This document shows positions 1 through 54,046 of a stretch of DNA of 54,046 nt, one piece after another (positions within the stretch are counted from its first letter, which is position 1; every line of letters begins with the position of its first letter). Position numbers and translations under genes: made by a program. The DNA is taken from positions 1 to 54,046 of IMG/VR virus record IMGVR_UViG_3300048597_000384; one strand, 5' to 3'. The notes beneath the pieces were generated by a model, which saw only the letters and a list, made by a program, of their open reading frames with translations, ran no database searches and was not told the DNA's origin. The DNA is from a virus.

Positions 1-67
1 GATAGTCCAGGGCCGGCCAGGGCTCATCCGGCTGCGGGAAACGCGGGGCGCCGTGATCCGCTGTCAT
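1..67 (-). CDS. 5' end of a host gene, possibly DUF5996 family (partial)
   Basis: Only the first 22 codons are inside the window; the gene runs off the left edge on the minus strand. An ATG at 67-65 follows a good ribosome binding site (AGGGAGG, about 6 bases upstream). The peptide contains a WPALDY motif about 17 residues in. From memory, DUF5996 proteins start with a WPALPY-type motif, so that family is a guess. It is probably host DNA outside the prophage. The identification rests on a very short stretch; the reading frame is better supported than the name. Confidence 0.4.
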   Translation of the reverse strand, partial: MTADHGAPRFPQPDEPWPALDY

Positions 68-414
68 CCGAACCTCCCTGGTACTCCCTGGACAAGATAT
101 GCCCGAACTTGGGCTTGCCTAGCTGACTTTGCCTACCTCACGACGGTGGGCGGTTGCCATGGCATGACGATCGGCCACCGATTCCGAACAGTACAACGTC
201 CTCGCGAAGCTCGAGGCGACGGGAGATGAAGGCTGAACCCCCTGGCCAGGGTGACGTTGCCGCCATGATCGTCCGGGGTTCGTCCAAGCACAGGCTTTGG
301 TGATTATACTGGCGACGCCGGCATCGGATGGTGAACTAGGCTTGGCCGTCAGAGTAATGCCGGTGGAGGAGATTTCTGCCGTACTGCCCGGGGCTGACCC
401 GGCGTGCCCGTTGG
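68..414. other. host intergenic region, no gene supported
   Basis: About 350 bases between the edge gene and the integrase remnant. Open frames exist on both strands, but none has a ribosome binding site or recognisable protein features. It is probably host DNA or decayed island sequence. Confidence 0.4.
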
Positions 415-606
415 TTAAGGTCTCCACAACACTGAGAAGAGGGTGGGTCCTTGGTAGCGCAGGACCGAGGAGCGGGCGCTGGTGGGCCGGACCAGGAGCG
501 GCAGCCCGCGCACGGTGCCGTCGGGGTGGCGGCCCGGCTTGGCGGCGCGGACGGCGCGACCGGTGAGCGACGCCTTGTCTGCTAAGTGCCTGCTAAGGCG
601 AGGCAA
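415..606 (-). pseudogene. truncated P4-type tyrosine integrase (N-terminal fragment)
   Basis: The 63-residue frame carries the N-terminal signature of P4/DUF4102-type integrases: an LTGRAVRAAKPGRHPDG stretch followed by LLVRP and SVLRYQ, which corresponds to the arm-binding domain of that family. It then stops; the core-binding and catalytic domains (about 350 residues in intact members) are missing. It reads away from the tRNA-Ser gene and starts about 35 bases past the tRNA 3' end, exactly where integrases of tRNA-inserted islands sit. I infer a decayed island that once used the 3' end of the same tRNA. It is unrelated to the integrase at 1869-2873. Confidence 0.65.
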
Positions 607-639
607 GCTGGACGGCTGCGAACGCGTACGGACGTGATC

Positions 640-727
640 TGGCGGATGGGGTGGGATTCGAACCCACGAGGGGTTGCCCCCTGGCGGTTTTCAAGACCGC
701 TGCCATCGACCGCTCGGCCACCCATCC
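640..727 (-). tRNA. tRNA-Ser(UGA), intact, with its 5' half supplied by the prophage
   Basis: On the minus strand the seven-base acceptor arms pair perfectly (GGATGGG at 727-721 with CCCATCC at 650-644). The anticodon UGA is at 693-691 in a CTTGAAA loop. There is a long class II variable arm, a GTTCGAATC T-loop, discriminator G at 643 and an encoded CCA at 642-640. Bases 685-727, from the anticodon stem to the 5' end, recur at 48385-48427, so this half belongs to the attachment core. The gene stays complete, but its upstream DNA is now phage DNA. A UGA anticodon reads UCA, with no other decoder visible in this window. Confidence 0.93.
685..727. repeat. attL: left copy of the 43-bp attachment core
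   Basis: This 43-bp stretch matches 48385-48427 with one difference (G at 712, A at 48412) and the similarity ends sharply on both sides. The copies are 47,700 bp apart and enclose an integrase and a complete phage gene set. The repeated part is the 5' half of tRNA-Ser, whereas most tRNA-targeting phages duplicate the 3' part. Confidence 0.85.
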
Positions 728-742
728 TTCGCGCGCAAAGCC

Positions 743-771
743 TTACTAGGCGGGGCTCGCGCCCGTTTCAA
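743..771 (-). promoter_or_regulatory. phage-borne promoter of tRNA-Ser
   Basis: On the minus strand TTGAAA (771-766) and TAGTAA (748-743) are separated by exactly 17 bases, and the -10 box ends 15 bases before the tRNA 5' end at 727. The DNA lies inside the prophage, so the phage appears to carry a replacement promoter for the gene it splits. Confidence 0.55.
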
Positions 772-772
772 C

Positions 773-812
773 CTGTGCCGAACCGCTGCCGTCTGTGCCG
801 TGTTCTGTGCCG
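773..812 (+). repeat. three CTGTGCCG repeats, candidate integrase arm sites
   Basis: CTGTGCCG occurs at 773-780, 793-800 and 805-812, just inside attL. A fourth copy lies at 48271-48278, just inside attR. This placement fits arm-type binding sites of a tyrosine integrase; binding itself is inferred. Confidence 0.4.
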
Positions 813-1054
813 GGGCGTTCCGGGTCGAGGGCCAGGCGGATCCCTAGCCTGCGCCCGTTGGGCGGGGGCTGGCCGAAGTTGTCTGGCATGCTCGGCTCGG
901 GGACCCCAGGGCGCAGCGCGGGCGACCGGCCACTCAAGGATCTGCGCGCCGAGCTGATCGATGCGGCCTGTCGGAGCAACCCCAATAAGCGGCCGACGCT
1001 TATGGTTGCGCTTTCGCACTACCGTGAGTGGCTCGCCCGCGCTAGCGTCGCGGC

Positions 1055-1735
1055 ATGTGGGAGCGCATCAAAAAGATTGCGGCCGAGTGGGGCTCAAACC
1101 TCACGTTCGGCGATTACCTTATCCGCCTCGGGAGCGCTGGATTGTCTCTTGGCGGGGGCGGCATAATGAGTTGGGCCGCCTCAGTCACAGGCTGGCTCCA
1201 AGAATGGGGGCCGATTGCAACGGTAGCGGCCGGTGTGCTTGGCTCTTGTTTGGTTGCTCTGTCTCTGGCCATCATCTACGCTCTAGTCAGTTTTGGCCGG
1301 ATGAAGCGCGCTCAAGCGTCATACCACGATTTATTGGCATCGACTGCCCATACGGTAAATCCACTTGCTCGGGGGTTCTCCACTATGAAGATCAGCTTGG
1401 CTGATCTTCAAATACATCACTCTGCAGTGGACTTCCCGCAGCAAGATAAGATCTTTTCTGACTGTGTAATTGTGGGGCCTGGAACAATGGCTTTTTCTAA
1501 TTGCACACTTACCAATATAAAGTTTCCTATGTCAAATATTGCCAAATTCAACGGCTTTGGCCTATTCTTCCCGAACGTTTTCTTTCATAGATGTACCTTT
1601 GTGAATTGCACATTTCTCCACCTGACTCTGTTTATTCGTACGCAAGACGCGGAAAATTTCAGCATGGAATTTCCTGGGCTAAAGTTCACCGAGGAAGCGC
1701 AGCCTATCGAATTACCGGCGGAGGTGAGTAGGTAA
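1055..1735 (+). CDS. membrane protein of unknown function, accessory gene by attL
   Basis: This 226-residue protein belongs to no family I recognise. Two hydrophobic segments (about residues 26-48 and 53-80) suggest a membrane anchor. After about residue 110 come short units with regularly spaced F and C residues (FSDC, FSNC, FHRC, VNC) that look like a small beta-solenoid of the pentapeptide-repeat type. From about 1310 on, the DNA is clearly more AT-rich than its neighbours, a sign of separate acquisition. It stands alone between attL and the integrase on the opposite strand to the integrase, a usual place for lysogenic-conversion genes. ATG 1055 has only a weak ribosome binding site. A role in superinfection exclusion or cell-surface change is possible but unproven. 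Confidence 0.7.
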   Translation: MWERIKKIAAEWGSNLTFGDYLIRLGSAGLSLGGGGIMSWAASVTGWLQEWGPIATVAAGVLGSCLVALSLAIIYALVSFGRMKRAQASYHDLLASTAHTVNPLARGFSTMKISLADLQIHHSAVDFPQQDKIFSDCVIVGPGTMAFSNCTLTNIKFPMSNIAKFNGFGLFFPNVFFHRCTFVNCTFLHLTLFIRTQDAENFSMEFPGLKFTEEAQPIELPAEVSR

Positions 1736-1868
1736 GTCGCGGAAGATATCTGAGGCAGCTTCATTCACGCGCAGCCCACAGGTCCTGTGCCCTGCGCGAA
1801 AGTCAGATCAATCACGCGCCGCTGCCTGTAGGTTCACGCCATATGCTGTTTATTGTCAGCGCCGCTGC

Positions 1869-2873
1869 TCACGCCCCGGCCGCCAGGCGCTTGGCCGTGA
1901 CGGCTTCCTCGGGCGTGAGGAAGTCGAGGTAGAGCTCGGTGGTGGCGATGGTGCTGTGGCCCAGGATCTGCTGCAAGGCGTAGATCGAGCCGCCATCGCG
2001 CAAGTAGCGGACCGCGAACAGGTGGCGCAGGTCGTGGGTGCGGAAGGGCACGCCGGCGGCCTTCCTGAGCTGGTGCAGGTAGCTGGCGAGGTTGTGGTAG
2101 CGGTCCGCACCGCCGTCGCGGGTCGGGTGCCAGAAGACCCAGGCGCAGCCCAGCCTGCGGGGTGTGCCGTGAAGTGTGCCGGCGGCCGCCGGCGAGAGCG
2201 GCACGGAACGGGCCCGGCCGGTCTTGCTGCGCTCGACCTGCAGGGCAGCACGGTGCAGGTCGACCTGGCGCCAGCTGAGGCTTGCCGCCTCCTCGAGGCG
2301 CAGGCCGGTCTGCTCGAGCAGGCGCACCAGCGGGCGCAGGCGGGCGGGCAGGGAGCGGTGCAGCTGCTCGACCTGGTTGTCGGTGGGCAGCACGATCGGG
2401 TCGCGGCGCTCGCGGATCAGGCCGCGATCAAAGGCGCGCGCCGGGTTGGCCTGGAGCCACTCCCAGCCGACGGCCGCCTGCAGCACGGCCGAGACGGCGG
2501 TGAGGTCGCGGCGGCGGGTGGCGTTGGTGATACCGGGCCGGCCGGCGATGCGCGCCAGCACCTTGCGGTCGATCTCGTCCAGGTGCAGCGGGGCCAGGAC
2601 GTCGCCGGCGACCTTCAGGCTCGACAGGTAGCGGCGCAGCGTGGCCGGGCGCAGGGCAGCCAAGGCGACCTCGGCATGCCAGCGGACCACGGCTTCCTTC
2701 CAGGTCCGGCGCTCGTCGCCCCAGTCCGCCCTCTGCAGCCGCTCGAGCTCTGCCTTGGCCCGCTCGGCCGCTAGCTTGCGAACAGGCGTGCGTAGGCTGC
2801 GTCGATGCTCGCGACCGGCAATGGTGACGCGCAGCCACCAGACCTTGCCGCGCCGGTAGAGATGTTGCGGCAC
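1869..2873 (-). CDS. int: tyrosine recombinase integrase
   Basis: This 334-residue integrase carries out site-specific recombination between the phage and tRNA-Ser attachment sites. The N-terminus (about 1-50) is a basic arm-type domain, and 55-150 is the core-binding domain. The catalytic domain holds Arg192 (TGLRLEEAASL), the HDLRH motif (His280, Arg283), His306 (LGHS) and Tyr315 (TTELYLDF), so all key residues are present. Translation starts with GTG at 2873. The first 103 bases overlap the excisionase-like gene in another frame. It is the last gene of the leftward early operon and lies 1.1 kb from attL, as expected for the integrase that used this site. Confidence 0.93.
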   Translation of the reverse strand: MPQHLYRRGKVWWLRVTIAGREHRRSLRTPVRKLAAERAKAELERLQRADWGDERRTWKEAVVRWHAEVALAALRPATLRRYLSSLKVAGDVLAPLHLDEIDRKVLARIAGRPGITNATRRRDLTAVSAVLQAAVGWEWLQANPARAFDRGLIRERRDPIVLPTDNQVEQLHRSLPARLRPLVRLLEQTGLRLEEAASLSWRQVDLHRAALQVERSKTGRARSVPLSPAAAGTLHGTPRRLGCAWVFWHPTRDGGADRYHNLASYLHQLRKAAGVPFRTHDLRHLFAVRYLRDGGSIYALQQILGHSTIATTELYLDFLTPEEAVTAKRLAAGA

Positions 2874-3049
2874 CGGGCAGCCCTCCCCTCGGCATCCTCG
2901 ATCCAGCGTAGCACCGCGTCGCGGCGGAATGTCCAGAGCCGGCCCAGCCGGGCAGCGCTCGGGATCTCTCCGCGGGCCGCCATCTGCTGCACGGCGCGCT
3001 CGCCCAGGCCGGTGAGCTCGACCACCTCGGCGACGCGGATACGGGTCAC
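2771..3049 (-). CDS. AlpA/excisionase-like helix-turn-helix protein
   Basis: A protein of about 92 residues whose first 60 form a compact winged-helix domain of the MerR/AlpA excisionase type. The pattern is an ELTGLGERAVQQMAARGEIP helix-turn-helix, then a W-F-R-R-DAVLRWI segment. Such proteins bend DNA at attachment sites or regulate the integrase. I chose GTG 3049 because it overlaps the upstream stop (GTGA) and the domain begins there. Its last 33 codons overlap the integrase start in another frame, and that tail is low-complexity. Position and fold support an Xis role; function is inferred. Confidence 0.65.
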   Translation of the reverse strand: MTRIRVAEVVELTGLGERAVQQMAARGEIPSAARLGRLWTFRRDAVLRWIEDAEGRAARCRNISTGAARSGGCASPLPVASIDAAYARLFAS

Positions 3050-3216
3050 GACCCGCTCATCCTGCCGGCGAAGAAGGCGAGGGCGGCCAGGCCGACGATC
3101 GGGGCCACCGACCAGAAATCGAACCCGAACAGGTTGGCTACCGCCCCGGCAAGGAAGGCGTAGAGCACCGCCGCGACGATCGACATCGCTACGCACAAGT
3201 GGACGAGCTTCTCCAT
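3046..3216 (-). CDS. small membrane protein, 56 residues
   Basis: Two hydrophobic helices (about residues 5-25 and 30-50) separated by a short FGFDFW turn; no known family. ATG 3216 is chosen because the hydrophobic N-terminus starts there. The stop overlaps the start of the excisionase-like gene by four bases, implying translational coupling. It is one of several tiny membrane proteins in this leftward operon; holin-like or exclusion roles are possible but nothing in the sequence decides. Confidence 0.55.
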   Translation of the reverse strand: MEKLVHLCVAMSIVAAVLYAFLAGAVANLFGFDFWSVAPIVGLAALAFFAGRMSGS

Positions 3217-3229
3217 GGCCGTGCTCAGC

Positions 3230-3490
3230 TCACCATCTCTGTTGGGCGTCCCATTCGGCGATGTCGGCGGCGACGTCGGCCGAGAAGCGGAGCGGGGCAG
3301 GCACCGGCCCTGGGTCCTGGGCCGGTGCCTGGCGCGCGCGGCGGAGATCCTCGATCTTGCCGGCAAGGATGCCGAGCTGCTCGAGGATCTGGCCGCGGTG
3401 GAACGCGGGGTAGTCGGGGCCGGCCAGCTGGAGCCTGGTGAGCTCGCGGCCGACGTCGTCGAGGGCCTGCAGGTAGGGGTCGGCGCTCAT
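3230..3490 (-). CDS. hypothetical protein, 86 residues
   Basis: A mainly helical, acidic small protein of no recognised family. It contains a predicted amphipathic stretch (residues about 5-50) with a LEQLGILAGKIEDLRRAR core, then a proline-rich linker and a short C-terminal helix. The start at 3490 overlaps the upstream stop (ATGA); an ATG two codons earlier is also possible. It lies within the tightly packed leftward early operon, which is the main evidence that it is a real gene. Confidence 0.5.
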   Translation of the reverse strand: MSADPYLQALDDVGRELTRLQLAGPDYPAFHRGQILEQLGILAGKIEDLRRARQAPAQDPGPVPAPLRFSADVAADIAEWDAQQRW

Positions 3491-3912
3491 GGCCATGCCT
3501 TCATGATCCGGCCGCTGCCGATGTAGGGGAGGTCGTGCGGATGGCTGGCCGCGGCGGCGCCACCGGAGATGGGGCAGCGCTCGGGGTCCGTGGGTTTATC
3601 CGTGGGTTTATCCGTAAGTTTGTCCGGGGTTTTATCCGGGTCCGCGCCCATGTCCGCCCAGTCGGACGGCAGGGGCAGCGGCTCCGCCGCGAAGGCGTCG
3701 ATCGGCTCGACCACGGCCTCGAGCAGGCGGTCGTGGAGATGGGCCTCGGCCTGCTCGTAGATGCGGGTGCGCTCCGTGGCCGGGTGCTCGGGCTCGGCGT
3801 CGAGGCCAGCCCAGCACAGGACCAGCTCGATCGCCGCGGCGCCGATCGCCGCCTGCTGCCCGGGCGTGAGCCTGGCCCACTCGGCCGAGCCGGAGAGGGT
3901 GGGGCTGGTCAT
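3487..3912 (-). CDS. hypothetical protein with a DKxTDKPTD repeat, 141 residues
   Basis: The first 80 residues look globular and helical. Then comes a low-complexity segment in which D-K and P-T pairs repeat (about residues 91-108), encoded by four imperfect copies of a TTTATCCG-type unit near 3593-3640 on the plus strand. The C-terminus is glycine- and histidine-rich. No family is recognised. The start and stop overlap both neighbours by four bases (ATGA), so it is translated as part of the chain. The repeat is a place where copy number could change by slippage. Confidence 0.55.
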   Translation of the reverse strand: MTSPTLSGSAEWARLTPGQQAAIGAAAIELVLCWAGLDAEPEHPATERTRIYEQAEAHLHDRLLEAVVEPIDAFAAEPLPLPSDWADMGADPDKTPDKLTDKPTDKPTDPERCPISGGAAAASHPHDLPYIGSGRIMKAWP

Positions 3913-4169
3913 GCGACGGGTGCTTCGGCGGCGAGCGCGGCGCGGATGGCGTCCCGGCTCATCCGCAGCGCAGCCACAGTCGGCGCCGGCAGGCCTTGGC
4001 AGATGTCATAGAGCGCGCAATCGACCGCCAGGTTGACGCCCTCGGGTGCCACCAGCTCGCGGCCGGCCCGGGCGGCAAACTTCGGGGTGAGCTTCTCGGC
4101 CAGCCAGTCGCCGCCGATCGCCTTGAAGCGCTCGCGGAGGGTGTCCTGGTCGGCAACGGTGATCATCAT
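3909..4169 (-). CDS. hypothetical protein, 86 residues
   Basis: A small protein with a conserved-looking body: an N-terminal helix (DTLRERFKAIGGDWLAEKL), a middle with single cysteines, and a C-terminal helix. I chose the paired ATGs at 4169/4166 because the upstream extension is basic and unstructured. The stop overlaps the next gene (ATGA). A 180-base gap separates it from the gene upstream, so an internal promoter or processing site may lie between them. Function unknown. Confidence 0.5.
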   Translation of the reverse strand: MMITVADQDTLRERFKAIGGDWLAEKLTPKFAARAGRELVAPEGVNLAVDCALYDICQGLPAPTVAALRMSRDAIRAALAAEAPVA

Positions 4170-4195
4170 CGGTTGGCGCTCTCGCTTGGTGGGGT

Positions 4196-4217
4196 GCCGG
4201 GTTCCTCTCAACCCGGC
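4196..4217 (-). terminator. inverted repeat in the only gap of the leftward operon
   Basis: A perfect 8-bp stem (GCCGGGTT at 4196-4203, AACCCGGC at 4210-4217) with a six-base loop lies in the gap 4170-4350. There is no T tract, so it may attenuate transcription or stabilise the transcript end rather than act as a simple terminator. Confidence 0.3.
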
Positions 4218-4350
4218 GAAGTCACGGTGCTGGGTGGGCCCGACTTACACGGGCTGGCGCGATCACCGTTTCGCGCGCGGCGGCTTTCCCTTTTGCGTGG
4301 TAGGTGCCCGCCGCAGCCGTCTCCACCTCGGACGCCCTCGCGGGCGAAGC

Positions 4351-4692
4351 TCATCGGTTCGCAAGCTCCAGCAGCACGTCGGCGTGGCACGGCTGGTGCA
4401 GCGAGCACCAGCAGGCGAGATCCTTGCCGCGCAGGTCCTTCAGGCAGGTGCGGGCCCAGTCGCCCCAGGCCCAGTGCAGGGTGTCGGGGTGGGCGTTCTT
4501 CGCGAACTGCACCGTGTCGGGGCCGCACGAGATCCGGACGGGGCCTGGTCCGATCAGCTGGCGGTACGCCTCGACCGCGAGGTCGGGCTTGCCGACGAAG
4601 GGGTTGCCCCACCTGGTGGGCCGGCCGACATAGACCGCACCCTCGGGCATCCGCCAGCCCTTGGCCCGACTGCGCTGGATCCGCTCAGCCAT
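4351..4692 (-). CDS. DUF4326 domain protein
   Basis: This 113-residue protein has the hallmarks of DUF4326, a family common in phages: a VYVGRPTRWGNPF motif near residue 20, then a central WAWGDWAR segment and a C-terminal CWC(S)LHQPCHADVL motif with cysteine and histidine residues. The length matches the family. The biochemical role of DUF4326 is not established; the conserved Cys/His set suggests metal or nucleotide handling, which is inference. Its start overlaps the preceding gene's stop by eight bases in the leftward early operon. Confidence 0.85.
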   Translation of the reverse strand: MAERIQRSRAKGWRMPEGAVYVGRPTRWGNPFVGKPDLAVEAYRQLIGPGPVRISCGPDTVQFAKNAHPDTLHWAWGDWARTCLKDLRGKDLACWCSLHQPCHADVLLELANR

Positions 4693-4972
4693 GGCCGGGC
4701 TTCCTTTCGATGCCGGAGCGGATCAGGTGCTGACCCATCTCGTCGGCCACGCGGCCGGCGATCCGGCGCAGCATGGGGCGCCACTCGTCATGGGTGCCGC
4801 CGCTCACGACCTGGATGCCGTGGTCGGTCATGACGATGCAGGCAAAGCCGGCGATGTCGGCAGCCTTGGCTTCGCTGCCCACGACGCGGGCGAACAGCTC
4901 GAGCCGCTCGCCGAAAGCGGTCCTGGCCTGCTCGGGCGTGATGACGGGCGGGGACACGGGTTCATCGGCCAT
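4685..4972 (-). CDS. hypothetical early protein, 95 residues
   Basis: A mostly helical protein of unknown function. A hydrophobic centre (GFACIVMTDHGIQVVSGG) is followed by a basic helix near the C-terminus, giving a compact alpha/beta impression. ATG 4972 is preferred over ATG 4987 because it overlaps the upstream stop as TGATG and has a GAGG ribosome binding site six bases away. The same TGAGGCGCTGATGG initiation block precedes the next gene upstream. Confidence 0.5.
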   Translation of the reverse strand: MADEPVSPPVITPEQARTAFGERLELFARVVGSEAKAADIAGFACIVMTDHGIQVVSGGTHDEWRPMLRRIAGRVADEMGQHLIRSGIERKPGHG

Positions 4973-5118
4973 CAGCGCCTCAGCCATCGCTTGATCAGAA
5001 AGTGAATGGCGCCCGTCGCCGCGAGCTGTGGCCAGGGCCAGAGCCACCAACCGGACAGGCCGCCCAAGCCAAGCAGGACAAAGGTTCCGCCGGCGATCTG
5101 CAGGAGCTTCGGTCCCAT
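4972..5118 (-). CDS. small membrane protein, 48 residues
   Basis: One long or two short hydrophobic helices rich in G, W and L, with the cluster GWWLWPWPQL at the turn and a basic RWLRR tail, which suggests an inner-membrane protein with a cytoplasmic C-terminus. It overlaps the downstream gene (TGATG) and the upstream stop (TGATG), and shares a 14-base initiation block with its downstream neighbour. Family unknown. The packed overlaps are the best evidence that such a short frame is used. Confidence 0.5.
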   Translation of the reverse strand: MGPKLLQIAGGTFVLLGLGGLSGWWLWPWPQLAATGAIHFLIKRWLRR

Positions 5119-5216
5119 CAGCGCCTCACCACGAACAGGAGGAACAGGGCGACGCCGGCGACGAGCTCGACCAGGGCGGTGGCGGCGATCACCAGGAGGG
5201 TGGGGTCGGGGCTCAT
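5118..5216 (-). CDS. tiny membrane protein, 32 residues
   Basis: A single transmembrane helix occupies almost the whole peptide (about residues 7-29) and ends in Arg-Arg. ATG 5216 overlaps the upstream stop by four bases and its own stop overlaps the next start (TGATG). Because of its size I rely on the coupling pattern and the clean hydrophobic profile. The function is not known. Confidence 0.45.
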   Translation of the reverse strand: MSPDPTLLVIAATALVELVAGVALFLLFVVRR

Positions 5217-5485
5217 GCGTCGATCCCGTGGGCGCGGCGCAGCGCCTGGACGCGGCCGCAGGGCCGGTCGAACCAGGCGGGTGCTTCCATGGGCTCGGGC
5301 GGGCGGCCAGGCCTGCGGTGCCCGATGCCGGCCTCGGCCAGGAGCTCCTGGCAGCGGCCGCGGCCGATCCCGACGGCGGCGGCGATGCGGCCGGCCGACC
5401 ACTTCGGGTTCTCCCGCTTGAGGGCGATGGCCTGGGCGTCGCGGGGATCGTCGGCGGCGTAGCGGCAGGAGGGGCTGGCACTCAC
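5213..5485 (-). CDS. small helix-turn-helix protein, 90 residues
   Basis: The centre of the protein (about residues 14-55) reads as a helix-turn-helix: A-L-K-R-E-N-P-K-W-S-A-G-R-I-A, then VGIGRGRCQELL. The rest is basic with a proline-rich linker and the C-terminal ALRRAHG. Start GTG 5485 overlaps the upstream stop (GTGA). It follows a second DNA-binding gene directly, so the two may regulate the early operon together. No named family. Confidence 0.55.
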   Translation of the reverse strand: MSASPSCRYAADDPRDAQAIALKRENPKWSAGRIAAAVGIGRGRCQELLAEAGIGHRRPGRPPEPMEAPAWFDRPCGRVQALRRAHGIDA

Positions 5486-5907
5486 AGTGCTATCCCCTCG
5501 GGCGGGAAGCCGGGGAGGGGCTCGGGGCGGACGGTGCCGAGGAAGCGGGAGAGGGCGCGCTGCTGTTCGGGCTCGAGCTCGACCAGGTGGCTGAGAAGGC
5601 GCTCGGGGATGGCGCGGGCGTGGTGGCGGGATGTGGTGGGTGCCGCGGCGTCGAGGCACTGCTCGACCAGCTCGACCGGGTCGAGCTGCAGCTCGGCGAT
5701 CGCCAGGATCAGGGTGCCGGCCGACAGGCGGTTGCGGCCGAGCTCGACCTTGGCCCACTGCTGCGGCAGCATGCCCAGGCTGCGGGCGACCTGGCCCTGG
5801 CTGAGGCCCGCCAGCAGCCGCCGCCGGCGCAGGGCGGCACCCAGCCGGGCATTGACGTCGCGCACGAGCTGGCGGAGTGCGGTCCGGTCGTGGGCGGGCT
5901 CACGCAT
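5482..5907 (-). CDS. XRE-family helix-turn-helix regulator
   Basis: Residues about 25-75 form a Cro/CI-type HTH (RRRLLAGLSQGQVARSLG, then a QQWAKVELGRNRLS recognition region) followed by a helical dimer-like tail. At 141 residues with no enzyme domain it is a typical phage repressor-type regulator, distinct from the immunity repressor at 7428-7817. It is transcribed from the leftward promoter, so it would act early after infection or induction; the target sites are not identified. ATG 5907 overlaps the upstream gene by eight bases. Confidence 0.8.
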   Translation of the reverse strand: MREPAHDRTALRQLVRDVNARLGAALRRRRLLAGLSQGQVARSLGMLPQQWAKVELGRNRLSAGTLILAIAELQLDPVELVEQCLDAAAPTTSRHHARAIPERLLSHLVELEPEQQRALSRFLGTVRPEPLPGFPPEGIAL

Positions 5908-6169
5908 GGTGGGGTCCTGTGTCGGCCTCGGGCAGGGCGGTCAGGCGGTCGGCCGGGACCAGGAGGCACCGGCCGGACATCACCACCGCCGCACCGGGCG
6001 CGTCGCGGCCGGGTGCCTCGGCCACCGGGGCGAGGCGCACGACGCGGACCAGGTGCACGTCCCCGCCGGACCAGAGCCAGGCGGTGCAGCCGGCCTCGAG
6101 GCAGAAGTCCGGGCCGCCGAACATCTGGGCGGCGAGCGTAGGGGTGGCAGGTTTGGCCGGGGCGCTCAC
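5900..6169 (-). CDS. hypothetical early protein, 89 residues
   Basis: A beta-rich small protein with two cysteines around residue 25 (FCLEAGCTAWLW) and alternating hydrophobic strands; no known family. GTG 6169 is chosen because it overlaps the preceding stop (GTGA) and the upstream frame extension is low-complexity. It lies third in the leftward operon. Function unknown. Confidence 0.5.
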   Translation of the reverse strand: MSAPAKPATPTLAAQMFGGPDFCLEAGCTAWLWSGGDVHLVRVVRLAPVAEAPGRDAPGAAVVMSGRCLLVPADRLTALPEADTGPHHA

Positions 6170-6528
6170 GAGAAGAACTGCCACCAGGCGGCCGCGCCCA
6201 GGAGGCAGGCCAGGACCAGCCACAGCCCGCTGCCGGCGGCACGCTCGCCGGCGCCGAGCGGGCGGTCGCCGTCTTCCTCCTCGCCCTGGTCGTGCGGGCC
6301 GGCGTAGAGCCCGTGCACCGCGAGGTTCATGACCGCGTCGTCGACGGCGGCCTGGGCGGTGGCGTGGCTGCCGCTGTCGAGCAGCGGGCCGCTGCGGCCG
6401 TGGATGGCGGCGACGTAGCCGGCGCCGGGCCGGTACTCCAGCGACCAGGCCGTGTCGCCCGGCAGCTCGGCGAGCTCGACCCGGTTGCCCGGGCCGGGCC
6501 TCGCCTTGTGGATGTGCGTAACGCTCAT
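6166..6528 (-). CDS. hypothetical early protein with a C-terminal membrane anchor
   Basis: 120 residues. The soluble N-terminal part (about 1-85) has repeated hydrophobic-turn patterns. An acidic EEEDGD patch follows, then a single hydrophobic helix (about residues 100-117) ending in W-W-Q-F-F-S, which suggests a tail-anchored membrane protein. Its start region (VTHIHK and the ribosome binding site) is a near copy of the start region of the preceding gene. The start overlaps the upstream stop (ATGA). Function unknown. Confidence 0.55.
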   Translation of the reverse strand: MSVTHIHKARPGPGNRVELAELPGDTAWSLEYRPGAGYVAAIHGRSGPLLDSGSHATAQAAVDDAVMNLAVHGLYAGPHDQGEEEDGDRPLGAGERAAGSGLWLVLACLLGAAAWWQFFS

Positions 6529-6851
6529 TTCGCGCCCCGCTGGCTGGCAGGGTGAGGTTGGCAATAGATCACCGCGCCGCCCTTGGTGATCACCAGCTCT
6601 TCCCAGTCGGTTTCGAAGCTGTAGGTTTCCGTGAGGTCGCGGAAGCGCACCCGGATCGAGTCCGGCTCGTCCACGAACACCTTTCGACCGTTGAAGCCGC
6701 GCAGAGGCCTCTGCAGGCTGGCGGCATCGACCCGCCCCGGTCCGGGCAATACGGCGACGGCCGTCATCGCGAGCCCTTGCAGGACCAGCCGGCGGCGCGG
6801 CCCCACGGCCTTCGCCGCGGCACTCACCTTGTCGATGTGGGTAACGTCCAT
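6525..6851 (-). CDS. first gene of the leftward operon, possible Tat-exported protein
   Basis: 108 residues. After a short polar N-terminus (VTHIDK) comes an arginine cluster and hydrophobic segment (PRRRLVLQGLAM at about 18-29, then AVAVLPGPG), which resembles a twin-arginine signal peptide. The mature part is small and charged and contains a VRFRDLTETYSF strand pattern. ATG 6851 follows a GGGGGCG ribosome binding site and lies about 24 bases from the predicted start of the leftward promoter. Family unknown; export by Tat is inferred from the motif only. Confidence 0.5.
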   Translation of the reverse strand: MDVTHIDKVSAAAKAVGPRRRLVLQGLAMTAVAVLPGPGRVDAASLQRPLRGFNGRKVFVDEPDSIRVRFRDLTETYSFETDWEELVITKGGAVIYCQPHPASQRGAK

Positions 6852-6881
6852 TTCGCCCCCGTCGGTTGGTGACGGGAACGC

Positions 6882-6909
6882 AGGCTACCTCATTTCAGTG
6901 AGGCGTCAA
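6882..6909 (-). promoter_or_regulatory. leftward early promoter with operator in its spacer
   Basis: On the minus strand TTGACG (6909-6904) and TAGCCT (6887-6882) are 16 bases apart, and the 16-bp operator palindrome 6888-6903 fills the spacer exactly. Repressor bound there would block RNA polymerase directly. It drives the operon 6851 to 1869. Confidence 0.65.
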
Positions 6910-6932
6910 GCAGCAACCGCATTTTTATGAGG
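6888..6932. promoter_or_regulatory. left operators: two 16-bp palindromes
   Basis: CCTCATTTCAGTGAGG at 6888-6903 and CCGCATTTTTATGAGG at 6917-6932. Both have half-sites CC(T/G)CA and TGAGG separated by six bases, as do the three sites at 7819-7895. The second overlaps the 3' end of the rex-position gene. Confidence 0.7.
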
Positions 6933-7410
6933 CACTCGGTGCGGCGGTGTTCTCGCTTGCTTGGGCGATAGCCTCATCGACGGTTAAACCGTTCCGGTAG
7001 TGTAGACCACCATCGACCCAGGGAATGAAGCGCAGGAGATCCTTAAAGCCGTAGCGTCGGCCGCGAAGATAAGCTCGAACCGCAGAATTGAGGGTTCTGT
7101 GTTCAGAGAACACATATGGGTTGCCGGCCTCACGAGAAAAGCGAACGATAGCCCATCCCAGTCGATATGCTGAGCGACTGGATAAATCGTGACCTGTGTA
7201 AGTGTTGATGGCAGCGCAAGAGACCCAAATGCCATGCTTCGGGTCTCTTGCAGCAAGATAGGTTATCTGAACCTTAGGCCACTCTTGCCCGAAGGATGCC
7301 AAAATCTGTGTCCGAGCTAAGCTCTCATTCTCGGCGCAGATTTCCCCAGTACTGCTTGGGCGATCGCGGATCTTTCCTTCGCCACTGTCAACGACGAACA
7401 GGAAGTCCAT
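6925..7410 (-). CDS. rex-position lysogenic gene of unknown function
   Basis: 161 residues, no recognised family. It starts with a MDFLFVVDSGEG strand, has a central region rich in aromatic residues (ITYLAARDPKHGIWVSC), and ends in a helical tail; no signal peptide or membrane helix is visible. It lies 17 bases downstream of the repressor on the same strand, between the left and right operators. Lambda rexA/rexB occupy this place and are expressed with the repressor in lysogens. The DNA is more AT-rich than its neighbours, as in many recently gained phage cargo genes. A role in excluding other phages is a strong candidate but is inferred from position. Confidence 0.65.
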   Translation of the reverse strand: MDFLFVVDSGEGKIRDRPSSTGEICAENESLARTQILASFGQEWPKVQITYLAARDPKHGIWVSCAAINTYTGHDLSSRSAYRLGWAIVRFSREAGNPYVFSEHRTLNSAVRAYLRGRRYGFKDLLRFIPWVDGGLHYRNGLTVDEAIAQASENTAAPSAS

Positions 7411-7427
7411 GCGATCGCCTCGGCATT

Positions 7428-7817
7428 CTATCGAGTAATCGCTCTATGTCTCGGCGCAGTCAGTGCTTGCAGTAGCTCATTGTTCTGCTGCAGTAGCGCG
7501 CGTTGGTCATTCATCAACGCGCGGATGTCCTGTAGAACGGAAAGAACTATCTGCAGGTCATTGCTCGCGCGGGGCGTCGCATTGTCGCCGGTACCGGGGG
7601 ACCTTTCGTCTCCATCCTGGAGAAGCTCGGGGATGGAAATGCCTTCCGCGTCCGCCAGCTTTTCTAGGGTGCGGGCCGTGATCGAGCGGTTGGGTTCGTT
7701 GAGGAAGGTCGCAAGGGTGTTCTCGGACAAGCCAGCACGGGCCGCCCATGGATACGGCTTCAGGTCCTTGCGCTTCATGTAGGCCCTGAGCCGGGTGCGA
7801 ATGAACTCCGGTGTCAT
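7428..7817 (-). CDS. immunity repressor (XRE/CI-like, no peptidase domain)
   Basis: 129 residues. The N-terminal domain (about 5-62) is a Cro/CI helix-turn-helix with PWAARAGLSENTLATFLN as the HTH. The C-terminal half (about 85-120) is a glutamine- and leucine-rich coiled coil, probably the dimerisation part. The S24 autoprotease domain of lambda-type repressors is missing, so induction by RecA-driven self-cleavage is not expected. ATG 7817 is two bases from the operator at 7819-7834, which covers the region where its ribosome binding site should be, pointing to autoregulation. It shares the site set with the Cro-like gene at 7908. Confidence 0.8.
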   Translation of the reverse strand: MTPEFIRTRLRAYMKRKDLKPYPWAARAGLSENTLATFLNEPNRSITARTLEKLADAEGISIPELLQDGDERSPGTGDNATPRASNDLQIVLSVLQDIRALMNDQRALLQQNNELLQALTAPRHRAITR

Positions 7818-7818
7818 G

Positions 7819-7895
7819 CCGCATTTTTGTGAGCTGGCATCGATGCCAGCAACCTCATCGTTGTGAGCCCCATTGCAAACCTCAAAAGAATGAGG
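7819..7895. promoter_or_regulatory. right operators: three 16-bp palindromes
   Basis: CCGCATTTTTGTGAGC (7819-7834), CCTCATCGTTGTGAGC (7853-7868) and CCTCAAAAGAATGAGG (7880-7895) share CC(T/G)CA-N6-TGAG(G/C) with the left operators. Three sites between the divergent repressor and Cro-like genes repeat the layout of lambda OR1-OR3. Confidence 0.75.
7833..7850. promoter_or_regulatory. 18-bp perfect palindrome between two operators
   Basis: GCTGGCATCGATGCCAGC is its own reverse complement and does not match the operator consensus. It lies between the operators at 7819 and 7853, so a second regulator may bind here. Confidence 0.5.
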
Positions 7896-7901
7896 TAAGC
7901 G
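7873..7901 (+). promoter_or_regulatory. rightward early promoter with operator in its spacer
   Basis: TTGCAA (7873-7878) and TAAGCG (7896-7901) are 17 bases apart, and the operator 7880-7895 fills the spacer. Transcription would begin close to the ATG at 7908, leaving almost no leader. Confidence 0.55.
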
Positions 7902-7907
7902 GGCTCG

Positions 7908-8141
7908 ATGAGCGTGAACGCCACCCTCCAGCACATCCGTGGGCGCCTGCTGAGCAGCGGCCTGCCGCTCCGGCGCGTCGCACAGGAAGCCGAACTGGCC
8001 GAGAACACCGTGGCGAAGGTTGCCAGGGCCAGCCCCAGGGTCACCGTCGACACGCTGCGCCGTATCGAGCGCGTTCTGGATCGTCTCGCATCCGAGCCCG
8101 CTGAGAGCGCCCCCAGCGCGAGCAGCGACAGTGTCCAATAG
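7908..8141 (+). CDS. Cro-like helix-turn-helix regulator
   Basis: 77 residues, with the HTH at about 19-52 (RRVAQEAELAENTVAKVARA) and a serine-rich tail. It is transcribed rightward, divergently from the repressor, as the first gene after the right operators, which is the Cro position. No clear ribosome binding site precedes ATG 7908, and the -10 box ends only six bases upstream, so the message may be leaderless. It probably binds the same operators to favour lytic growth; this is inferred from position and fold. Confidence 0.8.
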   Translation: MSVNATLQHIRGRLLSSGLPLRRVAQEAELAENTVAKVARASPRVTVDTLRRIERVLDRLASEPAESAPSASSDSVQ

Positions 8142-8292
8142 CTTCCCCCGCGCGTTGCGCCGTGCTGGCCGATCGTGTGCTGTGGGGAGAGGCGTCGTTG
8201 CCACGACACGTAGCTTGGGCTCGGCCGTTCGGCCAGCCTTGCCGTCGCCCAATCCCGGCGAAGTGACGGGAAAGGCCGCTCGCTGATGCAGC

Positions 8293-8535
8293 ATGGTCTC
8301 ACCAGCGGCCGCCGCAGCGTTGTCGATCGCCAACCGTGGAAATCTACGGTTCTTCGTGCGCACGATTGCCTCCGCCTTATGGTTGTTCTGTCGCACGCCT
8401 TGGGCTGTGAAATCGTTTTTCTCGTTCTACTCCGCGGCTACAGCCTGCCGCGCACCTCGTGCGCCCGGCAAGTCGGTTCATGTGGCGGCGACGTGCTACC
8501 AAAAGGTTATCCATTCACTCCGGAGGGGTGCGTGA
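8293..8535 (+). CDS. doubtful small protein, 80 residues
   Basis: The frame starts at ATG 8293 with no convincing ribosome binding site. It encodes an alanine-rich N-terminus, a hydrophobic, phenylalanine-rich centre (FVRTIASALWLF, then KSFFSFYSAAT) and a basic C-terminus. A lambda cII-like regulator would normally be sought at this position, but no helix-turn-helix is visible. It may be a small membrane protein or no gene at all. Confidence 0.22.
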   Translation: MVSPAAAAALSIANRGNLRFFVRTIASALWLFCRTPWAVKSFFSFYSAATACRAPRAPGKSVHVAATCYQKVIHSLRRGA

Positions 8536-8555
8536 CACCGCCACTCTAGGAGCGG

Positions 8556-8608
8556 GGCCGGGGCGGCGTCGCGGGGGATCGGACCTGCCCGCGAACGCCG
8601 CCCCGGCC
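8556..8608 (+). terminator. 20-bp inverted repeat (hairpin) before the main rightward operon
   Basis: The arms 8556-8575 and 8588-8608 pair over 20 positions with one bulged base and a 12-base loop. There is no T run after it, so a classical terminator is doubtful. It may be an attenuator or antitermination element. Confidence 0.4.
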
Positions 8609-8680
8609 GGCTGCATCTGAACCGGGCCAGCAAGGCCCGACGGCAACGGGCGCCGACAGCCCGGGGAACTGGAGCGGTCC

Positions 8681-9115
8681 ATGGATGGCGGACTCTGCGC
8701 TGTGACCCAACCTGGGGTAGCGCACCACAGCATCGTGCTCCCGGTGAGCGATACCGCCGGGCCGGTAGCCGGCGATCCGCTGCAGCCGCTGCAGCTGGCT
8801 GCCACAGCCGGGCGCACGGCGCTCGACCGGGTCGCTGCGGCGATCGCCGTCGCCTTCGGGCCGCGGGCGCGCCTCCCGGCGAACTGGGCCCTTGCCCTGG
8901 TGCGGCTCGAGGCCTTGGGCCGGCCGGTCACGGTCGGCGAGTTCCAGGACCTCTGCCTGCTCGACAGCAATGCGAGCTACGCGATCGGCCGGTTGGTCCA
9001 GGCGGGGCAGTTGCGGCGCGAGCCCGTGCCGGACGACCGGCGGCTGGTGCAGGTCGCTCTCACGCCCTCGGCGGCCGCCTGGCTCGCAGCCCTACGCGCG
9101 GCACTGGGGCCATGA
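8681..9115 (+). CDS. MarR-type winged-helix regulator
   Basis: 144 residues. The C-terminal two thirds fit a MarR winged helix: a VTVGEFQDLCLLDSNASYAI helix-turn-helix, the recognition part GRLVQAGQLRREP, then a DDRR wing and a V-A-L-TPSA strand. The N-terminal 45 residues are unstructured, so a later start is possible. As the first firm gene after Cro in the rightward operon it may control early-to-late switching, but no target is known. Its stop overlaps the next start (ATGA). Confidence 0.75.
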   Translation: MDGGLCAVTQPGVAHHSIVLPVSDTAGPVAGDPLQPLQLAATAGRTALDRVAAAIAVAFGPRARLPANWALALVRLEALGRPVTVGEFQDLCLLDSNASYAIGRLVQAGQLRREPVPDDRRLVQVALTPSAAAWLAALRAALGP

Positions 9116-9288
9116 GCGTGCACGAAGACCTGCGCCAGCTCACCGCCCAGGCAAGGCAACTCTACTGGGCGGCCTACCGGGCCGGCGACACGCCCGCCCG
9201 GATGCAGGCGCTGAACCTCCTGGCCCGGCTCAGCGCCCTGCGCGCGCAGCGGGCAGCGCGAGCGGTGGAGACAAGGATATGCGCGTAG
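9112..9288 (+). CDS. small helical protein, 58 residues
   Basis: The ATG at 9112 overlaps the MarR-type gene's stop (ATGA) and the frame continues to TAG 9286-9288. The protein is alpha-helical and basic, with an R-A-Q-R-A-A-R-A cluster near the C-terminus. No family is recognised. The overlapping start and codon use like its neighbours are the evidence for a gene. Confidence 0.5.
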   Translation: MSVHEDLRQLTAQARQLYWAAYRAGDTPARMQALNLLARLSALRAQRAARAVETRICA

Positions 9289-9563
9289 CGGCGATGGCAG
9301 CCATGCTGGCGGTGGCGCACGGGACGGCGCTCGCCGGCGACCGGGAGCATGTCCGGGGCAACGGAACGACCCGCGGCCTCGGCGACAGCGCATCGGGCAA
9401 CGGCACCGGCGGCACCGCGGGGACGGGCCTCTACCGCGGCTGGACGCTGCAGGCCGACGGGAGCTGGCGCTACACGGGCGGCACCAGCGGCGGCGGGGGC
9501 AACGGTGCGGCCGGCGGCTGCGGCTGCGGCATCGACGGTGGTGCCAACGAGAACCGCCGATGA
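9279..9563 (+). CDS. glycine-rich secreted protein, 94 residues
   Basis: A clear signal peptide (MRVAAMAAMLAVAHGTALAG, likely cut after ALA at 19) is followed by a glycine-, serine- and threonine-rich mature part with a cysteine pair near the C-terminus (GGCGCG). The start follows a GGAGACAAG ribosome binding site and overlaps the previous gene. The mature sequence looks extended or repeat-like. It may act in the periplasm or at the cell surface. Function unknown. Confidence 0.55.
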   Translation: MRVAAMAAMLAVAHGTALAGDREHVRGNGTTRGLGDSASGNGTGGTAGTGLYRGWTLQADGSWRYTGGTSGGGGNGAAGGCGCGIDGGANENRR

Positions 9564-10483
9564 CGCCGGTCTACGCGCTGAAGCTCCTGCCCGAGCTGGT
9601 GGAGCGCAAGATCCATCACCTGGGCGAGCTCGCCGCCGTCGAGCGCGAGATCGGCGAGGCGATCGCCGCCTTCGGGCCGCAGGGCTGGCACTACGAGCAG
9701 CTGGTGGCGGCGCTGACCAGGCCGGAGCCGGCGCAGGTTGCCGCCCCGGCGCCTGCGGTCGCGGTCCTGCCGCAAGAGGACCCCCACGAGTGGGCCGGCG
9801 ACGTCGTGGCCAGGATGATGGCCCGGCTGGCGCCTACGGCGGTCGAGCCTGAAGAGCCGGAGATCCCGGTTGCACCGGAGCCGGTGGACCAGCTCGCCGC
9901 AGCCGCTCCCGAACCGGCCCAGCCTGAGGCGGCGGCAGCGCCGGCCGAACCGGAACCGGCCCAGGCGGCACCGGTGGCCGAGATCGCCCAGCCCCCGGCA
10001 CCGCAGCGCCCCGCTCCTGACCCTGCCCGCACGGCGGCGGAGCCGACGTGCGACGAAGACGGCTGGGTGTCCTGCAAGGTCTACGCGGCCGCCTGCGGCG
10101 TCTCGGAGCCGGTGATCTACAACGCGATCGGCAAGGGCGTGCTCGACGGCGACGCGGTCCAGGCCGGGCCGCCCAAGCGGGTGCGGCCGGAGCTGGCCGA
10201 CCGGCAGATCCTGGAGCGCGCACCCGCCGGCATCCTGCGCATGAACGTCGCCAAGCGGGTCGAGCGGACCGTGGTGCTCGAGGCGGCGAGCGAGCCCGCG
10301 GCCATGAGCCTGGGTGAGGCGGTGCGGATCCTGCGCGGCTTCGGCTACCAGGTGCTCGAGCTGGAAGGCGAGCTGTTCGACGTCAACGGGGCGCGGCTGG
10401 GGCCGGGCCGTGTGGTCGAGAAGGCGACCTCGCTCAAGAGCCGCGAGGAGCGCCTGGCCGCGGCCCGGCGGAGCGCGGCATGA
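9560..10483 (+). CDS. hypothetical protein with N- and C-terminal DNA-binding-like domains
   Basis: 307 residues in three parts. An N-terminal helical region (1-60) starts MTPVYALKLLPELVERK. A long Pro/Ala/Glu linker (about 60-155) follows. The C-terminal domain (about 160-300) contains a helix-turn-helix-like WVSCKVYAAACGVSEPVIYNAI segment and a GYQVLELEGELF strand. The layout suggests a DNA-binding protein with a flexible linker, perhaps a replication initiator or transcription factor. No family match is recognised. The start overlaps the previous stop (ATGA). Confidence 0.55.
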   Translation: MTPVYALKLLPELVERKIHHLGELAAVEREIGEAIAAFGPQGWHYEQLVAALTRPEPAQVAAPAPAVAVLPQEDPHEWAGDVVARMMARLAPTAVEPEEPEIPVAPEPVDQLAAAAPEPAQPEAAAAPAEPEPAQAAPVAEIAQPPAPQRPAPDPARTAAEPTCDEDGWVSCKVYAAACGVSEPVIYNAIGKGVLDGDAVQAGPPKRVRPELADRQILERAPAGILRMNVAKRVERTVVLEAASEPAAMSLGEAVRILRGFGYQVLELEGELFDVNGARLGPGRVVEKATSLKSREERLAAARRSAA

Positions 10484-10674
10484 ACGGGGAGACATTTCCC
10501 TGGGCGGCCCTGGCCTACGTCCTGGCCGGGGTGCTGACGGCCCGGATGATCAAGGGCGTGAGCCCGTCGCCCTGGCGGGCGTGGGTGTGGGCGCTCGCCG
10601 TCCTGGGCTGGCCCGTCTGGTGGGCCGCCCTGGTGTGGGGGCTGCTGACCCCCGGCGTGCGGGGGCGCCGATGA
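10480..10674 (+). CDS. small membrane protein, candidate holin
   Basis: 64 residues with two hydrophobic helices (about 8-24 and 33-54) separated by a short basic loop (KGVSPSPWRAW) and a basic tail, the shape of a class II holin. It lies 760 bases upstream of the lysozyme in the same operon. ATG 10480 overlaps the preceding stop, and its own stop overlaps the next gene (ATGA). Holin function is inferred from shape and neighbourhood. Confidence 0.5.
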   Translation: MNGETFPWAALAYVLAGVLTARMIKGVSPSPWRAWVWALAVLGWPVWWAALVWGLLTPGVRGRR

Positions 10675-10964
10675 GGCGGGCGAAGGCGGAGCCGGCCGCG
10701 GGCGAGATCGAGGCCATCCGGGTCCTGGCCAGCCGGCTGGGGCAGAAGTTCGGGCCCGGGCAGAAGCTGGTCTACGCCACGGGCTCGCTCGCCACCTTGT
10801 GCGGCGAGTATGGGCCTCCGCGCAACGAGGCCGAGCGGGCCTGGCGCGAGGTGCGGGCGGCCGCCTGGCGGGCGCAGGAAGAGGGCCGGGCCGCGCTGCT
10901 GCAGCGGCGGCTGCCGGACGGTGCGACCGAATACCTGGCCGTGGGCCTGGGGCGACGGCGATGA
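10671..10964 (+). CDS. hypothetical protein, 97 residues
   Basis: An alpha-helical basic protein with a GQKFGPGQKLVYATGSLATLCGEY core and two helices rich in Arg and Ala. No family is recognised. Start and stop overlap the neighbouring genes (ATGA at both ends), consistent with an operon gene between the holin candidate and the next small gene. Confidence 0.5.
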   Translation: MRRAKAEPAAGEIEAIRVLASRLGQKFGPGQKLVYATGSLATLCGEYGPPRNEAERAWREVRAAAWRAQEEGRAALLQRRLPDGATEYLAVGLGRRR

Positions 10965-11264
10965 CGACACGGGCGGCGCGCGACGTGGCGATGGTCGGCC
11001 GGCTCTATTTCGAGGCGGGCTGGGAGCCGGTGGCGATCGCCGCGCAGATCAACCGCGATCCGGGCTGGGTGGCGGCGACCGTGGCGCGCTTAAGGGCGGA
11101 ACCGGGGGGGGGCGGACCGGGAAGCACGCCGCGCCCTGAGCCTGCGCGGCCCCATCCGGCGGCACGCGCTGCGGACCCAGATCAGCTCGCTGCACCAGCG
11201 GATCGCCGGCCTGCAGGCCGAGGCGGCCCGCCTCGCGGCGGCCTGCCCGGAGCGGCGGGCGTGA
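10961..11264 (+). pseudogene. small helix-turn-helix/coiled-coil protein, frame interrupted at a 9-G run
   Basis: The first 47 codons give a plausible small HTH protein (MVGRLYFEAGWEPVAIAAQI, then a VAATVARLRAEP helix). At 11104-11112 there are nine consecutive Gs. Reading straight on gives a proline/arginine-rich run without structure. Reading as if one G were absent gives a coiled-coil tail (LRTQISSLHQRIAGLQ) ending at TGA 11262-11264, which overlaps the next start. The gene is therefore frameshifted, phase-variable, or mis-sequenced at the run. Confidence 0.5.
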
Positions 11265-11437
11265 GTGCGGCCGTGCTGGTGATCCTGGCCTGCCTGGGCG
11301 GCGGCACTTGCCAGCGGTTCGAGGTGCCGGTCGAGGCCTGCACCGCCGGCGGCCAGCCGGCCGTCCTGGCCTGGCGGATGCTCCATCCCGATTGGACCGT
11401 GCGCCGCTGGCGCTGCGAACAGGGAACCCCCGCATGA
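11261..11437 (+). CDS. small secreted or membrane protein before the lysozyme, 58 residues
   Basis: A GTG start at 11261 overlaps the corrected upstream stop (GTGA). The N-terminus is a short hydrophobic helix (AAVLVILACLGG) with a cysteine that could anchor a lipoprotein, followed by a small domain with three more cysteines and tryptophans. Its stop overlaps the lysozyme start (ATGA). It might be a lysis accessory factor, but the evidence is positional. Confidence 0.45.
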   Translation: MSAAVLVILACLGGGTCQRFEVPVEACTAGGQPAVLAWRMLHPDWTVRRWRCEQGTPA

Positions 11438-12261
11438 TCGAGAACCGCGAGGCGTGGATGGATCTGCTGTTCTCGGACGAGGTCGAGGGCGGCTGGTCCG
11501 ACCGCCCGAAGAACGAAGACCCCGGCGGCAAGACGATGCGGGGCATCACGCTCGGCTGCTACTCGGATTTCCTGGGGCGGGCGGCGACGCCGGAAGAGCT
11601 GCGCCAGATCACCGAGGAGAAGGCCCGGGAGATCGCGATCACGATGTTCTGGAACCCGGTCAGCGGCGACTTCCTGCCCGGCGGCGTGGACGTGCTCGCG
11701 GCCGACTTCGCCTTCCACAGCCATTGGACCAGGGCGGCGAAGGAGCTGCAGGAGCTGGTCGGCGTCAAGGTCGACGGCTTCGTCGGCCCGAACACGATCT
11801 CGGCCGTGCGGCGGCACAACCAGCGCGACCTGGTGCTGCGCTACTACGACGCCCGCATGGACTTCATGGAGGGCCTGCCGAACTGGGAGGCCAACGCGCG
11901 GGGCTGGCGCAAGCGGGCCAAGCTGATGCGCGACCTGGCCCTCAAGAAGGTCCAGGCGCGCCCGACGCTGGTGGCGGCGCTGAAGAACCCCGAGGCGGTC
12001 GGCACGGCCACGGCCGCGGCCGCGGGTGCCACCGGCATCGCCTGGTACCTGGACCAGGCCGGCCCCCTGATCGAGGCCATCAAGGGCCTGCTCGGGCCGG
12101 AGCAGCTGCAGAAGCTGCAGTCGATCGACGACACGGTGGCGGCCGCCGGCGCCGGCGACCCGCTGCCGGCCTTGCTCCTGGTCGCCTACATGACCGCCAC
12201 CAGCGGGTTCGCGGTCTACCGGATCATCCAGACCTTCCGGAAGGGCCGGGTGATCGCATGA
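11434..12261 (+). CDS. GH108-type endolysin (lysozyme) with a C-terminal membrane segment
   Basis: 275 residues. The N-terminal domain carries the glycoside hydrolase 108 signature: E-G-G-W around the catalytic Glu18, then DPGGKTMRGIT (29-39). A peptidoglycan-binding-like segment follows near 110-126 (VKVDGFVGPNTIS). The last 40 residues include a hydrophobic helix (LPALLLVAYMTATSGFAVY), unusual for a simple cytoplasmic endolysin. It cleaves the glycan backbone of peptidoglycan at lysis, and without a signal peptide it would need a holin. It is followed by spanin-like genes, and the lysis cassette lies unusually early, before the replication genes. Confidence 0.88.
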   Translation: MIENREAWMDLLFSDEVEGGWSDRPKNEDPGGKTMRGITLGCYSDFLGRAATPEELRQITEEKAREIAITMFWNPVSGDFLPGGVDVLAADFAFHSHWTRAAKELQELVGVKVDGFVGPNTISAVRRHNQRDLVLRYYDARMDFMEGLPNWEANARGWRKRAKLMRDLALKKVQARPTLVAALKNPEAVGTATAAAAGATGIAWYLDQAGPLIEAIKGLLGPEQLQKLQSIDDTVAAAGAGDPLPALLLVAYMTATSGFAVYRIIQTFRKGRVIA

Positions 12262-12280
12262 TCCCGATGGAGGGCTTCCC

Positions 12281-12529
12281 ATGCTGCTGCGCTTCCTCGG
12301 CGCCATCGGCGCCATTCCCGGGCTCCTGGCCGGCCTCGGCCGGGCGATCGCCGGGCTCGGCATCTACCTGCTGGGCCGGCGCGAGCAGTCCGCGGCCGAC
12401 ACCATCCGGGCCCTGGAGCGGCGGGTCGAGGGCGACCGGCAGGGGCGCAAGGTCCAGGAGGATCTGCGCCGGCTTGCTCCTGACGCTCGCCGCGACCGGT
12501 TGCGGCGGTGGGAGCGCCCGGATCGCTGA
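12281..12529 (+). CDS. inner-membrane spanin (i-spanin) candidate
   Basis: 82 residues with an N-terminal hydrophobic helix (about 4-30) and a charged, helical, arginine-rich C-terminal part (RALERRVEGDRQG, then DLRRL), the architecture of a short i-spanin (Rz type) that spans the periplasm with a lipoprotein partner. The partner gene starts inside this gene in another frame. It follows the endolysin by 20 bases. It is shorter than lambda Rz, so the assignment rests on topology and the overlapping partner. Confidence 0.55.
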   Translation: MLLRFLGAIGAIPGLLAGLGRAIAGLGIYLLGRREQSAADTIRALERRVEGDRQGRKVQEDLRRLAPDARRDRLRRWERPDR

Positions 12530-12689
12530 GCGGGGTGCCGCCGCCGACTGGTGCGCCACGCACCGGATGATCGTGCTCGGCCCCGGCGAGGTCGACCGGC
12601 TCGACCAGGACACCGTCGACCGGCTGCTCGAGGAAAACGAGCGCGGACAGATCGAGTGCGGCTGGGTGCCGCCGGGGGACGAACCGTGA
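12474..12689 (+). CDS. outer-membrane spanin (o-spanin) lipoprotein, overlapping the i-spanin gene
   Basis: 71 residues in a different frame from the i-spanin gene. The N-terminus (LLLTLAATGC) is a short lipoprotein signal ending in Cys10. The mature part has WCATHRMI and a D-R-L-L-E-E-N-E-R segment ending in E-C-G-W, a pattern I know from phage Rz1-like lysis proteins. No ATG fits; I propose TTG 12474, 12 bases after an AGGAGG. The i-spanin/o-spanin pair would fuse the membranes at the end of lysis. Confidence 0.6.
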   Translation: MLLTLAATGCGGGSARIAERGAAADWCATHRMIVLGPGEVDRLDQDTVDRLLEENERGQIECGWVPPGDEP

Positions 12690-12904
12690 TGCCGCCGACC
12701 AGCCCGCTGCGGCGCGCCTGCGCCCAGCTCGCCTATCTCGCCGAGACGCTGAGCCCGACCTGGCCCGAGACGCCGGCGCAGCGGCGGGCCTGGCTAGAGG
12801 AGATGAAAAAGCGCCTGGCCGAGGTCGAGGCGGCGTGCCCGGAGGCGTTCGCCGAGACGGTGGACCCGACCGGTACGGACCCGGCACCGGTGGAGGAAGG
12901 CTGA
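12689..12904 (+). CDS. hypothetical protein, 71 residues
   Basis: Mostly one long helix: AQRRAWLEEMKKRLAEVEAA forms a clear amphipathic stretch at about 34-53, followed by an acidic tail. The start overlaps the o-spanin stop (TGATG) and the stop overlaps the sliding clamp start (TGATG). It may be a small partner of the clamp or a spacer gene; no family is recognised. Confidence 0.5.
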   Translation: MPPTSPLRRACAQLAYLAETLSPTWPETPAQRRAWLEEMKKRLAEVEAACPEAFAETVDPTGTDPAPVEEG

Positions 12905-14067
12905 TGGCGGCGCGCAAGCTGAAGCCCGCCGCGGGCGGGGTGCCCACGGCCACCGTGGTCAAGGAAGACCTGGCCGCGGCCCTGGCCCTGCCGCGCTCGG
13001 TGGTGGCCAAGCGCAGCACGATCCCGATCCTGGCCTGCCTGCTGCTGCGGCAGAGCCGTGGCGAGCTGCATGTGGTCGGGACCGACATGGACATCGGGGT
13101 GGCCACACGCTGCCCCCTGCGGGACCATGACTGGCCGGACGGCGGGGCCGGGGTGGCGGTCGACGCCGACCTCCTGGCCGCCGTGGTGGCGGCCGCACCC
13201 AAGGGCGGCGAGATCAGGCTGGCGTCGGGGCCGAGCGGGCTCCTGGTCAGCCACGCGCTCGAGCGGGCGCGCCTGCCGGTGCTCCAGGGCGACGAATTCC
13301 CCTCGCTGAAGGAGCCGGACGGTACGGCGGTCGAGATCGCGGCCGAGGGCGGCAAGGTGGCCGCGGCCCTGGCGCGCGTGTCGGCCGCGATCAGCCGCGA
13401 GGAGACGCGCTACTACCTGAACGGCGTGTTCGTCGAGGTCCAGCGGCACCATGTCGAGCTGACCGCCACCGACGGCCACCGGCTGCACCACACGTGGTTG
13501 GAACCGGACGGGATCGAGGGCGAGGCGCCGGGCGTCATCCTGCCGCGGCGCCTGGTCGAGCTCCTGGCCGGGATCGAGGGCGAGGTCACGCTGCGGATCG
13601 GGGCGACGGGCGTCTCGGTGGCCGGCGGCTTCGGGCGGATCACCAGCCGGGTGATCGACGGGAGCTTCCCCGAGTGGCGCCGGATCGTCCCGCCGCCCTC
13701 GTCGGACGGGCTCGAGCTGTCGGGCGGCGACGTCGAGGCCGCCGTCAAGCGGCTGCGCGGCTTCGGCGACGGGGCGCTCGGCCTGTGGCTGGAAAAGGAG
13801 CGGCTGAGCCTCCAGGCCGCGACCGAGGAAGCGGCGGCGATCGCGGAGACCAGCATCGCCGGGGTGGCGCGCGGGGCGGCGGAGCCGCTGCAGACCGGCG
13901 TCAAGGGCCGCTACCTCGCCGATGCCGCCGCCGTCGCCGGTGGCGGGCGCATGGTGGTGAGCTGGTCGACCTCCAGTGCGGCCATGCGGGTCGCCTTCGC
14001 GGACCGGCCCGACGACGTCGTGGTGCTGATGCCCATGCGCATGGGTGCGTGGCGCGAGGTGGAATGA
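12904..14067 (+). CDS. dnaN: DNA polymerase III beta sliding clamp homologue (phage-encoded DnaN)
   Basis: 387 residues, about the length of bacterial beta (366 in E. coli). The sequence shows the clamp repeats: a VKEDLAAALALPRSVVAKRSTIPIL start typical of the first domain, LTATDGHRLHHTW in the second, and a VVLMPMRM end typical of the C-terminal clamp strand. The clamp tethers DNA polymerase to DNA. A phage copy would let viral DNA use, or compete for, the host replisome. It lies next to a VirE-type ATPase and the iteron array, which makes a replication module likely. The last residues are polar (GAWREVE). Confidence 0.9.
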   Translation: MAARKLKPAAGGVPTATVVKEDLAAALALPRSVVAKRSTIPILACLLLRQSRGELHVVGTDMDIGVATRCPLRDHDWPDGGAGVAVDADLLAAVVAAAPKGGEIRLASGPSGLLVSHALERARLPVLQGDEFPSLKEPDGTAVEIAAEGGKVAAALARVSAAISREETRYYLNGVFVEVQRHHVELTATDGHRLHHTWLEPDGIEGEAPGVILPRRLVELLAGIEGEVTLRIGATGVSVAGGFGRITSRVIDGSFPEWRRIVPPPSSDGLELSGGDVEAAVKRLRGFGDGALGLWLEKERLSLQAATEEAAAIAETSIAGVARGAAEPLQTGVKGRYLADAAAVAGGGRMVVSWSTSSAAMRVAFADRPDDVVVLMPMRMGAWREVE

Positions 14068-14501
14068 GCGAGGCCGGCAGCATGGGCTGGGCGGTCGAGA
14101 TCCCGGCCGACCGGGCGGACGGCTTCGCGCTGTGTTGCGACGAATGCGGCCGGGTGGAGCGGTTCAAGGCCCGGTTCATGGGCTGCCGGGTGCGCGAGCT
14201 CGGCCGGGCCAGGCGGGAAGGCTGGGGCTGGCGTCGGGACGGCCGGCTGGTCGACCACCCGCTGCCGGACGGCAGCATCGGCCGCCGGGTGGCGCGGCTG
14301 TGCCCGGCCTGCGACGCGATCGAGCGGCAGGCGGCCGAAGGCGGGCTGTGGGGTCATCTGCTGGCCGGGTTGCGCGCGTTCCGTGCCGGGCTGGTCGAGC
14401 CGGTGAAGCGTGAGGTCGGTTGCGGCCCGGAAAGCAAAGCGTGCGAGCCGGTGCACCTGCACCCGTCGGGCCAGCTCGACCTGTTCGGGCATCCGTCCTA
14501 G
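14064..14501 (+). CDS. cysteine-rich, zinc-ribbon-like protein
   Basis: 145 residues. Two CxxC pairs (CCDEC near residue 26 and CPAC near 80) could bind zinc, and a third region near the C-terminus has CG and a second cysteine. The rest is arginine-rich, fitting a nucleic-acid-binding protein. It overlaps the clamp's stop (ATGA) and precedes another cysteine-bearing gene and the VirE-type ATPase, so a role in priming or loading is possible. No named family. Confidence 0.55.
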   Translation: MSEAGSMGWAVEIPADRADGFALCCDECGRVERFKARFMGCRVRELGRARREGWGWRRDGRLVDHPLPDGSIGRRVARLCPACDAIERQAAEGGLWGHLLAGLRAFRAGLVEPVKREVGCGPESKACEPVHLHPSGQLDLFGHPS

Positions 14502-14571
14502 CAATGCGGACACCAGTCCCAATGGGTAGGATCGGCGGAAGCTGCGCTGCGCGCGACCGGGGCCGGCGAGC

Positions 14572-15243
14572 GTGAGCGAGCTGCTCGCGAGCGTGGAGCC
14601 AGGGCCGCTGCCGTTCCCGGCCGGCGAGCCGTCGCGCGAAGCGTTGTGCCCGGCTGGGACGCCGCCGGGGGGCCTTGCCTATCTGGGGGCCAGGGCGACG
14701 GTGCGCTGCTGGATGGTGTCCTGCCCGGAATGTCTCGCCGGCTGGCTCGCCGTCCTGCCGTCGGGCAGCCCGTTCGGCTATCGGCCGGCGGTCAGCCTTG
14801 GCTGCAGCCGCGGCTGCCCGCCGGACCTGGTCGAGTGGGCGTGGCACTGGAGGCTCGGCAATCTGGCCGAGCTGCGCCGCCTGGGCGGGCCGCCGGAACA
14901 GGTGGTCGGGGCCGAGCCGCAGGCCGGCTTCGCTGCCGCTCCCGTCCACTCGGGCGTGCGCTTCACGGGCGCCCCGGTCGACGCCGCGCGGCTTGCGGAG
15001 GCCATGCGCCGGTCGCACGCGGCGCAGCGGGTCTGGACGGGGGCCTGGTACGCCCGGCGGCCCGACCAGGCCCGCCTGCAGCTGTGCCGCGGGCTGGTGC
15101 GCGCCGGGGTGCGCGAGCCCGACGCGCTGCGCGCGGCACTGGTCGCCTACGAGCGGCGGCAGGGCCGCGATCCGGCGCTGAGCCTGCCGGAAACCATCGC
15201 CGCGGCCGCGATCGGTGCCGCCATTTCTGGGAGACGGGCATGA
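14572..15243 (+). CDS. zinc-binding-like replication-associated protein
   Basis: 223 residues with GTG start 14572. The N-terminal third contains CPEC and, 27 residues on, a CSRGC cluster, a possible zinc ribbon like those in primases. The rest is helical and arginine-rich with an ALVAYERRQGRDP motif near 190. The stop overlaps the start of the VirE-type ATPase by four bases. In many prophages a zinc-binding primase-like domain precedes the VirE/VapE helicase domain; here they seem to be separate proteins. This is inferred. Confidence 0.55.
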   Translation: MSELLASVEPGPLPFPAGEPSREALCPAGTPPGGLAYLGARATVRCWMVSCPECLAGWLAVLPSGSPFGYRPAVSLGCSRGCPPDLVEWAWHWRLGNLAELRRLGGPPEQVVGAEPQAGFAAAPVHSGVRFTGAPVDAARLAEAMRRSHAAQRVWTGAWYARRPDQARLQLCRGLVRAGVREPDALRAALVAYERRQGRDPALSLPETIAAAAIGAAISGRRA

Positions 15244-16493
15244 TCGGCGACGACTTCGTCGACCAGCTCGACCGCGCCGCGCGCTCGCCCGACTGGCGCT
15301 CGACGCTGATCTGTGGCGACAACGGGCCGAAAGCCAACCTCTACAACGTCCTGATGGCGCTGCGCCACTGCCCGGACCTCAAGGGCACCATCCGGCTCAA
15401 CGCCTTCCGGCTCGAGATCGACGTGGTGGCCCCGTTGCCCTGGGACGATCGCATCGGCCGGGAATGGTCGCGGCACGACGATCTGCACCTCACCGAGTGG
15501 CTGCAGCATCACGGCATCGGGGTGAAGGTCGGCGACACCGCCGACGGGGTCGAGGCGGTGGCGGCCGAGAGCAAGTACCATCCGGTGCGCGACTGGTTGG
15601 AAGGGCTCGCCTGGGACGGCCAGCCGCGGGTGCGGACCTGGCTGACCTACTATCTGGGCGTCGAGGACGGCGACTACAGCCAGGCCGTCGGCGCCAGGTG
15701 GCTGATCTCGGCCGTGGCCCGGGTGATGCGGCCCGGCTGCAAGGCCGACCATTGCCTGGTGCTCGAGGGCGACCAGGGGCGCGGCAAGAGCTCGGCCCTG
15801 CGCATCCTGGTCGGCGACGACTGGTTCACCGACGAGCTCGCCGACCTCGGCAGCAAGGATGCGGCGATGCAGACCCGCGGCGTGTGGGTGGTGGAGCTCG
15901 CCGAGCTCGAGCATCTCAGCCGCGGCGAGGTCGGGCGGATCAAGGCCTTCCTGACCCGCACCGTCGACCGCTACCGGCCGCCCTACGGCCGGCGGCTGGT
16001 GATGGCGCCGCGCGAGTGCGTGTTCGCCGGCACGGTCAACGACCGCCAGTACCTGAAGGACGAAACCGGCAACCGCCGGTTCTGGCCGGTCCGGGTAGGC
16101 CAGAGCATCGACCTCGCCGCCCTGCGCCACGACCGCGAGCAGATCTGGGCGGAAGCGGTCCAGCTGTGGCGCGACGGGGTGCGCTGGTGGCTGGAAGGGC
16201 GCTCGCTGGTCGAGCTCGCGCGCGAAGAGCAGGAGGGCCGCGCTAGCGTCGACCCGTGGGGGGACAAGGTGGCGGACCACGTCGCGGACAAGGGCGAGGT
16301 CACCGTGGCCTCGATCCTCACCGAGGGTGTCGGCAAGCGCCTGGGCGAGTGCACCCGCGCGGACGAGATGCGGATCGCCAAGATCATGCAGCAGCTCGGC
16401 TGGCGGCGAGGGCGGCAGAGCCAGCCGCCGCGGCGATGGTGCTACCTGCGCACCGCCGATGCCGGGCCGGCGGAGACGCACGATGCGCCATAG
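15240..16493 (+). CDS. VirE/VapE-family replication ATPase
   Basis: 417 residues. Its P-loop is GDQGRGKSS at about 177-185, followed by a GVWVVELAELEHLS segment (Walker B region), a YRPPYGRR basic region and a NRRFWPV motif near 300. This order is that of the VirE/VapE superfamily III-like helicase/primase proteins common in prophages and integrative elements. It probably unwinds or initiates at the phage origin. The array of repeated motifs begins eight bases after its stop. Confidence 0.85.
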   Translation: MIGDDFVDQLDRAARSPDWRSTLICGDNGPKANLYNVLMALRHCPDLKGTIRLNAFRLEIDVVAPLPWDDRIGREWSRHDDLHLTEWLQHHGIGVKVGDTADGVEAVAAESKYHPVRDWLEGLAWDGQPRVRTWLTYYLGVEDGDYSQAVGARWLISAVARVMRPGCKADHCLVLEGDQGRGKSSALRILVGDDWFTDELADLGSKDAAMQTRGVWVVELAELEHLSRGEVGRIKAFLTRTVDRYRPPYGRRLVMAPRECVFAGTVNDRQYLKDETGNRRFWPVRVGQSIDLAALRHDREQIWAEAVQLWRDGVRWWLEGRSLVELAREEQEGRASVDPWGDKVADHVADKGEVTVASILTEGVGKRLGECTRADEMRIAKIMQQLGWRRGRQSQPPRRWCYLRTADAGPAETHDAP

Positions 16494-16500
16494 GCGATCC

Positions 16501-16803
16501 GTCCCAACGGGGGTCGGGACGGCCAAGCCGTTGGCTGGCCTGCGGAATTTCCGTTTCGCGGCGATCCGTCCCAACCTCTGGCGGCGAGGTTGGGACGGCC
16601 AAAGCATTGCCATGAAAGGATAATCGGCCGCCGTCCCAACCGTCCCAACCTTTTCGGCATGCACCCGCACGCACAGGCACGCGCGAGCGCACAGGCAATC
16701 ATCAGATTCAGGTTGGGACATCAATAAAGGTTGGGACGGGCGTGGGAAATCAAAGGGTTATTCGTCCCAACCTCCCCTTTCGAGGTTGGGACGAGGTTGG
16801 GAC
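16501..16803. repeat. iteron-like array of GTCCCAACC motifs, candidate origin of replication
   Basis: The 9-mer GTCCCAACC occurs exactly, in either orientation, nine times: 16568, 16588(-), 16633, 16642, 16711(-), 16729(-), 16764, 16784(-) and 16795(-). Two further near copies are at 16501 and 16513. Two perfect 11-bp inverted repeats with nine-base loops (16567-16597 and 16763-16793) use the same motif. The copies cover about 240 bases, next to the VirE-type ATPase, and the stretch 16680-16760 is AT-richer than its surroundings. All of this fits an initiator-binding origin. Confidence 0.6.
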
Positions 16804-16825
16804 GGATGGAACAGGTGGGGGATCG

Positions 16826-17233
16826 ATGGTCACGACGACGGTGCGGATGGGCGACTGGCTGCAGGAACAGGCGAACCGCGGCCACCTGCTGCGCTCGCAG
16901 GTCGAGGCGGCCCGGCTGTGGGCCAGCGATCTCGCCGAGCTGGGCACCGAGCTGCGCAGCACCCGGGTCACGCGCGAGGTGCGGGGCGGGGCGGCGGACG
17001 ACATCATGCGGGTGGCCACAGCCAGGCGGGTGGCGCAGGCCGAGGCCAAGCTCGGCGGCAAGGGCGGGCCGGTCTATGCGGCGGTGCATGTGGTGGCGGT
17101 CGAGGGCGGCAGCGCCGGCGACGTCGCCACCAGGCTCGAGATGCGGACCACCTCGGCCATGGACCTGATCAGGTGGGGACTGGGGCAGCTGGTGGGGGTT
17201 TACCAAATACGCGAACGGCGGTTGACTGGGTGA
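16826..17233 (+). CDS. hypothetical protein after the iteron array, 135 residues
   Basis: A helical protein with a basic N-terminal segment and, near 110-130, a helix-turn-helix-like pattern (GDVATRLEMRTTSAMDLIRWGL). It starts at ATG 16826 with GTGGGGG upstream. Position after the iterons and before the terminase allows an origin-binding, late-regulator or small packaging role; no family is recognised. Confidence 0.55.
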   Translation: MVTTTVRMGDWLQEQANRGHLLRSQVEAARLWASDLAELGTELRSTRVTREVRGGAADDIMRVATARRVAQAEAKLGGKGGPVYAAVHVVAVEGGSAGDVATRLEMRTTSAMDLIRWGLGQLVGVYQIRERRLTG

Positions 17234-17276
17234 AACCCAAAGTGTATAGGGCACCCACACTGCAGCATCAGGTCAT

Positions 17277-17401
17277 GGCCCCGGTCGCCGAAAGGCACCG
17301 GGGCCGTGGCGTTTCATGGGGTCGCGACCATGCCCGCCAAGGCTCAGCCCTGATCGCAAAGCCCAGCACGGCAGCCCCAGGTGCACGCGAGCACCTGGGG
17401 C
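17277..17401 (+). other. two strong stem-loops upstream of the terminase, candidate cos/pac region
   Basis: Hairpin 1 (17277-17305) has a 9-bp outer stem, a bulged C, a 3-bp inner stem and a GAAA tetraloop. Hairpin 2 (17374-17401) has a perfect 11-bp stem with a six-base loop. The 300-base gap 17234-17531 that holds them directly precedes the terminase genes, the usual place of cos. No T tract follows either stem. Confidence 0.4.
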
Positions 17402-17531
17402 TTACCGTAGCACTGCAAGATGGCGAGTGTGGTGGGTCCTTCCCGGCCCAGAACGTATGCGGGCGGCGGCAGCGCGCGATTTCGGCAGTGAAACCGTCCG
17501 GGCGGAGGGTTAAAGGCTGACCCAGCTGCCG

Positions 17532-18065
17532 TTGGAGGTGCCCGCGAACGGGCGCCGCCTGGTGCGCAAGTCGGCCTTCGCCAAGCTCCGCGGCTGGTCG
17601 CCGGCCAACGTCACCAAGCTCACCAAGCCCGGCGGCAAGCTCGCCGAGGCCGTCACCCCCGAGGGGCTGCTCGACCTGGACCTCGCGGAGCGGCTGCTGG
17701 CCGCCCGAACCAACCCGGCGCGGGTGCCGGTGGCGGCCGGCGCGCTGCCGGAGCTGGCGGGGCCGAGCTTCGCCGACGCCAAGACCCGCCGGGCCCTCGC
17801 CGACGCCGAGGCCGCCGAGATCAACCTGCAGCGGATGCGCGCCCGGCTGGTCGAGGTCGAGGGCGTGCGCCAGGCCGGGGCCGACTTCGGCGCCCTGCTG
17901 CCGCAGCTCCTCGAGGAGGGGCTGGTCGACGCGGTTGCCCGGATCCGGCAGGCCGCCACCACGGCCGACGCGACCAAGCTGGCCAAGCCCGTGGCCCTGG
18001 CCCTGTGCGCGCGGATTGTCCAGGAGCTCGAGCGCACGGTGCGCGAGGTGGCCGCCGATGCGTGA
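17532..18065 (+). CDS. terS: terminase small subunit
   Basis: 177 residues. The N-terminal HTH-like region (RRLVRKSAFAKLRGWSPANV) and the long helical oligomerisation segment (LADAEAAEINLQRMRARLVEVEG) match the lambda Nu1-type small subunit that recognises the packaging site. The start is uncertain: TTG 17532 has no ribosome binding site, whereas CTG 17517 in the same frame has a GGAGGG seven bases upstream and would add TQLPL-type residues. Its stop overlaps the large subunit start by eight bases. Confidence 0.8.
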   Translation: MEVPANGRRLVRKSAFAKLRGWSPANVTKLTKPGGKLAEAVTPEGLLDLDLAERLLAARTNPARVPVAAGALPELAGPSFADAKTRRALADAEAAEINLQRMRARLVEVEGVRQAGADFGALLPQLLEEGLVDAVARIRQAATTADATKLAKPVALALCARIVQELERTVREVAADA

Positions 18066-20142
18066 CCTAGCGCGTGCCGGCTACGCCGCCTTCCTGCTCG
18101 CGATCGCCGCCTCGGCCAAGCCGGCGCCGGCGCTGTCGGTCTCGGAGTGGGCCGCCCAGGAGCGCGAGGTCGCGGCCGAGAGCGGCTCGCCCTACCCGGG
18201 CAAGTGGGACAACGAACGGGTGCCCTACCTCGTCGAGGTGATGGACACCTGCGGCATGGATCACCCGGCCCGCTCGGTGGCGATCCTGGCCTCGGCCCAG
18301 TCGGCGAAGTCCGAGGCCGTCCTGAACGCGATCGGGCACACCATCTGCCAGAACCCGGTCCCGATCCTGGTGATGCTGCCGAGCCTGGACGAGGTCAGCA
18401 AGTACAACGCCCACAAGCTCCAGGTCGCGATCGACGCCACGCCGGCCCTGCGGGTCCGCGTGAAGGAGACCGTGACCCGCGACGAGACCGGCTCGACCAC
18501 CAGCTTCAAGCGTTTCCGCGGCGGCTACCTGCGGATCGTCAACGCGGGCAGCTCCAAGGCCCTGCAGATGATCTCGGCCGCCTACCGGGTCTACGAGGAG
18601 CCCACCGGCTATCCCCTGGACGTCGACGGCCGCGGCGACCCGATCAGCCAGGCCGATGCGCGCTCGAAGGCCTGGAAGGAGCGCGGCGAGAAGGCGATCC
18701 TGGTGGGCACGCCCGGCACCAAGGGCCAGTGCCGCGTGTCGGCCGCCTACGAGGCCTCCGACCAGCGGCGCTGGTACGTGCCGTGCCCGCACTGCGGCGC
18801 CTACCAGGTGCTGCTGCCGCAGAACCTGCACCAGGTCGCCGACAAGCCGCCGCACGGCGCCTGGTTCGCCTGTGCGGCTGCCGGGTGCGTGATCGAGCAG
18901 GCCGACAAGGCGGCGATGGTCGCCCGTGGCGCCTGGATCCGCACCTATGCGAGCGAGGATGCGGCGAACCCGGCCCCGCCCGAGCACTTCCCGGCCGCCG
19001 ACCTGGCCCGCTGGGTCGAGCGGGGCCCGGAGCACCGCCAGCCTGGCTTCGCCTGGTGGCAGGCCTACAGCCCGTTCGTCTCCTGGGACGACACCGTGGC
19101 CGAGCGCCAGGCGGCCGAGGGCGACCCGCGCAAGCTCAAGGTGCTGTGGCAGCAGGCCTATGGCGAGGCCTGGGAAGAGCAGGGCGAGGCGCCGGACGCC
19201 GAGCGGCTGCTCGAGCGGCGGCAGAAGTGGCAGGCGGGCCGGATCCCGGCGGGCGTGCTGTTCCTCACCGGCGCCGTGGACGTCCAGGGCGACCGCCTGG
19301 AGTGGGCGGTCTATGGCTGGGACCGGCACCTGGCCGGCTACCACGTCGCCCGTGGCGTGATCGAGGGCGACCCGAACCTGGCCGGGCCGTGGCAGGTGCT
19401 CGACGAGCTCGTGACGCGCCGGTTCCAGGACGCCTGGGGCAAGACCTGGCCGGTCGACGTCTGGGGCGTGGACTCCGGCTTTCTGAGCCAGACGGTCTAT
19501 CGCTGGGCGCTGCGCCACGCGCACACCGGCCGCATCCGGGCACTCGACGGACGCTCCGGCTGGAAGCTGCCGGCGATCGGCACGCCCAAGACGATCGACG
19601 TCGACTGGGACGGCCGCAAGCTGGGCGCGGTGCAGCTCTGGCCGGTCGGCACCTGGGACCTGAAGAGCGAGCTCTACGGCAAGCTGCGGATGACGCTGAA
19701 GGGCCCGGACGATACCGGCGCCTGGCCGCGCGAGTGCATGTGGTTCGGCGAGAGCTGCGACCGCGGCTTCTTCGAGCAGCTCACGGCCGAGTTCCTCACC
19801 GACGTCGAGCGCCGCTCGGGCTACGTCGAGAAGGCCTGGGTGAAGATCAAGGGCCGGCGGAACGAGCAGCACGACCTGGCGGTCTACGCGCTAGGCCTCG
19901 CCCGCCATGCGAGCGACCCGCTCACCGATGGCGACTGGGCGCAGCTCGAGCAGCAGCGGCTGGGTCCGGCGGCCGAGGCGCAGCTCGACCTGGCCGCGAT
20001 CTGGGCGCCCGGCCTCGCCAGCGAACACCCCACCGTGAAAGTGCCGGCTGGGGTGGTACCGCCTCAGCCGGCCACGGTCGCCACAGGCTCGGGCGAAGAG
20101 CAGGGCGCCCGACGCCGCGTGATCCGGTCGAGCTATCTCTGA
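18058..20142 (+). CDS. terL: terminase large subunit (GpA type)
   Basis: 694 residues, the size of the lambda gpA family. The packaging ATPase region is near the N-terminus (ASAQSAKSE as a degenerate P-loop at about 79-87). Then come a PCPHCGAY zinc motif and the C-terminal nuclease domain, where TGAVDVQGDRLEWAVYGW supplies the usual aspartate. It cuts concatemeric DNA and drives it into the capsid. ATG 18058 is placed inside the small-subunit gene, and its stop overlaps the next start (TGATG). Confidence 0.93.
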   Translation: MRDLARAGYAAFLLAIAASAKPAPALSVSEWAAQEREVAAESGSPYPGKWDNERVPYLVEVMDTCGMDHPARSVAILASAQSAKSEAVLNAIGHTICQNPVPILVMLPSLDEVSKYNAHKLQVAIDATPALRVRVKETVTRDETGSTTSFKRFRGGYLRIVNAGSSKALQMISAAYRVYEEPTGYPLDVDGRGDPISQADARSKAWKERGEKAILVGTPGTKGQCRVSAAYEASDQRRWYVPCPHCGAYQVLLPQNLHQVADKPPHGAWFACAAAGCVIEQADKAAMVARGAWIRTYASEDAANPAPPEHFPAADLARWVERGPEHRQPGFAWWQAYSPFVSWDDTVAERQAAEGDPRKLKVLWQQAYGEAWEEQGEAPDAERLLERRQKWQAGRIPAGVLFLTGAVDVQGDRLEWAVYGWDRHLAGYHVARGVIEGDPNLAGPWQVLDELVTRRFQDAWGKTWPVDVWGVDSGFLSQTVYRWALRHAHTGRIRALDGRSGWKLPAIGTPKTIDVDWDGRKLGAVQLWPVGTWDLKSELYGKLRMTLKGPDDTGAWPRECMWFGESCDRGFFEQLTAEFLTDVERRSGYVEKAWVKIKGRRNEQHDLAVYALGLARHASDPLTDGDWAQLEQQRLGPAAEAQLDLAAIWAPGLASEHPTVKVPAGVVPPQPATVATGSGEEQGARRRVIRSSYL

Positions 20143-20354
20143 TGGCGGTGACCCAGGCTGATCGCGACAAGCTGCTGCGCGAGCTCCTCGACGCGGAGCG
20201 GCGGGTGGAGAAGGGCGACTACAGCGTCACCTTCCGGCCCGTGGAAGAAATCCGGTCCGCCCTGGAGCTCATCGATCGCGAGCTCGGTGCGCAGACGGAC
20301 CCGGTGCGGCCCCGGACGCGGCAGGTCCGGATCTTCAGCGAGAAGGGTCTCTAG
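20142..20354 (+). CDS. gpW-like head-tail joining protein
   Basis: 70 residues, the usual gpW length. An acidic-basic helical body (DKLLRELLDAERRVEKGDYS) is followed by a V-E-E-I-R-SALELI segment, as in gpW. It lies between the terminase and the portal, where lambda gpW is found, and is likely placed under the portal to connect the tail. Start overlaps the terminase stop (TGATG). Confidence 0.7.
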   Translation: MAVTQADRDKLLRELLDAERRVEKGDYSVTFRPVEEIRSALELIDRELGAQTDPVRPRTRQVRIFSEKGL

Positions 20355-20372
20355 CTGAAGCCGCGCTATCGG

Positions 20373-21917
20373 GTGCCGGTCGGGTTCGACCCGACCCGTT
20401 CCCTGCCTCGCGAGATCGGCCCTGCGCCCCTGGTCAGGGCCAGCTTCGATGGTGCCCAGGGCAGCCGCCGCCTGTCGCGGTGGACACCGAGCCGCGAGCA
20501 CGTCAACGGCCTCCTGGCGCTGCAAGGCGGCCGGCTGCTCTCCAGGACCCGCGACCTCGCGCGGAACAATCCCTATGTCGTCAGCGCGCGCGAGAGCTTC
20601 GTCGCCAACACGGTCGGCGCCGGCATACTGCCGAGCTGGCTGGATCTGAGGCCGCGACAGAAGAAGGCCCTGGAGACAGCCTGGCTCGACTGGACCGACG
20701 AAGCCGACGCCGACGGCGTGGTCGACTTCTACGGCATGGAGGCACTGGCCGCCGGCGCCCTGTTCGAGGCGGGCGAGTGCTTCTTCCGGCTGATGCCGGG
20801 CGCCGGACCGACCGGCACTCTCCAGCTGCGGATCATCGAAAGCGAGCAGTGCCCGGTCGAGCTCGCGCGGACCGAGGCCAACGGCAACCGCACCCGGGCG
20901 GGGATCGAGTTCACGCCAGATGGCACGCGCGCGGCCTACTGGTTCCATCGGCGGCACCCGGATGATTCCACCATGCTGGCCGAGTATGGCGACCATGTGC
21001 GTGTGCCGGCGAAGGAGGTGATCCACCTCTTCCGGCCGACCCGGCCCGGTCAGATCCGTGGCGTGCCCTGGGTCTCGGCGGCGGTGGTCAAGGCGTTCCT
21101 GCTCGACCGGTACGATGACGCCGAGCTGGACCGCAAGGGCACGGCGGCCCTGTTCGCGGGCTTCATTATCTCGCCCGCCCGCTCGCAGACGCCATTGTCC
21201 GGACAGAAGGACGTGCCAGGCGAGCCCGGCGTGGCGATGGCCGGCCTGCAGCCCGGAACCATGCAGATCCTCGAGCCCGGCGAGGACATCAAATTCAGCG
21301 CCCCGGCCGACGTGGGCGGCCAGTACGAGGCCTTCCAGTATCGCAACCTGCTGGCCCTCTGCGCCGCGACCGGCGTGCCCTACACCGCCGTGACCGGCGA
21401 TCTCCGCCAGGCGAACTACAGCAGCCTGCGCGCCGGCCTGGTCGAGTTCCGCCGCCGGATCGAGCAGCTGCAGCACAACACGCTGGTGTTTCAGCTGTGC
21501 CGGCCGGTGGCGCAGGCCTGGGTTCGGCAGGCGGTCCTGGCGGAACGGATCCGGCTGCCCGGCTTCCAGTCCGAACCGGCCCGCTACACCAGGATCAAAT
21601 GGATCCCGCCGCGCTTCGAGTGGGTCGACCCCTGGAAGGACCGCAAGGCGGAAGAGCTGGCGGTCAACAATGGCTGGAAGAGCCGGTCCGACGTGATCGA
21701 GGCCGAGGGTGCCGACGCCGAGCAGGTGGACGCCCGGATCGCCGGCGACGCGGAACGCGAGCGCCGGCACGGGATCGGGCCGTTCCCCAAGGCAGCCAAG
21801 GCCGCGGCCGCTCCCAGCCCGGGCAAGGAAGCCGTGCTCGGCGACCCACTGGACGAGGGTGAGGCCGAGGGCGGCCGGACCGACGAGCAGGATCTCGAAA
21901 CGGAGCGCGCCGCATGA
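20373..21917 (+). CDS. portal protein (lambda gpB type)
   Basis: 514 residues with the lambda-family portal signature: ARNNPYVVSARESFVANTVG near 63-82, a GYxxxA-type core with F-Y-G-M-EALAAGALFEAGE, and the C-terminal TGVPYTAVTGDLRQANYSS motif. Twelve copies form the DNA channel at the capsid vertex. GTG 20373 is the annotated start, but CTG 20355 (KPRYRVP before it) has an AGAAGGG ribosome binding site at good spacing and may be the true start. The gene overlaps the protease start (ATGA). Confidence 0.93.
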   Translation: MPVGFDPTRSLPREIGPAPLVRASFDGAQGSRRLSRWTPSREHVNGLLALQGGRLLSRTRDLARNNPYVVSARESFVANTVGAGILPSWLDLRPRQKKALETAWLDWTDEADADGVVDFYGMEALAAGALFEAGECFFRLMPGAGPTGTLQLRIIESEQCPVELARTEANGNRTRAGIEFTPDGTRAAYWFHRRHPDDSTMLAEYGDHVRVPAKEVIHLFRPTRPGQIRGVPWVSAAVVKAFLLDRYDDAELDRKGTAALFAGFIISPARSQTPLSGQKDVPGEPGVAMAGLQPGTMQILEPGEDIKFSAPADVGGQYEAFQYRNLLALCAATGVPYTAVTGDLRQANYSSLRAGLVEFRRRIEQLQHNTLVFQLCRPVAQAWVRQAVLAERIRLPGFQSEPARYTRIKWIPPRFEWVDPWKDRKAEELAVNNGWKSRSDVIEAEGADAEQVDARIAGDAERERRHGIGPFPKAAKAAAAPSPGKEAVLGDPLDEGEAEGGRTDEQDLETERAA

Positions 21918-23191
21918 TCGGCAGGCATCACATCGCGTCGCGTGTCTTCGGCGTGCCGTTGATGATCACAGGCGACAAGCTGCAGGCGATCCTGGCTGCG
22001 ATCTGGCCGGCGAGCTCGGGCGACGGCGGGCTGCCGGCACTTCGCACCATGGACCAGGAGGACGAGCGCGAGGCGAGCGGGCAGGGTGGCCGCGGGCCCT
22101 ATAGGGTAACCCCCGAGGGTATCGCCGTGCTGCCCATCCTCGACACCCTGGTTCGCCGGGGGTCCTGGGTCGACGCGATGAGCGGCCTCACCAGCTACGA
22201 ATCGATCCGGCGCAACCTGCGCTCCGCCGTGGCCGATCCGGGGGTGCGGGGCATCCTGCTGGACGTCGACAGCCCGGGCGGCGAGGCCGGCGGCGTGCTC
22301 GATCTCAGCGACGAGATCCGGGCGGCCCGGGGCAGGAAGCCCATCTGGGCGATCGCCAACGAATGCGCTTGCAGTGCCGCCTATGCCATCGCCAGTGCCG
22401 CCGACTCGCTGTGGGTGCCGCGCACCGGCCAGGTCGGCAGCATCGGTGTGATGGCGCTCTTCCGCGACCAGTCGGGGCAGGATCAGGCCGAAGGCCTCAG
22501 CTACACGGCCGTCTATGCCGGCGCGCGGAAGAACGATTTCAACCCGCACGAGCCGCTGACCGACGCGGCCCGGCTGGTGCTGCAGGGCGAGGTCGACCGG
22601 CACTACAGCCTGTTCGTCGACACCGTCGCACGAAACCGCCGCCTGGGTGCTGAGGCGGTGCGCGCGACGGAAGCCGGGATCCTCAATTCCGAGCAGGCCC
22701 TGACGGCTAAGCTCGCCGACCGGATCGGTACTTTCGACGACGCGCTCGCCGCGATGGCAGCGCGCGTCAGGCCGCGCCTGGCCTACGGGGCCCAGGCGAG
22801 CTCGGCTGCAACTGCCCCCGATGGATCAGCGATGAGCATGGATGCCGATCAGCCCGGCGCGCCCTCGGGCGACCGGCAGGAGAACGTGGTGGATCTCGAG
22901 GCGGCCCGCCGCGAGGCCCATAGCCAGGGCGAGGCCGCGGCTGGCGCCTACGCGGCCGAGGTGGCCGACCTCTGCGCGCTCGCGGGGCTGCCGCAGATGG
23001 CCGGCGAGCTGATCAAGGCGAAGCCGCCCATCGCCGAGGTCCGCAGCCGCCTGCAGGCGGCGCAGCGCGCCGTCACGGCCAGCAATCCGGTGGACAACCG
23101 CCATCACGCCGGCGGCGACGCGCCGAAGCGGGCCACGCTGGACCCTGTCCGGATCTACGACACGCGCGCCCGCGCCATGGGTCAGCGGTAA
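21914..23191 (+). CDS. head maturation protease (S49 family) with a C-terminal scaffold part
   Basis: 425 residues. The N-terminal 285 residues form a SppA-like S49 peptidase: DSPGG at 119-123, nucleophile Ser154 in ECACSAAY, and Lys206 in an A-R-K-N-D-F-N-P motif as general base. It processes the procapsid. The remaining 120 residues are polar and helical, like the Nu3 scaffold region of lambda C. ATG 21914 overlaps the portal stop (ATGA). Confidence 0.92.
   Translation: MIGRHHIASRVFGVPLMITGDKLQAILAAIWPASSGDGGLPALRTMDQEDEREASGQGGRGPYRVTPEGIAVLPILDTLVRRGSWVDAMSGLTSYESIRRNLRSAVADPGVRGILLDVDSPGGEAGGVLDLSDEIRAARGRKPIWAIANECACSAAYAIASAADSLWVPRTGQVGSIGVMALFRDQSGQDQAEGLSYTAVYAGARKNDFNPHEPLTDAARLVLQGEVDRHYSLFVDTVARNRRLGAEAVRATEAGILNSEQALTAKLADRIGTFDDALAAMAARVRPRLAYGAQASSAATAPDGSAMSMDADQPGAPSGDRQENVVDLEAARREAHSQGEAAAGAYAAEVADLCALAGLPQMAGELIKAKPPIAEVRSRLQAAQRAVTASNPVDNRHHAGGDAPKRATLDPVRIYDTRARAMGQR
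22832..23191 (+). CDS. nested scaffold protein (Nu3-like), in frame with the protease
   Basis: An internal ATG at 22832 begins the helical C-terminal part of the protease (119 residues) in the same frame, as lambda Nu3 begins inside C. The segment is rich in Glu, Ala and Gln (VVDLEAARREAHSQGEAAAG) and has no catalytic residue. There is only a weak ribosome binding site, so separate expression is inferred from the lambda model. Confidence 0.4.
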   Translation: MSMDADQPGAPSGDRQENVVDLEAARREAHSQGEAAAGAYAAEVADLCALAGLPQMAGELIKAKPPIAEVRSRLQAAQRAVTASNPVDNRHHAGGDAPKRATLDPVRIYDTRARAMGQR

Positions 23192-23231
23192 CCGACCCGC
23201 GATCAGCCACGCCGAACCGAGGTAAGCAGAG

Positions 23232-24143
23232 ATGCCCACGTCCTTCACCCAGGGCCGCCACGCGGCCGAGTTCATCCTGTCCGAGGCGCCCGGCTGGCGC
23301 TCGCGGGAGAACGTCATCGTCACCGGCGCCGCGGCGCTCGGTGCGGGCGCCGTTCTGGGCATGATCCTGGCTTCCGGGATCACCCAGGAGTTCTCCGGCA
23401 CCGGCAACGGCGTGCTCACGCCCGACGCCACCACGCCGCTGCTGGCCGGTGTCCAGGAAGGCGCCTACCGGGTCGTGTGCCTCGAGCCCGGCAGCAATGT
23501 CGGCACCTTCGCGGTCTACGACCCGCAGGGCGTCCACCTCGGGAACCATGTCGTCGCCGGCTCGGCCTTCGCCAACCAGATCAAGTTCGCGATCGCCGAC
23601 GGTGCCACCGACTTCGTCGCCGGGGATACCTTCACGCTGTGGGTCCGGGGCGGCTCGGCTTCGGCGGTTACCGGGACCGGCAACGGGACGCTCACCCTCT
23701 ACGCCACCCGGGAGCCGGCTCAGCCTGGCGTCTACAGCCTGGTGTGCACCGCGGCCGCGGCCAATGGCGGCACGTTCTCGGTGACCGCGCCCGATGGGAC
23801 CGTGCTCGCCCCCGCTACCGTCGGCACCCGCTACGTCGACGGCGGCCTGGAGTTCCGCATCAACGATGGCGGCACGGACTTCATCGTCGGCGACAGCTTC
23901 GCGATCACCGTGGCGCGCGGAAAGATGAAGGCCTGCGACAGCGCCGCGACGGACGGGAGCGGCATCCCGGCCGGGATCCTGATCGCCGCGGTCGACGCCA
24001 GTGCGGCCGACGCCAAGGGTGCCGCCCTGGTCAGGGACGCCGAGGTCACCTTCGCGGAGCTGACCTGGGCGTCGGCGATGGACGCCTCCGAAAAGCAGAC
24101 CGCGCGCCTCGCCCTCGCGGGCCGCGGGATCGTCTGCCGGTAA
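23232..24143 (+). CDS. head decoration protein with two inserted repeat domains
   Basis: 303 residues. The start (FTQGRHAAEFILSEAPG) and the last 70 residues (SGIPAGILIAAVDASAADAK, then LALAGRGIVCR) resemble the gpD-like decoration family, normally about 120 residues. Between them lie two tandem domains of about 80 residues (about 55-140 and 140-235), each starting GTGNG.LT and ending D-F-x-x-GD-x-F. The extra domains would project from the capsid and may bind cell or environmental surfaces. It lies just before the major capsid protein, as in lambda. Confidence 0.8.
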   Translation: MPTSFTQGRHAAEFILSEAPGWRSRENVIVTGAAALGAGAVLGMILASGITQEFSGTGNGVLTPDATTPLLAGVQEGAYRVVCLEPGSNVGTFAVYDPQGVHLGNHVVAGSAFANQIKFAIADGATDFVAGDTFTLWVRGGSASAVTGTGNGTLTLYATREPAQPGVYSLVCTAAAANGGTFSVTAPDGTVLAPATVGTRYVDGGLEFRINDGGTDFIVGDSFAITVARGKMKACDSAATDGSGIPAGILIAAVDASAADAKGAALVRDAEVTFAELTWASAMDASEKQTARLALAGRGIVCR

Positions 24144-24181
24144 CCGGCATCACCCCTACAAGCCGGTAAGGAACCGCGCAC

Positions 24182-25198
24182 ATGCCTTCGATGGACGTGT
24201 TCAACTCCGACGCCTTCAGCGTGCAGACCCTGACGGCGGCGGTCAACGAAGTGCCCTTCGTTCCTGGCCGCCTGGGCCAGCTCGGCATCTTCGAGGAGGA
24301 AGGGGTCACCACGACCGCGATCTCGGTCGAGCGCCAGGGCGAGACCCTGGCCCTGGTGCCCGTGACGCCGCGTGCCGGCGTGCCCACGCCGCACTCGCCC
24401 GACAAGCGCAAGCTGACCTTCCTGCCGACGGTGCGCCTGGCGCTCACCGACGCGGTGAACGCCGACGAGGTCCAGAACGTCCGCGCGTTCGGCTCCGAGA
24501 TGCAGATGGAGACCATCCAGAACCTTGTCACCCGCCGCAACGCCCAGATGGCGCGGAAGATCGACGCCACCCTGGAGCACCACCGGATCGGGGCGATCAA
24601 GGGCGTGGTCTACGACGCCGATGGCGCCACCGTGCTCTACAACCTGTTCTCGATCTTCGGCGTCGAACAGCACAGCGAGATCGACTTCGATCTCGACAAC
24701 GCGACGCCGGGGTCGGGCGCGGTGATGAAGAAGTGCAACGACGTGATCCGCAAGATCGAGGACGAGCTGGGTGGTCTGCCGATGGACGGCGTCCACGCGA
24801 TGTGCGGCTCCGCCTGGTTCGACGACCTGGTCGCGCACGGCGAAATCCGTGAGACCTTCCAGGCACAGAACGCCGCCCAGCTGCGCGAGCGCACGGCCAG
24901 GCGCTCCCTGTTCTATGCCGGGATCACCTTCGAGGAGTACCGCGGCAAGGTCGGTACGACCCAGTATGTCGGCGACGACAAGGCCCACTTCTTCCCCGTC
25001 GGGGTGCCCGGCCTCTTCCTGACCCGGTTCGCGCCGGCGGACTACGAGGAGACGGTCAACACCATGGGCCTGCCGCGCTATTCCAAGCAGGCGCCCGATC
25101 CCGACGGCATGGGCCGCAAGCGCGTGCTGGAAGTGCAGAGCAACCCGATCAACCTCTGCACCCGCCCGAAGACCCTGATCAAGGCCAAGCGCACTTAA
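24182..25198 (+). CDS. major capsid protein (lambda gpE family)
   Basis: 338 residues, close to the 341 of lambda gpE. Features of the family include the N-terminal FNSDAFSVQTLTAAVNEVP stretch, a central MARKIDATLEHHRIGAIKG, the C-SAWFDDLVAH element, and the FLTRFAPADYEETVNT segment near the end. It forms the HK97-fold shell and is stabilised by the decoration protein just upstream. ATG 24182 follows a GGTAAGGA ribosome binding site. Confidence 0.95.
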   Translation: MPSMDVFNSDAFSVQTLTAAVNEVPFVPGRLGQLGIFEEEGVTTTAISVERQGETLALVPVTPRAGVPTPHSPDKRKLTFLPTVRLALTDAVNADEVQNVRAFGSEMQMETIQNLVTRRNAQMARKIDATLEHHRIGAIKGVVYDADGATVLYNLFSIFGVEQHSEIDFDLDNATPGSGAVMKKCNDVIRKIEDELGGLPMDGVHAMCGSAWFDDLVAHGEIRETFQAQNAAQLRERTARRSLFYAGITFEEYRGKVGTTQYVGDDKAHFFPVGVPGLFLTRFAPADYEETVNTMGLPRYSKQAPDPDGMGRKRVLEVQSNPINLCTRPKTLIKAKRT

Positions 25199-25214
25199 GT
25201 CAGGGCTCTTCTGG

Positions 25215-25532
25215 GTGGACTATGGCGCGAGGGCGCGCGACGCGGCGTTCCGCCGGCTGGGCATCGATGCGGTGCACTGGCCGGCGGGAGCTGCGCCGGG
25301 TGCCACGGTGCGGCTGCTACTCGAATCGAACCACCCCGGGTTCCCAGCCGGGGCCGGGCGTGTCGTCGTCGACCGCGTGACCGCAGAGGTCCGGGCGGCG
25401 GAGCTGGCGGCCGTGGCTGCCGGTGATTGGCTCAATGCCGGCGGCATCTGGTACCGAATCGAGCCGAACCCGGAGCGGGATGCCGAGGGCGTCTGGCAGC
25501 TCGGCCTGCGGCGCTCGGAGAGCGGGCCTTGA
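25215..25532 (+). CDS. head-tail connector protein
   Basis: 105 residues, beta-rich, with GTG start 25215. Its position directly after the capsid protein and before the tail terminator matches the lambda gpFII-like connector. Conserved features are weak: an N-terminal helix (ARARDAAFRRLG) and a glycine-rich strand part. The assignment is from order and size. Its stop overlaps the next start (TTGA). Confidence 0.6.
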   Translation: MDYGARARDAAFRRLGIDAVHWPAGAAPGATVRLLLESNHPGFPAGAGRVVVDRVTAEVRAAELAAVAAGDWLNAGGIWYRIEPNPERDAEGVWQLGLRRSESGP

Positions 25533-25957
25533 GCACGCGCGAGCCGGCCTACCAGGCGCTGCTCGCGGCCCTGGAGACGGGCCTGCAGCCCTGGCCGGTC
25601 AGCCGCAACGGGACCGCCCCGGTGGAGCTCACCGAGCCCGCGGCAATCCTGCGCGACGGCGAGGCCGAGGCGGACGGCGAGCCCACGCTGGGCGTGCGCG
25701 CCTGGCCCTGGGCGGATCCGGCCCAGGTGGAGCTCTATGCCCAGAGCGACGTGCCCGGTGCGCTGGAAGCGATGGCGCAGGAGCTGGTCGACCGGCTCGA
25801 GGCGGCACTCGCCGACCGGACCCTGGGCGGGGTGGTCGACTGGCTCGAGGTCGGCCCGCCGCGCATGGCGATCGAGGGCGAGCTCGGCGTGGTGCCGTTC
25901 ATGGCCGCGGCCGTGACGGTGACGATGTTCTACACCAGCGCCGCGGCGAGCGGCTGA
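25529..25957 (+). CDS. tail terminator / tail completion protein
   Basis: 142 residues starting TTG 25529. An N-terminal helix (EPAYQALLAALET) and an alpha/beta body fit the gpU-type tail terminator that caps the tail tube. It ends 11 bases before the tail tube gene, as in related phages. No single diagnostic motif is visible, so the name rests on position and length. Confidence 0.6.
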   Translation: MSTREPAYQALLAALETGLQPWPVSRNGTAPVELTEPAAILRDGEAEADGEPTLGVRAWPWADPAQVELYAQSDVPGALEAMAQELVDRLEAALADRTLGGVVDWLEVGPPRMAIEGELGVVPFMAAAVTVTMFYTSAAASG

Positions 25958-25968
25958 GGGGCTGAGAG

Positions 25969-26919
25969 ATGGCTTCCAGGGTCAGCGGTGCCAACGCCAA
26001 GATCGCGATCAAGCCCGAGGCGACCTTCAAGACCGCGCCCAGCGGCAACTGGGTCTATGTGCCGTTCATGGAATGCGACCTGGCGCCCAACGACCAGGTG
26101 AGCGACGACGCGGTGCTGGGCCTCGGCCGGCAGGCGCAGCGGCCCGCGCGCGACCTGGTGGAGTATCGCGGCCGGATCACCGTGCCGGTGGACGCCGAGG
26201 CGATCGGCTGGTGGCTCTACGGCCTGTTGGGGGCCGCCACGGTCTCCGGCTCCGGCCCCTACACGCATGTCTGGACCTCGGCCCTCGGCACGCTGCCCAG
26301 CTTCGGCCTGGAGATCCAGCACCCCGACGGGGCCTCGGCGATGTACGAGACCTACACCGGCGTGATGCTGGACGGCTTCTCGGTCGAGTTCGCCGCCACC
26401 GGCCGGCCGCGGCTGTCGATCGACCTCGTGGCCTGCGCCTCGGTCCTGGACGGCACCAGTGCGGCCGGCACGCCCACCACGCCGGCGCTCACCTGGTTCC
26501 ACCAGAAGGTCAACAGCCTGAAGAAGGACACGGTGGCCCTGGCCAAGGTGCCGAGCTTCAGCCTGACCTACGCCAACAACCTGGAGCTCGACCGCTATGT
26601 CGGCGGGGCGGGCGAGGTGGACGCGGTGGTGCCGGGCCTGGCCTCGGCGCGCGGGCAGATCCAGGCCCGGTTCAACGCGCCCACGCTGCACGACCTGGCG
26701 GTGGCGGGCACGGTGTTCGACCTCGAGGCCGGGTGGAGCAACAGCGCCAGCCAGAAGCTGCTGTTCGAGCTCGACCAGGCCGAGCTGCTGCGGCGCGGCC
26801 GGGCGCTGAACGGCCCGGGCGGGATCAGCCAGAGCTACGAGGTCTATGGCAGCCAGGATCCCAGCGAGGGTGCGATGCTGCGCGCGACCCTGATCAACGC
26901 GACGTCCGCCTACAGCTGA
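25969..26919 (+). CDS. major tail tube protein
   Basis: 316 residues. Tail tube signatures include the SRVSGANAKIAIKPEATFKT start and a beta-barrel part with YGLLGAATVSGSGPYTHVW, plus PSFGLEIQHPDG. It is placed between the terminator and the chaperones. Its length and position fit the tail tube family of alphaproteobacterial siphoviruses. The protein polymerises into the tail. ATG 25969 follows GAGAG. Confidence 0.85.
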   Translation: MASRVSGANAKIAIKPEATFKTAPSGNWVYVPFMECDLAPNDQVSDDAVLGLGRQAQRPARDLVEYRGRITVPVDAEAIGWWLYGLLGAATVSGSGPYTHVWTSALGTLPSFGLEIQHPDGASAMYETYTGVMLDGFSVEFAATGRPRLSIDLVACASVLDGTSAAGTPTTPALTWFHQKVNSLKKDTVALAKVPSFSLTYANNLELDRYVGGAGEVDAVVPGLASARGQIQARFNAPTLHDLAVAGTVFDLEAGWSNSASQKLLFELDQAELLRRGRALNGPGGISQSYEVYGSQDPSEGAMLRATLINATSAYS

Positions 26920-27638
26920 TGATCCGGCTGAAGACCGAGCTGGGCAACCTCGCCGCGGTCTGGTCGGGCGAGGTGGCGGAGGTCAAGCGGGGTGTCACCC
27001 GTGCGGTCGACGGTGCCACGGCCCGGCTGCAGGAGCGGCTGCGGGCCGACACGACGGCCGCCGGCCTGGGCGTGGGCAACGCCCGGTCCTGGCGGACGGT
27101 CCGCTACCCCAGGGCGCGCGATTCCGTCAACGCGGCCGGCCTCGCGTACAGCAAGAGCCCGGCCGTGATCGACGGGTTCAACAAGGGTGCCCTGATCACC
27201 CACCGGGGCGGCCGCTACCTCACCATCCCCACCAACTTCAACCGCGTCGGCGGCAGGCGGCGTGCCCGCTCCGAGGGCACAGGAGCCCGGAACTACTGGG
27301 CGAGCGTCCGGGTCACGCCTGCCCAGATGGTGGCCAGCCGGCTGTCCTTCACGCTGCCGCGGCCGGGCGGCGGGCTGCTGTGGTGCCTGAAGATCCTGCA
27401 GGCCCAGGGCAAGACGAAGAAGCGGGGTCGGATCACCACCCAGCTGATCGCCGGCGGCCTGGTGCGGGTCGGCACCGGGCGCGGCGTGGGCAAGGCCGCG
27501 GACATCGCGCGGGCCGGCTTCGTGCCGATGTTCGTCCTGGTCCGTGCGGTGAAGCTGCCCAAGAGCCTCAACCTCGACGGGCGAGCGGGCGAGGCAGCTG
27601 CCGACCTCGCGGCCCAGATCACGCGGGACCTCGGATGA
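26919..27638 (+). CDS. DUF6441-like minor tail protein
   Basis: 239 residues, basic. The start (IRLKTELGNLAAVWSGEVAE) is typical of DUF6441 proteins of alphaproteobacterial prophages, followed by a central TLRVTPAQM-like region. The start overlaps the tube stop (TGATG), and the stop overlaps the chaperone start (ATGA). A role in tail assembly is inferred from position. Confidence 0.7.
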   Translation: MIRLKTELGNLAAVWSGEVAEVKRGVTRAVDGATARLQERLRADTTAAGLGVGNARSWRTVRYPRARDSVNAAGLAYSKSPAVIDGFNKGALITHRGGRYLTIPTNFNRVGGRRRARSEGTGARNYWASVRVTPAQMVASRLSFTLPRPGGGLLWCLKILQAQGKTKKRGRITTQLIAGGLVRVGTGRGVGKAADIARAGFVPMFVLVRAVKLPKSLNLDGRAGEAAADLAAQITRDLG

Positions 27639-28042
27639 TCAAGCTCGGCACGCGGCGCGAGCCGCCCTGGCTCGACCTGGCACACGGGGTGCGGGTGCAG
27701 CTGCGCCCGTTCGACCCCGCCTGCGACATCGCCGCCCAGCGGGCGATCGGCATCTCGCTGCGCGACGGCTCGACGGCCGACGAGGCCGAGGCCGCGGGCT
27801 TCCTGGTGGTGGCCGAGCGGCGGATCCTGGCCTGGGAAGGGGTCGCCGGCGACGATGGCGAGCCGGCCCCGTGCACGCCGGGCAACATCCGGATCCTGAT
27901 GCTGCAGATCGACGGGATGCTGGCGCATTTCCGCGAGCGCTACCTGGTCTGGTCTTCCGGGTGGAGTGCGGAGGGAAACGGCTTCGCGAGCTCGCCGAAT
28001 GGCATTTCGGCGAAGGCCCCGACTACTGCCGCGGATGCGTAG
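27635..28042 (+). CDS. tail assembly chaperone (gpG-like)
   Basis: 135 residues. It coats the tape measure during tail assembly. The final 20 residues are S/A/T-rich and unstructured. At 27973-27979 the heptamer GGGAAAC lies in register for a -1 slip (G|GGA|AAC), giving a fusion with the downstream T part. This is the same arrangement as lambda G/GT. Confidence 0.8.
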   Translation: MIKLGTRREPPWLDLAHGVRVQLRPFDPACDIAAQRAIGISLRDGSTADEAEAAGFLVVAERRILAWEGVAGDDGEPAPCTPGNIRILMLQIDGMLAHFRERYLVWSSGWSAEGNGFASSPNGISAKAPTTAADA

Positions 28043-28320
28043 AGACCGAAGCGCCGTGCGCCGGGGCGGAGCCCTGGACGTGCCGCTACCGGGAGCTGCA
28101 GGCGCAGAGCGAGGAAGGGGCGGCTGCCTGGGGGCTGATCACGGCCTGCGGCACCGCACTCCGGGTGGGCCCGGCCGGGCCGATCGGGTTCGACTGGCCG
28201 GCGCTCCTGGCCGCGGCGGACGCCTGCGACGTCGAGCGGGCAGCGCTGGTGCGGTTCCTGCCGGAGATCGAGCGCGGGATGGTGGCAGCCCGGCTCGCGG
28301 AGCGCGAGCGTGAAGGCTGA
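27635..28320 (+). CDS. tail assembly chaperone fusion (gpGT-like) by -1 frameshift
   Basis: Ribosomes that slip back one base at GGGAAAC (27973-27979) leave the G frame and read on to 28320, giving a 228-residue fusion. After the slip the new frame encodes RLRELAEWHFGEGPDYC and a further 95 residues with a CxxC motif, typical of T domains. Known from lambda: the G to GT ratio controls tail assembly. The slippery site is exactly in frame, so support is good; frequency is not known. Confidence 0.8.
27973..27979 (+). promoter_or_regulatory. slippery heptamer GGGAAAC (-1 ribosomal frameshift site)
   Basis: Zero-frame codons GGA AAC start at 27974, so the heptamer has the X XXY YYZ form. It differs from lambda's GGGAAAG only in the last base. 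Confidence 0.8.
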
Positions 28321-28323
28321 GGC

Positions 28324-28491
28324 TCAGCCCATGCGGCTCGCGATCGACATGCCGATCAGCACCTCGAGCGCGATGCCGGCGAGCACGATGCCGCCCGCGG
28401 TCCAGCGTAGTGCGGACTGGTTCTGTGGTGCGGCCGCGAAGCTGAAGCCGAATACGGCGATGGCGGCGACGAGCCAGACGATGGTGATCAT
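28324..28491 (-). CDS. reverse-strand small membrane protein between chaperone and tape measure
   Basis: 55 residues with two hydrophobic helices (TIVWLVAAIAVFGFSFAAA and TAGGIVLAGIALEVLIG). It is on the minus strand inside the plus-strand tail operon, and the stretch is slightly more AT-rich than its surroundings. This is the arrangement expected for an independently expressed moron gene. ATG 28491 has a weak ribosome binding site (GGGGCTTGAA). Function unknown. A plus-strand frame also covers the region but looks less like a protein. Confidence 0.5.
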   Translation of the reverse strand: MITIVWLVAAIAVFGFSFAAAPQNQSALRWTAGGIVLAGIALEVLIGMSIASRMG

Positions 28492-28531
28492 TTCAAGCCC
28501 CGCGGTTTCAATCCCGGCGATGGTAGCGTAG

Positions 28532-30424
28532 ATGGCGGCCGACCGCCAAGCCACGGTGCGCATCAGCGCCGACGGCGCGCAGGTCGTTACCACCTACGAG
28601 GCGATCGGCCAGTCGGCCACCCAGGCCGGGCAGCGGATCGAGGCCGCGACCGCCGCCGCCAACAGCTCGAGCGGCCGCTTCGCCCAGGGCCTGAGCAACG
28701 CCTTCGGCACGGCCCGCAAGAACGTCGCCAACCTCAGCTTCCAGCTGCAGGACGTGGCGGTGCAGCTGCAGGGCGGTGCGAACCCGCTCACCGTGCTGGT
28801 CCAGCAGGGCACCCAGATCGCGAGCGTGTTCGGCCCGGCGGGTGCGGTGGTCGGTGCCGTGGGCGCCGGCCTGGGCCTGATGGCCGGCTACTTCCTGAGT
28901 GCTGCCGACGACGCCGAGACGGCCAAGGAAGAGACCTACAACTTCGGCGACGCGCTGAGCTTCCTGGGCGACACGGCCGTGGCCACGGCCGGCGAGATCG
29001 CCAAGCTCACCGGGGAGTACCGCAAGGCCAGTGCCGCCAGCCAGGAGCTCACCCGACTCAACCTGGAGCGGCAGCAGCGCGAACTCGAAGCACAGCTCGA
29101 GGGCTCGCGCGGGCAAGCCTCGCAGCTGCTGGGCCAGCTCCCCTCGCAGCGCTTCGAGACGGTGACCGGCGGGTTCCTGGTCGAGGGCCGACCGCAGGCC
29201 TACGAGGACACGATCCAGGCCAACATCGACGCGGTGCGGAAGTTCGCCGAGAGCGGCTCGCTGGTGGGTGCCGCGCGTGACCTCGACCAGCTCGCCAAGC
29301 GGGCGGAAGAGGCCGGCAACACCGAACTGCGCGACCTGGCCAACCGCCTCCTCGACGTCGCGAGCGCAGGTGCCGAGACCGAAGCGCAGCTGCAGACCGT
29401 GGGCGACCAGATCCAGGCGCTTGCCGGCGCCACCGGCGAGGGCAGCCAGGGCTTTCCGGTCTCCCTGCAGCGGCAGTTCGGGCCGGATGCCGACAAGCCG
29501 GCGCGCGCGCCGTCCTCGCGTGGCGCGCGCAGTGCCGAAGCGGCCGCCAAGAAGGCCGCGGCGGACACCGCGCGGGCGGCCAAGATCGAGGCGGCGGAAG
29601 AGAAGCGCCGCTACGAGCTGGTGGTCGAGCAGATCAACGACGGTGCCGATGCGAAGTACGCCGCCGACGTGGCCGCGGCCGAGCGGCGCCGGGACTTCAC
29701 GCTGCAGACGCTCGCCGAGGAAGAGGAGCGGCTGAAGAAGAACCCGGCCGAATACTACCGACTGACCGGCGACACCGACCTGGCATCGACCTATAACCCG
29801 CTCGTCGGCGCGGCGGACGCCTTCCGCAAGCTGTCGGACGAAAGCCAGCAGTACGGCAAGATCATCGGCGACAGCATCGCTGCCGGTGCCCAGGTGGCCT
29901 CGCAGGCAATCAGCGCCTTCGTGCTCGAGGGCAAGTCCGGGATCGCCGACCTCGCCAAGACCGTGGCGGACCAGCTGCTGACCGGGGCACTGAGCATCTT
30001 CATCAACGGCATCGTGGGTGCCGGCGGAAGTGCCCTGACCAATTATCTGGCCGGCCCGTCGACCGCCGGCGCCACCGGCGCCTCGCCGCTCACCTATGGC
30101 GGCCCGCGGGCGGCTGGCGGGCCGGTGCGCGGGGACCGCTGGTACTGGGTCGGCGAGAACGGGCCGGAGCGGTTCGTGCCGGACGGGGCAGGGCAGGTGG
30201 AGCCGATGGGCCGCGGCGGCGGCGGTGGCGGGACCACGGTCCAGGTGATCGACCAGCGCGGCCAGAACGCGCCGCCGGTCGAGACGCAGCGCAGCACCGG
30301 CCCGGACGGGCGCGAGCAGATCCGCCTGATCGTGCGGGCCGAGGTGAACCAGGCGCTTGCATCGGGGGCGCACGACAAGGCCCTGCGCGGCCGGTTCGGC
30401 ATGAAGCCGGCGCTGCAGCGGTGA
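28532..30424 (+). CDS. tail tape measure protein
   Basis: 630 residues. A glycine/alanine-rich hydrophobic centre (QGTQIASVFGPAGAVVGAVG, about 90-120), a long alpha-helical region from 130 to 440, and a C-terminal glycine-rich part with RWYWVGENGPERFVPDG are typical for tape measure proteins. By the known relation of about 0.15 nm per residue, the tail would be near 95 nm; that is an estimate. It lies directly after the GT chaperone pair. Confidence 0.92.
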   Translation: MAADRQATVRISADGAQVVTTYEAIGQSATQAGQRIEAATAAANSSSGRFAQGLSNAFGTARKNVANLSFQLQDVAVQLQGGANPLTVLVQQGTQIASVFGPAGAVVGAVGAGLGLMAGYFLSAADDAETAKEETYNFGDALSFLGDTAVATAGEIAKLTGEYRKASAASQELTRLNLERQQRELEAQLEGSRGQASQLLGQLPSQRFETVTGGFLVEGRPQAYEDTIQANIDAVRKFAESGSLVGAARDLDQLAKRAEEAGNTELRDLANRLLDVASAGAETEAQLQTVGDQIQALAGATGEGSQGFPVSLQRQFGPDADKPARAPSSRGARSAEAAAKKAAADTARAAKIEAAEEKRRYELVVEQINDGADAKYAADVAAAERRRDFTLQTLAEEEERLKKNPAEYYRLTGDTDLASTYNPLVGAADAFRKLSDESQQYGKIIGDSIAAGAQVASQAISAFVLEGKSGIADLAKTVADQLLTGALSIFINGIVGAGGSALTNYLAGPSTAGATGASPLTYGGPRAAGGPVRGDRWYWVGENGPERFVPDGAGQVEPMGRGGGGGGTTVQVIDQRGQNAPPVETQRSTGPDGREQIRLIVRAEVNQALASGAHDKALRGRFGMKPALQR

Positions 30425-30435
30425 GGTGCTGAACC

Positions 30436-30795
30436 GTGGCGGTGTGGCCTGCCGGCCTGCCGAAATACCCGCTGCAGGACGGCTTCAGCTTTGCCGAGCC
30501 CAACGGGCTGATCAGCTCGCCGATGGACCAGGGCCCGCCCAAGGTCCGCCGGCGCTTCACCGCAACCCTGGCCCGCTGCCAGTGCAGCTGGAAGCTCACC
30601 GAGGCCCAGCTCGCCATCCTGCGCGGCTTCGTCATCGACGATCTGGCCGGCGGTGCCTTGAGCTTCACCTGGTGGTACCCGCTCTCGACCGTCGAGCTCG
30701 AGTGCTCGGCGCGGTTCGGCCCCGAGGGGCTGCCGGTCTACAGCCCGGCCGGTGCCCGGTGGCTGGCCACGGCCGAAGTGTGGATCCTGCCGTGA
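30436..30795 (+). CDS. minor tail protein (tail-tip module)
   Basis: 119 residues, GTG 30436. A beta-rich protein with WPAGLPKYPLQDGFSF at the start, a FTATLARCQCSWKLTEAQL middle and a WWYPLSTVE element. It lies directly after the tape measure, where the distal-tail or hub-type proteins are located. Family membership not certain. Confidence 0.65.
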   Translation: MAVWPAGLPKYPLQDGFSFAEPNGLISSPMDQGPPKVRRRFTATLARCQCSWKLTEAQLAILRGFVIDDLAGGALSFTWWYPLSTVELECSARFGPEGLPVYSPAGARWLATAEVWILP

Positions 30796-30814
30796 GGCCC
30801 CGCCGGTGAGGTCG

Positions 30815-31309
30815 ATGGCGGCGGCCCTGCGCCAGGCCATGATGGCCCCGGACACCGCGGTGGTGCCCTTGTGCCTGCTGACCATCACGCACCCCTCGCT
30901 GGCCGTGCCCATCCGGCTGTGCAACGACGCGGTGAGTGCGGTCTCCGGCGTCACCAACGTGGTGCGCGGCGGGCAGACCTACGTCGCCTACCCGTTCGAC
31001 ATCGTGCTGCCCAGCGACACCGACGAAGGGCCGCCGCGGGCGCGGCTGACCGTCGACAACGTGGCCCGCGAGATCGTCCAGCTGGTGCGCTCGGCCGCAC
31101 CCGCCCCGGAAGTCACGATCGACATCGTCAACGCCGCTGCACCGGACGATGCGGCAGCGACCTTCGGCCCATTCAAGTTCGGGACGCCGGAATATGACGA
31201 CTACCAGGTCACCACCGACCTGGTGATCGCCGACAACACGCTCGAGCCCTACCCGTACAAGCGCTACTCGGCGGAGCATTTCCCTGCGCTGTACCGGCAG
31301 CTGTCGTGA
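30815..31309 (+). CDS. DUF1833 family tail protein
   Basis: 164 residues. A central YVAYPFDIVLPSDTDEGPPR stretch and the ITHPSLAVPIRLCNDA motif match DUF1833, a family always found in phage tail operons. It probably belongs to the tail tip. ATG 30815 is chosen with GGTGAGG upstream; GTG 30806 is an alternative. Its stop overlaps the peptidase start (GTGA). Confidence 0.8.
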   Translation: MAAALRQAMMAPDTAVVPLCLLTITHPSLAVPIRLCNDAVSAVSGVTNVVRGGQTYVAYPFDIVLPSDTDEGPPRARLTVDNVAREIVQLVRSAAPAPEVTIDIVNAAAPDDAAATFGPFKFGTPEYDDYQVTTDLVIADNTLEPYPYKRYSAEHFPALYRQLS

Positions 31310-31866
31310 TCGACTCCTGCCCCTATGTCGGCCTGGCCTACCGACGGGGCGGGCGGGAGAGGCCGGCGGTCGACTGCTGGGGGCTGGTCCGGCTGGTCTA
31401 TCGCGAGCAGCTCGGGATCGAGCTGGATCCGCACGCCACCGATCCGGATCTGGGGCGGGCGATCGTGGCGGAGCGGTCGGCCTGGGCGGCCGTGCCCCCG
31501 GCCTCGGCCAAGCCGGGCGACGTGGTGCTGGTCAAGCGGCCCGGGCAGCCCTTCCATGTCGGCGTGCTCCTGGCCGGCCGGCGGCTGCTGCATGCCGATG
31601 AGCCCTTCGGCGTCGCCGTCGAGCGGGTCGACCGTGTGCTCGGCAGTGTCGAGTTCTGGCGCCATCCTGCCCTCGCGGCAGGTGATCCTGTCGCATCGGC
31701 CGCACCCGTTCCGGCTGACCCGCGAGACGATCGAGATCCCGGCCGGGCTGACCCTGGGCGAGATGATCGAGATTGCCCAGCCGGACCCGGTGCTGCGGTC
31801 CTGCATGGAGGTGCGGATCGCGGGCCGTCGCTGGCCCAACTCGACGTGGCGCCATGCCCGGCCTAA
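31306..31866 (+). CDS. NlpC/P60 phage cell-wall peptidase
   Basis: Residues 1-120 are an NlpC/P60 domain with Cys24 (DCWGLV), His84 (FHVGVLL) and His96, the expected triad order. It sits at the tail tip and cuts peptidoglycan peptides during DNA entry. From about residue 124 on, the frame becomes Pro/Asp/Arg-rich and covers the same DNA as the start of gpJ in another frame, so the C-terminal 60 residues may be a run-on rather than a functional domain. Typical family members end near residue 140. Confidence 0.85.
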   Translation: MIDSCPYVGLAYRRGGRERPAVDCWGLVRLVYREQLGIELDPHATDPDLGRAIVAERSAWAAVPPASAKPGDVVLVKRPGQPFHVGVLLAGRRLLHADEPFGVAVERVDRVLGSVEFWRHPALAAGDPVASAAPVPADPRDDRDPGRADPGRDDRDCPAGPGAAVLHGGADRGPSLAQLDVAPCPA

Positions 31867-34800
31867 GCCAGGCGTGCTCATCGACATGGTGCCGCTGCCG
31901 CAGGGCGGCGGCGACACGCTGCGCCTGGTGCTTACCATCGCGGTGGTGGCCCTGGCCGTGGCGGCCACGGGCGGGATAGCGGGCCTGGGCGTGTTCGCGG
32001 CCGGCGGAGCGCTTGCCGGCTGGGGTGCGGTGGCGGGAGCGGTCGGCGGGGCGCTGATCAGCACGGTGGGCATGCTGGCGATCAATGCCCTGGTGCCGCC
32101 GGCCCAGGCGCAGATCAACCAGGGCCTGGGCGCCACCTCGGTCACCTATTCGATCGAGGGGGCCAGCAACCGGGCGCGGCCGGACCAGCCGATCCCGCGC
32201 GTGCTCGGCAGGCACCGCTACGTGGCCGACCTGGCGGCACCCTGGGTCACCGAGCTCGACGATCAGGACGAGTACCTGCACGGCATCCTGTGCTGGGGCT
32301 ATGGGCCGGCGAGCGTCTCGGAGATCAAGATCGGCGACACGCCGATCGAGAACTTCCAGGGTGTGCAGCTCGAGCACTATCTGGGCGACAGCGACACCCC
32401 GCCGGCCTTCACGCTCTACCCCAACCAGGTGGCGCTGACCCAGGTGGCCTCGGCGCTGCGCCAGGGTACCAGGGTCCGGCGCACCACCGACACGGCCACG
32501 GCCTACGCGCTCCTGGTCTTCCAGTTCCGGACCGGGGCCATCTCGGTCTCCAGCTCGACCGGCGACCAGCTCGGCGTCGAGGTGAACCTGCGCTACCGCT
32601 GGCGGGCGGTGGGCGGGACCTGGAGTGCGGAAGAGGACTGGCCGATGGGCGGCAAGTCCAGCTCGCCCATCAAGCGGTCGCGCCGGATCGCCTTCCCGGC
32701 CGAGGGCGAATACGAGATCGAGGTCTGGCGGACCACGGCCGACTCGACCAGCGACAACCTCATCAACGCGGTGCACTGGGAGGTCCTGAAATCCGGGAAC
32801 TACCAGGCGCCGCTGCGGGGCATCCTGGGCGTGGTGTTCACCGCGATCCGGATCAAAGCCACCGACCAGCTCAACGGCGTGATCCAGGATCTCTCGGGCC
32901 TGGTCTCCAGCTACGCCATCGCCTGGAACGGCTCGACGTGGATCTATGGCCCGACCGCCCAGCCGGCGGCCCTGTTCCGCAGCGTGCTGCAGGGCCGGGC
33001 CGCCAAGAGCCCGCTGGCCGACGCCAAGATCGACCTTGCCCAGCTGCAGCACTGGGCGGAGCACACCGTGCCGCGCGGCTACGAGTGCGAGCTCGTGGTC
33101 GACCGCGAGCTGAGCCTGGGCGAAACGCTGGATCTGATCGCCGCCACCGGCCGGGCCGCCAAGCTGCAGGTGGACGGCCGCTGGTCGGTGGCGATCGACG
33201 AGCCCAAGAGCGTGCCCGCCCAGCTGTTCACCGCGCGCAACATGCGCGGGTTCCGCGGCCGCCGGCTGTTCGTCGAGGAGCCGCACGCGCTGCGGGTCAG
33301 GTTCGTCGACCGGACCGCCGGCTACACCCAGCAGACGCGACTGGTCTATGCCGACGGCTACAGCGAGGCCAATGCCAGCCTGATCGAGGATGCCGAGTTC
33401 CCCGGCGTCACCAACCCGGCCCTGATCCACGTGTTCGGCCGGATGCGCCTGGCCGAGGGGCGGCTGCGCGCGGAGACCTACACCGCCGAGGTGGATTTCG
33501 AGCACCTGGTGTGCACCCGCGGCGACCTGGTGCTGGTGCAGCACTCGGCCCCGCTATGGGGCCTGGGCTCGGGCCGGGTGAAGAGCCTGGTGCTGGACGG
33601 GACGAACATCGTGGCCGTCGTGCTCGACGAGCGGCTGGTGTTCGACGGGACCGCTGCCGACTACGTGATCCGGATCCGCCGTGCCGACACCAGCCTGTTC
33701 TTCAGCGACATCCACGATCCGGTCGGCGAGGCCGACGCGGTCTACCTGAATCCGGCGGTGCCGGCGGCGAGTGCGGGCATCGCCGCCGGCGACCTGGCGT
33801 CGATCGGGATCCGCGACCGCGACGCGGTGCCCTTGCTGATCCGCTCGATCGAGCCCTCGGGCGACCTTGCCGCCCAGGTGAGCTTCATCCCGTACGCGCC
33901 GGAGATCTTCGCGGCCGCGAGCGGCCCGATCCCGCCCTGGAACCCGAACATCAGCCCGCCCACCGGGTCGCGCGCGCCGATCATCGAGGCGGTGGTCTCG
34001 GGCGAGGCCACGGGTGTGCGCAACGCCGACGGCTCGCTCACCTCGCGGGTCCTGGTGCGGCTGGCCAATGACGGCTCGCGGCCGCTGGCGACCATCGCGG
34101 GCCTGGAGCTCGCCTGGAAGGCCTTCGACGACAGCGGCCCGTTCCTGATCCAGCAGGCCCCGGCCGACGCCAGCCAGGTGGCGATCACCGAGGCCGCCCC
34201 CGGGGCCATCATCCGCATCGCCGCCCGGTTCCGCCTGTTCAGCGGGCATGGGGCCTGGTCGGGCGAGGTGCAGCACCTGGTGGTGGGGCCGACCCTGCCG
34301 CCGCTCGACGTCAAGGGCCTGATCATCGATGGCGTGTTCCTGCGCTGGATCCACACCAGCGGGAAGGACCATCGCGGCTTCCTCCTGAAATGGGCGCCCA
34401 GCGTGGGCCAGCCCTGGGAGGAATGTGCCGACGTCACCGACGAGGTCGTGACACAGCTCGAGTTCCCGACCGCGGGCCTGCCGGACCAGACCAAGCAGGT
34501 GCTGATCAAGGCCGTGACCGTCCACGGCGTCGAGAGCGTCACGCCGGCACGGGCCACCGCCCCGGCGGGCTTCGCCTTCGCGCGGGTCAATCTCGGCAGC
34601 GACAGCCTGCGCGGCCGCGGCTGGCCGGGGAACATCCTCAACGCCCAGCGGATCGGCGGGGCCATCGTCGGCCTGGACAATTCGGAGTGGCTCGGTGCCG
34701 GCGGCATGTGGCTCGAGCCCGGGTCGAACCTGTGGCTGGAGCCGGACTGGGCCGAGGTCAGCTACATCTGCAACGTCTACACGCCGACCACACTGCTGCG

Positions 34801-35332
34801 CACCGACCGGATCTTTCTCGACCACGACATCCAGGGCGACTTCCGGCTCGACTATCGCTGGGGCACCGCTGACCTCGCCTTCGCGGCCTTCGTCGATCCC
34901 GTCCCCGACGCGCTGCTGACCGGCAACTTCAACGACCCGGTGGGTGCAGCCGTCGACGAGGAGGTGCTGCTGGTCTGGCGCCCGTGGCGCCAGGGCATCC
35001 CGGCGCTGCCCGACCAGCCGCTGCAGCTGCGGGTGATCATCGCCGGCGGCGGTGCCCTGCAGCCGATCCTGCGCGAGCTTAGCCTGCGGTTCGACGCCGA
35101 GGAAATCCAGGAGACCTTCAGCAGTCTCCCGATCGGCCCGGCCAGCACGTTCGTGCCCAAGCAGCGGACCTATCGGCGCATCGCCTACGTGCTGGGCAGC
35201 ATCAACGGCGGCGGGACGGCCAGCACGTTCGTGGTCGACGGCAAGGCCCCCGGTGCGATCCGGGTCAGCCTGCGCGATGCGGCCGGCACCAGCGTCGCGG
35301 GCTTCGCCGACGTGCGCATCGGAGGTGGGTGA
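31682..35332 (+). CDS. tail tip attachment protein (gpJ-like)
   Basis: 1216 residues, close to lambda gpJ (1132). N-terminal RLTRETIEIPAGLTLGEM is a gpI/gpJ-type start, followed by two hydrophobic helices at about 78-145, then gpJ domains with VLGRHRYVADLAAPWV, and AIAWNGSTWIYGPTAQPAALF. The C-terminal third has fibronectin-like modules. I chose GTG 31682 because the sequence looks like a real protein from there on; it overlaps the peptidase frame. gpJ forms the central hub and contacts the host. Confidence 0.88.
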   Translation: MILSHRPHPFRLTRETIEIPAGLTLGEMIEIAQPDPVLRSCMEVRIAGRRWPNSTWRHARPKPGVLIDMVPLPQGGGDTLRLVLTIAVVALAVAATGGIAGLGVFAAGGALAGWGAVAGAVGGALISTVGMLAINALVPPAQAQINQGLGATSVTYSIEGASNRARPDQPIPRVLGRHRYVADLAAPWVTELDDQDEYLHGILCWGYGPASVSEIKIGDTPIENFQGVQLEHYLGDSDTPPAFTLYPNQVALTQVASALRQGTRVRRTTDTATAYALLVFQFRTGAISVSSSTGDQLGVEVNLRYRWRAVGGTWSAEEDWPMGGKSSSPIKRSRRIAFPAEGEYEIEVWRTTADSTSDNLINAVHWEVLKSGNYQAPLRGILGVVFTAIRIKATDQLNGVIQDLSGLVSSYAIAWNGSTWIYGPTAQPAALFRSVLQGRAAKSPLADAKIDLAQLQHWAEHTVPRGYECELVVDRELSLGETLDLIAATGRAAKLQVDGRWSVAIDEPKSVPAQLFTARNMRGFRGRRLFVEEPHALRVRFVDRTAGYTQQTRLVYADGYSEANASLIEDAEFPGVTNPALIHVFGRMRLAEGRLRAETYTAEVDFEHLVCTRGDLVLVQHSAPLWGLGSGRVKSLVLDGTNIVAVVLDERLVFDGTAADYVIRIRRADTSLFFSDIHDPVGEADAVYLNPAVPAASAGIAAGDLASIGIRDRDAVPLLIRSIEPSGDLAAQVSFIPYAPEIFAAASGPIPPWNPNISPPTGSRAPIIEAVVSGEATGVRNADGSLTSRVLVRLANDGSRPLATIAGLELAWKAFDDSGPFLIQQAPADASQVAITEAAPGAIIRIAARFRLFSGHGAWSGEVQHLVVGPTLPPLDVKGLIIDGVFLRWIHTSGKDHRGFLLKWAPSVGQPWEECADVTDEVVTQLEFPTAGLPDQTKQVLIKAVTVHGVESVTPARATAPAGFAFARVNLGSDSLRGRGWPGNILNAQRIGGAIVGLDNSEWLGAGGMWLEPGSNLWLEPDWAEVSYICNVYTPTTLLRTDRIFLDHDIQGDFRLDYRWGTADLAFAAFVDPVPDALLTGNFNDPVGAAVDEEVLLVWRPWRQGIPALPDQPLQLRVIIAGGGALQPILRELSLRFDAEEIQETFSSLPIGPASTFVPKQRTYRRIAYVLGSINGGGTASTFVVDGKAPGAIRVSLRDAAGTSVAGFADVRIGGG

Positions 35333-37318
35333 ATGAGCACGGCTGCAGTTGTTCCCGCCGACGTGGTGTGGGCGGAAGAGCCGCGCTCGCCGTCGCTGGG
35401 CGTGGCCTACCAGGTGTGGGAGGCCCTCTACCGGATGCTGCTGGCGGACCAGCTCCCGCCGGAAGAGATCCGGATCGCCGAAGGCGTGGCAGTCCTGTCC
35501 GCGGCCTCGCAGGCGCGGCTGATCCCGCAGGTCGACGACGAGCCGGACGAGCTGACCTCGATCGACCTCAGCTCGGTGGGCCTCGGCCGCATCATCCGGC
35601 TGTCCTGCCTGGATACCGGCGACAGCGGCGCGCCCCCGGCGATCACCGTGCGCCACAAGGCAGCCGGCATCATCAACAGCGGCGAGCTGGTGCTCGCCGA
35701 CGGTGCCGACATCGTCCTGACCAGCCCTGCGGAATGGCTGTGGCTGCAGCGGCTCGACAGCCAGTTCGTGCAGATCCTGCCCATCGGCGCCGGCCGGCTC
35801 GGCCGGCTCAGCCAGAACCTGGACATGCAGGGCTACGCCGCGTTCGGCGGGGCCTACTTCCTCGACAGCCACGCGGACTCGGCCCGGACCATCACGACTG
35901 CCCACCGCGGCAAGCAGCAGGTGAACACGATCTCCTGCGTCTACACCCTGCCGATGGCGCAGCCGACCGACGGCACCGCCTGGAAGCCCGGCGACTTCGT
36001 CCTGTTCCGGCAGGAAGCGGCGGCCTGCAGCTTCGTGACCTCGCTGGGCTCCACGCCGCGCAACCTCGACAATCACGACCGCGGCCGCGGCGTCGGGGCC
36101 AAGATGGAATGCGAGCTGATCCGGGTCTCGCCCACCTTCCTGTGGCAGCTGGCCGGGCAGACGCAGGCGGCGGGCGGGTCACCGGTCCCAACCGAGCGCA
36201 CCTTCCTGACCGCGGTGTCGACCAGCACGATCAGCACCGACGCCGCCTCGACGGCGTGGAAGAACGCGCTCTCCCTGGCCCATACACCGGGGGCAAGCGA
36301 GCGCTGGCTCTACCTTGCGCATGGCGGGTTCAAGTCCAGCTCGTCGCAGAGCAACACCGGCGGCGAGCTGCGCTTTCGGCGCCTGGAAGCCGCGGCGGGG
36401 CCGCAGCTGGGTGCCCCGCGCTATTCCACGCACCAGTCCGGCATGCTGATGATGACGGCCGCCGAGTATGGCGGCAGCCCCGGCGCCCAGTCGATCGACC
36501 TCGACATCAAGGTCGGCAACGGGACCTATTCGGCCTCGCTGGTGTTGCCGCAGATCGTCGGCATCCGGCTGGAAGCCGACGAGTTCCTCGAGCAGGCGGC
36601 GGGGGCGGACAACAACCTGACCTCGACCACCTATGTGGACCTGCTCACGCTGACCGAGACCTTCGCCGCCGACGACTACTATGTTTTCGCCTGGGGCGAC
36701 TATGCCTCGGTCGACGTCGGCGGTGTGACCATGGCGGTCGATGTCGACGGTGTGCTGCGCCACGAGAAGGCCTTGGGCCGCAACACCGTGCTCAACGGCT
36801 ATTACGGCGTGCTGCACCCGGTGACCTTCACCGCCGGCAGCAAGACCATCAAGCTCAAGGGCAAATCGAACGGGTCGTGGAACTCGACCGTGAAGAACAT
36901 GGGCATCTGCGTCCTGCGCAAGAGCAATTTCGAGGACACGGCCTCGATCAACAACAACGACCCGGCGACCACCTCGGCCACCGCGTATCAGGATTTCGTC
37001 ACCACGTCGAAGACGCTGCTGGACGGGTGGGACTACCTGGTGCTGGCCGACCTGGACACCAAGCTCGACATCGAGGGCTCCACCCCCTTGGTCAAGGCGC
37101 AGATGGTGCGCAACGGCAGCAGGCTTGGCCAGGAGAGCCGCGGCGTCCCCAGGACCGGCGGGCAGTACGTGCCGTGCAGCGCCGGCTTCATGGCGACGGT
37201 GACCAAGGCGCTCGAGGAAGACGCCTTCGCGCTGCAGTACGCCAGCGGCCGCAGCACCGAGACGGCCGAGGGCAAGGAAGGCACCCTCCTGCTGCTGGCC
37301 CTGGCGCGCACCGCCTGA
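35333..37318 (+). CDS. tail fibre protein 1
   Basis: 661 residues starting at ATG 35333, immediately after the gpJ stop. The N-terminal part is helical (VWEALYRMLLADQLP), then beta-strand-rich repeats; the C-terminal part contains the YYVFAWGDYASVDVGG and NGYYGVLHPVTF strands typical of fibre proteins. No enzymatic motif. It probably attaches next to gpJ and contributes to adsorption; the receptor is unknown. The stop overlaps the next start (TGATG). Confidence 0.7.
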   Translation: MSTAAVVPADVVWAEEPRSPSLGVAYQVWEALYRMLLADQLPPEEIRIAEGVAVLSAASQARLIPQVDDEPDELTSIDLSSVGLGRIIRLSCLDTGDSGAPPAITVRHKAAGIINSGELVLADGADIVLTSPAEWLWLQRLDSQFVQILPIGAGRLGRLSQNLDMQGYAAFGGAYFLDSHADSARTITTAHRGKQQVNTISCVYTLPMAQPTDGTAWKPGDFVLFRQEAAACSFVTSLGSTPRNLDNHDRGRGVGAKMECELIRVSPTFLWQLAGQTQAAGGSPVPTERTFLTAVSTSTISTDAASTAWKNALSLAHTPGASERWLYLAHGGFKSSSSQSNTGGELRFRRLEAAAGPQLGAPRYSTHQSGMLMMTAAEYGGSPGAQSIDLDIKVGNGTYSASLVLPQIVGIRLEADEFLEQAAGADNNLTSTTYVDLLTLTETFAADDYYVFAWGDYASVDVGGVTMAVDVDGVLRHEKALGRNTVLNGYYGVLHPVTFTAGSKTIKLKGKSNGSWNSTVKNMGICVLRKSNFEDTASINNNDPATTSATAYQDFVTTSKTLLDGWDYLVLADLDTKLDIEGSTPLVKAQMVRNGSRLGQESRGVPRTGGQYVPCSAGFMATVTKALEEDAFALQYASGRSTETAEGKEGTLLLLALARTA

Positions 37319-40300
37319 TGCTGACCCCCGCCATCGCGGCGATCGTCGGCACCGCCGGCGCTCCGGCCGTGCGGCCGACGCCGAGCCTGGTCTGTGTCGG
37401 CAACTCGGTGCGGATGAGTGCGACCGACCTCGCCTCGATCAGCTTCAACCCGGTGATCGACGACGTCACCAACGATGGCGCCGAGGTCGAGCTGGTGGGG
37501 CTGGATCCGCTCCCGTCCACCCAGGGCACGGTGGGGCGGGTCGGCAACGTGGTGACCTATACCAGGGCACCCGGCTATGCCGGCACGTTCGAGCTCGCCT
37601 ACCACGCGCGCTCGGCCACGGGTGCCGAGGCCAGCGGCCTGATCAGCTTCGTGATCGACGGGGTCACGACGCCGGGCTTCGTGACCGGCGTGGCCGATAC
37701 GCTCGACCTCGAGGTGGGCTCGGCCAGCCGGGACTTCGACGTGCTGGCCAACGACAGCGGCTCGGGGCCGATCGAGATCGCGCCCGGCAGCCTGGTGCAG
37801 CCGGCCGGCGGGCCGACGCTTGCCATCGTCGGCGGTCTGCTGCGGGTGACCCGCAACTCCGCGGCCCTGGGCAGCTACACCGGCGGGTCCTACCGGCCGC
37901 GCCTGACCGACGGCTCGCGCCTGGGCGACCCGGTGCCGGTGACCATCCGGGTGGTCTCGGCGACGGTGACCGCCCCGAACTTCACCGTGGTGGTGCCGAT
38001 CACCGCGGCCTCGCCCTTCGTGATCGACGCCCTGGCGCGCTGCAGCGGCTCCGGGCCCCTGGAGCTCCACCCGACCGGGCTGACCGCACCCACCGGCTCG
38101 GCCGACAGTGCCGCCATCTCCGGCGGCAAGATCAATTATACCCGCAGCACGACCCCGGCCGGCGTCTACACGATGGGCTACAAGGCCCGGCTGGTCGCCA
38201 CCCCGGCGGTCGAGGCCACGGGCACCATCACGATCAGGGTGATCGACAACTGGTGGCACGGCCGGCCGCGGCGCGGCGACCGGATGTGGCCCACCGGTTA
38301 CCACGAGATGGGCAGCTCGGCGGCGACCTGGGTCGCCAACAACGGCAACCTCGACGCCTATAGCGGGCGCATCGCCCGGCCGGGCACGTCGGACGCGACC
38401 TGGGAGGGCATCTGGGGCGGGACCGACACCGAGGCCCTGAGCGCGGTGACGGTGCAGGCGAACTCGCAGCTGGACTGGAGCACCGGCGACTTCGGCGCCC
38501 ACGCCCGGGCCATGCCCGTCGACGGGGGGTTCCTCCTGGCCGAATGCGAGCTGTTCCCGGCCAGCTTCCAGCCCGCCAGTGCGACGGACGTGCGGATCTG
38601 GGACCTGATCGACGGCGGCACGCTCGACGCCGGCTACCAGCGGATGGGTGCGCGGCTGCGCAGCAACCTCGCAGCGCTGGGATGGTGGGACCTCGATCTG
38701 TTCGTCCTGGTGCCGTTCCCGGGCATGAACGCCCAGACCGGGATCTGCCGGGTCTACAGCGGCAGCCGGGCCAGGTTCCGCGCGTCGATGGAGCGGGTCT
38801 ACGCCAAGCTGCGCGAGGGCTTCGGCTCCCGGCTGCGCATCGCCCACGTGGTGGCGCGCAAGAACCGGCTGGGGGCCTCGATCCAGGACTGGACCCCGAA
38901 GAACGCCGCCGGCGGCGTGGACGCGGTCGGCCTGGTCTTCAACCCGAGTGCCCTGGTCACCAACGAGGCGACCTTCGCCACCTATCTCGATGCCTGGGAC
39001 GCCGCCAGCTACGGCATGGACGGCGACGCGGTGCCGGCGGCCGCCAGCCTCGGCGTGCCGCTGATCGTGCCCAAATGGGGGCCGCTGGCCCGCGTCACCG
39101 CCGGCGAGAACCCGTGCCCGGCCGGCGACGTCGTGGTGCAGCAGTTCAGCAAGTTCCTGCGCGCGCGCGCCAAGGCGAAGCTCCTGGTGTGCGATTGCAT
39201 GAGCGGCGCGGACCTGCTGAGCACGACGGCCTACGCCGCCACCGATGCAGCCGGGATCGCGGCCTGGAGCCGGATGGTGGCCGACATCCGCGCCATCTGG
39301 AAGGGTGCCCCGCTGAGCCCGATCCCGCGGCTCACGGCGGGCACCACGACCTTGACCATGGGCTCGTCGGCCACCTCGGTCGACGCCAACCCGCTCGCCG
39401 ATGCGACCGGCTCGGAGACACTGGCGATCCGCCGTGTCGTCGCGGTGCCCACGGGCATGACGGCCTCGGTGGTGGGCTCCGGCACGGCGGCCAGGGTGCG
39501 GATCAACAAGGGTACCGCCAGCTCCGGTCTCAAGCAGATCGTGCCGGAGCTGGCGCTGGGCTCGATCCCGTTCTTCGCCGACGGCGACATCCAGCTGACC
39601 GTGGCCGGGACCGCCTCGACCAGGGCCACGCCCGACAACCCGTTCACCTATCTCTCCGCGCACCACCGGCCGCTGGGGGCTGGCGTGCAGCTTGGGATCC
39701 CGCCGTCGGTGCTCGCCACGGCGATCGGGGCCGCGGATGCGGACGGCGACTACACCGGCGCCACCAACACCCGAGGCCGCATCGCTCAGGTCGGACGGCT
39801 GATGCGCGCCGGCGAAGAAAAGCCGATCCACGTCGTCACGGCTTCCATGACGACCCGGACCGTCAACAAGACCCCCGGCACCGACCCCGCGACGGGGCAC
39901 GATCTGCCGATCAACATCAAGATGCCGGACACCCCCTATGTGCCCTACCCGGGCGTGGGGCACGGCGACTCCGAGGTCAATTTCTGGCCGCGCAACGGGG
40001 ACGCGGACGACGATCTCCTGGACATGTTCTTCCAGTTCCGCTTCGCGAGCTTCACCGACATCAAGGCGTCCAAGGTCCAGACCTGCCGGCTGAGCGGCAT
40101 GGACACGCCGACCGACGGCATGGACGGCGGGCCGAGTGCCTCGCGGATCCGCCTGCCGAGCCATGTCCTCCTGGGCAGCGAGATCAACGGCAGCAACCCG
40201 GGGATCTTCCACCCGCTCAACATCGTCTGCACCCGGCACTCCCATAAGGAGAGGACGTACGCCGACAGCGCGCCGGTGAACTGCCACATCATGAACGATC

Positions 40301-40818
40301 GGGCGGTGTGGCCGGCCTACGGGAAGGACAAATTCAACCCACCCTACGATGCCGGCACGTATCGCGACAACCAGGGCGACATCCCCTACGGCACGCGGCT
40401 GACCTTCACCGACGACGATCTGGATGATCTCCTGGCGCTGCCGGGGCTGACCGCCGCCCAGATCGCCATGATCTGGTGCTGGTACTGCTACGGCGGCATG
40501 GTCGCCGACGGGCACGGCGACCGGGTGGCCAACCCGACGCCGGGCGACGGCCGCGGCCCGTGGCTCTCGGTGCTGCGCGTCCGCGAGGACGGCACGGTGA
40601 GCACCTCGGTCGGCAACAAGCTCACCGACATCTACGAGCATATCTTCCCGCGCCTCTGGCCGGTGAAGAACCCGCGCAAGCACTTCGCCGAGAGCGAGAT
40701 CTTCAACATCCCGGGCAACCCCGGGCACGGCTACCCCTATCTGGGCGGCGGCGGGCCCCGCCATGCCACCAGGTCGATCAACACCGCCTTCGACCGGCCC
40801 ACGGCCGCGGGGATCTGA
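37318..40818 (+). CDS. large tail fibre/adhesin with Ig-like modules and shared C-terminal domain
   Basis: 1166 residues. About 20-310 reads as three beta-sandwich modules of the cadherin/Ig type (each with DVLANDSGSGP-like or similar strands). About 310-660 resembles an alpha/beta barrel enzyme-like region (LRSNLAALGWWDLDLFVLVP). Then another Ig-like module, and a C-terminal domain of about 390 residues with GDIPYGTRLTF and LWPVKNPR. That domain recurs in the proteins at 42312 and 43726. No catalytic motif could be assigned. It is the largest candidate receptor-binding protein. Confidence 0.7.
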   Translation: MLTPAIAAIVGTAGAPAVRPTPSLVCVGNSVRMSATDLASISFNPVIDDVTNDGAEVELVGLDPLPSTQGTVGRVGNVVTYTRAPGYAGTFELAYHARSATGAEASGLISFVIDGVTTPGFVTGVADTLDLEVGSASRDFDVLANDSGSGPIEIAPGSLVQPAGGPTLAIVGGLLRVTRNSAALGSYTGGSYRPRLTDGSRLGDPVPVTIRVVSATVTAPNFTVVVPITAASPFVIDALARCSGSGPLELHPTGLTAPTGSADSAAISGGKINYTRSTTPAGVYTMGYKARLVATPAVEATGTITIRVIDNWWHGRPRRGDRMWPTGYHEMGSSAATWVANNGNLDAYSGRIARPGTSDATWEGIWGGTDTEALSAVTVQANSQLDWSTGDFGAHARAMPVDGGFLLAECELFPASFQPASATDVRIWDLIDGGTLDAGYQRMGARLRSNLAALGWWDLDLFVLVPFPGMNAQTGICRVYSGSRARFRASMERVYAKLREGFGSRLRIAHVVARKNRLGASIQDWTPKNAAGGVDAVGLVFNPSALVTNEATFATYLDAWDAASYGMDGDAVPAAASLGVPLIVPKWGPLARVTAGENPCPAGDVVVQQFSKFLRARAKAKLLVCDCMSGADLLSTTAYAATDAAGIAAWSRMVADIRAIWKGAPLSPIPRLTAGTTTLTMGSSATSVDANPLADATGSETLAIRRVVAVPTGMTASVVGSGTAARVRINKGTASSGLKQIVPELALGSIPFFADGDIQLTVAGTASTRATPDNPFTYLSAHHRPLGAGVQLGIPPSVLATAIGAADADGDYTGATNTRGRIAQVGRLMRAGEEKPIHVVTASMTTRTVNKTPGTDPATGHDLPINIKMPDTPYVPYPGVGHGDSEVNFWPRNGDADDDLLDMFFQFRFASFTDIKASKVQTCRLSGMDTPTDGMDGGPSASRIRLPSHVLLGSEINGSNPGIFHPLNIVCTRHSHKERTYADSAPVNCHIMNDRAVWPAYGKDKFNPPYDAGTYRDNQGDIPYGTRLTFTDDDLDDLLALPGLTAAQIAMIWCWYCYGGMVADGHGDRVANPTPGDGRGPWLSVLRVREDGTVSTSVGNKLTDIYEHIFPRLWPVKNPRKHFAESEIFNIPGNPGHGYPYLGGGGPRHATRSINTAFDRPTAAGI

Positions 40819-40821
40819 GCC

Positions 40822-41853
40822 ATGCCGACTTTCCCAGCCACCGGCGCCTTCGCGGCCAGGTCGGGGAGCAACGCCAGTCGCGGCCCCGAGTTCGAGAAGT
40901 GGCTGGGGGCCACCAAGAACCTGGTTGGCGGCGAGGGCTCCTCGGTGGTGAGTATCCTCGGCGGTGCGATCACGCCCTTGACCTGGCGCGTGGCGGTCGA
41001 CGTGGAAGGCGGTGCGGCGGCCTCGGACGATCTGGACCGGGTCAATGCCGGCAGCGAGTACCACAGCGGTGCCGTGATCGTGCTCTCGGCCGCGGCCGAC
41101 ACCCGCACGATCAACGTGCGCAACCTCACCGGCAACATCGTGCTGAAGTCGAGCAGCTTCCAGCTGAAGGGTGCCTGGGCCCGGCTGTGGCTGGAGCTGC
41201 AGGGCACCAACTGGGTCGAGCTCGCCCGCGACTACGGGCAGGACCGGGCGCAGGAGCGGGCCTTCCTGGGCGTGGACGGTGCGGCGCCGGTCGCGGGCCA
41301 GCCGGCGACCTACAGCCATGCCACCGGTGCCGAGGCCCTCGCCGGCGCCAGCCAGACCGCCGTGATGACGCCCCTGACGAACACGGTGGCGATGCAGTCC
41401 GCGGCGCTGATGATCATGCAGCACGCGGATGCCACTGGCCTCACCGCGGCGGACGAGTTCCTGCTCGCCCGCGGCGGCGTGCTCTACCGGATCAACATCG
41501 TCGAGCTGCTGGCCCCGAGCTTCGCCAACTTCGCCACAACCGGCGAGATCGCCATCACCTCGGCCAACAACGGCTTCGCCGCCCACGGCATGGGCGCGCA
41601 GCCGACCCTCTTGCGGGCCTACTACCGCTGCAAGACGGCCGAGCATGGCTATGCGGTCGGGATGGAGGTCCCGGTCGAGTGCACCAGTCCCGAGGAGACC
41701 TATCGCCGGGTCACCTTCGGGGCAGACGGCACGAACTACTATTTCCAGATGTCCGCCACCACCAACGGGGTGCGCGGCATCCACCGCACCAGCGGTGCCG
41801 CGGTGAACTTCACCAACGCCAACTGGCGCCTGTTCATCCGGATGTGGCGCTGA
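40822..41853 (+). CDS. tail fibre protein 2
   Basis: 343 residues. A beta-rich protein with a SNASRGPEFEKWL start, a trimer-type middle (NLTGNIVLKSSSFQL) and a YYFQMSATTNGVRGIHRT segment near the C-terminus. It begins three bases after the previous stop and so belongs to the same fibre cluster. Function as a receptor-binding or fibre accessory protein is inferred. Confidence 0.65.
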   Translation: MPTFPATGAFAARSGSNASRGPEFEKWLGATKNLVGGEGSSVVSILGGAITPLTWRVAVDVEGGAAASDDLDRVNAGSEYHSGAVIVLSAAADTRTINVRNLTGNIVLKSSSFQLKGAWARLWLELQGTNWVELARDYGQDRAQERAFLGVDGAAPVAGQPATYSHATGAEALAGASQTAVMTPLTNTVAMQSAALMIMQHADATGLTAADEFLLARGGVLYRINIVELLAPSFANFATTGEIAITSANNGFAAHGMGAQPTLLRAYYRCKTAEHGYAVGMEVPVECTSPEETYRRVTFGADGTNYYFQMSATTNGVRGIHRTSGAAVNFTNANWRLFIRMWR

Positions 41854-41929
41854 GCGCACCCGCCTGGCGCCGGCGGCGCCGGCGTGCCGATCGCGATCCA
41901 AGCCCGACATCGAACCAGAGAGGTTGGCC

Positions 41930-42274
41930 GTGACCACGAAGTCGCTTCGCACCTGCACGGTGGCGAACGGGCAGAGCCTGTCGCCCTACGCCGATTTCCA
42001 GGGCTACTGGCCGGCGGCGTTTCGGGTGCGCGGGCCCGCGCAGGGCACCCACCTGGTGTTCAAGCGCCGGGACTTCGAGATGGAGGGCTACTGGCGGGAC
42101 GCCGGGGCCGCCAAGCAGAGCTGTGCGTTCGTGGTCGACGACTGGTGCGGGCTCGAGCCCGGCCTGCTGCCCTCCTGGGACGATCTGGCCGTCCAGATCT
42201 GCAGCGACGCAAGTGGAACGCCGCAGAACCAGAACCAGGCGGTGGCCATCGACTTCATCGTGATTGCCGACTGA
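41930..42274 (+). CDS. small fibre-associated protein, 114 residues
   Basis: A beta-sandwich-like small protein with FQGYWPAAFRVRGPAQG and two cysteines. GTG 41930 has GAGAGG upstream; TTG 41924 is an alternative. It lies between the fibre genes 40822 and 42312. It may be a fibre chaperone or capping protein; no family is recognised. Confidence 0.55.
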   Translation: MTTKSLRTCTVANGQSLSPYADFQGYWPAAFRVRGPAQGTHLVFKRRDFEMEGYWRDAGAAKQSCAFVVDDWCGLEPGLLPSWDDLAVQICSDASGTPQNQNQAVAIDFIVIAD

Positions 42275-42311
42275 GCGTGCCGATGCCCGCGACGGTGGAC
42301 TGGAGCCAGCA

Positions 42312-43673
42312 ATGACCAGATGGTACGCGTTTGCCGACTTCGCGGAGCGCAATGCCTGCGCCGAGGCCAGGGAGCCCGGCGTGTGCATCTACGTCAACGA
42401 CGACGGCCAGGGGAAGGCCGTGCGCCAGTATTGGGACGGGAGCTGGAAGCGGCTGGCCGGCCCGATCCTGAGCGCGCCGCCGCCGCCCGCCCTCGAGGAG
42501 CCGCCCGCGGAGATCCTGCCGCCCCCGCCTCGGCCGCCCCTTCCTCGGCCGCCGGTCACGGCGGCCGACATCTTCCTGCAGCCGTTCGACGCCGACTCGC
42601 CCTGCAACACACCCTTGGGCAAGGTCCGCTACGGCATCCCGCCCAGCACGCTCGACCCGATGGTGCCGCACCCGGTCTACATGCCCGGCCGGGAGGGCAG
42701 CCGGGGGCGGCTGGTGCTGGTCAAGACCTTCCGCTGCGGTGTCACCAGGCAGGGCAGGAAGTACGCCCACCGGGTCCGGCTGACCGATCCCATGCGCCAG
42801 ATCGAATGGCACGGGCGGGAGCACGGCGGCGGCACGGGCGGCGGGCTGCCCGTGACCCTGCGGATGCCGGTGCCGGGGCCGGGCTGTCCCTATTCGGACG
42901 ATCCGAGCGGCGACAACGAGGTGCTGCTCTATCCCCGCAATGGCGAGGGCGAACTCGCCGACGTGCTCGCGCAGTGCAATTACGACAGCCGCAGGGGCAC
43001 GCCGGGCGTGGCCTCGGCCAGGACGCGCCGGAGCTACTCGCTCAAGGGCCCCGCCGCCCGCAACCGCTTCGACGATCCGGGCGACTGGGGGCCGGGGGCG
43101 ATCGATTTGCGGCACCCGGCGGGCTTCCTGCGCGGCGCCATGGTCGACCTGTCCGGCGGGACTCCGATCCGGCACCTGCTCAACGCCACCGCCACCCGCC
43201 ACTCGCGTGCCGGCGCCAGGCCCTCGCAGCACGTGCTGGGCAGGGGCATGGCCTACCCGGCATGGAACACCGACCGGCCGCTGCGGGCTGAGGACAATCT
43301 GGGCGACATCCCCTACGGGACGATCATCGCCCTGCGCTGGCAGGATCGCGGCCTGCGCGAGACGCTGGGCCTGACCCCCTTCGGCAAGGTGCTGTTCGAC
43401 ACCTTCCTCTACTTCGGCTGCTGCCTGTGCGACGGCCAGGGGCAGGTGGTGGACGATGCGCCGGTCCTGCAGCTCCGGGTGGACTGGGAGCTCACCGCCG
43501 AGAAGGAGGCCGCGGTCGAGGCGGCCCTGGCGAAGCTCCTGCCGCATCTGTGGCCGGTGTTCGATGCCCGCCGCCATGACGAGGACGCGCCGCGCCACAG
43601 CGACGGGCTGATCTATGTCGGCGGCGGCGGCCCGCTCGGGCCGGGCAGCATCAACTCCGCTTGGGACGCGTGA
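42312..43673 (+). CDS. adhesin 2 with shared C-terminal domain
   Basis: 453 residues. The N-terminal 60 residues carry a small WYAFADFAE module, then a proline-rich linker (about 55-92). The rest is a domain of about 330 residues also found in the proteins at 37318 and 43726, with NLGDIPYGT, FDTFLYFGCC-DGQG, LPHLWPV and the ending GGGGPLGPGSINSAWDA. The linker would let the domain hang free from the particle. ATG 42312 follows GGAG. Receptor binding is inferred from position. Confidence 0.65.
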   Translation: MTRWYAFADFAERNACAEAREPGVCIYVNDDGQGKAVRQYWDGSWKRLAGPILSAPPPPALEEPPAEILPPPPRPPLPRPPVTAADIFLQPFDADSPCNTPLGKVRYGIPPSTLDPMVPHPVYMPGREGSRGRLVLVKTFRCGVTRQGRKYAHRVRLTDPMRQIEWHGREHGGGTGGGLPVTLRMPVPGPGCPYSDDPSGDNEVLLYPRNGEGELADVLAQCNYDSRRGTPGVASARTRRSYSLKGPAARNRFDDPGDWGPGAIDLRHPAGFLRGAMVDLSGGTPIRHLLNATATRHSRAGARPSQHVLGRGMAYPAWNTDRPLRAEDNLGDIPYGTIIALRWQDRGLRETLGLTPFGKVLFDTFLYFGCCLCDGQGQVVDDAPVLQLRVDWELTAEKEAAVEAALAKLLPHLWPVFDARRHDEDAPRHSDGLIYVGGGGPLGPGSINSAWDA

Positions 43674-43725
43674 TGGTCCCCGGGATCCCGGCGGTCGCCG
43701 GCGCAGGCCGTGTGAGGAGCTGCCG

Positions 43726-44955
43726 ATGCCGTCGCTGATGCAGTGGATGGTGCTCCGGGGCAATCGAGCGGGGCAGGGCGGCGGTGCCCCCGCCCAGGCT
43801 GTGCCGCCCGAGCTGCTGACCCTGCTGCCCAACGGCGGCGCCTACAACCGCCGCGCCCAGCCGCGCTCCTATGCCCTGCCCGACGGTACGGAGGTCGTGA
43901 TCGGCGACCTGGCCGCCGTCGCGCGCCAGCAGGATCTGCTGCTCAATCCATTCGGCGCGCGCAGCGCGCACCACCGGCCGATCGGGCGGGGTGCGGTGAA
44001 GGGCATCCCGGGCACCACCGGTCCGGCCACGCGCGGGCGGCTCGACGTGGTGGGCCGGATCCGCATCCCGAACGCGGCCGACCTGGGCAAGTGGTATTAC
44101 CGGGCGCTCGACGGCGACGACCCGCGCAGCATCACTTCCAGCGGCAGCGGCATCGGCCTGCCCTCGAACGAGAAGATGCCGGCCGGGGTGTTCTACCCGG
44201 ATTCGAGCGACGGCGACTGCATCGTCATCCGTCCGGCGCCGAGCGTGACGGCCGACGCCTGGTATCAGTTCCGAGACGCCGCCAGCACGGCCTCGATCCG
44301 CCGGACCTACACGGTCGACGGCGACGACCTCCCCTGGACGGACGGCCAGGACCGGGGCAACAGCGCCTCGAAGCTGCGCTTCCCGGCGGCCTGCCTGTTC
44401 GCGGACCAGCTCAACCTGGCGAACCCGCCGCCGCAGCGTTACGCGCTGCACCTGACCGCGACGCGGCACGACGGCCAGGGTGCCAACAGCTCGATCCACG
44501 TGCTCGGCAAGACCTGGGTCGCCCCCGCGCTGGGCACGGACGGCGACGCCGGTGACGAGGATCGAAACCTCGGCAACATTCCTTACGGGACCAGGATCTG
44601 GTTGCCTTGGGACGCGCCGTGGCAGGACCTGCGGGAACTGTCCGGCTTCAACCAGCGCCAGAAGGTCTACTTCGACATCTGGCGCCTCTACGGCGCCTAC
44701 ATCCTGGACGGGCAGGGGCAGCACGAGGAAGGCAAGGCAATCCTGCAGCTTCGGCAGACCGGCGGGCTCACGACGGAGGTCATCGCCGAGCTCGAAGCCG
44801 TGCACGCGGTGATCCTCCCTTACCTATGGCCGATGCGGAACGCCCCGGCCTCCTTCACCGACGCCAGCGAGACCTGGGCCGACGGCCTGCCCTACGCCGG
44901 TGGCGACGGCCCGCTCGGCCCGGAATCCATCAACTCCGCCTGGGATGCCCGCTGA
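43726..44955 (+). CDS. adhesin 3 with shared C-terminal domain
   Basis: 409 residues. After a short hydrophobic-basic start it carries the same C-terminal domain as the proteins at 37318 and 42312: NLGNIPYGTRIWLPW, FDIWRLYGAYILDGQG, LPYLWPMRNAP and the ending DGPLGPESINSAWDA. Sequence identity is much higher at these motifs than elsewhere. ATG 43726 has GAGGAG upstream. The stop overlaps the next start (TGATG). Confidence 0.65.
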   Translation: MPSLMQWMVLRGNRAGQGGGAPAQAVPPELLTLLPNGGAYNRRAQPRSYALPDGTEVVIGDLAAVARQQDLLLNPFGARSAHHRPIGRGAVKGIPGTTGPATRGRLDVVGRIRIPNAADLGKWYYRALDGDDPRSITSSGSGIGLPSNEKMPAGVFYPDSSDGDCIVIRPAPSVTADAWYQFRDAASTASIRRTYTVDGDDLPWTDGQDRGNSASKLRFPAACLFADQLNLANPPPQRYALHLTATRHDGQGANSSIHVLGKTWVAPALGTDGDAGDEDRNLGNIPYGTRIWLPWDAPWQDLRELSGFNQRQKVYFDIWRLYGAYILDGQGQHEEGKAILQLRQTGGLTTEVIAELEAVHAVILPYLWPMRNAPASFTDASETWADGLPYAGGDGPLGPESINSAWDAR

Positions 44956-46289
44956 TGGCGATCTACTTCGTCGATCCCGCCGCCGCCGGCGCGAACAACG
45001 GGACCTCCTGGGCCAACGCCTGGACCGGCATGGCGACGGCGCGCGCCGCCTACACGACCCCGACGCCGGGCGACGAGTTCAAGGTCGCCTACACGCTCAA
45101 CGAGACGCTGGCGGCGGCCATGGCTTTCGCGCCCAACGGCTCGGGATCGAACCGCGGCATCCGCTTCACGTCGACCGATCCGGCGAATGATGCCTACCGC
45201 GCCGGTGCCAAGCTCGTCACCGCCGGCTACACCCTGGACCTGTTCGGCCTGGTCGAAGGCTTCACGCTCGACGGCTCGACGTCCGCGGCGCACCTGAACG
45301 TGCGGCCGGGCAACGGTGCCGAGTTCTTCGATTGCACCTTCGTCAAGCAGCCCGGCTACTCTTTTCAGATCGCCGGGACCAGCAATCAGCGGGGCGCGGT
45401 GCGCCAGTGCCTGTTCGACCAGGGCGCCGGCTACACGGCGCCGTGCTTCACGACGAACACCGGGTTCGTCGACCTCGAGCTGTTCAACTGCGTCATGGGC
45501 GGCACGATCGGCGCCACGGCTTCGCTGGTGGCGCAGACCACCAGCTCGGCGTCCGGCCGGTTCCGCTTCGTCAACTGCGACCTGCACGGCTTCACGTCGA
45601 TCCTGGACCAGGCCGCCGGCAGTGCCAACGGCACCCTCGACGTACGGATCGAAGGCGGCCTGGAGCCGGCGAGCTTCGAGGCCGAGGCGGGCAATGGCGA
45701 CCTGCTGCTGCGCAAGGGCTCGCGGCTGGTCATGATCGGCTCGGGCAACGGCACGCTGGCCGCACCGGTGACCAAGCGCACCTATTGGGAGCACTTCGGC
45801 AAGGCCGGGATCCAGTCCACGGTCTACCGCAGCGGCGGCGGCCATGACGGCACCACGCCGCAGGCCTGGGCGGTCTCGGCATGGGCCAACCGCACCTGGC
45901 CGCGCTCGCGGCACGGTATCATCGTGCCGGTCGTCTCGGGCGGCTGGGCGGCCAAGGACCGGGTGACCACGGCGCGCATCTTCTTCGCGCACAGCGGTGC
46001 GGCGCTTACCAATGACGATCTCAGCTTCCGGCCCTACACGCCGAGTAACGCCACGCCGCCGACGGCGCTGCTGTTCACGGCCAACGCCGGCGGCCTGCGC
46101 GGTGCCGCCGCTGCCGCCTACCCGACCGACGCGGCCTCGACCTGGGGCGGCGGGCCCACGGTCAAGCAGTACGCGGACGTCGAATTCACGCCCACGATCT
46201 CCGGCCCGGTGGCGGGCGAGGTGATGTTCCACCCGGGCGGGGCGTCGGATCGCACCATCTACCTCGACGCGCAGATCGTCCTGATCTGA
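44955..46289 (+). CDS. beta-helix tail protein
   Basis: 444 residues, starting at ATG 44955 (TGATG overlap). The first 300 residues read as a right-handed beta-helix: short repeated strands with Gly/Asn turns, for example FVDPAAAGANNGTSWANA and FNCVMGGTIGATASLV. The C-terminal 120 residues form a beta-rich domain (DVEFTPTISGPVAGEVMF). Such folds are common in tailspikes that bind or cut polysaccharides; no catalytic residues could be assigned. It is the last gene of the late operon. Confidence 0.65.
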   Translation: MAIYFVDPAAAGANNGTSWANAWTGMATARAAYTTPTPGDEFKVAYTLNETLAAAMAFAPNGSGSNRGIRFTSTDPANDAYRAGAKLVTAGYTLDLFGLVEGFTLDGSTSAAHLNVRPGNGAEFFDCTFVKQPGYSFQIAGTSNQRGAVRQCLFDQGAGYTAPCFTTNTGFVDLELFNCVMGGTIGATASLVAQTTSSASGRFRFVNCDLHGFTSILDQAAGSANGTLDVRIEGGLEPASFEAEAGNGDLLLRKGSRLVMIGSGNGTLAAPVTKRTYWEHFGKAGIQSTVYRSGGGHDGTTPQAWAVSAWANRTWPRSRHGIIVPVVSGGWAAKDRVTTARIFFAHSGAALTNDDLSFRPYTPSNATPPTALLFTANAGGLRGAAAAAYPTDAASTWGGGPTVKQYADVEFTPTISGPVAGEVMFHPGGASDRTIYLDAQIVLI

Positions 46290-46302
46290 TGTCGCGGACG
46301 GC

Positions 46303-46500
46303 TCACCTGGTCAGCCGGATCGCGATCAGCAGCACCGCGAAGCCCAGCACCAGGCTGCCCAGCATGAGCGGCCAGTCGGCGGGGCTCAGCGAGAGCATCC
46401 CAACCTGAAATATCAGCGCAGCAGCAGCGAGCGCTATTGGTAGTTTCTGCACGGTTCCCTCGGCGCGGTTTCTTGGGGCGCCAGGGCGGAGCCTGGTCAT
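46303..46500 (-). CDS. reverse-strand small membrane protein at the end of the late operon
   Basis: 65 residues from ATG 46500 (or 49 from GTG 46452), with two hydrophobic helices (PIALAAAALIFQVGML and LMLGSLVLGFAVLLIAI). It runs opposite to the late genes and ends 14 bases after their last stop, in a less GC-rich stretch. It resembles the other isolated reverse gene (28324-28491) in size and topology, though the sequences are not alike. A moron gene is likely; the function is unknown. Confidence 0.5.
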   Translation of the reverse strand: MTRLRPGAPRNRAEGTVQKLPIALAAAALIFQVGMLSLSPADWPLMLGSLVLGFAVLLIAIRLTR

Positions 46501-46512
46501 GAGGCGGCCGGG

Positions 46513-46938
46513 GTGGCGGAAAGTCAAGGCGTGAGGGCGTGCAAGCTCTGTGCGCGGATCGCCGACTGTTCGCCGCTGCTCGAGCTGTTTCTTTCCGGCT
46601 ACGCTTTGCTGTTCGCGGTGGTGCTGGTCCTGCATCCAAGCCTGATGGCGGAGAGCCGGGCCTGGTCCGAGATGCTGGTCTGGGCACCGCAATGGGCCTG
46701 GGCGGCGGCGTTCCTGGCGGTGGGCCTGCTCAAGGCCCTGGCGCTCCTGCTGGTCCGGCCGCGGCTGCAGCTCGCGGCCCTGGGTGCCGGCGTGGCGCTG
46801 TGGACCCTGGTGGCCTACGGCGTCGGCTTCCAGCCCGAAGCGCCCAGCTTCGCGCGCTACGTCTACGGCTACTACGCGTTCGGGTCGTGGGTGTGCGCCT
46901 GTGCCGTGGCCTGGCACATGGGTGCCCGGCATGTTTGA
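46513..46938 (+). CDS. four-helix membrane protein, possible second holin
   Basis: 141 residues with about four hydrophobic helices (about 24-43, 56-76, 80-98, 112-136) and a GTG start at 46513. The N-terminal part has cysteines (CKLCARIADC). Its topology would suit a holin or a membrane conversion protein. It overlaps the following gene by eight bases, so they form a pair. Family not recognised. Confidence 0.55.
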   Translation: MAESQGVRACKLCARIADCSPLLELFLSGYALLFAVVLVLHPSLMAESRAWSEMLVWAPQWAWAAAFLAVGLLKALALLLVRPRLQLAALGAGVALWTLVAYGVGFQPEAPSFARYVYGYYAFGSWVCACAVAWHMGARHV

Positions 46939-47353
46939 GGCCTGGACGCTCGACAGCCTGTGGAAGGCCCTGGGCATCCTGGCGCTGTTCGCCGGGCCGA
47001 CGGTCACCTGGCTGATCGCGCGGTCGTCGCGGCAGTCGTCGATCGACGAGGCGCGCAACGTGGCCAACCGCGAGGCCTTCGAGATCGGGGCCAAGATGCG
47101 CGACGAGCTGCGCGTCGAGATGATCCGCCTGTCGACCGAGGTGAAGCGGCAGGAGAAGGAGATCGAGGGCCTGCAGGTGCAGCTCGGCGAGGCGAAGGAG
47201 ACGCTCGCCCGCGAGAGCGGCCACTGGGAGGCGTTCAAGGCGATGTGGTGCCCGAAGGCCGACTGCCCGGTGCTGCTGCGCCGCCAGCCGATCTGGGACG
47301 GCGTCGAGCGGCGCGAGCGCGATCCGGCGCCCCCGCGGCAGCCGCCACGCTGA
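46931..47353 (+). CDS. membrane-anchored coiled-coil protein
   Basis: 140 residues. One N-terminal helix (about 8-30) is followed by a heptad-like coiled coil (VEMIRLSTEVKRQEKEIEG) and a C-terminal CPKADCP motif with a proline-rich tail. The shape resembles an i-spanin or a phage DUF1515-like membrane protein. It overlaps the upstream membrane protein and may act with it. Position near attR allows a conversion role instead. Confidence 0.55.
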   Translation: MFEAWTLDSLWKALGILALFAGPTVTWLIARSSRQSSIDEARNVANREAFEIGAKMRDELRVEMIRLSTEVKRQEKEIEGLQVQLGEAKETLARESGHWEAFKAMWCPKADCPVLLRRQPIWDGVERRERDPAPPRQPPR

Positions 47354-47483
47354 GGCCGCGCCCCGCCATGCACAGGACATGCAGGTGATCTGAGTCCGGC
47401 CCCGCGGCCGGTTCTCCGGCTGCTGCCCGCCCCGGTCGGCGATCGCTCGCCGGGCCCATCGGAGCCCAGATCCCAGACGGAAG

Positions 47484-48260
47484 ATGCCTGCAATGCTCAG
47501 GATCCTGCTGCTGCTGCTCGCGGCCATGGTCTTCGCCAATGCGGCCCAAGCCGCGAACGTGACCCTCCTCTTCGTCTACAGCCCGGGCGCTCGCGACAAG
47601 ATGAACGCCTATGCCGGCAGCGTCTCGCAGTGGACGAAGCTGGCGCTCGAGCAGCTGAACCGGGCGCACTCGATCAGCAACACCGGCCAGACCGTCTCGC
47701 TCTCGCAGAACGCCGCCGGCACTTGGTCGAGGAAGCTGCTCACCAACTACGTCAAGGCGCCGGCCGGCGCTCCGCAAGGTGACAGCCTCGGTAATGATCT
47801 CGTGCGTCTCCAGGCCGATGGCGACGGCTACATGGACAAGGTCCACGAGTGGCGCGACGAATACGCTGCCGACGTGGTGATCGGCGTCTTCGACTACAGC
47901 CCCGGCGAGTTCAACACCGGGCAGGCCTGGGTCCAGGGTACGGACTTCGCCGACGAGGCCTTCCTGGTGGTCGACGTCGACCGGGCGATCGCCATCGGCG
48001 ATCTGATCCTCGGGCACGAGATGGGGCACCTGTACGGCTGCGCGCACGAGAGCGCCGCGATCAGCTCGCGTGGCTATTGCGAGCCGGGCAACCAGTGGCA
48101 CGATCTTATGGCGATCAGCTGCCCGAACGTGTTCTCGACCCGGCTGAACTTCTGGTCGGCCAACATCTCGATCGTCGGCCGGGGGATGATCGGCGACTTC
48201 ACACACAACTGTGCGGCCGCGATCCCCTACTTCTCCAACCGCATGAGCACGTTCCGCTAG
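47484..48260 (+). CDS. secreted metzincin-type zinc metalloprotease
   Basis: 258 residues with an N-terminal signal peptide (cleavage expected after AQA, residue 23). The zinc site is HEMGHLYGCAH at 178-188, the HExxHxxGxxH pattern of metzincins, with His178, Glu179, His182 and His188. A methionine that could be the Met-turn is at 209. Two cysteine pairs suggest disulphides. It is the last gene before attR, separate from the late operon, with GGAAG upstream of ATG 47484. Lysogenic-conversion cargo acting outside the cell is likely; the substrate is unknown. Confidence 0.8.
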   Translation: MPAMLRILLLLLAAMVFANAAQAANVTLLFVYSPGARDKMNAYAGSVSQWTKLALEQLNRAHSISNTGQTVSLSQNAAGTWSRKLLTNYVKAPAGAPQGDSLGNDLVRLQADGDGYMDKVHEWRDEYAADVVIGVFDYSPGEFNTGQAWVQGTDFADEAFLVVDVDRAIAIGDLILGHEMGHLYGCAHESAAISSRGYCEPGNQWHDLMAISCPNVFSTRLNFWSANISIVGRGMIGDFTHNCAAAIPYFSNRMSTFR

Positions 48261-48270
48261 CCCTGCCGGG

Positions 48271-48278
48271 CTGTGCCG
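48271..48278 (+). promoter_or_regulatory. fourth CTGTGCCG copy near attR
   Basis: Identical to the three copies beside attL and located 107 bases inside attR. It may be an integrase arm site. Confidence 0.35.
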
Positions 48279-48384
48279 CCGGCCGCTCCGCTGCCGGCGT
48301 CGCTCCGTTCGCCTGATGCGTTAGACGCGCTGCCGGAAAGTCAGGGATCGCCTGGGTTTCGGGCTTCCGGCCGCGATCTCTGCC

Positions 48385-48427
48385 CGGTTTTCAAGACCGC
48401 TGCCATCGACCACTCGGCCACCCATCC
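48385..48427. repeat. attR: right copy of the 43-bp attachment core (orphan tRNA-Ser 5' half)
   Basis: The copy contains only the 5' half of tRNA-Ser and cannot make a tRNA. The single difference from attL is in the D-arm (GAGTGG here, GAGCGG in the intact gene). Confidence 0.85.
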
Positions 48428-48441
48428 GTCCCGGCCGACCT

Positions 48442-48469
48442 GAGATAGCATGGCTGCATCTCTCCGCAA
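48442..48469 (-). promoter_or_regulatory. likely original promoter of tRNA-Ser, now disconnected
   Basis: On the minus strand TTGCGG (48469-48464) and TATCTC (48447-48442) are 16 bases apart, and the box ends 14 bases before the orphan half gene. It would now transcribe only the tRNA fragment and prophage DNA. Confidence 0.4.
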
Positions 48470-48491
48470 GCCGGGCAGGTCGGCGCTGATG

Positions 48492-48680
48492 CCGGACGGA
48501 CCTGTCCGCCTTGCGGAGCCGGAGCATCAGACAGCGGAACTCTACGTCGATGGTGGTAGCCTTAAGCAAGTGGTGCGATGCTCGGGATCGCGCCGTCGAC
48601 TGTGCGGACCCGCCTGAGCGCGATCTGCCGCAAGCCCAGGGTGACGGCCCGGATCGGGCTGCGCCCAGCGCGCCGTCCTT
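48492..48680 (+). pseudogene. broken LuxR-type regulator (HTH fragment)
   Basis: One frame gives RLAEPEHQTAELYVDGGSLKQV, which matches the start of a LuxR C-terminal HTH. A one-base shift is needed before MLGIAPSTVRTRLSAICRK, its recognition helix. The N-terminal receiver or sensor domain is missing. The fragment lies between attR and the second phage element, so it is probably host DNA. Confidence 0.55.
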
Positions 48681-48698
48681 ACCTCGACTCCCTCCCGC

Positions 48699-50258
48699 TC
48701 AGGGCTGGAAGCCTGTCTGGGCGCGCCACTGGCCTGTATGGCGCCAGTCCCATCGTGGCAGGGCGGGGGGGCTCGGTCCGAGGCGGACTGGCTGCGCCAG
48801 GATACTGCCGCTGACGGCGTCCAGGCCGTCGTCGCGGCCGCGGCCGCCTGGCAGCCATTCGCGCATCTCGCGGATGAACGGCGTTTCCCAGACCGAGGCG
48901 TGGGCGCGCAGGGCACGGGCGGCAAGGATCGGGTCGAACGCGTTCAGGATGCGCGTGTCCTTGGCCGTGACGCTCACCTGCTCGCTGACCGTGATCGCGA
49001 GGTGCCGGGCCGCGAGTTCGCGGCGCAGCAGTGTCGGCAGGTAGCGGCCCAGGCCGTTGGTCTCGATCGCGATCGCCGGCTGGTGCTGCGCGCGCAGGAA
49101 GGCGATCACCTGCCGGCACAGCTGGGCGGCCTCGTCCTCGACGGCAAGACCGCTCTCGTCGACGCGCAGGTACTGGATGCCGTGGAGCCAGTAGCCCCCG
49201 CTGTCGTCGGTGAACACGGCGGCGACCACGCTGGCGTCGCCCCGGGTCGGCCGGGCCATCGCTGGATCCCACCAGCACGTAGCCCCGACCATCCGCCGCC
49301 CCTCGATAGTGAGGATCGGCTCGCCATTGACCTCGCGCAGGTCGAGCCGGCCCTCGTAGCGCACCAGCCGGTCCGGATCGAGGCGGACGTCCTGGGTGTG
49401 GCCGGGCGTCAGCATCATCTGGCTGCGGAAGCGGTTGGGGCCGGTGTCGCGCTGGATGTCGGCCACCGCCTCGCCGCCGAAGCGGTCCGGCCAGACACCG
49501 TCCAGCGCCTTGTCGACCAGCGGAATGTTCATCCTGGTGTAGCTGGCGAGGAAGGGCACCGCCTCGTCGAGCTCGGGCCGGGGCTCGTCGGCGTAGATCG
49601 AGTAGTAGCTGTGCGGCGTGCCGATGTAGAGCTGGGTGCCGTCGGGCACCAGGACGAACGAGGCCTCGCGCAGGCGTTCGCGCAGCTCCATGCGCTTGTG
49701 GTGGGTGCCGGCGGTGTTGGGCACCTCGACATCGTCGCAGATGATGATGTCGGCGCGGCAGCCGGTGATGTTCGCACCGATGCCACGGGCCATGAGCGAG
49801 GGGTCGCGATGCGCGGCCTCGCGCGCGACGGTGAACTGTGCCGCCGCCCACTCCTCACGCCGCCTGGGCAGAAGATGTCGGGTCAGCTTGTTGCGCTCCA
49901 GCACCCGGCGGACATTGCGGGTCATGCGCGTGGCGAGGCCGGCCTCGGCCGACAGGACGAGCAGGCGCAGGTTCGGGTCCTGGCCCAGGAGCCAGGCACA
50001 GAACAGGCCGACCAGCGTGGACTTGCCCGCGTCGCGGAACACCATCAGCAGGAGCCGTCGGTCGCCGGCGGCCCAGCGCTCGTCGAGCCAGCGCGACATG
50101 CGCAAGTGCACGTCGGGGGTCTCGCGGCCCTGCTGCAGGTTCCAGGCGGTGACGAAGCTGGAAAAGGGCAGCCCGGCCAGAGGCCCGCGACAGGGTCGGG
50201 CCGGTGCTGCGGACGATGCCCGCGCGCCGGCCTCAAGACTGCCTTCGTCAGCGTTCAA
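48699..50258 (-). CDS. terL: terminase large subunit of the second element
   Basis: 519 residues. The P-loop is VFRDAGKST at 73-81, Walker B is DIIICDDVE at 170-178, and the C-terminal nuclease domain has IAIETNGLGRYLP and a GRDDGLDAVSG aspartate motif. It belongs to the T7 gp19/phage terminase class, not to the gpA class of prophage 1. It is the last gene in its direction, as gp19 is in T7. The start overlaps the preceding gene (ATGA). Confidence 0.88.
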   Translation of the reverse strand: MNADEGSLEAGARASSAAPARPCRGPLAGLPFSSFVTAWNLQQGRETPDVHLRMSRWLDERWAAGDRRLLLMVFRDAGKSTLVGLFCAWLLGQDPNLRLLVLSAEAGLATRMTRNVRRVLERNKLTRHLLPRRREEWAAAQFTVAREAAHRDPSLMARGIGANITGCRADIIICDDVEVPNTAGTHHKRMELRERLREASFVLVPDGTQLYIGTPHSYYSIYADEPRPELDEAVPFLASYTRMNIPLVDKALDGVWPDRFGGEAVADIQRDTGPNRFRSQMMLTPGHTQDVRLDPDRLVRYEGRLDLREVNGEPILTIEGRRMVGATCWWDPAMARPTRGDASVVAAVFTDDSGGYWLHGIQYLRVDESGLAVEDEAAQLCRQVIAFLRAQHQPAIAIETNGLGRYLPTLLRRELAARHLAITVSEQVSVTAKDTRILNAFDPILAARALRAHASVWETPFIREMREWLPGGRGRDDGLDAVSGSILAQPVRLGPSPPALPRWDWRHTGQWRAQTGFQP

Positions 50259-50692
50259 TCGAGCAGGCTCCGCCCCGACCGCGACGAGCCTGCGAACCGG
50301 CTGCCGAGCCTCACGGAGCGGCCGGCGAAGTCGAGCAGGCTGCGCTGACTGCGGTTGTCGAAGGTGTTGCGGATGTCCTCGATCTCGAGGTTCGATTCTT
50401 GCCGGCGCGCCTGCTCGCGCAGGCGGCTCTCCTGCACCAGCCCGGCCAGGATCGCGTCGGCCGAGCCGCCGCTGGAGCCCACGCCGGCCCCGCCCGCGCG
50501 GGCGCGCTCCTCCGCCAGGCGGCGGCGCAATGCCTGCTCCTGCTGCCGCCCCTCCTCGGCGTCACCGATCCTGATCGCCTGGATCTGGCGGTCGCGCTCG
50601 CGGCGCAGATCCTTGGCCTCGTTGGCCTGCGCGCGCTGGTTCAGGGCCAGATTGAGGCCCAACGTGGCCAGGCTGTTCAACGCACCCATCAC
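50255..50692 (-). CDS. internal virion-type protein, 145 residues
   Basis: A charged, strongly helical protein: hydrophobic N-terminus (LNSLATLGLNLALN), long Arg/Glu-rich helix (RERDRQIQAIRIGDAEEGRQ) and a glycine-rich hinge. Its position after the tail tube B protein and before terminase is where short T7-like internal (ejection) proteins are found. Function by position only. Confidence 0.55.
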   Translation of the reverse strand: MMGALNSLATLGLNLALNQRAQANEAKDLRRERDRQIQAIRIGDAEEGRQQEQALRRRLAEERARAGGAGVGSSGGSADAILAGLVQESRLREQARRQESNLEIEDIRNTFDNRSQRSLLDFAGRSVRLGSRFAGSSRSGRSLLD

Positions 50693-52611
50693 ATGTTCCC
50701 CATGATCTCGGAGGTGACCGAAAGGATGGTGCAGGCGGCCGGGTCGTCCTGGCGGACGCGCCAGGGCGGCTCGGCACTGCCGCGGCGCCAGCCGGAGGCC
50801 CGCAGCTCGGCCTCGCCGGAGTACCGCCTGGCGGCATCGCCTGCACCCAGCGGCAGGGCGTGGAGGCCGCTGCCGGCATCGGCCCGCAGGGCGCCGGTCT
50901 CGTGCAGGCGGAAGACGATCCGGACCGGCCGGTAGGGTCGATCCAGGCTCACGCCCGAACCGCCCGGGACCGCGAGGCTCATCGGCTCGACCTCGTGCGC
51001 GAAGGGCGCGCCGATGGTGACGGACGTGGCGGTGGCGAGAGCGGTCACGGCACCGGCTGCCACCACGGCGCGATGCGCCGGGCCCGGACCCTCCAGAATG
51101 ACCTCGCGCCCTTCCAGATGCTGCAGCCCGCCCCAGGCGATCGTCGGCGTGGGACTGGCGAGCGTCACCGTATGGTCGGTCGTCAGCGCTTCCTCGAAGC
51201 GCTCCAGCAGGATCTGCCCGCCGAGGTCGACCAGGAAATGCGGCTGGCCGTCGTGGATGGCGACCGACCGGAACAGACCGGTGCTCTCGAGCAGGCTCCA
51301 GGCCACGACGTTGCTGTTGCGGTCGAGCGCCACCGTCGCGAGCGTGCCGTCCGCCCGCACGAGCAGGAGCCAGCGCCGCCGCCGGTCGAAGCGCAGGGCC
51401 GTGGGCTCTACCATGAGGTGGCGCGACAGCAGCGCGATGTCAGCCGCCTGGTAGGCCTGTTCGCTCTCGGCGTAGAGGAACTCGCGCAGCTCGCGGCCCG
51501 AGGCGCCCACGAACAGGGCGGCACCGTCGACCTCCACCGGGTCGAGCCGCCGCGTCGCCCAGGAGCCTATCCGGGTCTGCAGCTCGACCGACACGCTTTC
51601 CGCGGTGATCGGCGCGCCGCGCACCACCCACTCGCCGCTGGTGGTGAACACCTGCAGGAGCCTGCCCGGCAGGAGGCCGCGGATCGCGTGCTGCTCGTCG
51701 CCGGCAAGGCGGAAGCTGATCGCCTCGTCGGGAAGTCCTTCGCCGGGGTCGAAGTTGAACGGGTGGCCGGTCCTGGAGAACCACAGGCGGTCCGGTACGT
51801 CGCGCGAGCCGCCGATCACCAGCCGCTCCTGGTGGACCGCGACGCAGGCGGGCCAGCCGCGCGCTTCGCTGAACGCCTGCTCCTGCCAGTCGCGGGTGGG
51901 CTTGCCGTCCTTCAGCTTCTGCAGGGCCACGCCGAACGCGCGCTGCCGGTCGACCGGGTCGGGATTGACGATCCGGATGTGCTTGCCCTTGACCGTGATC
52001 ACCGAGTCGATGTGGTCGGGCGTGAACACGGGCTCGCTGGTCAGCAGCGAGACGAAGCTGCCGGCGGCGATCTCGCCGGCAGCACCGTCGTTCACCTGGA
52101 TCGCGATCTCCGGCCGGACGAAGCGGGCGAACGGGAACAGGCTGCGGGCCTCGCCGTCCTCGTCCAAGGACTGCTCGTACTGCCAGTCCCGCAGCAGCCA
52201 GCCGGACACGCCGTCGCGGATAAGCTCCTTGGGCGGTACCGCCGGATGGCATAGCAGGAGGCGGTCGCCCCAGCGCGCGATGCTCAGGTCCGGCAACTCG
52301 GCCGGTCCCCAGAGGGTGTCGGTGACGGCGTGGACCACGACTCCGCCGCGCAGGATGTCGAGCCGGTAGGAACCAAAGGCCAGGAGCTCGCCGCCCCCCG
52401 AGCCCTCGAAGGTGGCGAGGCGCAGCGCCCCGGGTAGCGACGCGACCAAGCGCAGGCCGGGCCGGCGGCTCACGCCTCCGGAGGGATGAACGACTACGTT
52501 GCGAAGCCTGGCCGCGCCGTCCTCCTGGGCCTTGAGGTCGAGCCGGCCGCGCAGCAGCGGATCGAGCTCGCCCGATGTGAAGCTGGTCTTGGTGACGAAG
52601 GCGCGGGTCAT
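50689..52611 (-). CDS. tail tubular protein B-like (T7 gp12 type)
   Basis: 640 residues. The start (FTSGELDPLLRGRLDLKAQED) and a NVVVHPSGGVSRRPGLRLVA motif are typical of this protein in T7-like prophages. The rest is beta-propeller-like with an EYARSEQAYQAADIALLSRH-like segment near 375. It forms the nozzle of the short tail. The gene overlaps both neighbours (ATGA with the upstream gene, three codons at its 3' end). Confidence 0.85.
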   Translation of the reverse strand: MTRAFVTKTSFTSGELDPLLRGRLDLKAQEDGAARLRNVVVHPSGGVSRRPGLRLVASLPGALRLATFEGSGGGELLAFGSYRLDILRGGVVVHAVTDTLWGPAELPDLSIARWGDRLLLCHPAVPPKELIRDGVSGWLLRDWQYEQSLDEDGEARSLFPFARFVRPEIAIQVNDGAAGEIAAGSFVSLLTSEPVFTPDHIDSVITVKGKHIRIVNPDPVDRQRAFGVALQKLKDGKPTRDWQEQAFSEARGWPACVAVHQERLVIGGSRDVPDRLWFSRTGHPFNFDPGEGLPDEAISFRLAGDEQHAIRGLLPGRLLQVFTTSGEWVVRGAPITAESVSVELQTRIGSWATRRLDPVEVDGAALFVGASGRELREFLYAESEQAYQAADIALLSRHLMVEPTALRFDRRRRWLLLVRADGTLATVALDRNSNVVAWSLLESTGLFRSVAIHDGQPHFLVDLGGQILLERFEEALTTDHTVTLASPTPTIAWGGLQHLEGREVILEGPGPAHRAVVAAGAVTALATATSVTIGAPFAHEVEPMSLAVPGGSGVSLDRPYRPVRIVFRLHETGALRADAGSGLHALPLGAGDAARRYSGEAELRASGWRRGSAEPPWRVRQDDPAACTILSVTSEIMGNM

Positions 52612-53180
52612 GCCAGGCGCGCCTCGATGAGCGTGAAATCGTCAAAGGCGCGCGGCGTGGTCTGCTGGCTGTCGATCAGCCGGGCGCCGCGCAGCTCGGC
52701 TTCGGCCAGGCGGTAGAGGTCCATGGCCCGGCTCGAGCCCTCGGTTAGTGGGATGCAGAACTCCGCGGCGAGGCGGGTAACCAGCAGCGGCACGAAGAAG
52801 GGTGGCAGATCGGCCTCGGGCACGCGCCGCTGGTAGTTCAGCACGATCTCCTGGGCGTCGCAGAGGATCTGGCCGGCCTGCACCCGGTAGGCGGTGCCGC
52901 GGCTGCGGCCGCCCGTGCCCACCGAGATGGTGCGCAAATGGTCCTCGGGCAGCGCGAAGGCGTGGACGAAGTCGGCCACCGGTGCGGCCGCATCGGGCGC
53001 CAGCGTCACCTGGGCCAGCGTGAACGACCAGGGATGCACGCCCAAGAGCAGGTCACGCGCGATCGGGTAGAGCCGGCGGGCGCAGGCGGCCTCCGCCGTG
53101 TCCTCCTCGAACGCGGCGAAGGGGCGAGCGCCGATCTTCACCAGGGCCGCGGCGCAGAGCTCGACGGCGGACATCGGCAT
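52608..53180 (-). CDS. tail tubular protein A-like (T7 gp11 type)
   Basis: 190 residues, near the 196 of T7 gp11. Helical start with SAVELCAAALVKIGARPFAA, ARDLLLGVHPWSFTLAQV and the AAEFCIPLTEGSSRAMDLY part are diagnostic of the tail-adaptor fold. It joins portal and nozzle. The stop overlaps the gp12-like start (ATGA). Confidence 0.85.
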   Translation of the reverse strand: MPMSAVELCAAALVKIGARPFAAFEEDTAEAACARRLYPIARDLLLGVHPWSFTLAQVTLAPDAAAPVADFVHAFALPEDHLRTISVGTGGRSRGTAYRVQAGQILCDAQEIVLNYQRRVPEADLPPFFVPLLVTRLAAEFCIPLTEGSSRAMDLYRLAEAELRGARLIDSQQTTPRAFDDFTLIEARLA

Positions 53181-53213
53181 GATCGTACTCCGGGCAGGCA
53201 GCTGGGTTCGGGA

Positions 53214-53576
53214 TCAGGCGACCTGGCCGACATGCTGGCGCAGCGTGCGCCAGAGGTCGGCCGGGCGCGTCGGCAGGAGGGCCAGGAGGCAGCCGGCCTG
53301 GCCGAAGGCGATCAGGATCGGCCGGCCGGGCTGGACGAACAGCGCGACGCCGTCGGGGGTGGAGGGCAGGGCCTCACCGCCGCGCTCGCCCCACAGCGAG
53401 AGGAACGGGATGAGCTCGCCCGCGGCATAGTCGAAGCGATGGGTCTCCGGCAGGCGCGCCGCGAGTTGGGCGACGCTCAGGCCCGGACAGCCGATCGCGG
53501 GGGTGGCGGTGAGGCTGGTGGCGAGGAACAGGCCGCGCACCAGGGCGCGGCGCCAGATGCGCATCCGGACCGGCAT
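53214..53576 (-). CDS. secreted or periplasmic protein of unknown function
   Basis: 120 residues with a signal peptide-like N-terminus (RALVRGLFLATSLTATPAIG) then a beta-rich domain. It is unusual between capsid and tail genes, and could be a lysis or exclusion factor. No family is recognised. Confidence 0.5.
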   Translation of the reverse strand: MPVRMRIWRRALVRGLFLATSLTATPAIGCPGLSVAQLAARLPETHRFDYAAGELIPFLSLWGERGGEALPSTPDGVALFVQPGRPILIAFGQAGCLLALLPTRPADLWRTLRQHVGQVA

Positions 53577-53635
53577 CGCTATCGCTCCAGGAGAAGGTGC
53601 CGCCGCCGGGCGACAGGCCCGGCGGCGGCGAGAGG

Positions 53636-53905
53636 TCAGTCGTTGTTGACCGCGCCGTAGGTGGTCACGTTGGTCACATCGACCACGCCGCCTGCATTGG
53701 CGACCACGACCGCCACGCCGTGGGTCGGCGTGCTGTCGATACCGGCATTGAGCAGCACGAAGTCCCCGACCCGGACCATCCGGCTCGCCGGGTTGAAGTA
53801 CCCGGCATTGTCGACCTGGGCAGCGAGGTCGGTGGTCCGGTAGTGCCAGAGGGTAAAGCCGTTGGCGTAGCCCAGGGCACTCAGGTTCTTGGGATCGTAC
53901 GCCAT
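53636..53905 (-). CDS. phage head-associated small protein
   Basis: 89 residues. The start (MAYDPKNLSALGYANGFTLW) is one I know from T7-like prophages of alphaproteobacteria, where the gene follows the capsid gene. The protein is a small beta-barrel, perhaps a decoration or stabilising protein. It starts three bases after the capsid-like stop. Confidence 0.65.
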   Translation of the reverse strand: MAYDPKNLSALGYANGFTLWHYRTTDLAAQVDNAGYFNPASRMVRVGDFVLLNAGIDSTPTHGVAVVVANAGGVVDVTNVTTYGAVNND

Positions 53906-53907
53906 GA

Positions 53908-54046
53908 TCAGGCCTCCAGGCAGGGCAGCTTGACGACGCCGGCGGGGTCGATCAGCCCGGCGCCCTGGGACATCGAGTTGGCGACGAAGTGTGCCGCGCG
54001 GTCGCCGTGCCAGGTCACGTCGCTGGTGATCTCCTGGCCGATCGCG
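53908..54046 (-). CDS. major capsid-like protein, C-terminus only (partial)
   Basis: The last 45 codons of a gene that continues beyond the right edge. It contains TSDVTWHGDRAAHFVANSMS, an ending I associate with capsid proteins of this phage group, and stops at TGA 53910-53908. Its position upstream of the head-associated and gp11-like genes agrees. Partial sequence limits confidence. Confidence 0.5.
   Translation of the reverse strand, partial: AIGQEITSDVTWHGDRAAHFVANSMSQGAGLIDPAGVVKLPCLEA

Follow-up and report, generated by a model that had tools for sequence, protein, structure and literature searches.

A siphovirus-like prophage with the 5′ half of a host tRNA-Ser(UGA) gene at its integrase-side end

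A prophage that sits in a tRNA gene and repeats part of that gene at its two ends raises two questions: which copy came with the phage, and what does the lysogen then owe to phage DNA? Most integrases that use tRNA genes carry the 3′ half, so the promoter of the gene stays untouched. In the window analysed here, a 54,046-nt stretch that is an IMG/VR virus record (IMGVR_UViG_3300048597_000384), the repeat covers the 5′ half of tRNA-Ser(UGA). Between the repeats lies a siphovirus-like prophage, whose genes include an integrase, a repressor-like HTH protein, an endolysin and a replication helicase/primase, as well as a structural and packaging set of GpA-type terminase, portal, protease, major head protein, tape measure and tail fibre J. 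The features of the two ends and the main prophage genes are listed below (coordinates and strand in the window; L003 is a related phage contig described in the next section).

640–727, minus: intact tRNA-Ser(UGA) gene (ARAGORN; Rfam tRNA, 57.4 bits), a hybrid of a host 3′ half and a phage 5′ half
640–684, minus: 3′ half of the tRNA, of host origin and not part of the repeat, missing from the L003 attP and from the right end
685–727, minus: phage-borne 5′ half of the tRNA, within the repeat; its counterpart in the L003 attP is at 6492–6536
1869–2873, minus: tyrosine integrase, 334 aa (PF00589, 2.5e-24; phrog_1, 4.2e-52)
7428–8396, minus: HTH_26 / phage repressor-like protein (profile matches)
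17935–20142, plus: large subunit of the prophage's GpA-type terminase (profile matches)
48272–48384, minus: P′ arm of attP, ~90% identical in L003, with one CGGCACA at 48272–48278
48385–48427, minus: orphan host 5′ half of tRNA-Ser(UGA), within the repeat, which folds as a full tRNA-Ser together with 640–684

The repeat, the attP of a free relative and the empty site

The repeat is direct (685–733 and 48385–48433; 49 nt, 94% identity) and consists of tRNA nucleotides 1–43 plus 6 nt of 5′ flank, which bears out the initial annotation in its claim that the repeat spans the anticodon to the tRNA 5′ end. The gene on the minus strand at 640–727 is the sole tRNA gene of the 54-kb window by ARAGORN and Rfam, and neither program finds a complete second tRNA of the same isotype there. 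A search for the 43-nt half over the whole record returned two sites and no third copy, while a control pattern gave 0 matches. The displaced 5′ fragment (48385–48427, minus) lies upstream of the intact gene and shares its orientation; the integrase gene adjoins the tRNA-side att site and is on the same strand as the tRNA. Since the two copies are perfectly identical over 685–711 and differ at 712, the lone mismatch inside the half (C on the phage side and T on the host side, tRNA sense), the exchange can be placed in that part of the gene which encodes the anticodon arm. We infer a crossover, and its exact point, within 685–711, on the anticodon-arm side. Just beyond the tRNA 3′ end (415–573, minus) there is also a ~40-aa remnant of the N-terminus of another integrase, a 59% match to a Porphyrobacter plasmid integrase, which is probably what is left of a second, now decayed island that flanked this tRNA on its opposite side.

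The polarity of the two ends can be read from L003 (IMG/VR 3300044825_002279), a phage contig of 64 kb that encodes an integrase 89–90% identical to that of the window. L003 6396–6536 aligns to window 685–824 and L003 6492–6651 to window 48270–48427, and the window ends, when joined by script, align to L003 over >250 bases. Judged by these alignments, the L003 junction is an attP with the tRNA 5′ half on its integrase side. This second half-carrying phage is a single metagenome contig, and a search of viral contigs for further attP arms gave no match beyond it.

The two phages also allow the carried half to be compared. The 5′ halves of the window and L003 are separated by 7 substitutions and a 2-nt insertion, with all seven acceptor bases unchanged and all ten stem pairs kept; in the D stem, GCC/GGC has given way to CCG/CGG, with both sides of two pairs altered. 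When 7 random substitutions were introduced, the ten pairs were kept in 1.2% of trials, and in 0.04% with two such swaps. The phage-borne half looks like functional sequence rather than debris, and may be either maintained as part of a tRNA or exchanged with another tRNA-Ser. Stem pairs were counted here instead of using ARAGORN, which is too lenient as a constraint test of the L003 half (73% of random variants pass).

On the host side, attB was reconstructed by joining the orphan 5′ half to the host 3′ half; the result is recognised as tRNA-Ser(UGA) with native upstream DNA before it. We searched with this sequence in the class Alphaproteobacteria and then in one order, thereby approaching the host via tRNA identity. 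The comparison with uninserted relatives that the initial annotation had suggested is provided by genome G402, whose single tRNA-Ser is uninterrupted and 98% identical to the reconstructed attB. A homologue of the terminase at 48699–50258 lies within ~60 bases 5′ of this tRNA-Ser, followed by the same tail A/B genes. G402 is a different species with a different 3′ neighbour of the tRNA, so the match covers the right side and the tRNA; we found no strain pair with and without this very prophage. As the same terminase stands directly 5′ of the whole tRNA of G402, the right flank of the window is the native upstream neighbour of the gene. The L003 attP and the G402 empty site together therefore give a lysogen tRNA composed of a phage 5′ half and a host 3′ half, in agreement with the earlier proposal that the intact gene receives its 5′ half and upstream DNA from the phage. 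The expectation that uninserted relatives would read GAGTGG in the D-arm did not hold: the nearest one, G402, reads GAGCGG. Because the base in question varies among 12 relatives (C in 6, T in 5, G in 1), GAGTGG is not diagnostic of the host copy and was discarded as its marker.

Upstream DNA, transcription and excision

With the phage 5′ half comes a new upstream region, which contains the following elements.

743–748, minus: −10-like TAGTAA, 15 nt before the tRNA; the L003 counterpart is TATGTG
766–771, minus: −35-like TTGAAA, conserved in L003; spacer 17
774–780, 794–800 and 806–812, minus: three CGGCACA, which probably serve the integrase as arm-type sites in the P arm; the pair recurs in most integrase relatives
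48464–48469 and 48442–48447, minus: weak native promoter-like box TTGCGG-N16-TATCTC, beside the orphan half

We scored promoter-like boxes by position weights over the 60 bases that precede the tRNA and compared them with shuffles. At the phage end of the window, TTGAAA-N17-TAGTAA scores 11.6, a value reached by 0.2% of shuffles (p 0.002), and in L003 TTGAAA-N17-TATGTG scores 10.9, reached by 0.4% (p 0.004). The corresponding figures are 3.2 and 7.8% for TTGCGG-N16-TATCTC on the native side, and 3.6 and 9.2% for TTGTGG-N18-TATGCC at the same place in the G402 empty site. The box described at the right distance inside the phage is thus confirmed and is promoter-like in both phages. The stranded host box, also described beside the orphan half, is present at its native place but weak, and the phage-brought box looks stronger. 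The spacer length of 17 is kept in both phages while the spacer sequence has diverged, and the −10 hexamers agree with the consensus at just 3/6. A generic promoter scan with stricter hexamer rules and a terminator scan listed nothing on either side. The stretch that separates the resident terminase from the native tRNA box contains a long imperfect inverted repeat (CTCCGCAAG ... CTTGCGGAG) at 48460–48530.

Pairs of CGGCACA 12 bases apart occur near the integrase gene or attP in most family members, against a chance expectation of 0 in the window. Their position, spacing and recurrence suggest that they are arm-type integrase sites. Because the −35 TTGAAA abuts the CGGCACA at 774–780, its conservation may belong partly to integrase binding. 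A second pair, CGGCACA-N5-CGGCACA, lies within the integrase gene (window 2163–2181, minus; L003 4856–4874; L009, a Methylosinus prophage, 6686–6704), and its recurrence in relatives may reflect coding constraint or a real arm site.

We infer that the tRNA of the lysogen is transcribed from the phage promoter-like box. Read-through from integrase-side phage transcripts could produce it instead: the integrase gene is upstream on the same strand, the stretch of L003 from the integrase to the tRNA half can be read as codirectional genes, and the hexamers of the box do not come close to consensus. However, in the window an opposite-strand open reading frame (1055–1735) lies in between, and the box stands well above shuffles in both phages, which have the 17-nt spacing in common and a diverged spacer. 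We regard read-through as an unlikely source of the transcript.

Does the lysogen then become addicted to the prophage? The initial annotation had coupled prophage loss to tRNA supply, and such a loss might be thought to deprive the cell of tRNA-Ser(UGA), since the copy of the lysogen relies on phage DNA and the gene is probably single-copy. Of 22 genomes of the family with a match, 19 have just one, and the additional matches in the remaining three are only 77–81% alike. But precise excision gives back a complete tRNA-Ser behind native upstream DNA, so no addiction follows, and empty relatives live with the native arrangement. Harm would come only from a deletion of the left end without recombination, as with any tRNA-integrated element. 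We therefore hold addiction to be very improbable.

The favoured course of integration would run as follows. The tyrosine integrase of a temperate phage recombines attP with an attB that lies in the anticodon arm of tRNA-Ser(UGA). On its integrase side, attP carries probable integrase arm sites, the promoter-like box and then tRNA nucleotides 1–43. Integration fuses this 5′ half to the host 3′ half and so gives an intact tRNA with nothing but phage DNA upstream of it, and the displaced 5′ half and promoter of the host are stranded as an orphan at the opposite end. The TTGAAA-N17 box would presumably drive transcription of the tRNA, and presumably do so adequately, until precise excision gives the native gene back. 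The geometry, the attP and the empty site in relatives, and the restored tRNA can all be read from the sequences, and we put the probability of the whole account (a 5′-half-carrying attP, a rebuilt hybrid tRNA, an orphaned host half and no addiction) at roughly 0.88.

The repeat alone cannot tell the ends apart, and would equally allow the intact tRNA to be untouched host DNA with the right-hand half belonging to the phage. This reverse assignment is contradicted from both sides, as the 5′ half in the L003 attP is on the integrase side and is preceded by DNA that aligns to 728–824, and the empty site of the relative puts the right-flank terminase directly before tRNA-Ser; we consider it extremely improbable. 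A chance repeat or chimeric assembly, conceivable in a virus record of probably metagenomic origin, has a negligible likelihood, because the junction logic recurs in an independent contig and, at another tRNA, in a cultured isolate.

The resident T7-like cluster on the right flank

The prophage end beside attR contains an M12-type metallopeptidase gene (47484–48260, plus), at whose place L003 encodes a different protein with glycine/aspartate-rich repeats. Beyond attR, the flank consists of a resident cluster of phage-derived genes rather than plain host sequence.

48699–50258, minus: resident T7-like terminase (phrog_38), in synteny with uninserted relatives, marking the host side of attR
48699–54046, minus: resident T7-like cluster in the window; loci elsewhere are L074, L075, L083 and L126–L145

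The cluster is ~10 kb long, with the order HTH-like protein, small protein, T7-type connector (PF12236), scaffold (PF05396), major head protein, phrog_18004, tubular A, tubular B, small protein and TerL. Some twenty genomes with sufficient sequence share this order, the head protein being identified in G404 only. The gp8-like connector, tubular A/B and phrog_38 TerL match the T7 type. One gene-sized relative of the terminase, at 49–59% identity, is found in each of 28 of the 31 species of the host order (counting one species in which it is split in two pieces), and across the Alphaproteobacteria 52 species in a sample of 385 have a single copy. The cluster stands beside tRNA-Ser(UGA) in the window and in six genomes (G402, G404, G403, G423, G400 and G424). 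The second, T7-like terminase had raised the idea of a tandem second prophage on the right, which we rejected because relatives with an empty site also have the cluster next to tRNA-Ser, and because it is single-copy throughout the order.

In the flanks examined, one family profile detected no integrase-family relative near the cluster, and the neighbours in G404 are ordinary transporters and enzymes. The dN/dS values of close pairs (0.11–0.39) indicate purifying selection, and a peptide-pattern search of viral contigs found no relatives of the terminase. The cluster looks like a domesticated, vertically inherited phage module and is a candidate for a T7-/podovirus-type element resembling a gene transfer agent (GTA). 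The recognised GTA families (Rhodo-, Barto- and Brachygtaviriformidae) were described from RcGTA, BaGTA and BhGTA (PMC9662315), and we found no T7-like or podovirus-like GTA in the literature searched. This apparently domesticated cluster may outweigh the tRNA finding in importance.

Carriers of either half and known systems

Integrases ~40% identical to that of the window, in Methylosinus sp. Ce-a6 and Sm6 (prophages L009 and L011) and in viral contigs, use the same tRNA-Ser(UGA) with the same integrase orientation and the same CGGCACA arm sites. The Methylosinus-type prophages differ in that the phage gives the 3′ half and the host promoter stays: an orphan 3′ half is left next to the integrase, and the intact gene is found at the integrase-distal end. 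In G427, which has a 51% relative, the adjoining lone 3′ half reads as tRNA-Ser with the anticodon GCU. On the other hand, a related integrase adjoins an intact tRNA-Thr(UGU) in Ancylobacter polymorphus DSM 2457 and in a Bosea MAG, and in both the orphan 5′ half sits on a separate contig (loci L010, L014, L157, L158, L163 and L164); they are therefore 5′ carriers. A further contig (L006/L027), with a lone 5′ half of tRNA-Ser(GCU), was entered in the tree as a putative 5′ carrier. In the integrase tree the 3′/5′ label needs at least two changes, enforced by well-supported branches. A lone tRNA-Ser(UGA) 5′ half with no 3′ half was also observed in a 68.8-kb viral contig (L107; IMG/VR 3300001605_000032, 116–158), with a distant tyrosine-recombinase match 8 kb off (L146, 8259–9446); this contig is possibly a further 5′ carrier.

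The novelty here looks to be lability, with one integrase family holding both 3′- and 5′-half carriers through at least two switches. A small literature search found no paper on polarity switching within one integrase family. One may speculate further, as a doubtful extension, that the lineage flips its half repeatedly and that 5′ carriers add a stronger promoter whose −35 abuts the arm sites, so that lysogeny would raise tRNA-Ser(UGA) supply and integrase binding could tune it according to the state of the phage. In any case, attP, attB and both junctions of a 5′-half carrier are all readable here. Both solutions exist at the same gene in the same orientation, so a flip of attP polarity can be tested directly, as can the cost or gain of swapping the promoter of a host tRNA. 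Island scans that assume 3′ fragments would overlook such elements.

The 5′ form is uncommon and already catalogued: among the 3919 islands of Islander, the fragment is a 3′ one in 3760 and a 5′ one in 159 (PMC4383910), and this prophage is one of the latter minority in form. It resembles the 5′-fragment islands of Islander in its tyrosine integrase, its anticodon-centred site, and the intact tRNA at one end with a displaced 5′ fragment at the other (PMC4383910). It differs in that the attP of a free relative, a promoter-like box and an empty site are seen together, and in that 3′-carrying members of the same integrase family are found at the same tRNA. A second parallel is the tRNA-dependent lysogeny of actinobacteriophages, where the lysogen likewise needs phage DNA for an essential tRNA (PMC10865867). 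There, however, the core is ~10 bp and the tRNA is not rebuilt, a whole phage tRNA gene being brought instead (PMC10865867), whereas in the prophage of the window a 43-nt half rebuilds the host gene and the hybrid folds as tRNA-Ser.

What the first reader, a model, noticed from the sequence alone, without database searches (positions are those of the whole stretch)
6888..7895. Five 16-bp operator palindromes, two filling promoter spacers exactly
CC(T/G)CA-N6-TGAG(G/C) sites occur twice upstream of the leftward operon and three times between repressor and Cro-like genes. At 6888 and 7880 the palindrome fills the -35/-10 spacer, so binding blocks the promoter directly. This rebuilds the lambda OL/OR logic with a new motif.
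Basis: partly seen in the sequence, partly recalled or inferred. Interest (0 to 1): 0.75.

Follow-up and report, generated by a model that had tools for sequence, protein, structure and literature searches.

The report
Ordinary phage immunity-switch operators, new motif
Five copies of a 16-letter DNA palindrome mark where a temperate phage's repressor most likely binds to keep the virus dormant; this is the same three-plus-two layout known from phages N15 and phiKO2, here with a new recognition sequence and a small repressor without close known relatives.

Summary
The five 16-bp sites are real. They match CC(T/G)CA-N6-TGAG(G/C) exactly at 6888, 6917, 7819, 7853 and 7880. Each one, when left out, is the best remaining match in the 54-kb contig to a matrix trained on the other four. 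A blind palindrome search of the two control regions picks this motif with a score of 11, against at most 6 in 2,000 simulations. Only one other exact match exists in the contig. Three sites lie between an HTH_26 repressor gene (129 codons) and a Cro-like gene; two lie before the leftward operon that ends in xis-int. That is the lambda gene order.

The promoter claim holds only in part: TTGACG-16-TAGCCT around 6888 is the best promoter there; TTGCAA-17-TAAGCG around 7880 is weak and no better than chance.

The most likely reading is a temperate-phage immunity switch in which a repressor dimer occupies five operators. Whether Cro shares them is untested, and phiKO2 warns against assuming it. 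Five 16-bp operators arranged 3 + 2 are known from N15 and phiKO2, so this is a new member of a known kind. No close relative of the repressor was found, so there is no comparative footprint and no binding evidence.

The parts
6888..6903 (.). operator-like site OL1 (name by analogy): CCTCATTTCAGTGAGG, perfect palindrome, inside the spacer of the leftward promoter
   Evidence: exact match, 24.1 bits, leave-one-out rank 1
6882..6909 (-). candidate leftward promoter PL: TTGACG (6909-6904), 16-bp spacer that is site 6888, TAGCCT (6887-6882)
   Evidence: best promoter match in 6845-6975, 7.5 bits, 4% of shuffles as good
6917..6932 (.). operator-like site OL2: CCGCATTTTTATGAGG, centre 29 bp from OL1, upstream of the PL -35; overlaps the 3' end of ORF 6925-7410
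   Evidence: exact match, 24.9 bits, leave-one-out rank 1
6925..7410 (-). 161-codon ORF of unknown function, in the place of lambda rexAB between repressor and OL
   Evidence: ORF; no Pfam, PHROG, NCBIfam or PADLOC match; promoter-like GAGACA-16-TAGAAT at 7452-7425 ahead of it
7428..7817 (-). 129-codon repressor: HTH_26 (Cro/C1-type) domain, linker, long C-terminal helix 83-120; no peptidase domain matched
   Evidence: PF13443 E 1.6e-8, PHROG transcriptional repressor, AlphaFold2 model pLDDT 77.5, fold matches incl. P22 c2 and TP901-1 CI
7819..7834 (.). operator-like site OR3: CCGCATTTTTGTGAGC, directly before the repressor start codon
   Evidence: exact match, 21.2 bits, leave-one-out rank 1
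7833..7850 (.). separate perfect 18-bp palindrome GCTGGCATCGATGCCAGC between OR3 and OR2, a different sequence; possible second binding site or leader hairpin
   Evidence: one of only two perfect 18-bp palindromes in the window; no second copy; RNA fold -12.1 kcal/mol
7853..7868 (.). operator-like site OR2: CCTCATCGTTGTGAGC
   Evidence: exact match, 19.6 bits, leave-one-out rank 1
7880..7895 (.). operator-like site OR1: CCTCAAAAGAATGAGG, perfect palindrome, 12 bp before the cro-like start codon
   Evidence: exact match, 25.0 bits, leave-one-out rank 1
   Evidence: second hexamer 2 of 6; -35 4.1 bits, -10 -1.5 bits; best match of the region no better than shuffles
7908..8141 (+). 77-codon Cro-like gene, weak HTH match, recognition helix with the same ENT.A as the repressor
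   Evidence: PHROG_37057 transcriptional regulator E 2e-4, HTH_3 E 0.0055 below cut-off, alignment
6525..6851 (-). first gene of the leftward operon (108 codons, unknown)
   Evidence: ORF; no family match
5482..5907 (-). second HTH regulator in the leftward operon (HTH_31/HTH_3)
   Evidence: PF13560 E 1e-8
2771..3196 (-). excisionase-like HTH_17 ORF (true start probably internal) near the end of the leftward operon
   Evidence: PHROG excisionase 1.9e-7, PF12728 6.9e-11
1869..2873 (-). tyrosine integrase, at the far end of the leftward arm
   Evidence: PF00589 2.5e-24, PHROG integrase

Best explanation
The five palindromes are the operators of a temperate-phage immunity switch. The 129-residue repressor (7428-7817), made from a promoter in the OR region, binds as a dimer: its HTH reads CC(T/G)CA half-sites and its long C-terminal helix probably pairs two subunits. 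Occupying 6888 (with 6917) shuts the leftward early operon that leads to xis and int. Occupying 7880 (with 7853) shuts the rightward lytic operon that starts with the Cro-like gene, and 7819, next to the repressor start, gives autoregulation. The Cro-like protein probably acts on some of the same sites to turn the repressor off. Shown: the sites, their statistics, the gene order, the HTH families and the left promoter match. Inferred: binding, dimerisation, which protein binds which site, autoregulation, and the right promoter.
For: Five exact sites confined to the two control regions, leave-one-out rank 1 each. Blind search of those regions returns this motif, 0 of 2,000 simulations as good. 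Lambda gene order: int, xis, leftward operon, OL, ORF at the rex position, repressor, OR, Cro-like, then rightward genes with a VapE-type helicase/primase and a lambda-type portal. Repressor HTH domain by family and by fold, incl. P22 c2 and TP901-1 CI. Repressor and Cro-like protein share ENT.A at the start of the recognition helix, which fits common operators. Left promoter with the site exactly in its spacer. The deviating letters in the imperfect sites break pairing instead of compensating, which favours a DNA-bound dimer over an RNA hairpin.
Against: No binding data. No close relative of the repressor was found in the viral, genome, phage or plasmid collections searched, so the sites cannot be checked by conservation. 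The right promoter is weak and no repressor promoter stands out from shuffles. The Cro-like protein matches HTH families only weakly and its single-sequence model matches no HTH fold. Centre spacings of 29, 34 and 27 bp are 2.8, 3.2 and 2.6 turns, so neighbouring sites do not all lie on one face of the helix.
Confidence: 0.82

Rival explanations
1. Split operators: only the repressor binds the five CC(T/G)CA sites, while the Cro-like protein binds one site only, either OR3 or the separate 18-bp palindrome at 7833-7850, and only turns the repressor off. (A variant of the best explanation; its confidence overlaps with it.)
For: In phiKO2 the repressor binds all five sites and Cro only OR3 (PMC4997575). 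A perfect 18-bp palindrome of another sequence lies between OR3 and OR2.
Against: Both proteins share ENT.A at the recognition helix. The 18-bp palindrome occurs once, and one other perfect palindrome of that length occurs elsewhere in the window.
Confidence: 0.35
2. The sites are RNA hairpins, boxB-like antitermination sites or attenuators transcribed in the early leaders.
For: The two perfect sites fold as 6-bp stem-loops at -7.4 and -7.5 kcal/mol. Sites lie near early promoters. The arm and loop sizes resemble lambda boxB (general knowledge, not tested).
Against: The three imperfect sites lose pairs without compensation and 7819 hardly folds. Loops are not conserved. 6888 lies in a promoter spacer and 6917 upstream of it, so neither would be in the leftward transcript. 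No Rfam match.
Confidence: 0.05
3. The sites bind a host regulator or another phage regulator, such as the HTH_31 protein of the leftward operon, and not the repressor.
For: A second HTH protein is encoded at 5482-5907.
Against: The sites sit at the two classical operator positions around the repressor gene and at no other well-scoring place in the contig.
Confidence: 0.08
4. Chance cluster of a degenerate motif.
For: With one mismatch allowed the window count is at chance (30 against 25); a loose whole-window search does not single the motif out.
Against: Leave-one-out ranks and the control-region simulations.
Confidence: 0.03

Closest known systems
N15 / phiKO2 immB switch (CB, Cro)
   Same: Five 16-bp operators, three between repressor and cro and two at a second leftward control region; repressor without self-cleavage residues (PMC4997575)
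   Different: Their motif is TA-N10-TA; OL there controls repA, here an operon leading to xis-int; no sequence kinship shown; there Cro binds only OR3
Phage 933W repressor switch
   Same: Five natural repressor sites spread over OR and OL (PMC3317979)
   Different: 15-bp consensus site of another sequence
Lambda CI/Cro, OL/OR
   Same: Gene order (leftward operon, OL, rex position, repressor, OR, cro), operators overlapping early promoters
   Different: Lambda has six 17-bp operators (PMC4997575); here five of 16 bp, another motif, a much smaller repressor without a recognised peptidase domain, and control regions about 0.95 kb apart
Gifsy-type small repressors (GfoR/GtgR)
   Same: Repressors in the 150-aa range, too small for self-cleavage, inactivated by antirepressors in the Gifsy phages (PMC3121763)
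   Different: No homology tested; no antirepressor identified here

Membership tests
Lambda-type (CI/Cro, OL/OR) immunity switch, as an organisation | repressor gene divergent from a small cro-like gene | tested here: met
   ORFs 7428-7817 (-) and 7908-8141 (+) with HTH matches, the second one weak
Lambda-type (CI/Cro, OL/OR) immunity switch, as an organisation | repeated palindromic sites in both the repressor/cro interval and ahead of a leftward operon | tested here: met
Lambda-type (CI/Cro, OL/OR) immunity switch, as an organisation | leftward genes reaching xis and int | tested here: met
   transcription through the whole arm not shown
Lambda-type (CI/Cro, OL/OR) immunity switch, as an organisation | sites overlap the early promoters | tested here: inconclusive
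   left yes, right weak
Lambda-type (CI/Cro, OL/OR) immunity switch, as an organisation | both repressor and Cro bind the sites | not testable with these tools
   only the shared ENT.A
Lambda CI-like self-cleaving repressor | C-terminal S24/LexA-type peptidase domain | tested here: not met
   no peptidase match in Pfam, PHROGs or NCBIfam; the 129-residue protein ends in one long helix in the model
HTH_26 Cro/C1-type DNA-binding domain (Pfam PF13443) | score above Pfam's curated cut-off | tested here: met
   repressor 35.1 bits against cut-off 22
N15/phiKO2 operator family | TA-N10-TA 16-bp motif | tested here: not met
   sites are CC(T/G)CA-N6-TGAG(G/C); motif of N15 and phiKO2 from PMC4997575

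The most novel reading that the evidence does not exclude
Two proteins divide the control region: the repressor uses the five CC(T/G)CA sites and the Cro-like protein uses the separate 18-bp palindrome GCTGGCATCGATGCCAGC between OR3 and OR2, giving a switch in which the two antagonists do not compete for the same sites.
Probability: 0.1. Interest if true: 0.45.

Novelty: new member of a known kind. Interest (0 to 1): 0.22.

Why it matters
It adds a clear, testable operator set with a new half-site to the list of lambda-like switches, attached to a small repressor with no close relative in the collections searched. The 3 + 2 layout of 16-bp sites seen in N15 and phiKO2 thus turns up with a different motif and repressor. 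It would help to predict repressor specificity and immunity groups, but it does not change the picture of how such switches work.

Tried and rejected
Relatives of the repressor: none in viral contigs, genome contigs, plasmids, or phages at E 1e-5, only weak hits at E up to 1; whole-genome searches in samples of a class, a phylum and an order found only distant HTH matches, best 36% over about 100 residues; of the seven such loci from the class search, six lack the motif and one (L080) has a single isolated match. The 12 virus records related by primase or portal gave no relative of the repressor. Cro-like relative: one, in a Sneathiella prophage, whose fetched region has no copy of the motif. 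A pattern scan of viral contigs for paired sites gave 53 contigs, but in the largest recognisable group (L013, L017, L038, L052, L055 and kin) the tandem CCTCAC..GTGAGG palindromes lie inside a gene of about 210 codons that looks like a replication initiator; they look like origin iterons, not operators. None of the loci encodes a repressor like this one. The structure search with the Cro-like model gave no HTH match, which at that model quality says little. LexA-type boxes: one GTTC-N7-GTTC inside the cro-like gene, about as expected by chance. Whole host genome: not held; the window is a virus record, so the motif could not be counted in the host.

Full report
What was checked. With exact matching there is one further match, 22-37 on the minus strand, whose centre is G+C-rich; it is not among the twenty best places by matrix score.

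Is it more than chance? Four tests. (a) Counting matches with one mismatch allowed is at chance (30 against 25 expected). (b) A blind search of the whole window for clusters of any loosely matched 5-bp half-site does not single this motif out. (c) Where operators are expected, in 6852-6936 and 7818-7907, a blind search over all half-sites and gaps returns CCTCA-N6-TGAGG with score 11, and 2,000 simulated pairs of regions reach at most 6. (d) A matrix from the ten half-sites scores the five at 19.6-25.0 bits and the next place in the window at 13.3, and each site left out in turn ranks first. So the sites are real, and the evidence comes from exactness and place, not from sheer number. The matrix also shows A or G just outside the half-site and mostly T or C just inside it.

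Surroundings. Leftward from OL run small ORFs, a second HTH protein (5482-5907), a DUF4326 protein, an excisionase-like HTH_17 protein and a tyrosine integrase. Between OL and OR lie an ORF of unknown function in the place of lambda's rex genes and the repressor. Rightward of OR come the Cro-like gene, a MarR-like protein, a sliding-clamp homologue, a VapE-domain helicase/primase and a lambda-type portal. This is the gene order of a lambda-like temperate phage.

The proteins. The repressor has an HTH_26 domain well above Pfam's cut-off, a five-helix DNA-binding domain and a long C-terminal helix in the model, and fold matches to many HTH proteins including P22 c2 and TP901-1 CI at Z near 8. 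No peptidase domain was matched, so SOS induction by self-cleavage as in lambda is unlikely; small repressors of this kind in Gifsy phages are released by antirepressors (PMC3121763). None was identified here. The Cro-like protein has weak HTH matches only. Aligned, both proteins have ENT.A at the start of the recognition helix, which fits shared operators but is short.

Promoters. TTGACG-16-TAGCCT on the minus strand, with site 6888 exactly as its spacer, is clearly the best match in its region. Thus one of the two 'exact spacer' claims is supported. If the right promoter is real, transcription would begin about at the Cro-like start codon; this is inference.

DNA site or RNA hairpin? The two perfect sites would fold as RNA, but the three others lose pairs without compensation, one hardly folds at all, and the loops are not conserved. 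Site 6888 lies between the promoter elements and 6917 upstream of them. A dimeric DNA-binding protein explains this better.

Comparison. N15 and phiKO2 have five 16-bp operators, three between repressor and cro and two at OL (PMC4997575); 933W has five natural repressor sites in its two operator regions (PMC3317979). The layout is therefore known; the half-site CC(T/G)CA and the repressor are different.

Limits. No close relative of the repressor was found in any collection searched, and the host genome is not held, so neither conservation of the sites nor their rarity in the host could be tested. All statements on binding are inference.

Noticed in passing
7833-7850: Perfect 18-bp palindrome GCTGGCATCGATGCCAGC between two of the operators, of another sequence; possible second regulator site or leader hairpin.
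   Followed up: partly
12904-14064: The phage encodes a DNA polymerase III beta (sliding clamp) homologue, PF00712/PF02767, PHROG polymerase processivity factor.
   Followed up: no
5482-5907: A second HTH regulator (HTH_31) in the leftward operon, perhaps a further control gene.
   Followed up: no
8681-9115: MarR-like winged-helix protein early in the rightward arm, below Pfam's cut-off.
   Followed up: no
6925-7410: 161-codon ORF of unknown function at the rex position, lower G+C (54%) than the window (71%), with a promoter-like sequence in the end of the repressor gene.
   Followed up: partly
L013:8558-8596; L017:3187-3225; L038:3852-3890; L052:5521-5559; L055:6315-6353: In a group of viral contigs tandem CCTCAC-type palindromes 23 bp apart lie within a gene of about 210 codons that looks like a replication initiator, so probably lambda-O-like origin iterons inside the gene.
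   Followed up: partly
L091:1234-1977: An ORF with two tandem stretches that both match the repressor's HTH domain.
   Followed up: no
8142-8680: A stretch of about 540 bp after the Cro-like gene without a recognised gene; one ORF of 80 codons (8293-8535) has no family match.
   Followed up: partly

What the first reader, a model, noticed from the sequence alone, without database searches (positions are those of the whole stretch)
6925..7410. Unknown gene in the rex position
It lies directly behind the repressor and between the two operator groups, is AT-richer than its surroundings and has no known family. In lambda this place holds the rexAB exclusion genes, and in many phages other anti-phage cargo.
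Basis: partly seen in the sequence, partly recalled or inferred. Interest (0 to 1): 0.7.

Follow-up and report, generated by a model that had tools for sequence, protein, structure and literature searches.

The report
Orphan prophage gene beside repressor
A dormant virus in a bacterial chromosome carries, directly behind its master repressor gene, a foreign-looking gene with no known relative; this is the spot where other phages keep genes that stay on in the host and often block rival viruses, but what this one does is still untested.

Summary
A real-looking 161-aa gene (6925-7410, minus strand) starts 17 nt behind a 129-aa phage repressor and has its own Shine-Dalgarno sequence. It lies between two groups of operators, five 16-bp palindromes that occur nowhere else in the window. 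It is much AT-richer than the rest of the prophage (GC3 0.54 against 0.90 +/- 0.05). The prophage has both ends, attL and attR, in a tRNA-Ser gene. The protein has no relative in Pfam, NCBIfam, PHROGs, PADLOC, PDB, INPHARED or PLSDB by sequence search, nor in IMG/VR or GTDB by a close-relative search. It is neither RexA nor RexB. A relative phage (integrase 89% identical) has the same anatomy but an unrelated small membrane or lipoprotein in this slot, so the slot behaves as an exchangeable cargo position, like rex in lambdoid phages. Best reading: an acquired accessory gene expressed with the repressor in the lysogen, more likely excluding other phages than anything else; that function is inferred from position only. 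The repressor lacks a self-cleavage domain, so a role in the switch remains a rival. The structure model failed (pLDDT 40). New member of a known kind; modest interest.

The parts
6925..7410 (-). orphan accessory gene in the rex position, 161 aa, soluble, pI about 8.6, no HExxH motif
   Evidence: no family
7418..7421 (-). Shine-Dalgarno-like GAGG, 7 nt before the ATG
   Evidence: read directly
7428..7817 (-). phage repressor, 129 aa: Cro/C1-type HTH plus a leucine-rich, probably coiled-coil C-terminus; no S24 self-cleavage domain matched
   Evidence: HTH_26 E 1.6e-8; repressor PHROGs; coil inferred from the sequence
6888..6903 (.). operator OL-a; on the minus strand it fills the spacer between TTGACG and TAGCCT, a PL-like promoter
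   Evidence: promoter reading by eye
6917..6932 (.). operator OL-b; overlaps the stop codon of the orphan gene
7819..7834 (.). operator OR, 1 bp upstream of the repressor start codon
7853..7868 (.). operator OR, middle
7880..7895 (.). operator OR next to the cro-like gene, within a weak PR-like promoter
   Evidence: promoter reading by eye
7908..8141 (+). cro-like small HTH gene, 77 aa, divergent from the repressor
   Evidence: phrog_37057 E 2e-4; aligns with the relative's cro-like protein
6525..6851 (-). first gene of the leftward (PL) operon, 108 aa, no family
1869..2873 (-). tyrosine integrase of the prophage
   Evidence: phrog_1 E 4e-52
685..727 (.). attL, inside tRNA-Ser(tga) 640-727
48385..48427 (.). 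attR; 42 of 43 nt identical to attL

Best explanation
The ORF is a horizontally acquired accessory (moron) gene parked in the rex position of a lambda-like prophage. In the lysogen it is transcribed with the repressor from the leftward repressor promoter in OR and translated from its own Shine-Dalgarno sequence, while the operators keep PL and PR shut. The product is a soluble 18-kDa cytoplasmic protein that benefits the lysogen. The single most likely benefit is exclusion of superinfecting phages by a one-gene system acting inside the cell. Shown: position, operator layout, coding signal, foreign composition, and a different occupant of the slot in a relative phage. Inferred: co-transcription, expression in the lysogen, and the anti-phage role.
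For: Same strand as the repressor, 17-nt gap, good SD, no terminator predicted between them on that strand. Five operators bracket repressor and gene as OL and OR do in lambda. GC3 is about 7.6 SD below the mean of the other prophage genes. In the relative G003 (integrase 89% identical, same attachment site with joined attP) the layout is repeated with other operators, a 128-aa repressor and a cro-like gene, but the slot holds an unrelated 85-aa protein. A homologue of that 85-aa protein (41%, 2e-8 in the collection search) lies in a P2-like phage close behind a TIR-domain gene, a domain common in phage defence. The literature names this slot a mosaic hot spot and a common site of lysogenically expressed genes: rexAB in lambda, bstA in BTP1, and a RexAB-type system behind a CI-like repressor in P. 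putida (PMC8585504, PMC7067206, PMC12894663).
Against: No match to any defence family or to RexA or RexB. No homologue at all, so no selection or context test of function was possible. No transcript data. Structure model of no use (pLDDT 40). Other host-fitness functions would look the same.
Confidence: 0.5

Rival explanations
1. It is part of the switch: a protein made with the repressor that binds it, tunes it or inactivates it on an inducing signal, as ImmA does for ImmR or antirepressors do for small non-cleavable repressors.
For: The repressor is short (129 aa) and matches only HTH families apart from weak coil-like hits, with no S24 peptidase. Gifsy repressors of about 136 aa that lack the cleavage motif need a separate antirepressor (PMC3121763). 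The gene sizes and order (about 129 and 161 aa) resemble immR-immA (own knowledge).
Against: No HExxH motif and no Pfam peptidase match, so not an ImmA-type protease. The relative G003 has an equally short repressor but an unrelated gene in the slot, which a needed partner would not predict. The known Gifsy antirepressors lie outside the immunity region under LexA (PMC3121763). The composition is foreign even compared with the repressor (GC3 0.54 against 0.71).
Confidence: 0.17
2. It is a lysogenic-conversion gene with a host-fitness role unrelated to phages (stress, metabolism, regulation).
For: Slot and composition fit any moron; the prophage carries other candidate cargo at both ends (1055-1735, and a reprolysin-like peptidase at 47484-48260).
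Against: No membrane span and no metabolic family; in the literature read here, the characterised occupants of this slot are anti-phage.
Confidence: 0.23
3. The ORF is a chance open frame in an AT-rich spacer between repressor and OL.
For: ORF length alone is not strong (59 of 2000 shuffles reach it) and the window's codon model scores it negatively. No homologue.
Against: RNY periodicity (1 of 20,000 shuffles), a good SD, ATG 17 nt after the repressor stop, and a protein of ordinary globular composition.
Confidence: 0.08

Closest known systems
rexAB of phage lambda
   Same: Position: behind the repressor, same strand, before OL, presumably on the repressor transcript.
   Different: One gene instead of two; no RexA or RexB match; no membrane span, so nothing like the RexB channel.
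bstA of Salmonella phage BTP1
   Same: Single gene behind the repressor; bstA is transcribed from the repressor promoter in lysogens (PMC7067206, PMC8585504).
   Different: No sequence match to any defence or phage family; bstA has an 88-bp gap to cI, here 17 nt; an aba-like self-immunity element could not be tested.
immR-immA of ICEBs1 and relatives
   Same: Short repressor followed by a gene of about 160-170 aa in one operon (own knowledge).
   Different: No HExxH metalloprotease motif and no Pfam peptidase match.
85-aa gene of relative phage G003 (L023 5379-5636)
   Same: Same slot in a phage with a closely related integrase and the same attachment site.
   Different: Unrelated sequence; one hydrophobic span or lipoprotein-like start; has distant relatives in a P2-like phage and Roseomonas plasmids.

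Membership tests
RexAB exclusion system | gene(s) directly behind the repressor, same strand, upstream of OL | tested here: met
RexAB exclusion system | RexA sequence family (PF15969) | tested here: not met
   no PDB RexA chain at E up to 10
RexAB exclusion system | RexB membrane protein (PF15968) as second gene | tested here: not met
   highest 19-residue hydropathy 0.47; no second gene before OL
RexAB exclusion system | exclusion of other phages by the lysogen | not testable with these tools
   needs plaque assays
Rex-position accessory gene of a lambda-like prophage (moron) | between repressor and OL of a temperate phage | tested here: met
Rex-position accessory gene of a lambda-like prophage (moron) | composition unlike the phage | tested here: met
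   GC3 0.543 against 0.899 +/- 0.047
Rex-position accessory gene of a lambda-like prophage (moron) | absent or replaced in related phages | tested here: met
   G003: different gene in the same slot; one relative only
Rex-position accessory gene of a lambda-like prophage (moron) | expressed in the lysogen | not testable with these tools
   needs RNA-seq
ImmA-type anti-repressor protease | HExxH zinc-binding motif / Peptidase_M78 | tested here: not met
Known anti-phage defence protein | match to a PADLOC model | tested here: not met
   no hit at E up to 10

The most novel reading that the evidence does not exclude
A one-gene, soluble phage-exclusion protein of a family not yet described, expressed with the repressor of a lambda-like prophage of a high-GC, probably alphaproteobacterial host, with a mechanism unlike RexAB or BstA.
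Probability: 0.4. Interest if true: 0.6.

Novelty: new member of a known kind. Interest (0 to 1): 0.38.

Why it matters
The slot behind the repressor has given RexAB and BstA. Here the same lambda-like anatomy is found in a phage far from the enteric ones, and two related phages fill the slot with unrelated genes. If the slot is a general cargo position, it is a sequence-independent way to find new lysogeny-expressed, possibly anti-phage, genes that family searches miss. The gene itself is one short, cloneable candidate.

Tried and rejected
Sequence relatives: Pfam, PHROGs, PADLOC, NCBIfam, PDB, INPHARED and PLSDB gave only chance-level hits (best PHROG E 0.05). Pattern scans of GTDB and of IMG/VR with the whole protein and with its C-terminal half found none; these scans reach close relatives only. 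Searching cellular genomes by kinship was not possible for a virus record. AlphaFold2 on the single sequence gave pLDDT 40, so no fold search was run: matches would be meaningless. A promoter-like match just upstream of the gene (7452-7425) was rejected: one found, 0.4 expected, and transcription from it would start at or inside the SD. A LexA-type box search gave one match in the cro-like gene with 0.73 expected: chance. The weak hits of the protein inside the terminase gene and in G009 are short and low-scoring, and were rejected. Repeats between the two ends of the ORF are short and were not pursued.

Full report
What is there. The window is a whole IMG/VR virus record of 54,046 bases, 71% GC. 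It holds a lambda-like prophage: integrase (1869-2873, minus), immunity region (6888-8141), endolysin (11308), sliding-clamp-like protein (12835), primase-helicase (14646), terminase, portal, head protease, capsid, tape measure and a lambda J-like fibre. A 43-nt repeat with one mismatch, at 685-727 inside a tRNA-Ser gene and at 48385-48427, marks attL and attR. A relative phage, G003, carries the two flanks side by side as attP (window 48270-48401 followed by 685-824, at L024 12695-12950), which confirms the ends. The nearest portal and clamp proteins are in alphaproteobacterial plasmids and phages among others, so an alphaproteobacterial host is likely but not shown.

The immunity region. The repressor (7428-7817, minus) is 129 aa: a Cro/C1-type HTH (HTH_26, E 1.6e-8) and a leucine-rich tail that looks like a coiled coil (inference). 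No self-cleaving peptidase domain is matched. A small cro-like HTH gene (7908-8141) diverges from it. Five 16-bp palindromes of the form CC(T/G)CA-n6-TGAG(G/C) lie at 6888, 6917, 7819, 7853 and 7880. The pattern search finds four where 0.04 are expected; a matrix built from the five scores them 16.3 to 19.9, and nothing else in the window exceeds 11.6. Two lie on the left and three on the right, as OL and OR in lambda. On the minus strand the site at 6888 fills the space between TTGACG and TAGCCT, so repressor there would block a leftward promoter (by eye). One operator ends 1 bp upstream of the repressor start codon and no SD is seen in front of that start, so the repressor message may be leaderless like that of lambda cI (inference).

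The gene in question. The ORF 6925-7410 (minus) starts 17 nt behind the repressor stop, has GAGG 7 nt before its ATG, and ends inside the operator at 6917-6932. It is coding by codon periodicity (64 RNY codons against 40.5 +/- 5.5 expected; 1 of 20,000 shuffles). Its GC3 of 0.543 compares with 0.899 +/- 0.047 for 49 called prophage genes and 0.71 for the repressor, so it is a foreign, probably recent, arrival (inference). The product is 161 aa, 17.9 kDa, pI 8.6, without a membrane span.

Relatives. None was found by sequence in Pfam, PHROGs, PADLOC, NCBIfam, PDB, phage and plasmid records, nor by pattern scans of IMG/VR and GTDB species genomes. Those scans detect close relatives only, and cellular genomes could not be searched by profile for this record. 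RexA and RexB models find nothing in the window or in G003. The single-sequence structure model has pLDDT 40 and cannot be used.

The slot in a relative. G003 (IMGVR_UViG_3300044825_002279, 64 kb) shares the integrase (89% aa), the attachment site, the endolysin (81%) and a gene like 40822-41853 (71%). Its immunity region (L023 5318-6282) has the same plan with other parts: GCTCAAAAAGTTGCGC-type operators on both sides, a 128-aa repressor with HTH, and a cro-like gene. The slot holds an 85-aa protein with one hydrophobic span or lipoprotein-like start, unrelated to ours. A relative of that small protein (41%, E 2e-8) stands in an accessory block of Escherichia phage P2_AC1 that also holds a TIR-domain gene, and others stand unannotated on Roseomonas plasmids. 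One relative is a small sample, but the finding is what an exchangeable cargo site predicts and not what a required partner of the repressor predicts.

What it most likely does. The region between repressor and N in lambdoid phages is a known hot spot of mosaicism holding rexAB and bstA, and bstA is transcribed from the repressor promoter in the lysogen (PMC8585504; PMC7067206). In P. putida a RexAB-type defence system lies behind a CI-like repressor with two genes between (PMC12894663). By anatomy this gene should be expressed with the repressor. I take exclusion of other phages as the most likely benefit (about 0.5), with another host-fitness role (0.23) and a role in the switch (0.17) as rivals. 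The last is kept because the repressor shows no self-cleavage domain and must be inactivated by something; small Gifsy repressors without the cleavage motif use separate antirepressors (PMC3121763). An ImmA-like protease is excluded by the lack of the HExxH motif.

Verdict. Observation confirmed; interpretation right about the place and unproven about the function. A new member of a known kind: a rex-position accessory gene whose protein family is unknown.

Noticed in passing
1055-1735 (+): A second very AT-rich orphan gene (226 aa, GC 0.50, GC3 0.55): likely membrane spans near the N-terminus and a weakly pentapeptide-like C-terminus, between attL and the integrase. Candidate accessory gene.
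   Followed up: partly
47484-48260 (+): Reprolysin-like metallopeptidase (Pfam Reprolysin_5, E 6e-10) just inside attR, a candidate lysogenic-conversion gene.
   Followed up: partly
48428-54046: Outside attR there is another phage-like gene block on the minus strand (a second large terminase, a tail protein). Its gene 53636-53905 is 57% identical to the first leftward gene of relative phage G003.
   Followed up: partly
6500-6537 and 6823-6860: A 38-nt direct repeat (84%) covers the start regions of two adjacent leftward genes, giving them similar first residues (MSVTHI / MDVTHI).
   Followed up: no
6850-6884 (-): A strong 10-bp hairpin lies between OL and the start codon of the first leftward gene, without a U-tract.
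   Followed up: no
11308-12261 (+): An endolysin (Glyco_hydro_108) lies in the early region before the replication genes, instead of with late genes.
   Followed up: no
L023 5379-5636 (-) and L025 2980-3168 (+): A small lipoprotein-like family (shared C-terminus around IGS-P-L-DGR-A---ERC-R---AF), mostly unannotated, occurs in the rex slot of G003 and in an accessory block with a TIR-domain gene in phage P2_AC1.
   Followed up: partly

Follow-up and report, generated by a model that had tools for sequence, protein, structure and literature searches.

Organization of the locus

The window, which is the whole 54,046-base stretch of viral DNA that was analyzed (IMG/VR record IMGVR_UViG_3300048597_000384), carries an array of short repeats immediately after a gene encoding a VapE-type helicase. 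The genes and sites that matter for the discussion below are as follows.

14572..15243, plus strand: open reading frame of 223 amino acids, overlapping the start of VapE by four bases
15240..16493, plus strand: VapE-type helicase gene, proposed initiator (PF05272, PHROG 256, PDB 7pds)
16254..16451, plus strand: predicted C-terminal winged helix, VapE codons 339-404 (AlphaFold2 model)
16356..16358, plus strand: codon of R373, which opens the third (recognition) helix and co-varies with the repeat
16501..16650: left iteron block, with exact sites starting at 16568 (plus), 16588 (minus), 16633 (plus) and 16642 (plus) and near copies at 16501 (plus) and 16512 (minus)
16567..16597: first inverted site pair, 20 bp start to start
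16651..16710: central gap without sites, proposed melting region
16711..16803: right iteron block, with five exact sites starting at 16711 (minus), 16729 (minus), 16764 (plus), 16784 (minus) and 16795 (minus)
16763..16793: second inverted site pair

The product of the open reading frame in front of VapE had no family match in PHROG and Pfam-type profile searches, and its position suggests an accessory replication protein. The phage gene at 12835-14067, approximately 1.2 kb upstream of VapE, encodes a sliding-clamp-like protein with DNA polymerase III beta subunit domains (PHROG 947). Downstream of the array, the next gene begins near 16826, a terS-like gene is found at 17532-18065, and the terS, portal and head protease genes of the record fall within 17.5-23.2 kb, for which reason a PICI satellite was rejected as the identity of the element. 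A possible attachment site is the tRNA-Ser(TGA) gene at 640-727, close to the left end.

Repeats of the array

It had been predicted that nine exact copies of GTCCCAACC/GGTTGGGAC and two near copies are packed into positions 16501-16803, right after a VirE-type ATPase gene. A site search of the sequence recovered all of these copies, with one mismatch in each of the near ones. Since the gene in question is the PF05272 gene at 15240-16493, the array does lie directly behind it, starting 7 bp past the stop codon. Two identical inverted repeats, CGTCCCAACCT-N9-AGGTTGGGACG, were likewise present as described at 16567-16597 and 16763-16793, and both can be extended to 13-bp arms with 7-nt loops. 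Outside the array, the record contains the exact 9-mer just once, at 36185. Within the 341-bp region, the commonest 9-mer has nine occurrences, against a maximum of six in 2000 dinucleotide shuffles, and the commonest 9-mer of any other 341-bp segment of the record reaches at most four copies. The sites form two iteron sets around a center: positions 16651-16710 are flanked by six sites on the left, two of which are near copies, and by five on the right. This gap is mildly AT-richer, with a GC content of 0.60 compared with 0.71 for the record, which places it at the 6th percentile of 60-bp segments. GC skew along the record showed no turn at the array.

Family and predicted DNA-reading domain of VapE

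VapE matches PF05272 with an E value of 6e-83 and 278 bits (cut-off 25), and its best match in the PDB is 7pds, the SaPI5 PriRep1 helicase with double-stranded DNA (profile E 6.5e-89). An AlphaFold2 model of VapE (alignment A2; mean pLDDT 89.8) aligned with 7pds over its full length, including the C-terminal region (Foldseek E 4e-31; Z 33.9 over 386 residues). VapE is thus a member of the SaPI5 PriRep1 helicase family by full-length sequence and structure matches, yet the two proteins are only 24-26% identical in structural alignments. In the model, the C-terminus consists of helices 339-348, 356-364 and 373-385 followed by a beta hairpin at 388-404, and this helix-helix-helix-strand-strand order is read as a predicted winged helix.

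Occurrence of the array with VapE

When viral contigs were scanned for the inverted 9-mer pair, 61 stretches were obtained, 50 of which carry at least four copies of the first eight bases of the 9-mer within 500 bp; in a genome scan, at least four copies were found in 42 of 118 stretches among the matches listed. PF05272/VapE is encoded in 46 of the 50 array-bearing viral records, compared with 1 of 18 control records found by a scrambled repeat. VapE lies inside the fetched stretch in 27 of the 50 cases, and of the other 23 records, 19 have PF05272 elsewhere; the four array-bearing records lacking it are fragments of 7.5-13 kb. The single control record with PF05272 carries an array of its own, and the scrambled control repeat proved to be a real repeat in contig L187 and probably in L185. 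In all 48 stretches that hold both, among the matches listed, the array is 3' of VapE, at a distance of up to about 0.2 kb in 22 and of 0.7-6.3 kb in 26. Plasmids with no annotated terminase, one of 4.3 kb, also carry repeats 3' of VapE, weak ones in the case of the 4.3-kb plasmid. The 9-mer array is a widespread element that recurs with VapE.

Two of these records have peculiarities of their own. L040, one of the 19 with PF05272 elsewhere in the record, has a weak match to this family (E 2e-11), and its 9-mer-pair hairpin is present in three identical copies 115-149 bp apart (L040:491-822), a look that differs from the other arrays. L185 contains seven GTACCCACC copies at 2278-2580, similar in look to the window array, and its whole 16-kb record gave no PF05272 match.

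Repeat diversity and shared geometry

Among loci selected by VapE, counts are based on 78 of 86. In 38 of these 78 loci, some 8-mer occurs five or more times in the first kilobase 3' of VapE, which is seen in none of 780 shuffles and in 2 of 425 other chunks. With the distance widened to 4.5 kb, an array of at least five copies is found in 53 loci, and the other 25 have none inside 4.5 kb. Repeats found 3' of more divergent VapE genes include GTCCCAGT, GTCACCAAC, GTCCAACC, GTCCCACC and GTACCCACC. A second repeat family, TGGAAACC, is present in 10-12 copies about 2.4-3.1 kb 3' of VapE in L228, L211 and L219, and the L228 and L219 contigs also bear GTCACCAAC arrays.

Before the co-variation test, 26 loci were excluded by eye (poor geometry, broken frame or unrelated-looking repeat), and the remaining loci gave 89 distinct proteins and, from these, 43 representatives. 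In 35 of the 43 representatives, blocks on either side of a site-free gap face each other, with six and five sites as medians. For the longest gap, the median length is 86 bp, and its GC content is below that of vapE in 39 of the 43. Inverted-site spacing varies, mostly 18-22 bp from start to start, and many sites are arranged head-to-tail 8-10 bp apart, so that a hairpin or cruciform is not favored as the main function. In some GC-rich relatives, alternating purine-pyrimidine runs were noticed by eye in the gap; this feature was dropped and is not claimed for the locus because the twelve longest runs of the record lie outside its gap.

Co-variation of the repeat with residue 373

When motif classes were defined after inspection of the loci, residue 373 ranked first of 309 alignment columns for association with repeat class. 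Across the 43 representatives, this residue is R in 20 of 20 CAAC proteins, K in 11 of 13 YAC proteins and Q in 4 of 4 AGT proteins. Predictions were written beforehand and then tested on hold-out scans, from which duplicates and training-set proteins were removed; among the matches listed, 149 of 282 hold-out stretches have at least four copies, 132 of these with VapE. Among those matches, proteins with GTCCCACC have K in 43 of 44 distinct cases, mostly from one Pseudomonas-like group, and in 8 of 9 lineages. Proteins with GTCACCAAC, within the same matches, have R in 13 of 15 (5 of 7 lineages) and a wing Q in 14 of 15, as read by eye from the table (6 of 7 lineages). The prediction that AGT goes with Q failed: Q was found in 1 of 7 hold-out GTCCCAGT proteins and 1 of 3 lineages among the matches listed, and the AGT rule is therefore wrong. 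The lineage that broke it comprises L283, L285, L287 and L333, which carry 13-16 GTCCCAGT copies and have M, not Q, at position 373. Other hold-out exceptions are L448 (A), L528 (N) and L556 (K).

To separate association from kinship, independent pairs were taken on a tree of the ATPase, hold-out lineages included. Among the matches listed, R goes with ..CAAC and K with ..YAC in seven of nine such pairs, compared with three of nine for the next-best column, and all seven close pairs (distance at most 0.13) show this R/CAAC versus K/YAC difference. In the closest, L230/L236 and L237/L244, the ATPase domain is almost the same. Changes in the repeat go along with changes at residue 373 of the recognition helix, and this suggests that the neighboring VapE reads the repeats with its C-terminal domain.

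Alternative functions of the array

Intergenic arrays can be operators, and with the next gene starting at about 16826, the repeats could be thought of as a regulatory cluster, bound by a repressor or by VapE controlling its own gene, rather than an origin. However, the array comes after and not before VapE in the window and in about half of the relatives among the matches listed, and in the other relatives listed it lies up to 6.3 kb beyond VapE. Two facing blocks around a lower-GC gap are also a better fit to an origin. An operator cluster in place of an origin is accordingly held to be quite improbable, and autoregulation by VapE may exist in addition to an origin role. Alternatively, the array could be an origin whose repeats are read by a host or neighboring phage protein, VapE being loaded later. 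A distance of 0.7-6.3 kb between VapE and the array, as in 26 of 48 stretches among the matches listed, would leave room for further genes, and the L185 array stands in a record with no VapE match. This division of roles is nevertheless very unlikely given that, in all seven close independent pairs among the matches listed, changes of the repeat track residue 373 while the ATPase domains are nearly the same.

The position of the array 0.7 kb upstream of terS (the terS-like gene at 17532-18065) is the reason why a cos or pac packaging site, read by the small terminase, was considered. In Marinobacter phage PS3, however, the array is behind VapE at about 35.1-35.4 kb, 7 kb away from the large terminase annotated at 26.2-28.0 kb. 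Plasmid arrays adjoin VapE with no annotated terminase, and the repeat tracks a residue of VapE; a packaging function is extremely unlikely.

Comparison with known replicons

The alpha protein of satellite phage P4 is a primase-helicase that binds iterons. By description, P4 alpha and its ori resemble the present locus in pairing an initiator with a cognate origin (PMC6092414, available text). The closest parallel is the pri-rep-ori organization of SaPI/PICI elements (SaPIbov1, SaPI1, EfCIV583, EcCICFT073), in which a helicase gene is followed directly by a two-set iteron origin (PMC6092414), an arrangement shared by the candidate origin of the window. The available text of that source places PICI origins 3' of the initiator gene, with an AT-rich region between two iteron sets, and reports a functional rep-ori plasmid (PMC6092414). 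In the portion of another source that could be consulted, the C-terminal domain of SaPI Rep recognizes an iteron origin directly downstream, apparently as two hexamers (PMC7581432); for the VapE of the window, co-variation points toward the same mode of recognition. SaPI5 helicases are the topic of Qiao 2022, as cited in PMC10061031. The Cch2 helicase of SCCmec also has a C-terminal DNA-binding domain, which binds its putative origin, repeats downstream of its own gene; it differs in having three direct iterons of AAGTG type, is likened here by description alone, and is not shown to replicate in vivo in the available portion of the source (PMC7581432). Unlike PICI satellites, the window is a phage that encodes a terminase, a portal and a protease of its own; its repeats are different, and its gap is only mildly AT-richer.

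A candidate origin with VapE as its proposed initiator

Altogether, the array is very probably the replication origin of the phage, with the VapE encoded adjacent and upstream as its initiator, and the best reading of the sequence comparisons is a SaPI/PICI-type replicon inside a phage that would use VapE as its own initiator. The iteron-type candidate origin of the original prediction has thus become the best-supported reading, on comparative grounds. The initiator, which that prediction called yet unknown, probably is not, because a winged-helix residue co-varies with the repeat and VapE matches PriRep1 over its full length: the adjacent VapE is the candidate. The assignment concerns the protein family and the organization of the replicon, with origin function as a candidate role.

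VapE protomers would use the winged helix to bind the GTCCCAACC sites. With the gap flanked by about six sites to one side and by five or six to the opposite one, two hexamers could assemble facing each other, a picture based on the site counts and on the account of SaPI Rep. The two hexamers would then melt the central gap and unwind outward, and host enzymes would complete copying, perhaps with the clamp-like protein of the phage.

A literature search, with most subscription journals outside its reach, found no paper linking VapE, an origin of replication and iterons, and none combining "virulence-associated E" with iteron; one paper, on a CRISPR primase, mentions virulence-associated protein E together with a replication origin, repeats and phage. 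The paper on Marinobacter phage PS3, in its available text, notes a PF05272 domain, calls helicase genes missing and regards replication as unclear (PMC8424206).

More broadly, it is tentatively proposed that many phage and plasmid origins could form a large family with a common geometry, in which two blocks of about six sites face each other and each templates one VapE hexamer. Within such a family, the repeats would have diversified, and specificity could be switched by very few contacts, namely the residue that opens the recognition helix, where R goes with ..CAAC and K with ..YAC, and one in the wing, where Q goes with GTCAC. If true, such few-contact switches would keep co-resident replicons apart. 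With VapE read as initiator, origins and initiators can be predicted for many phages in which replication has yet to be assigned, and pairs of near-identical VapE proteins with different repeats and different residues at position 373 would serve as natural tests of initiator specificity.
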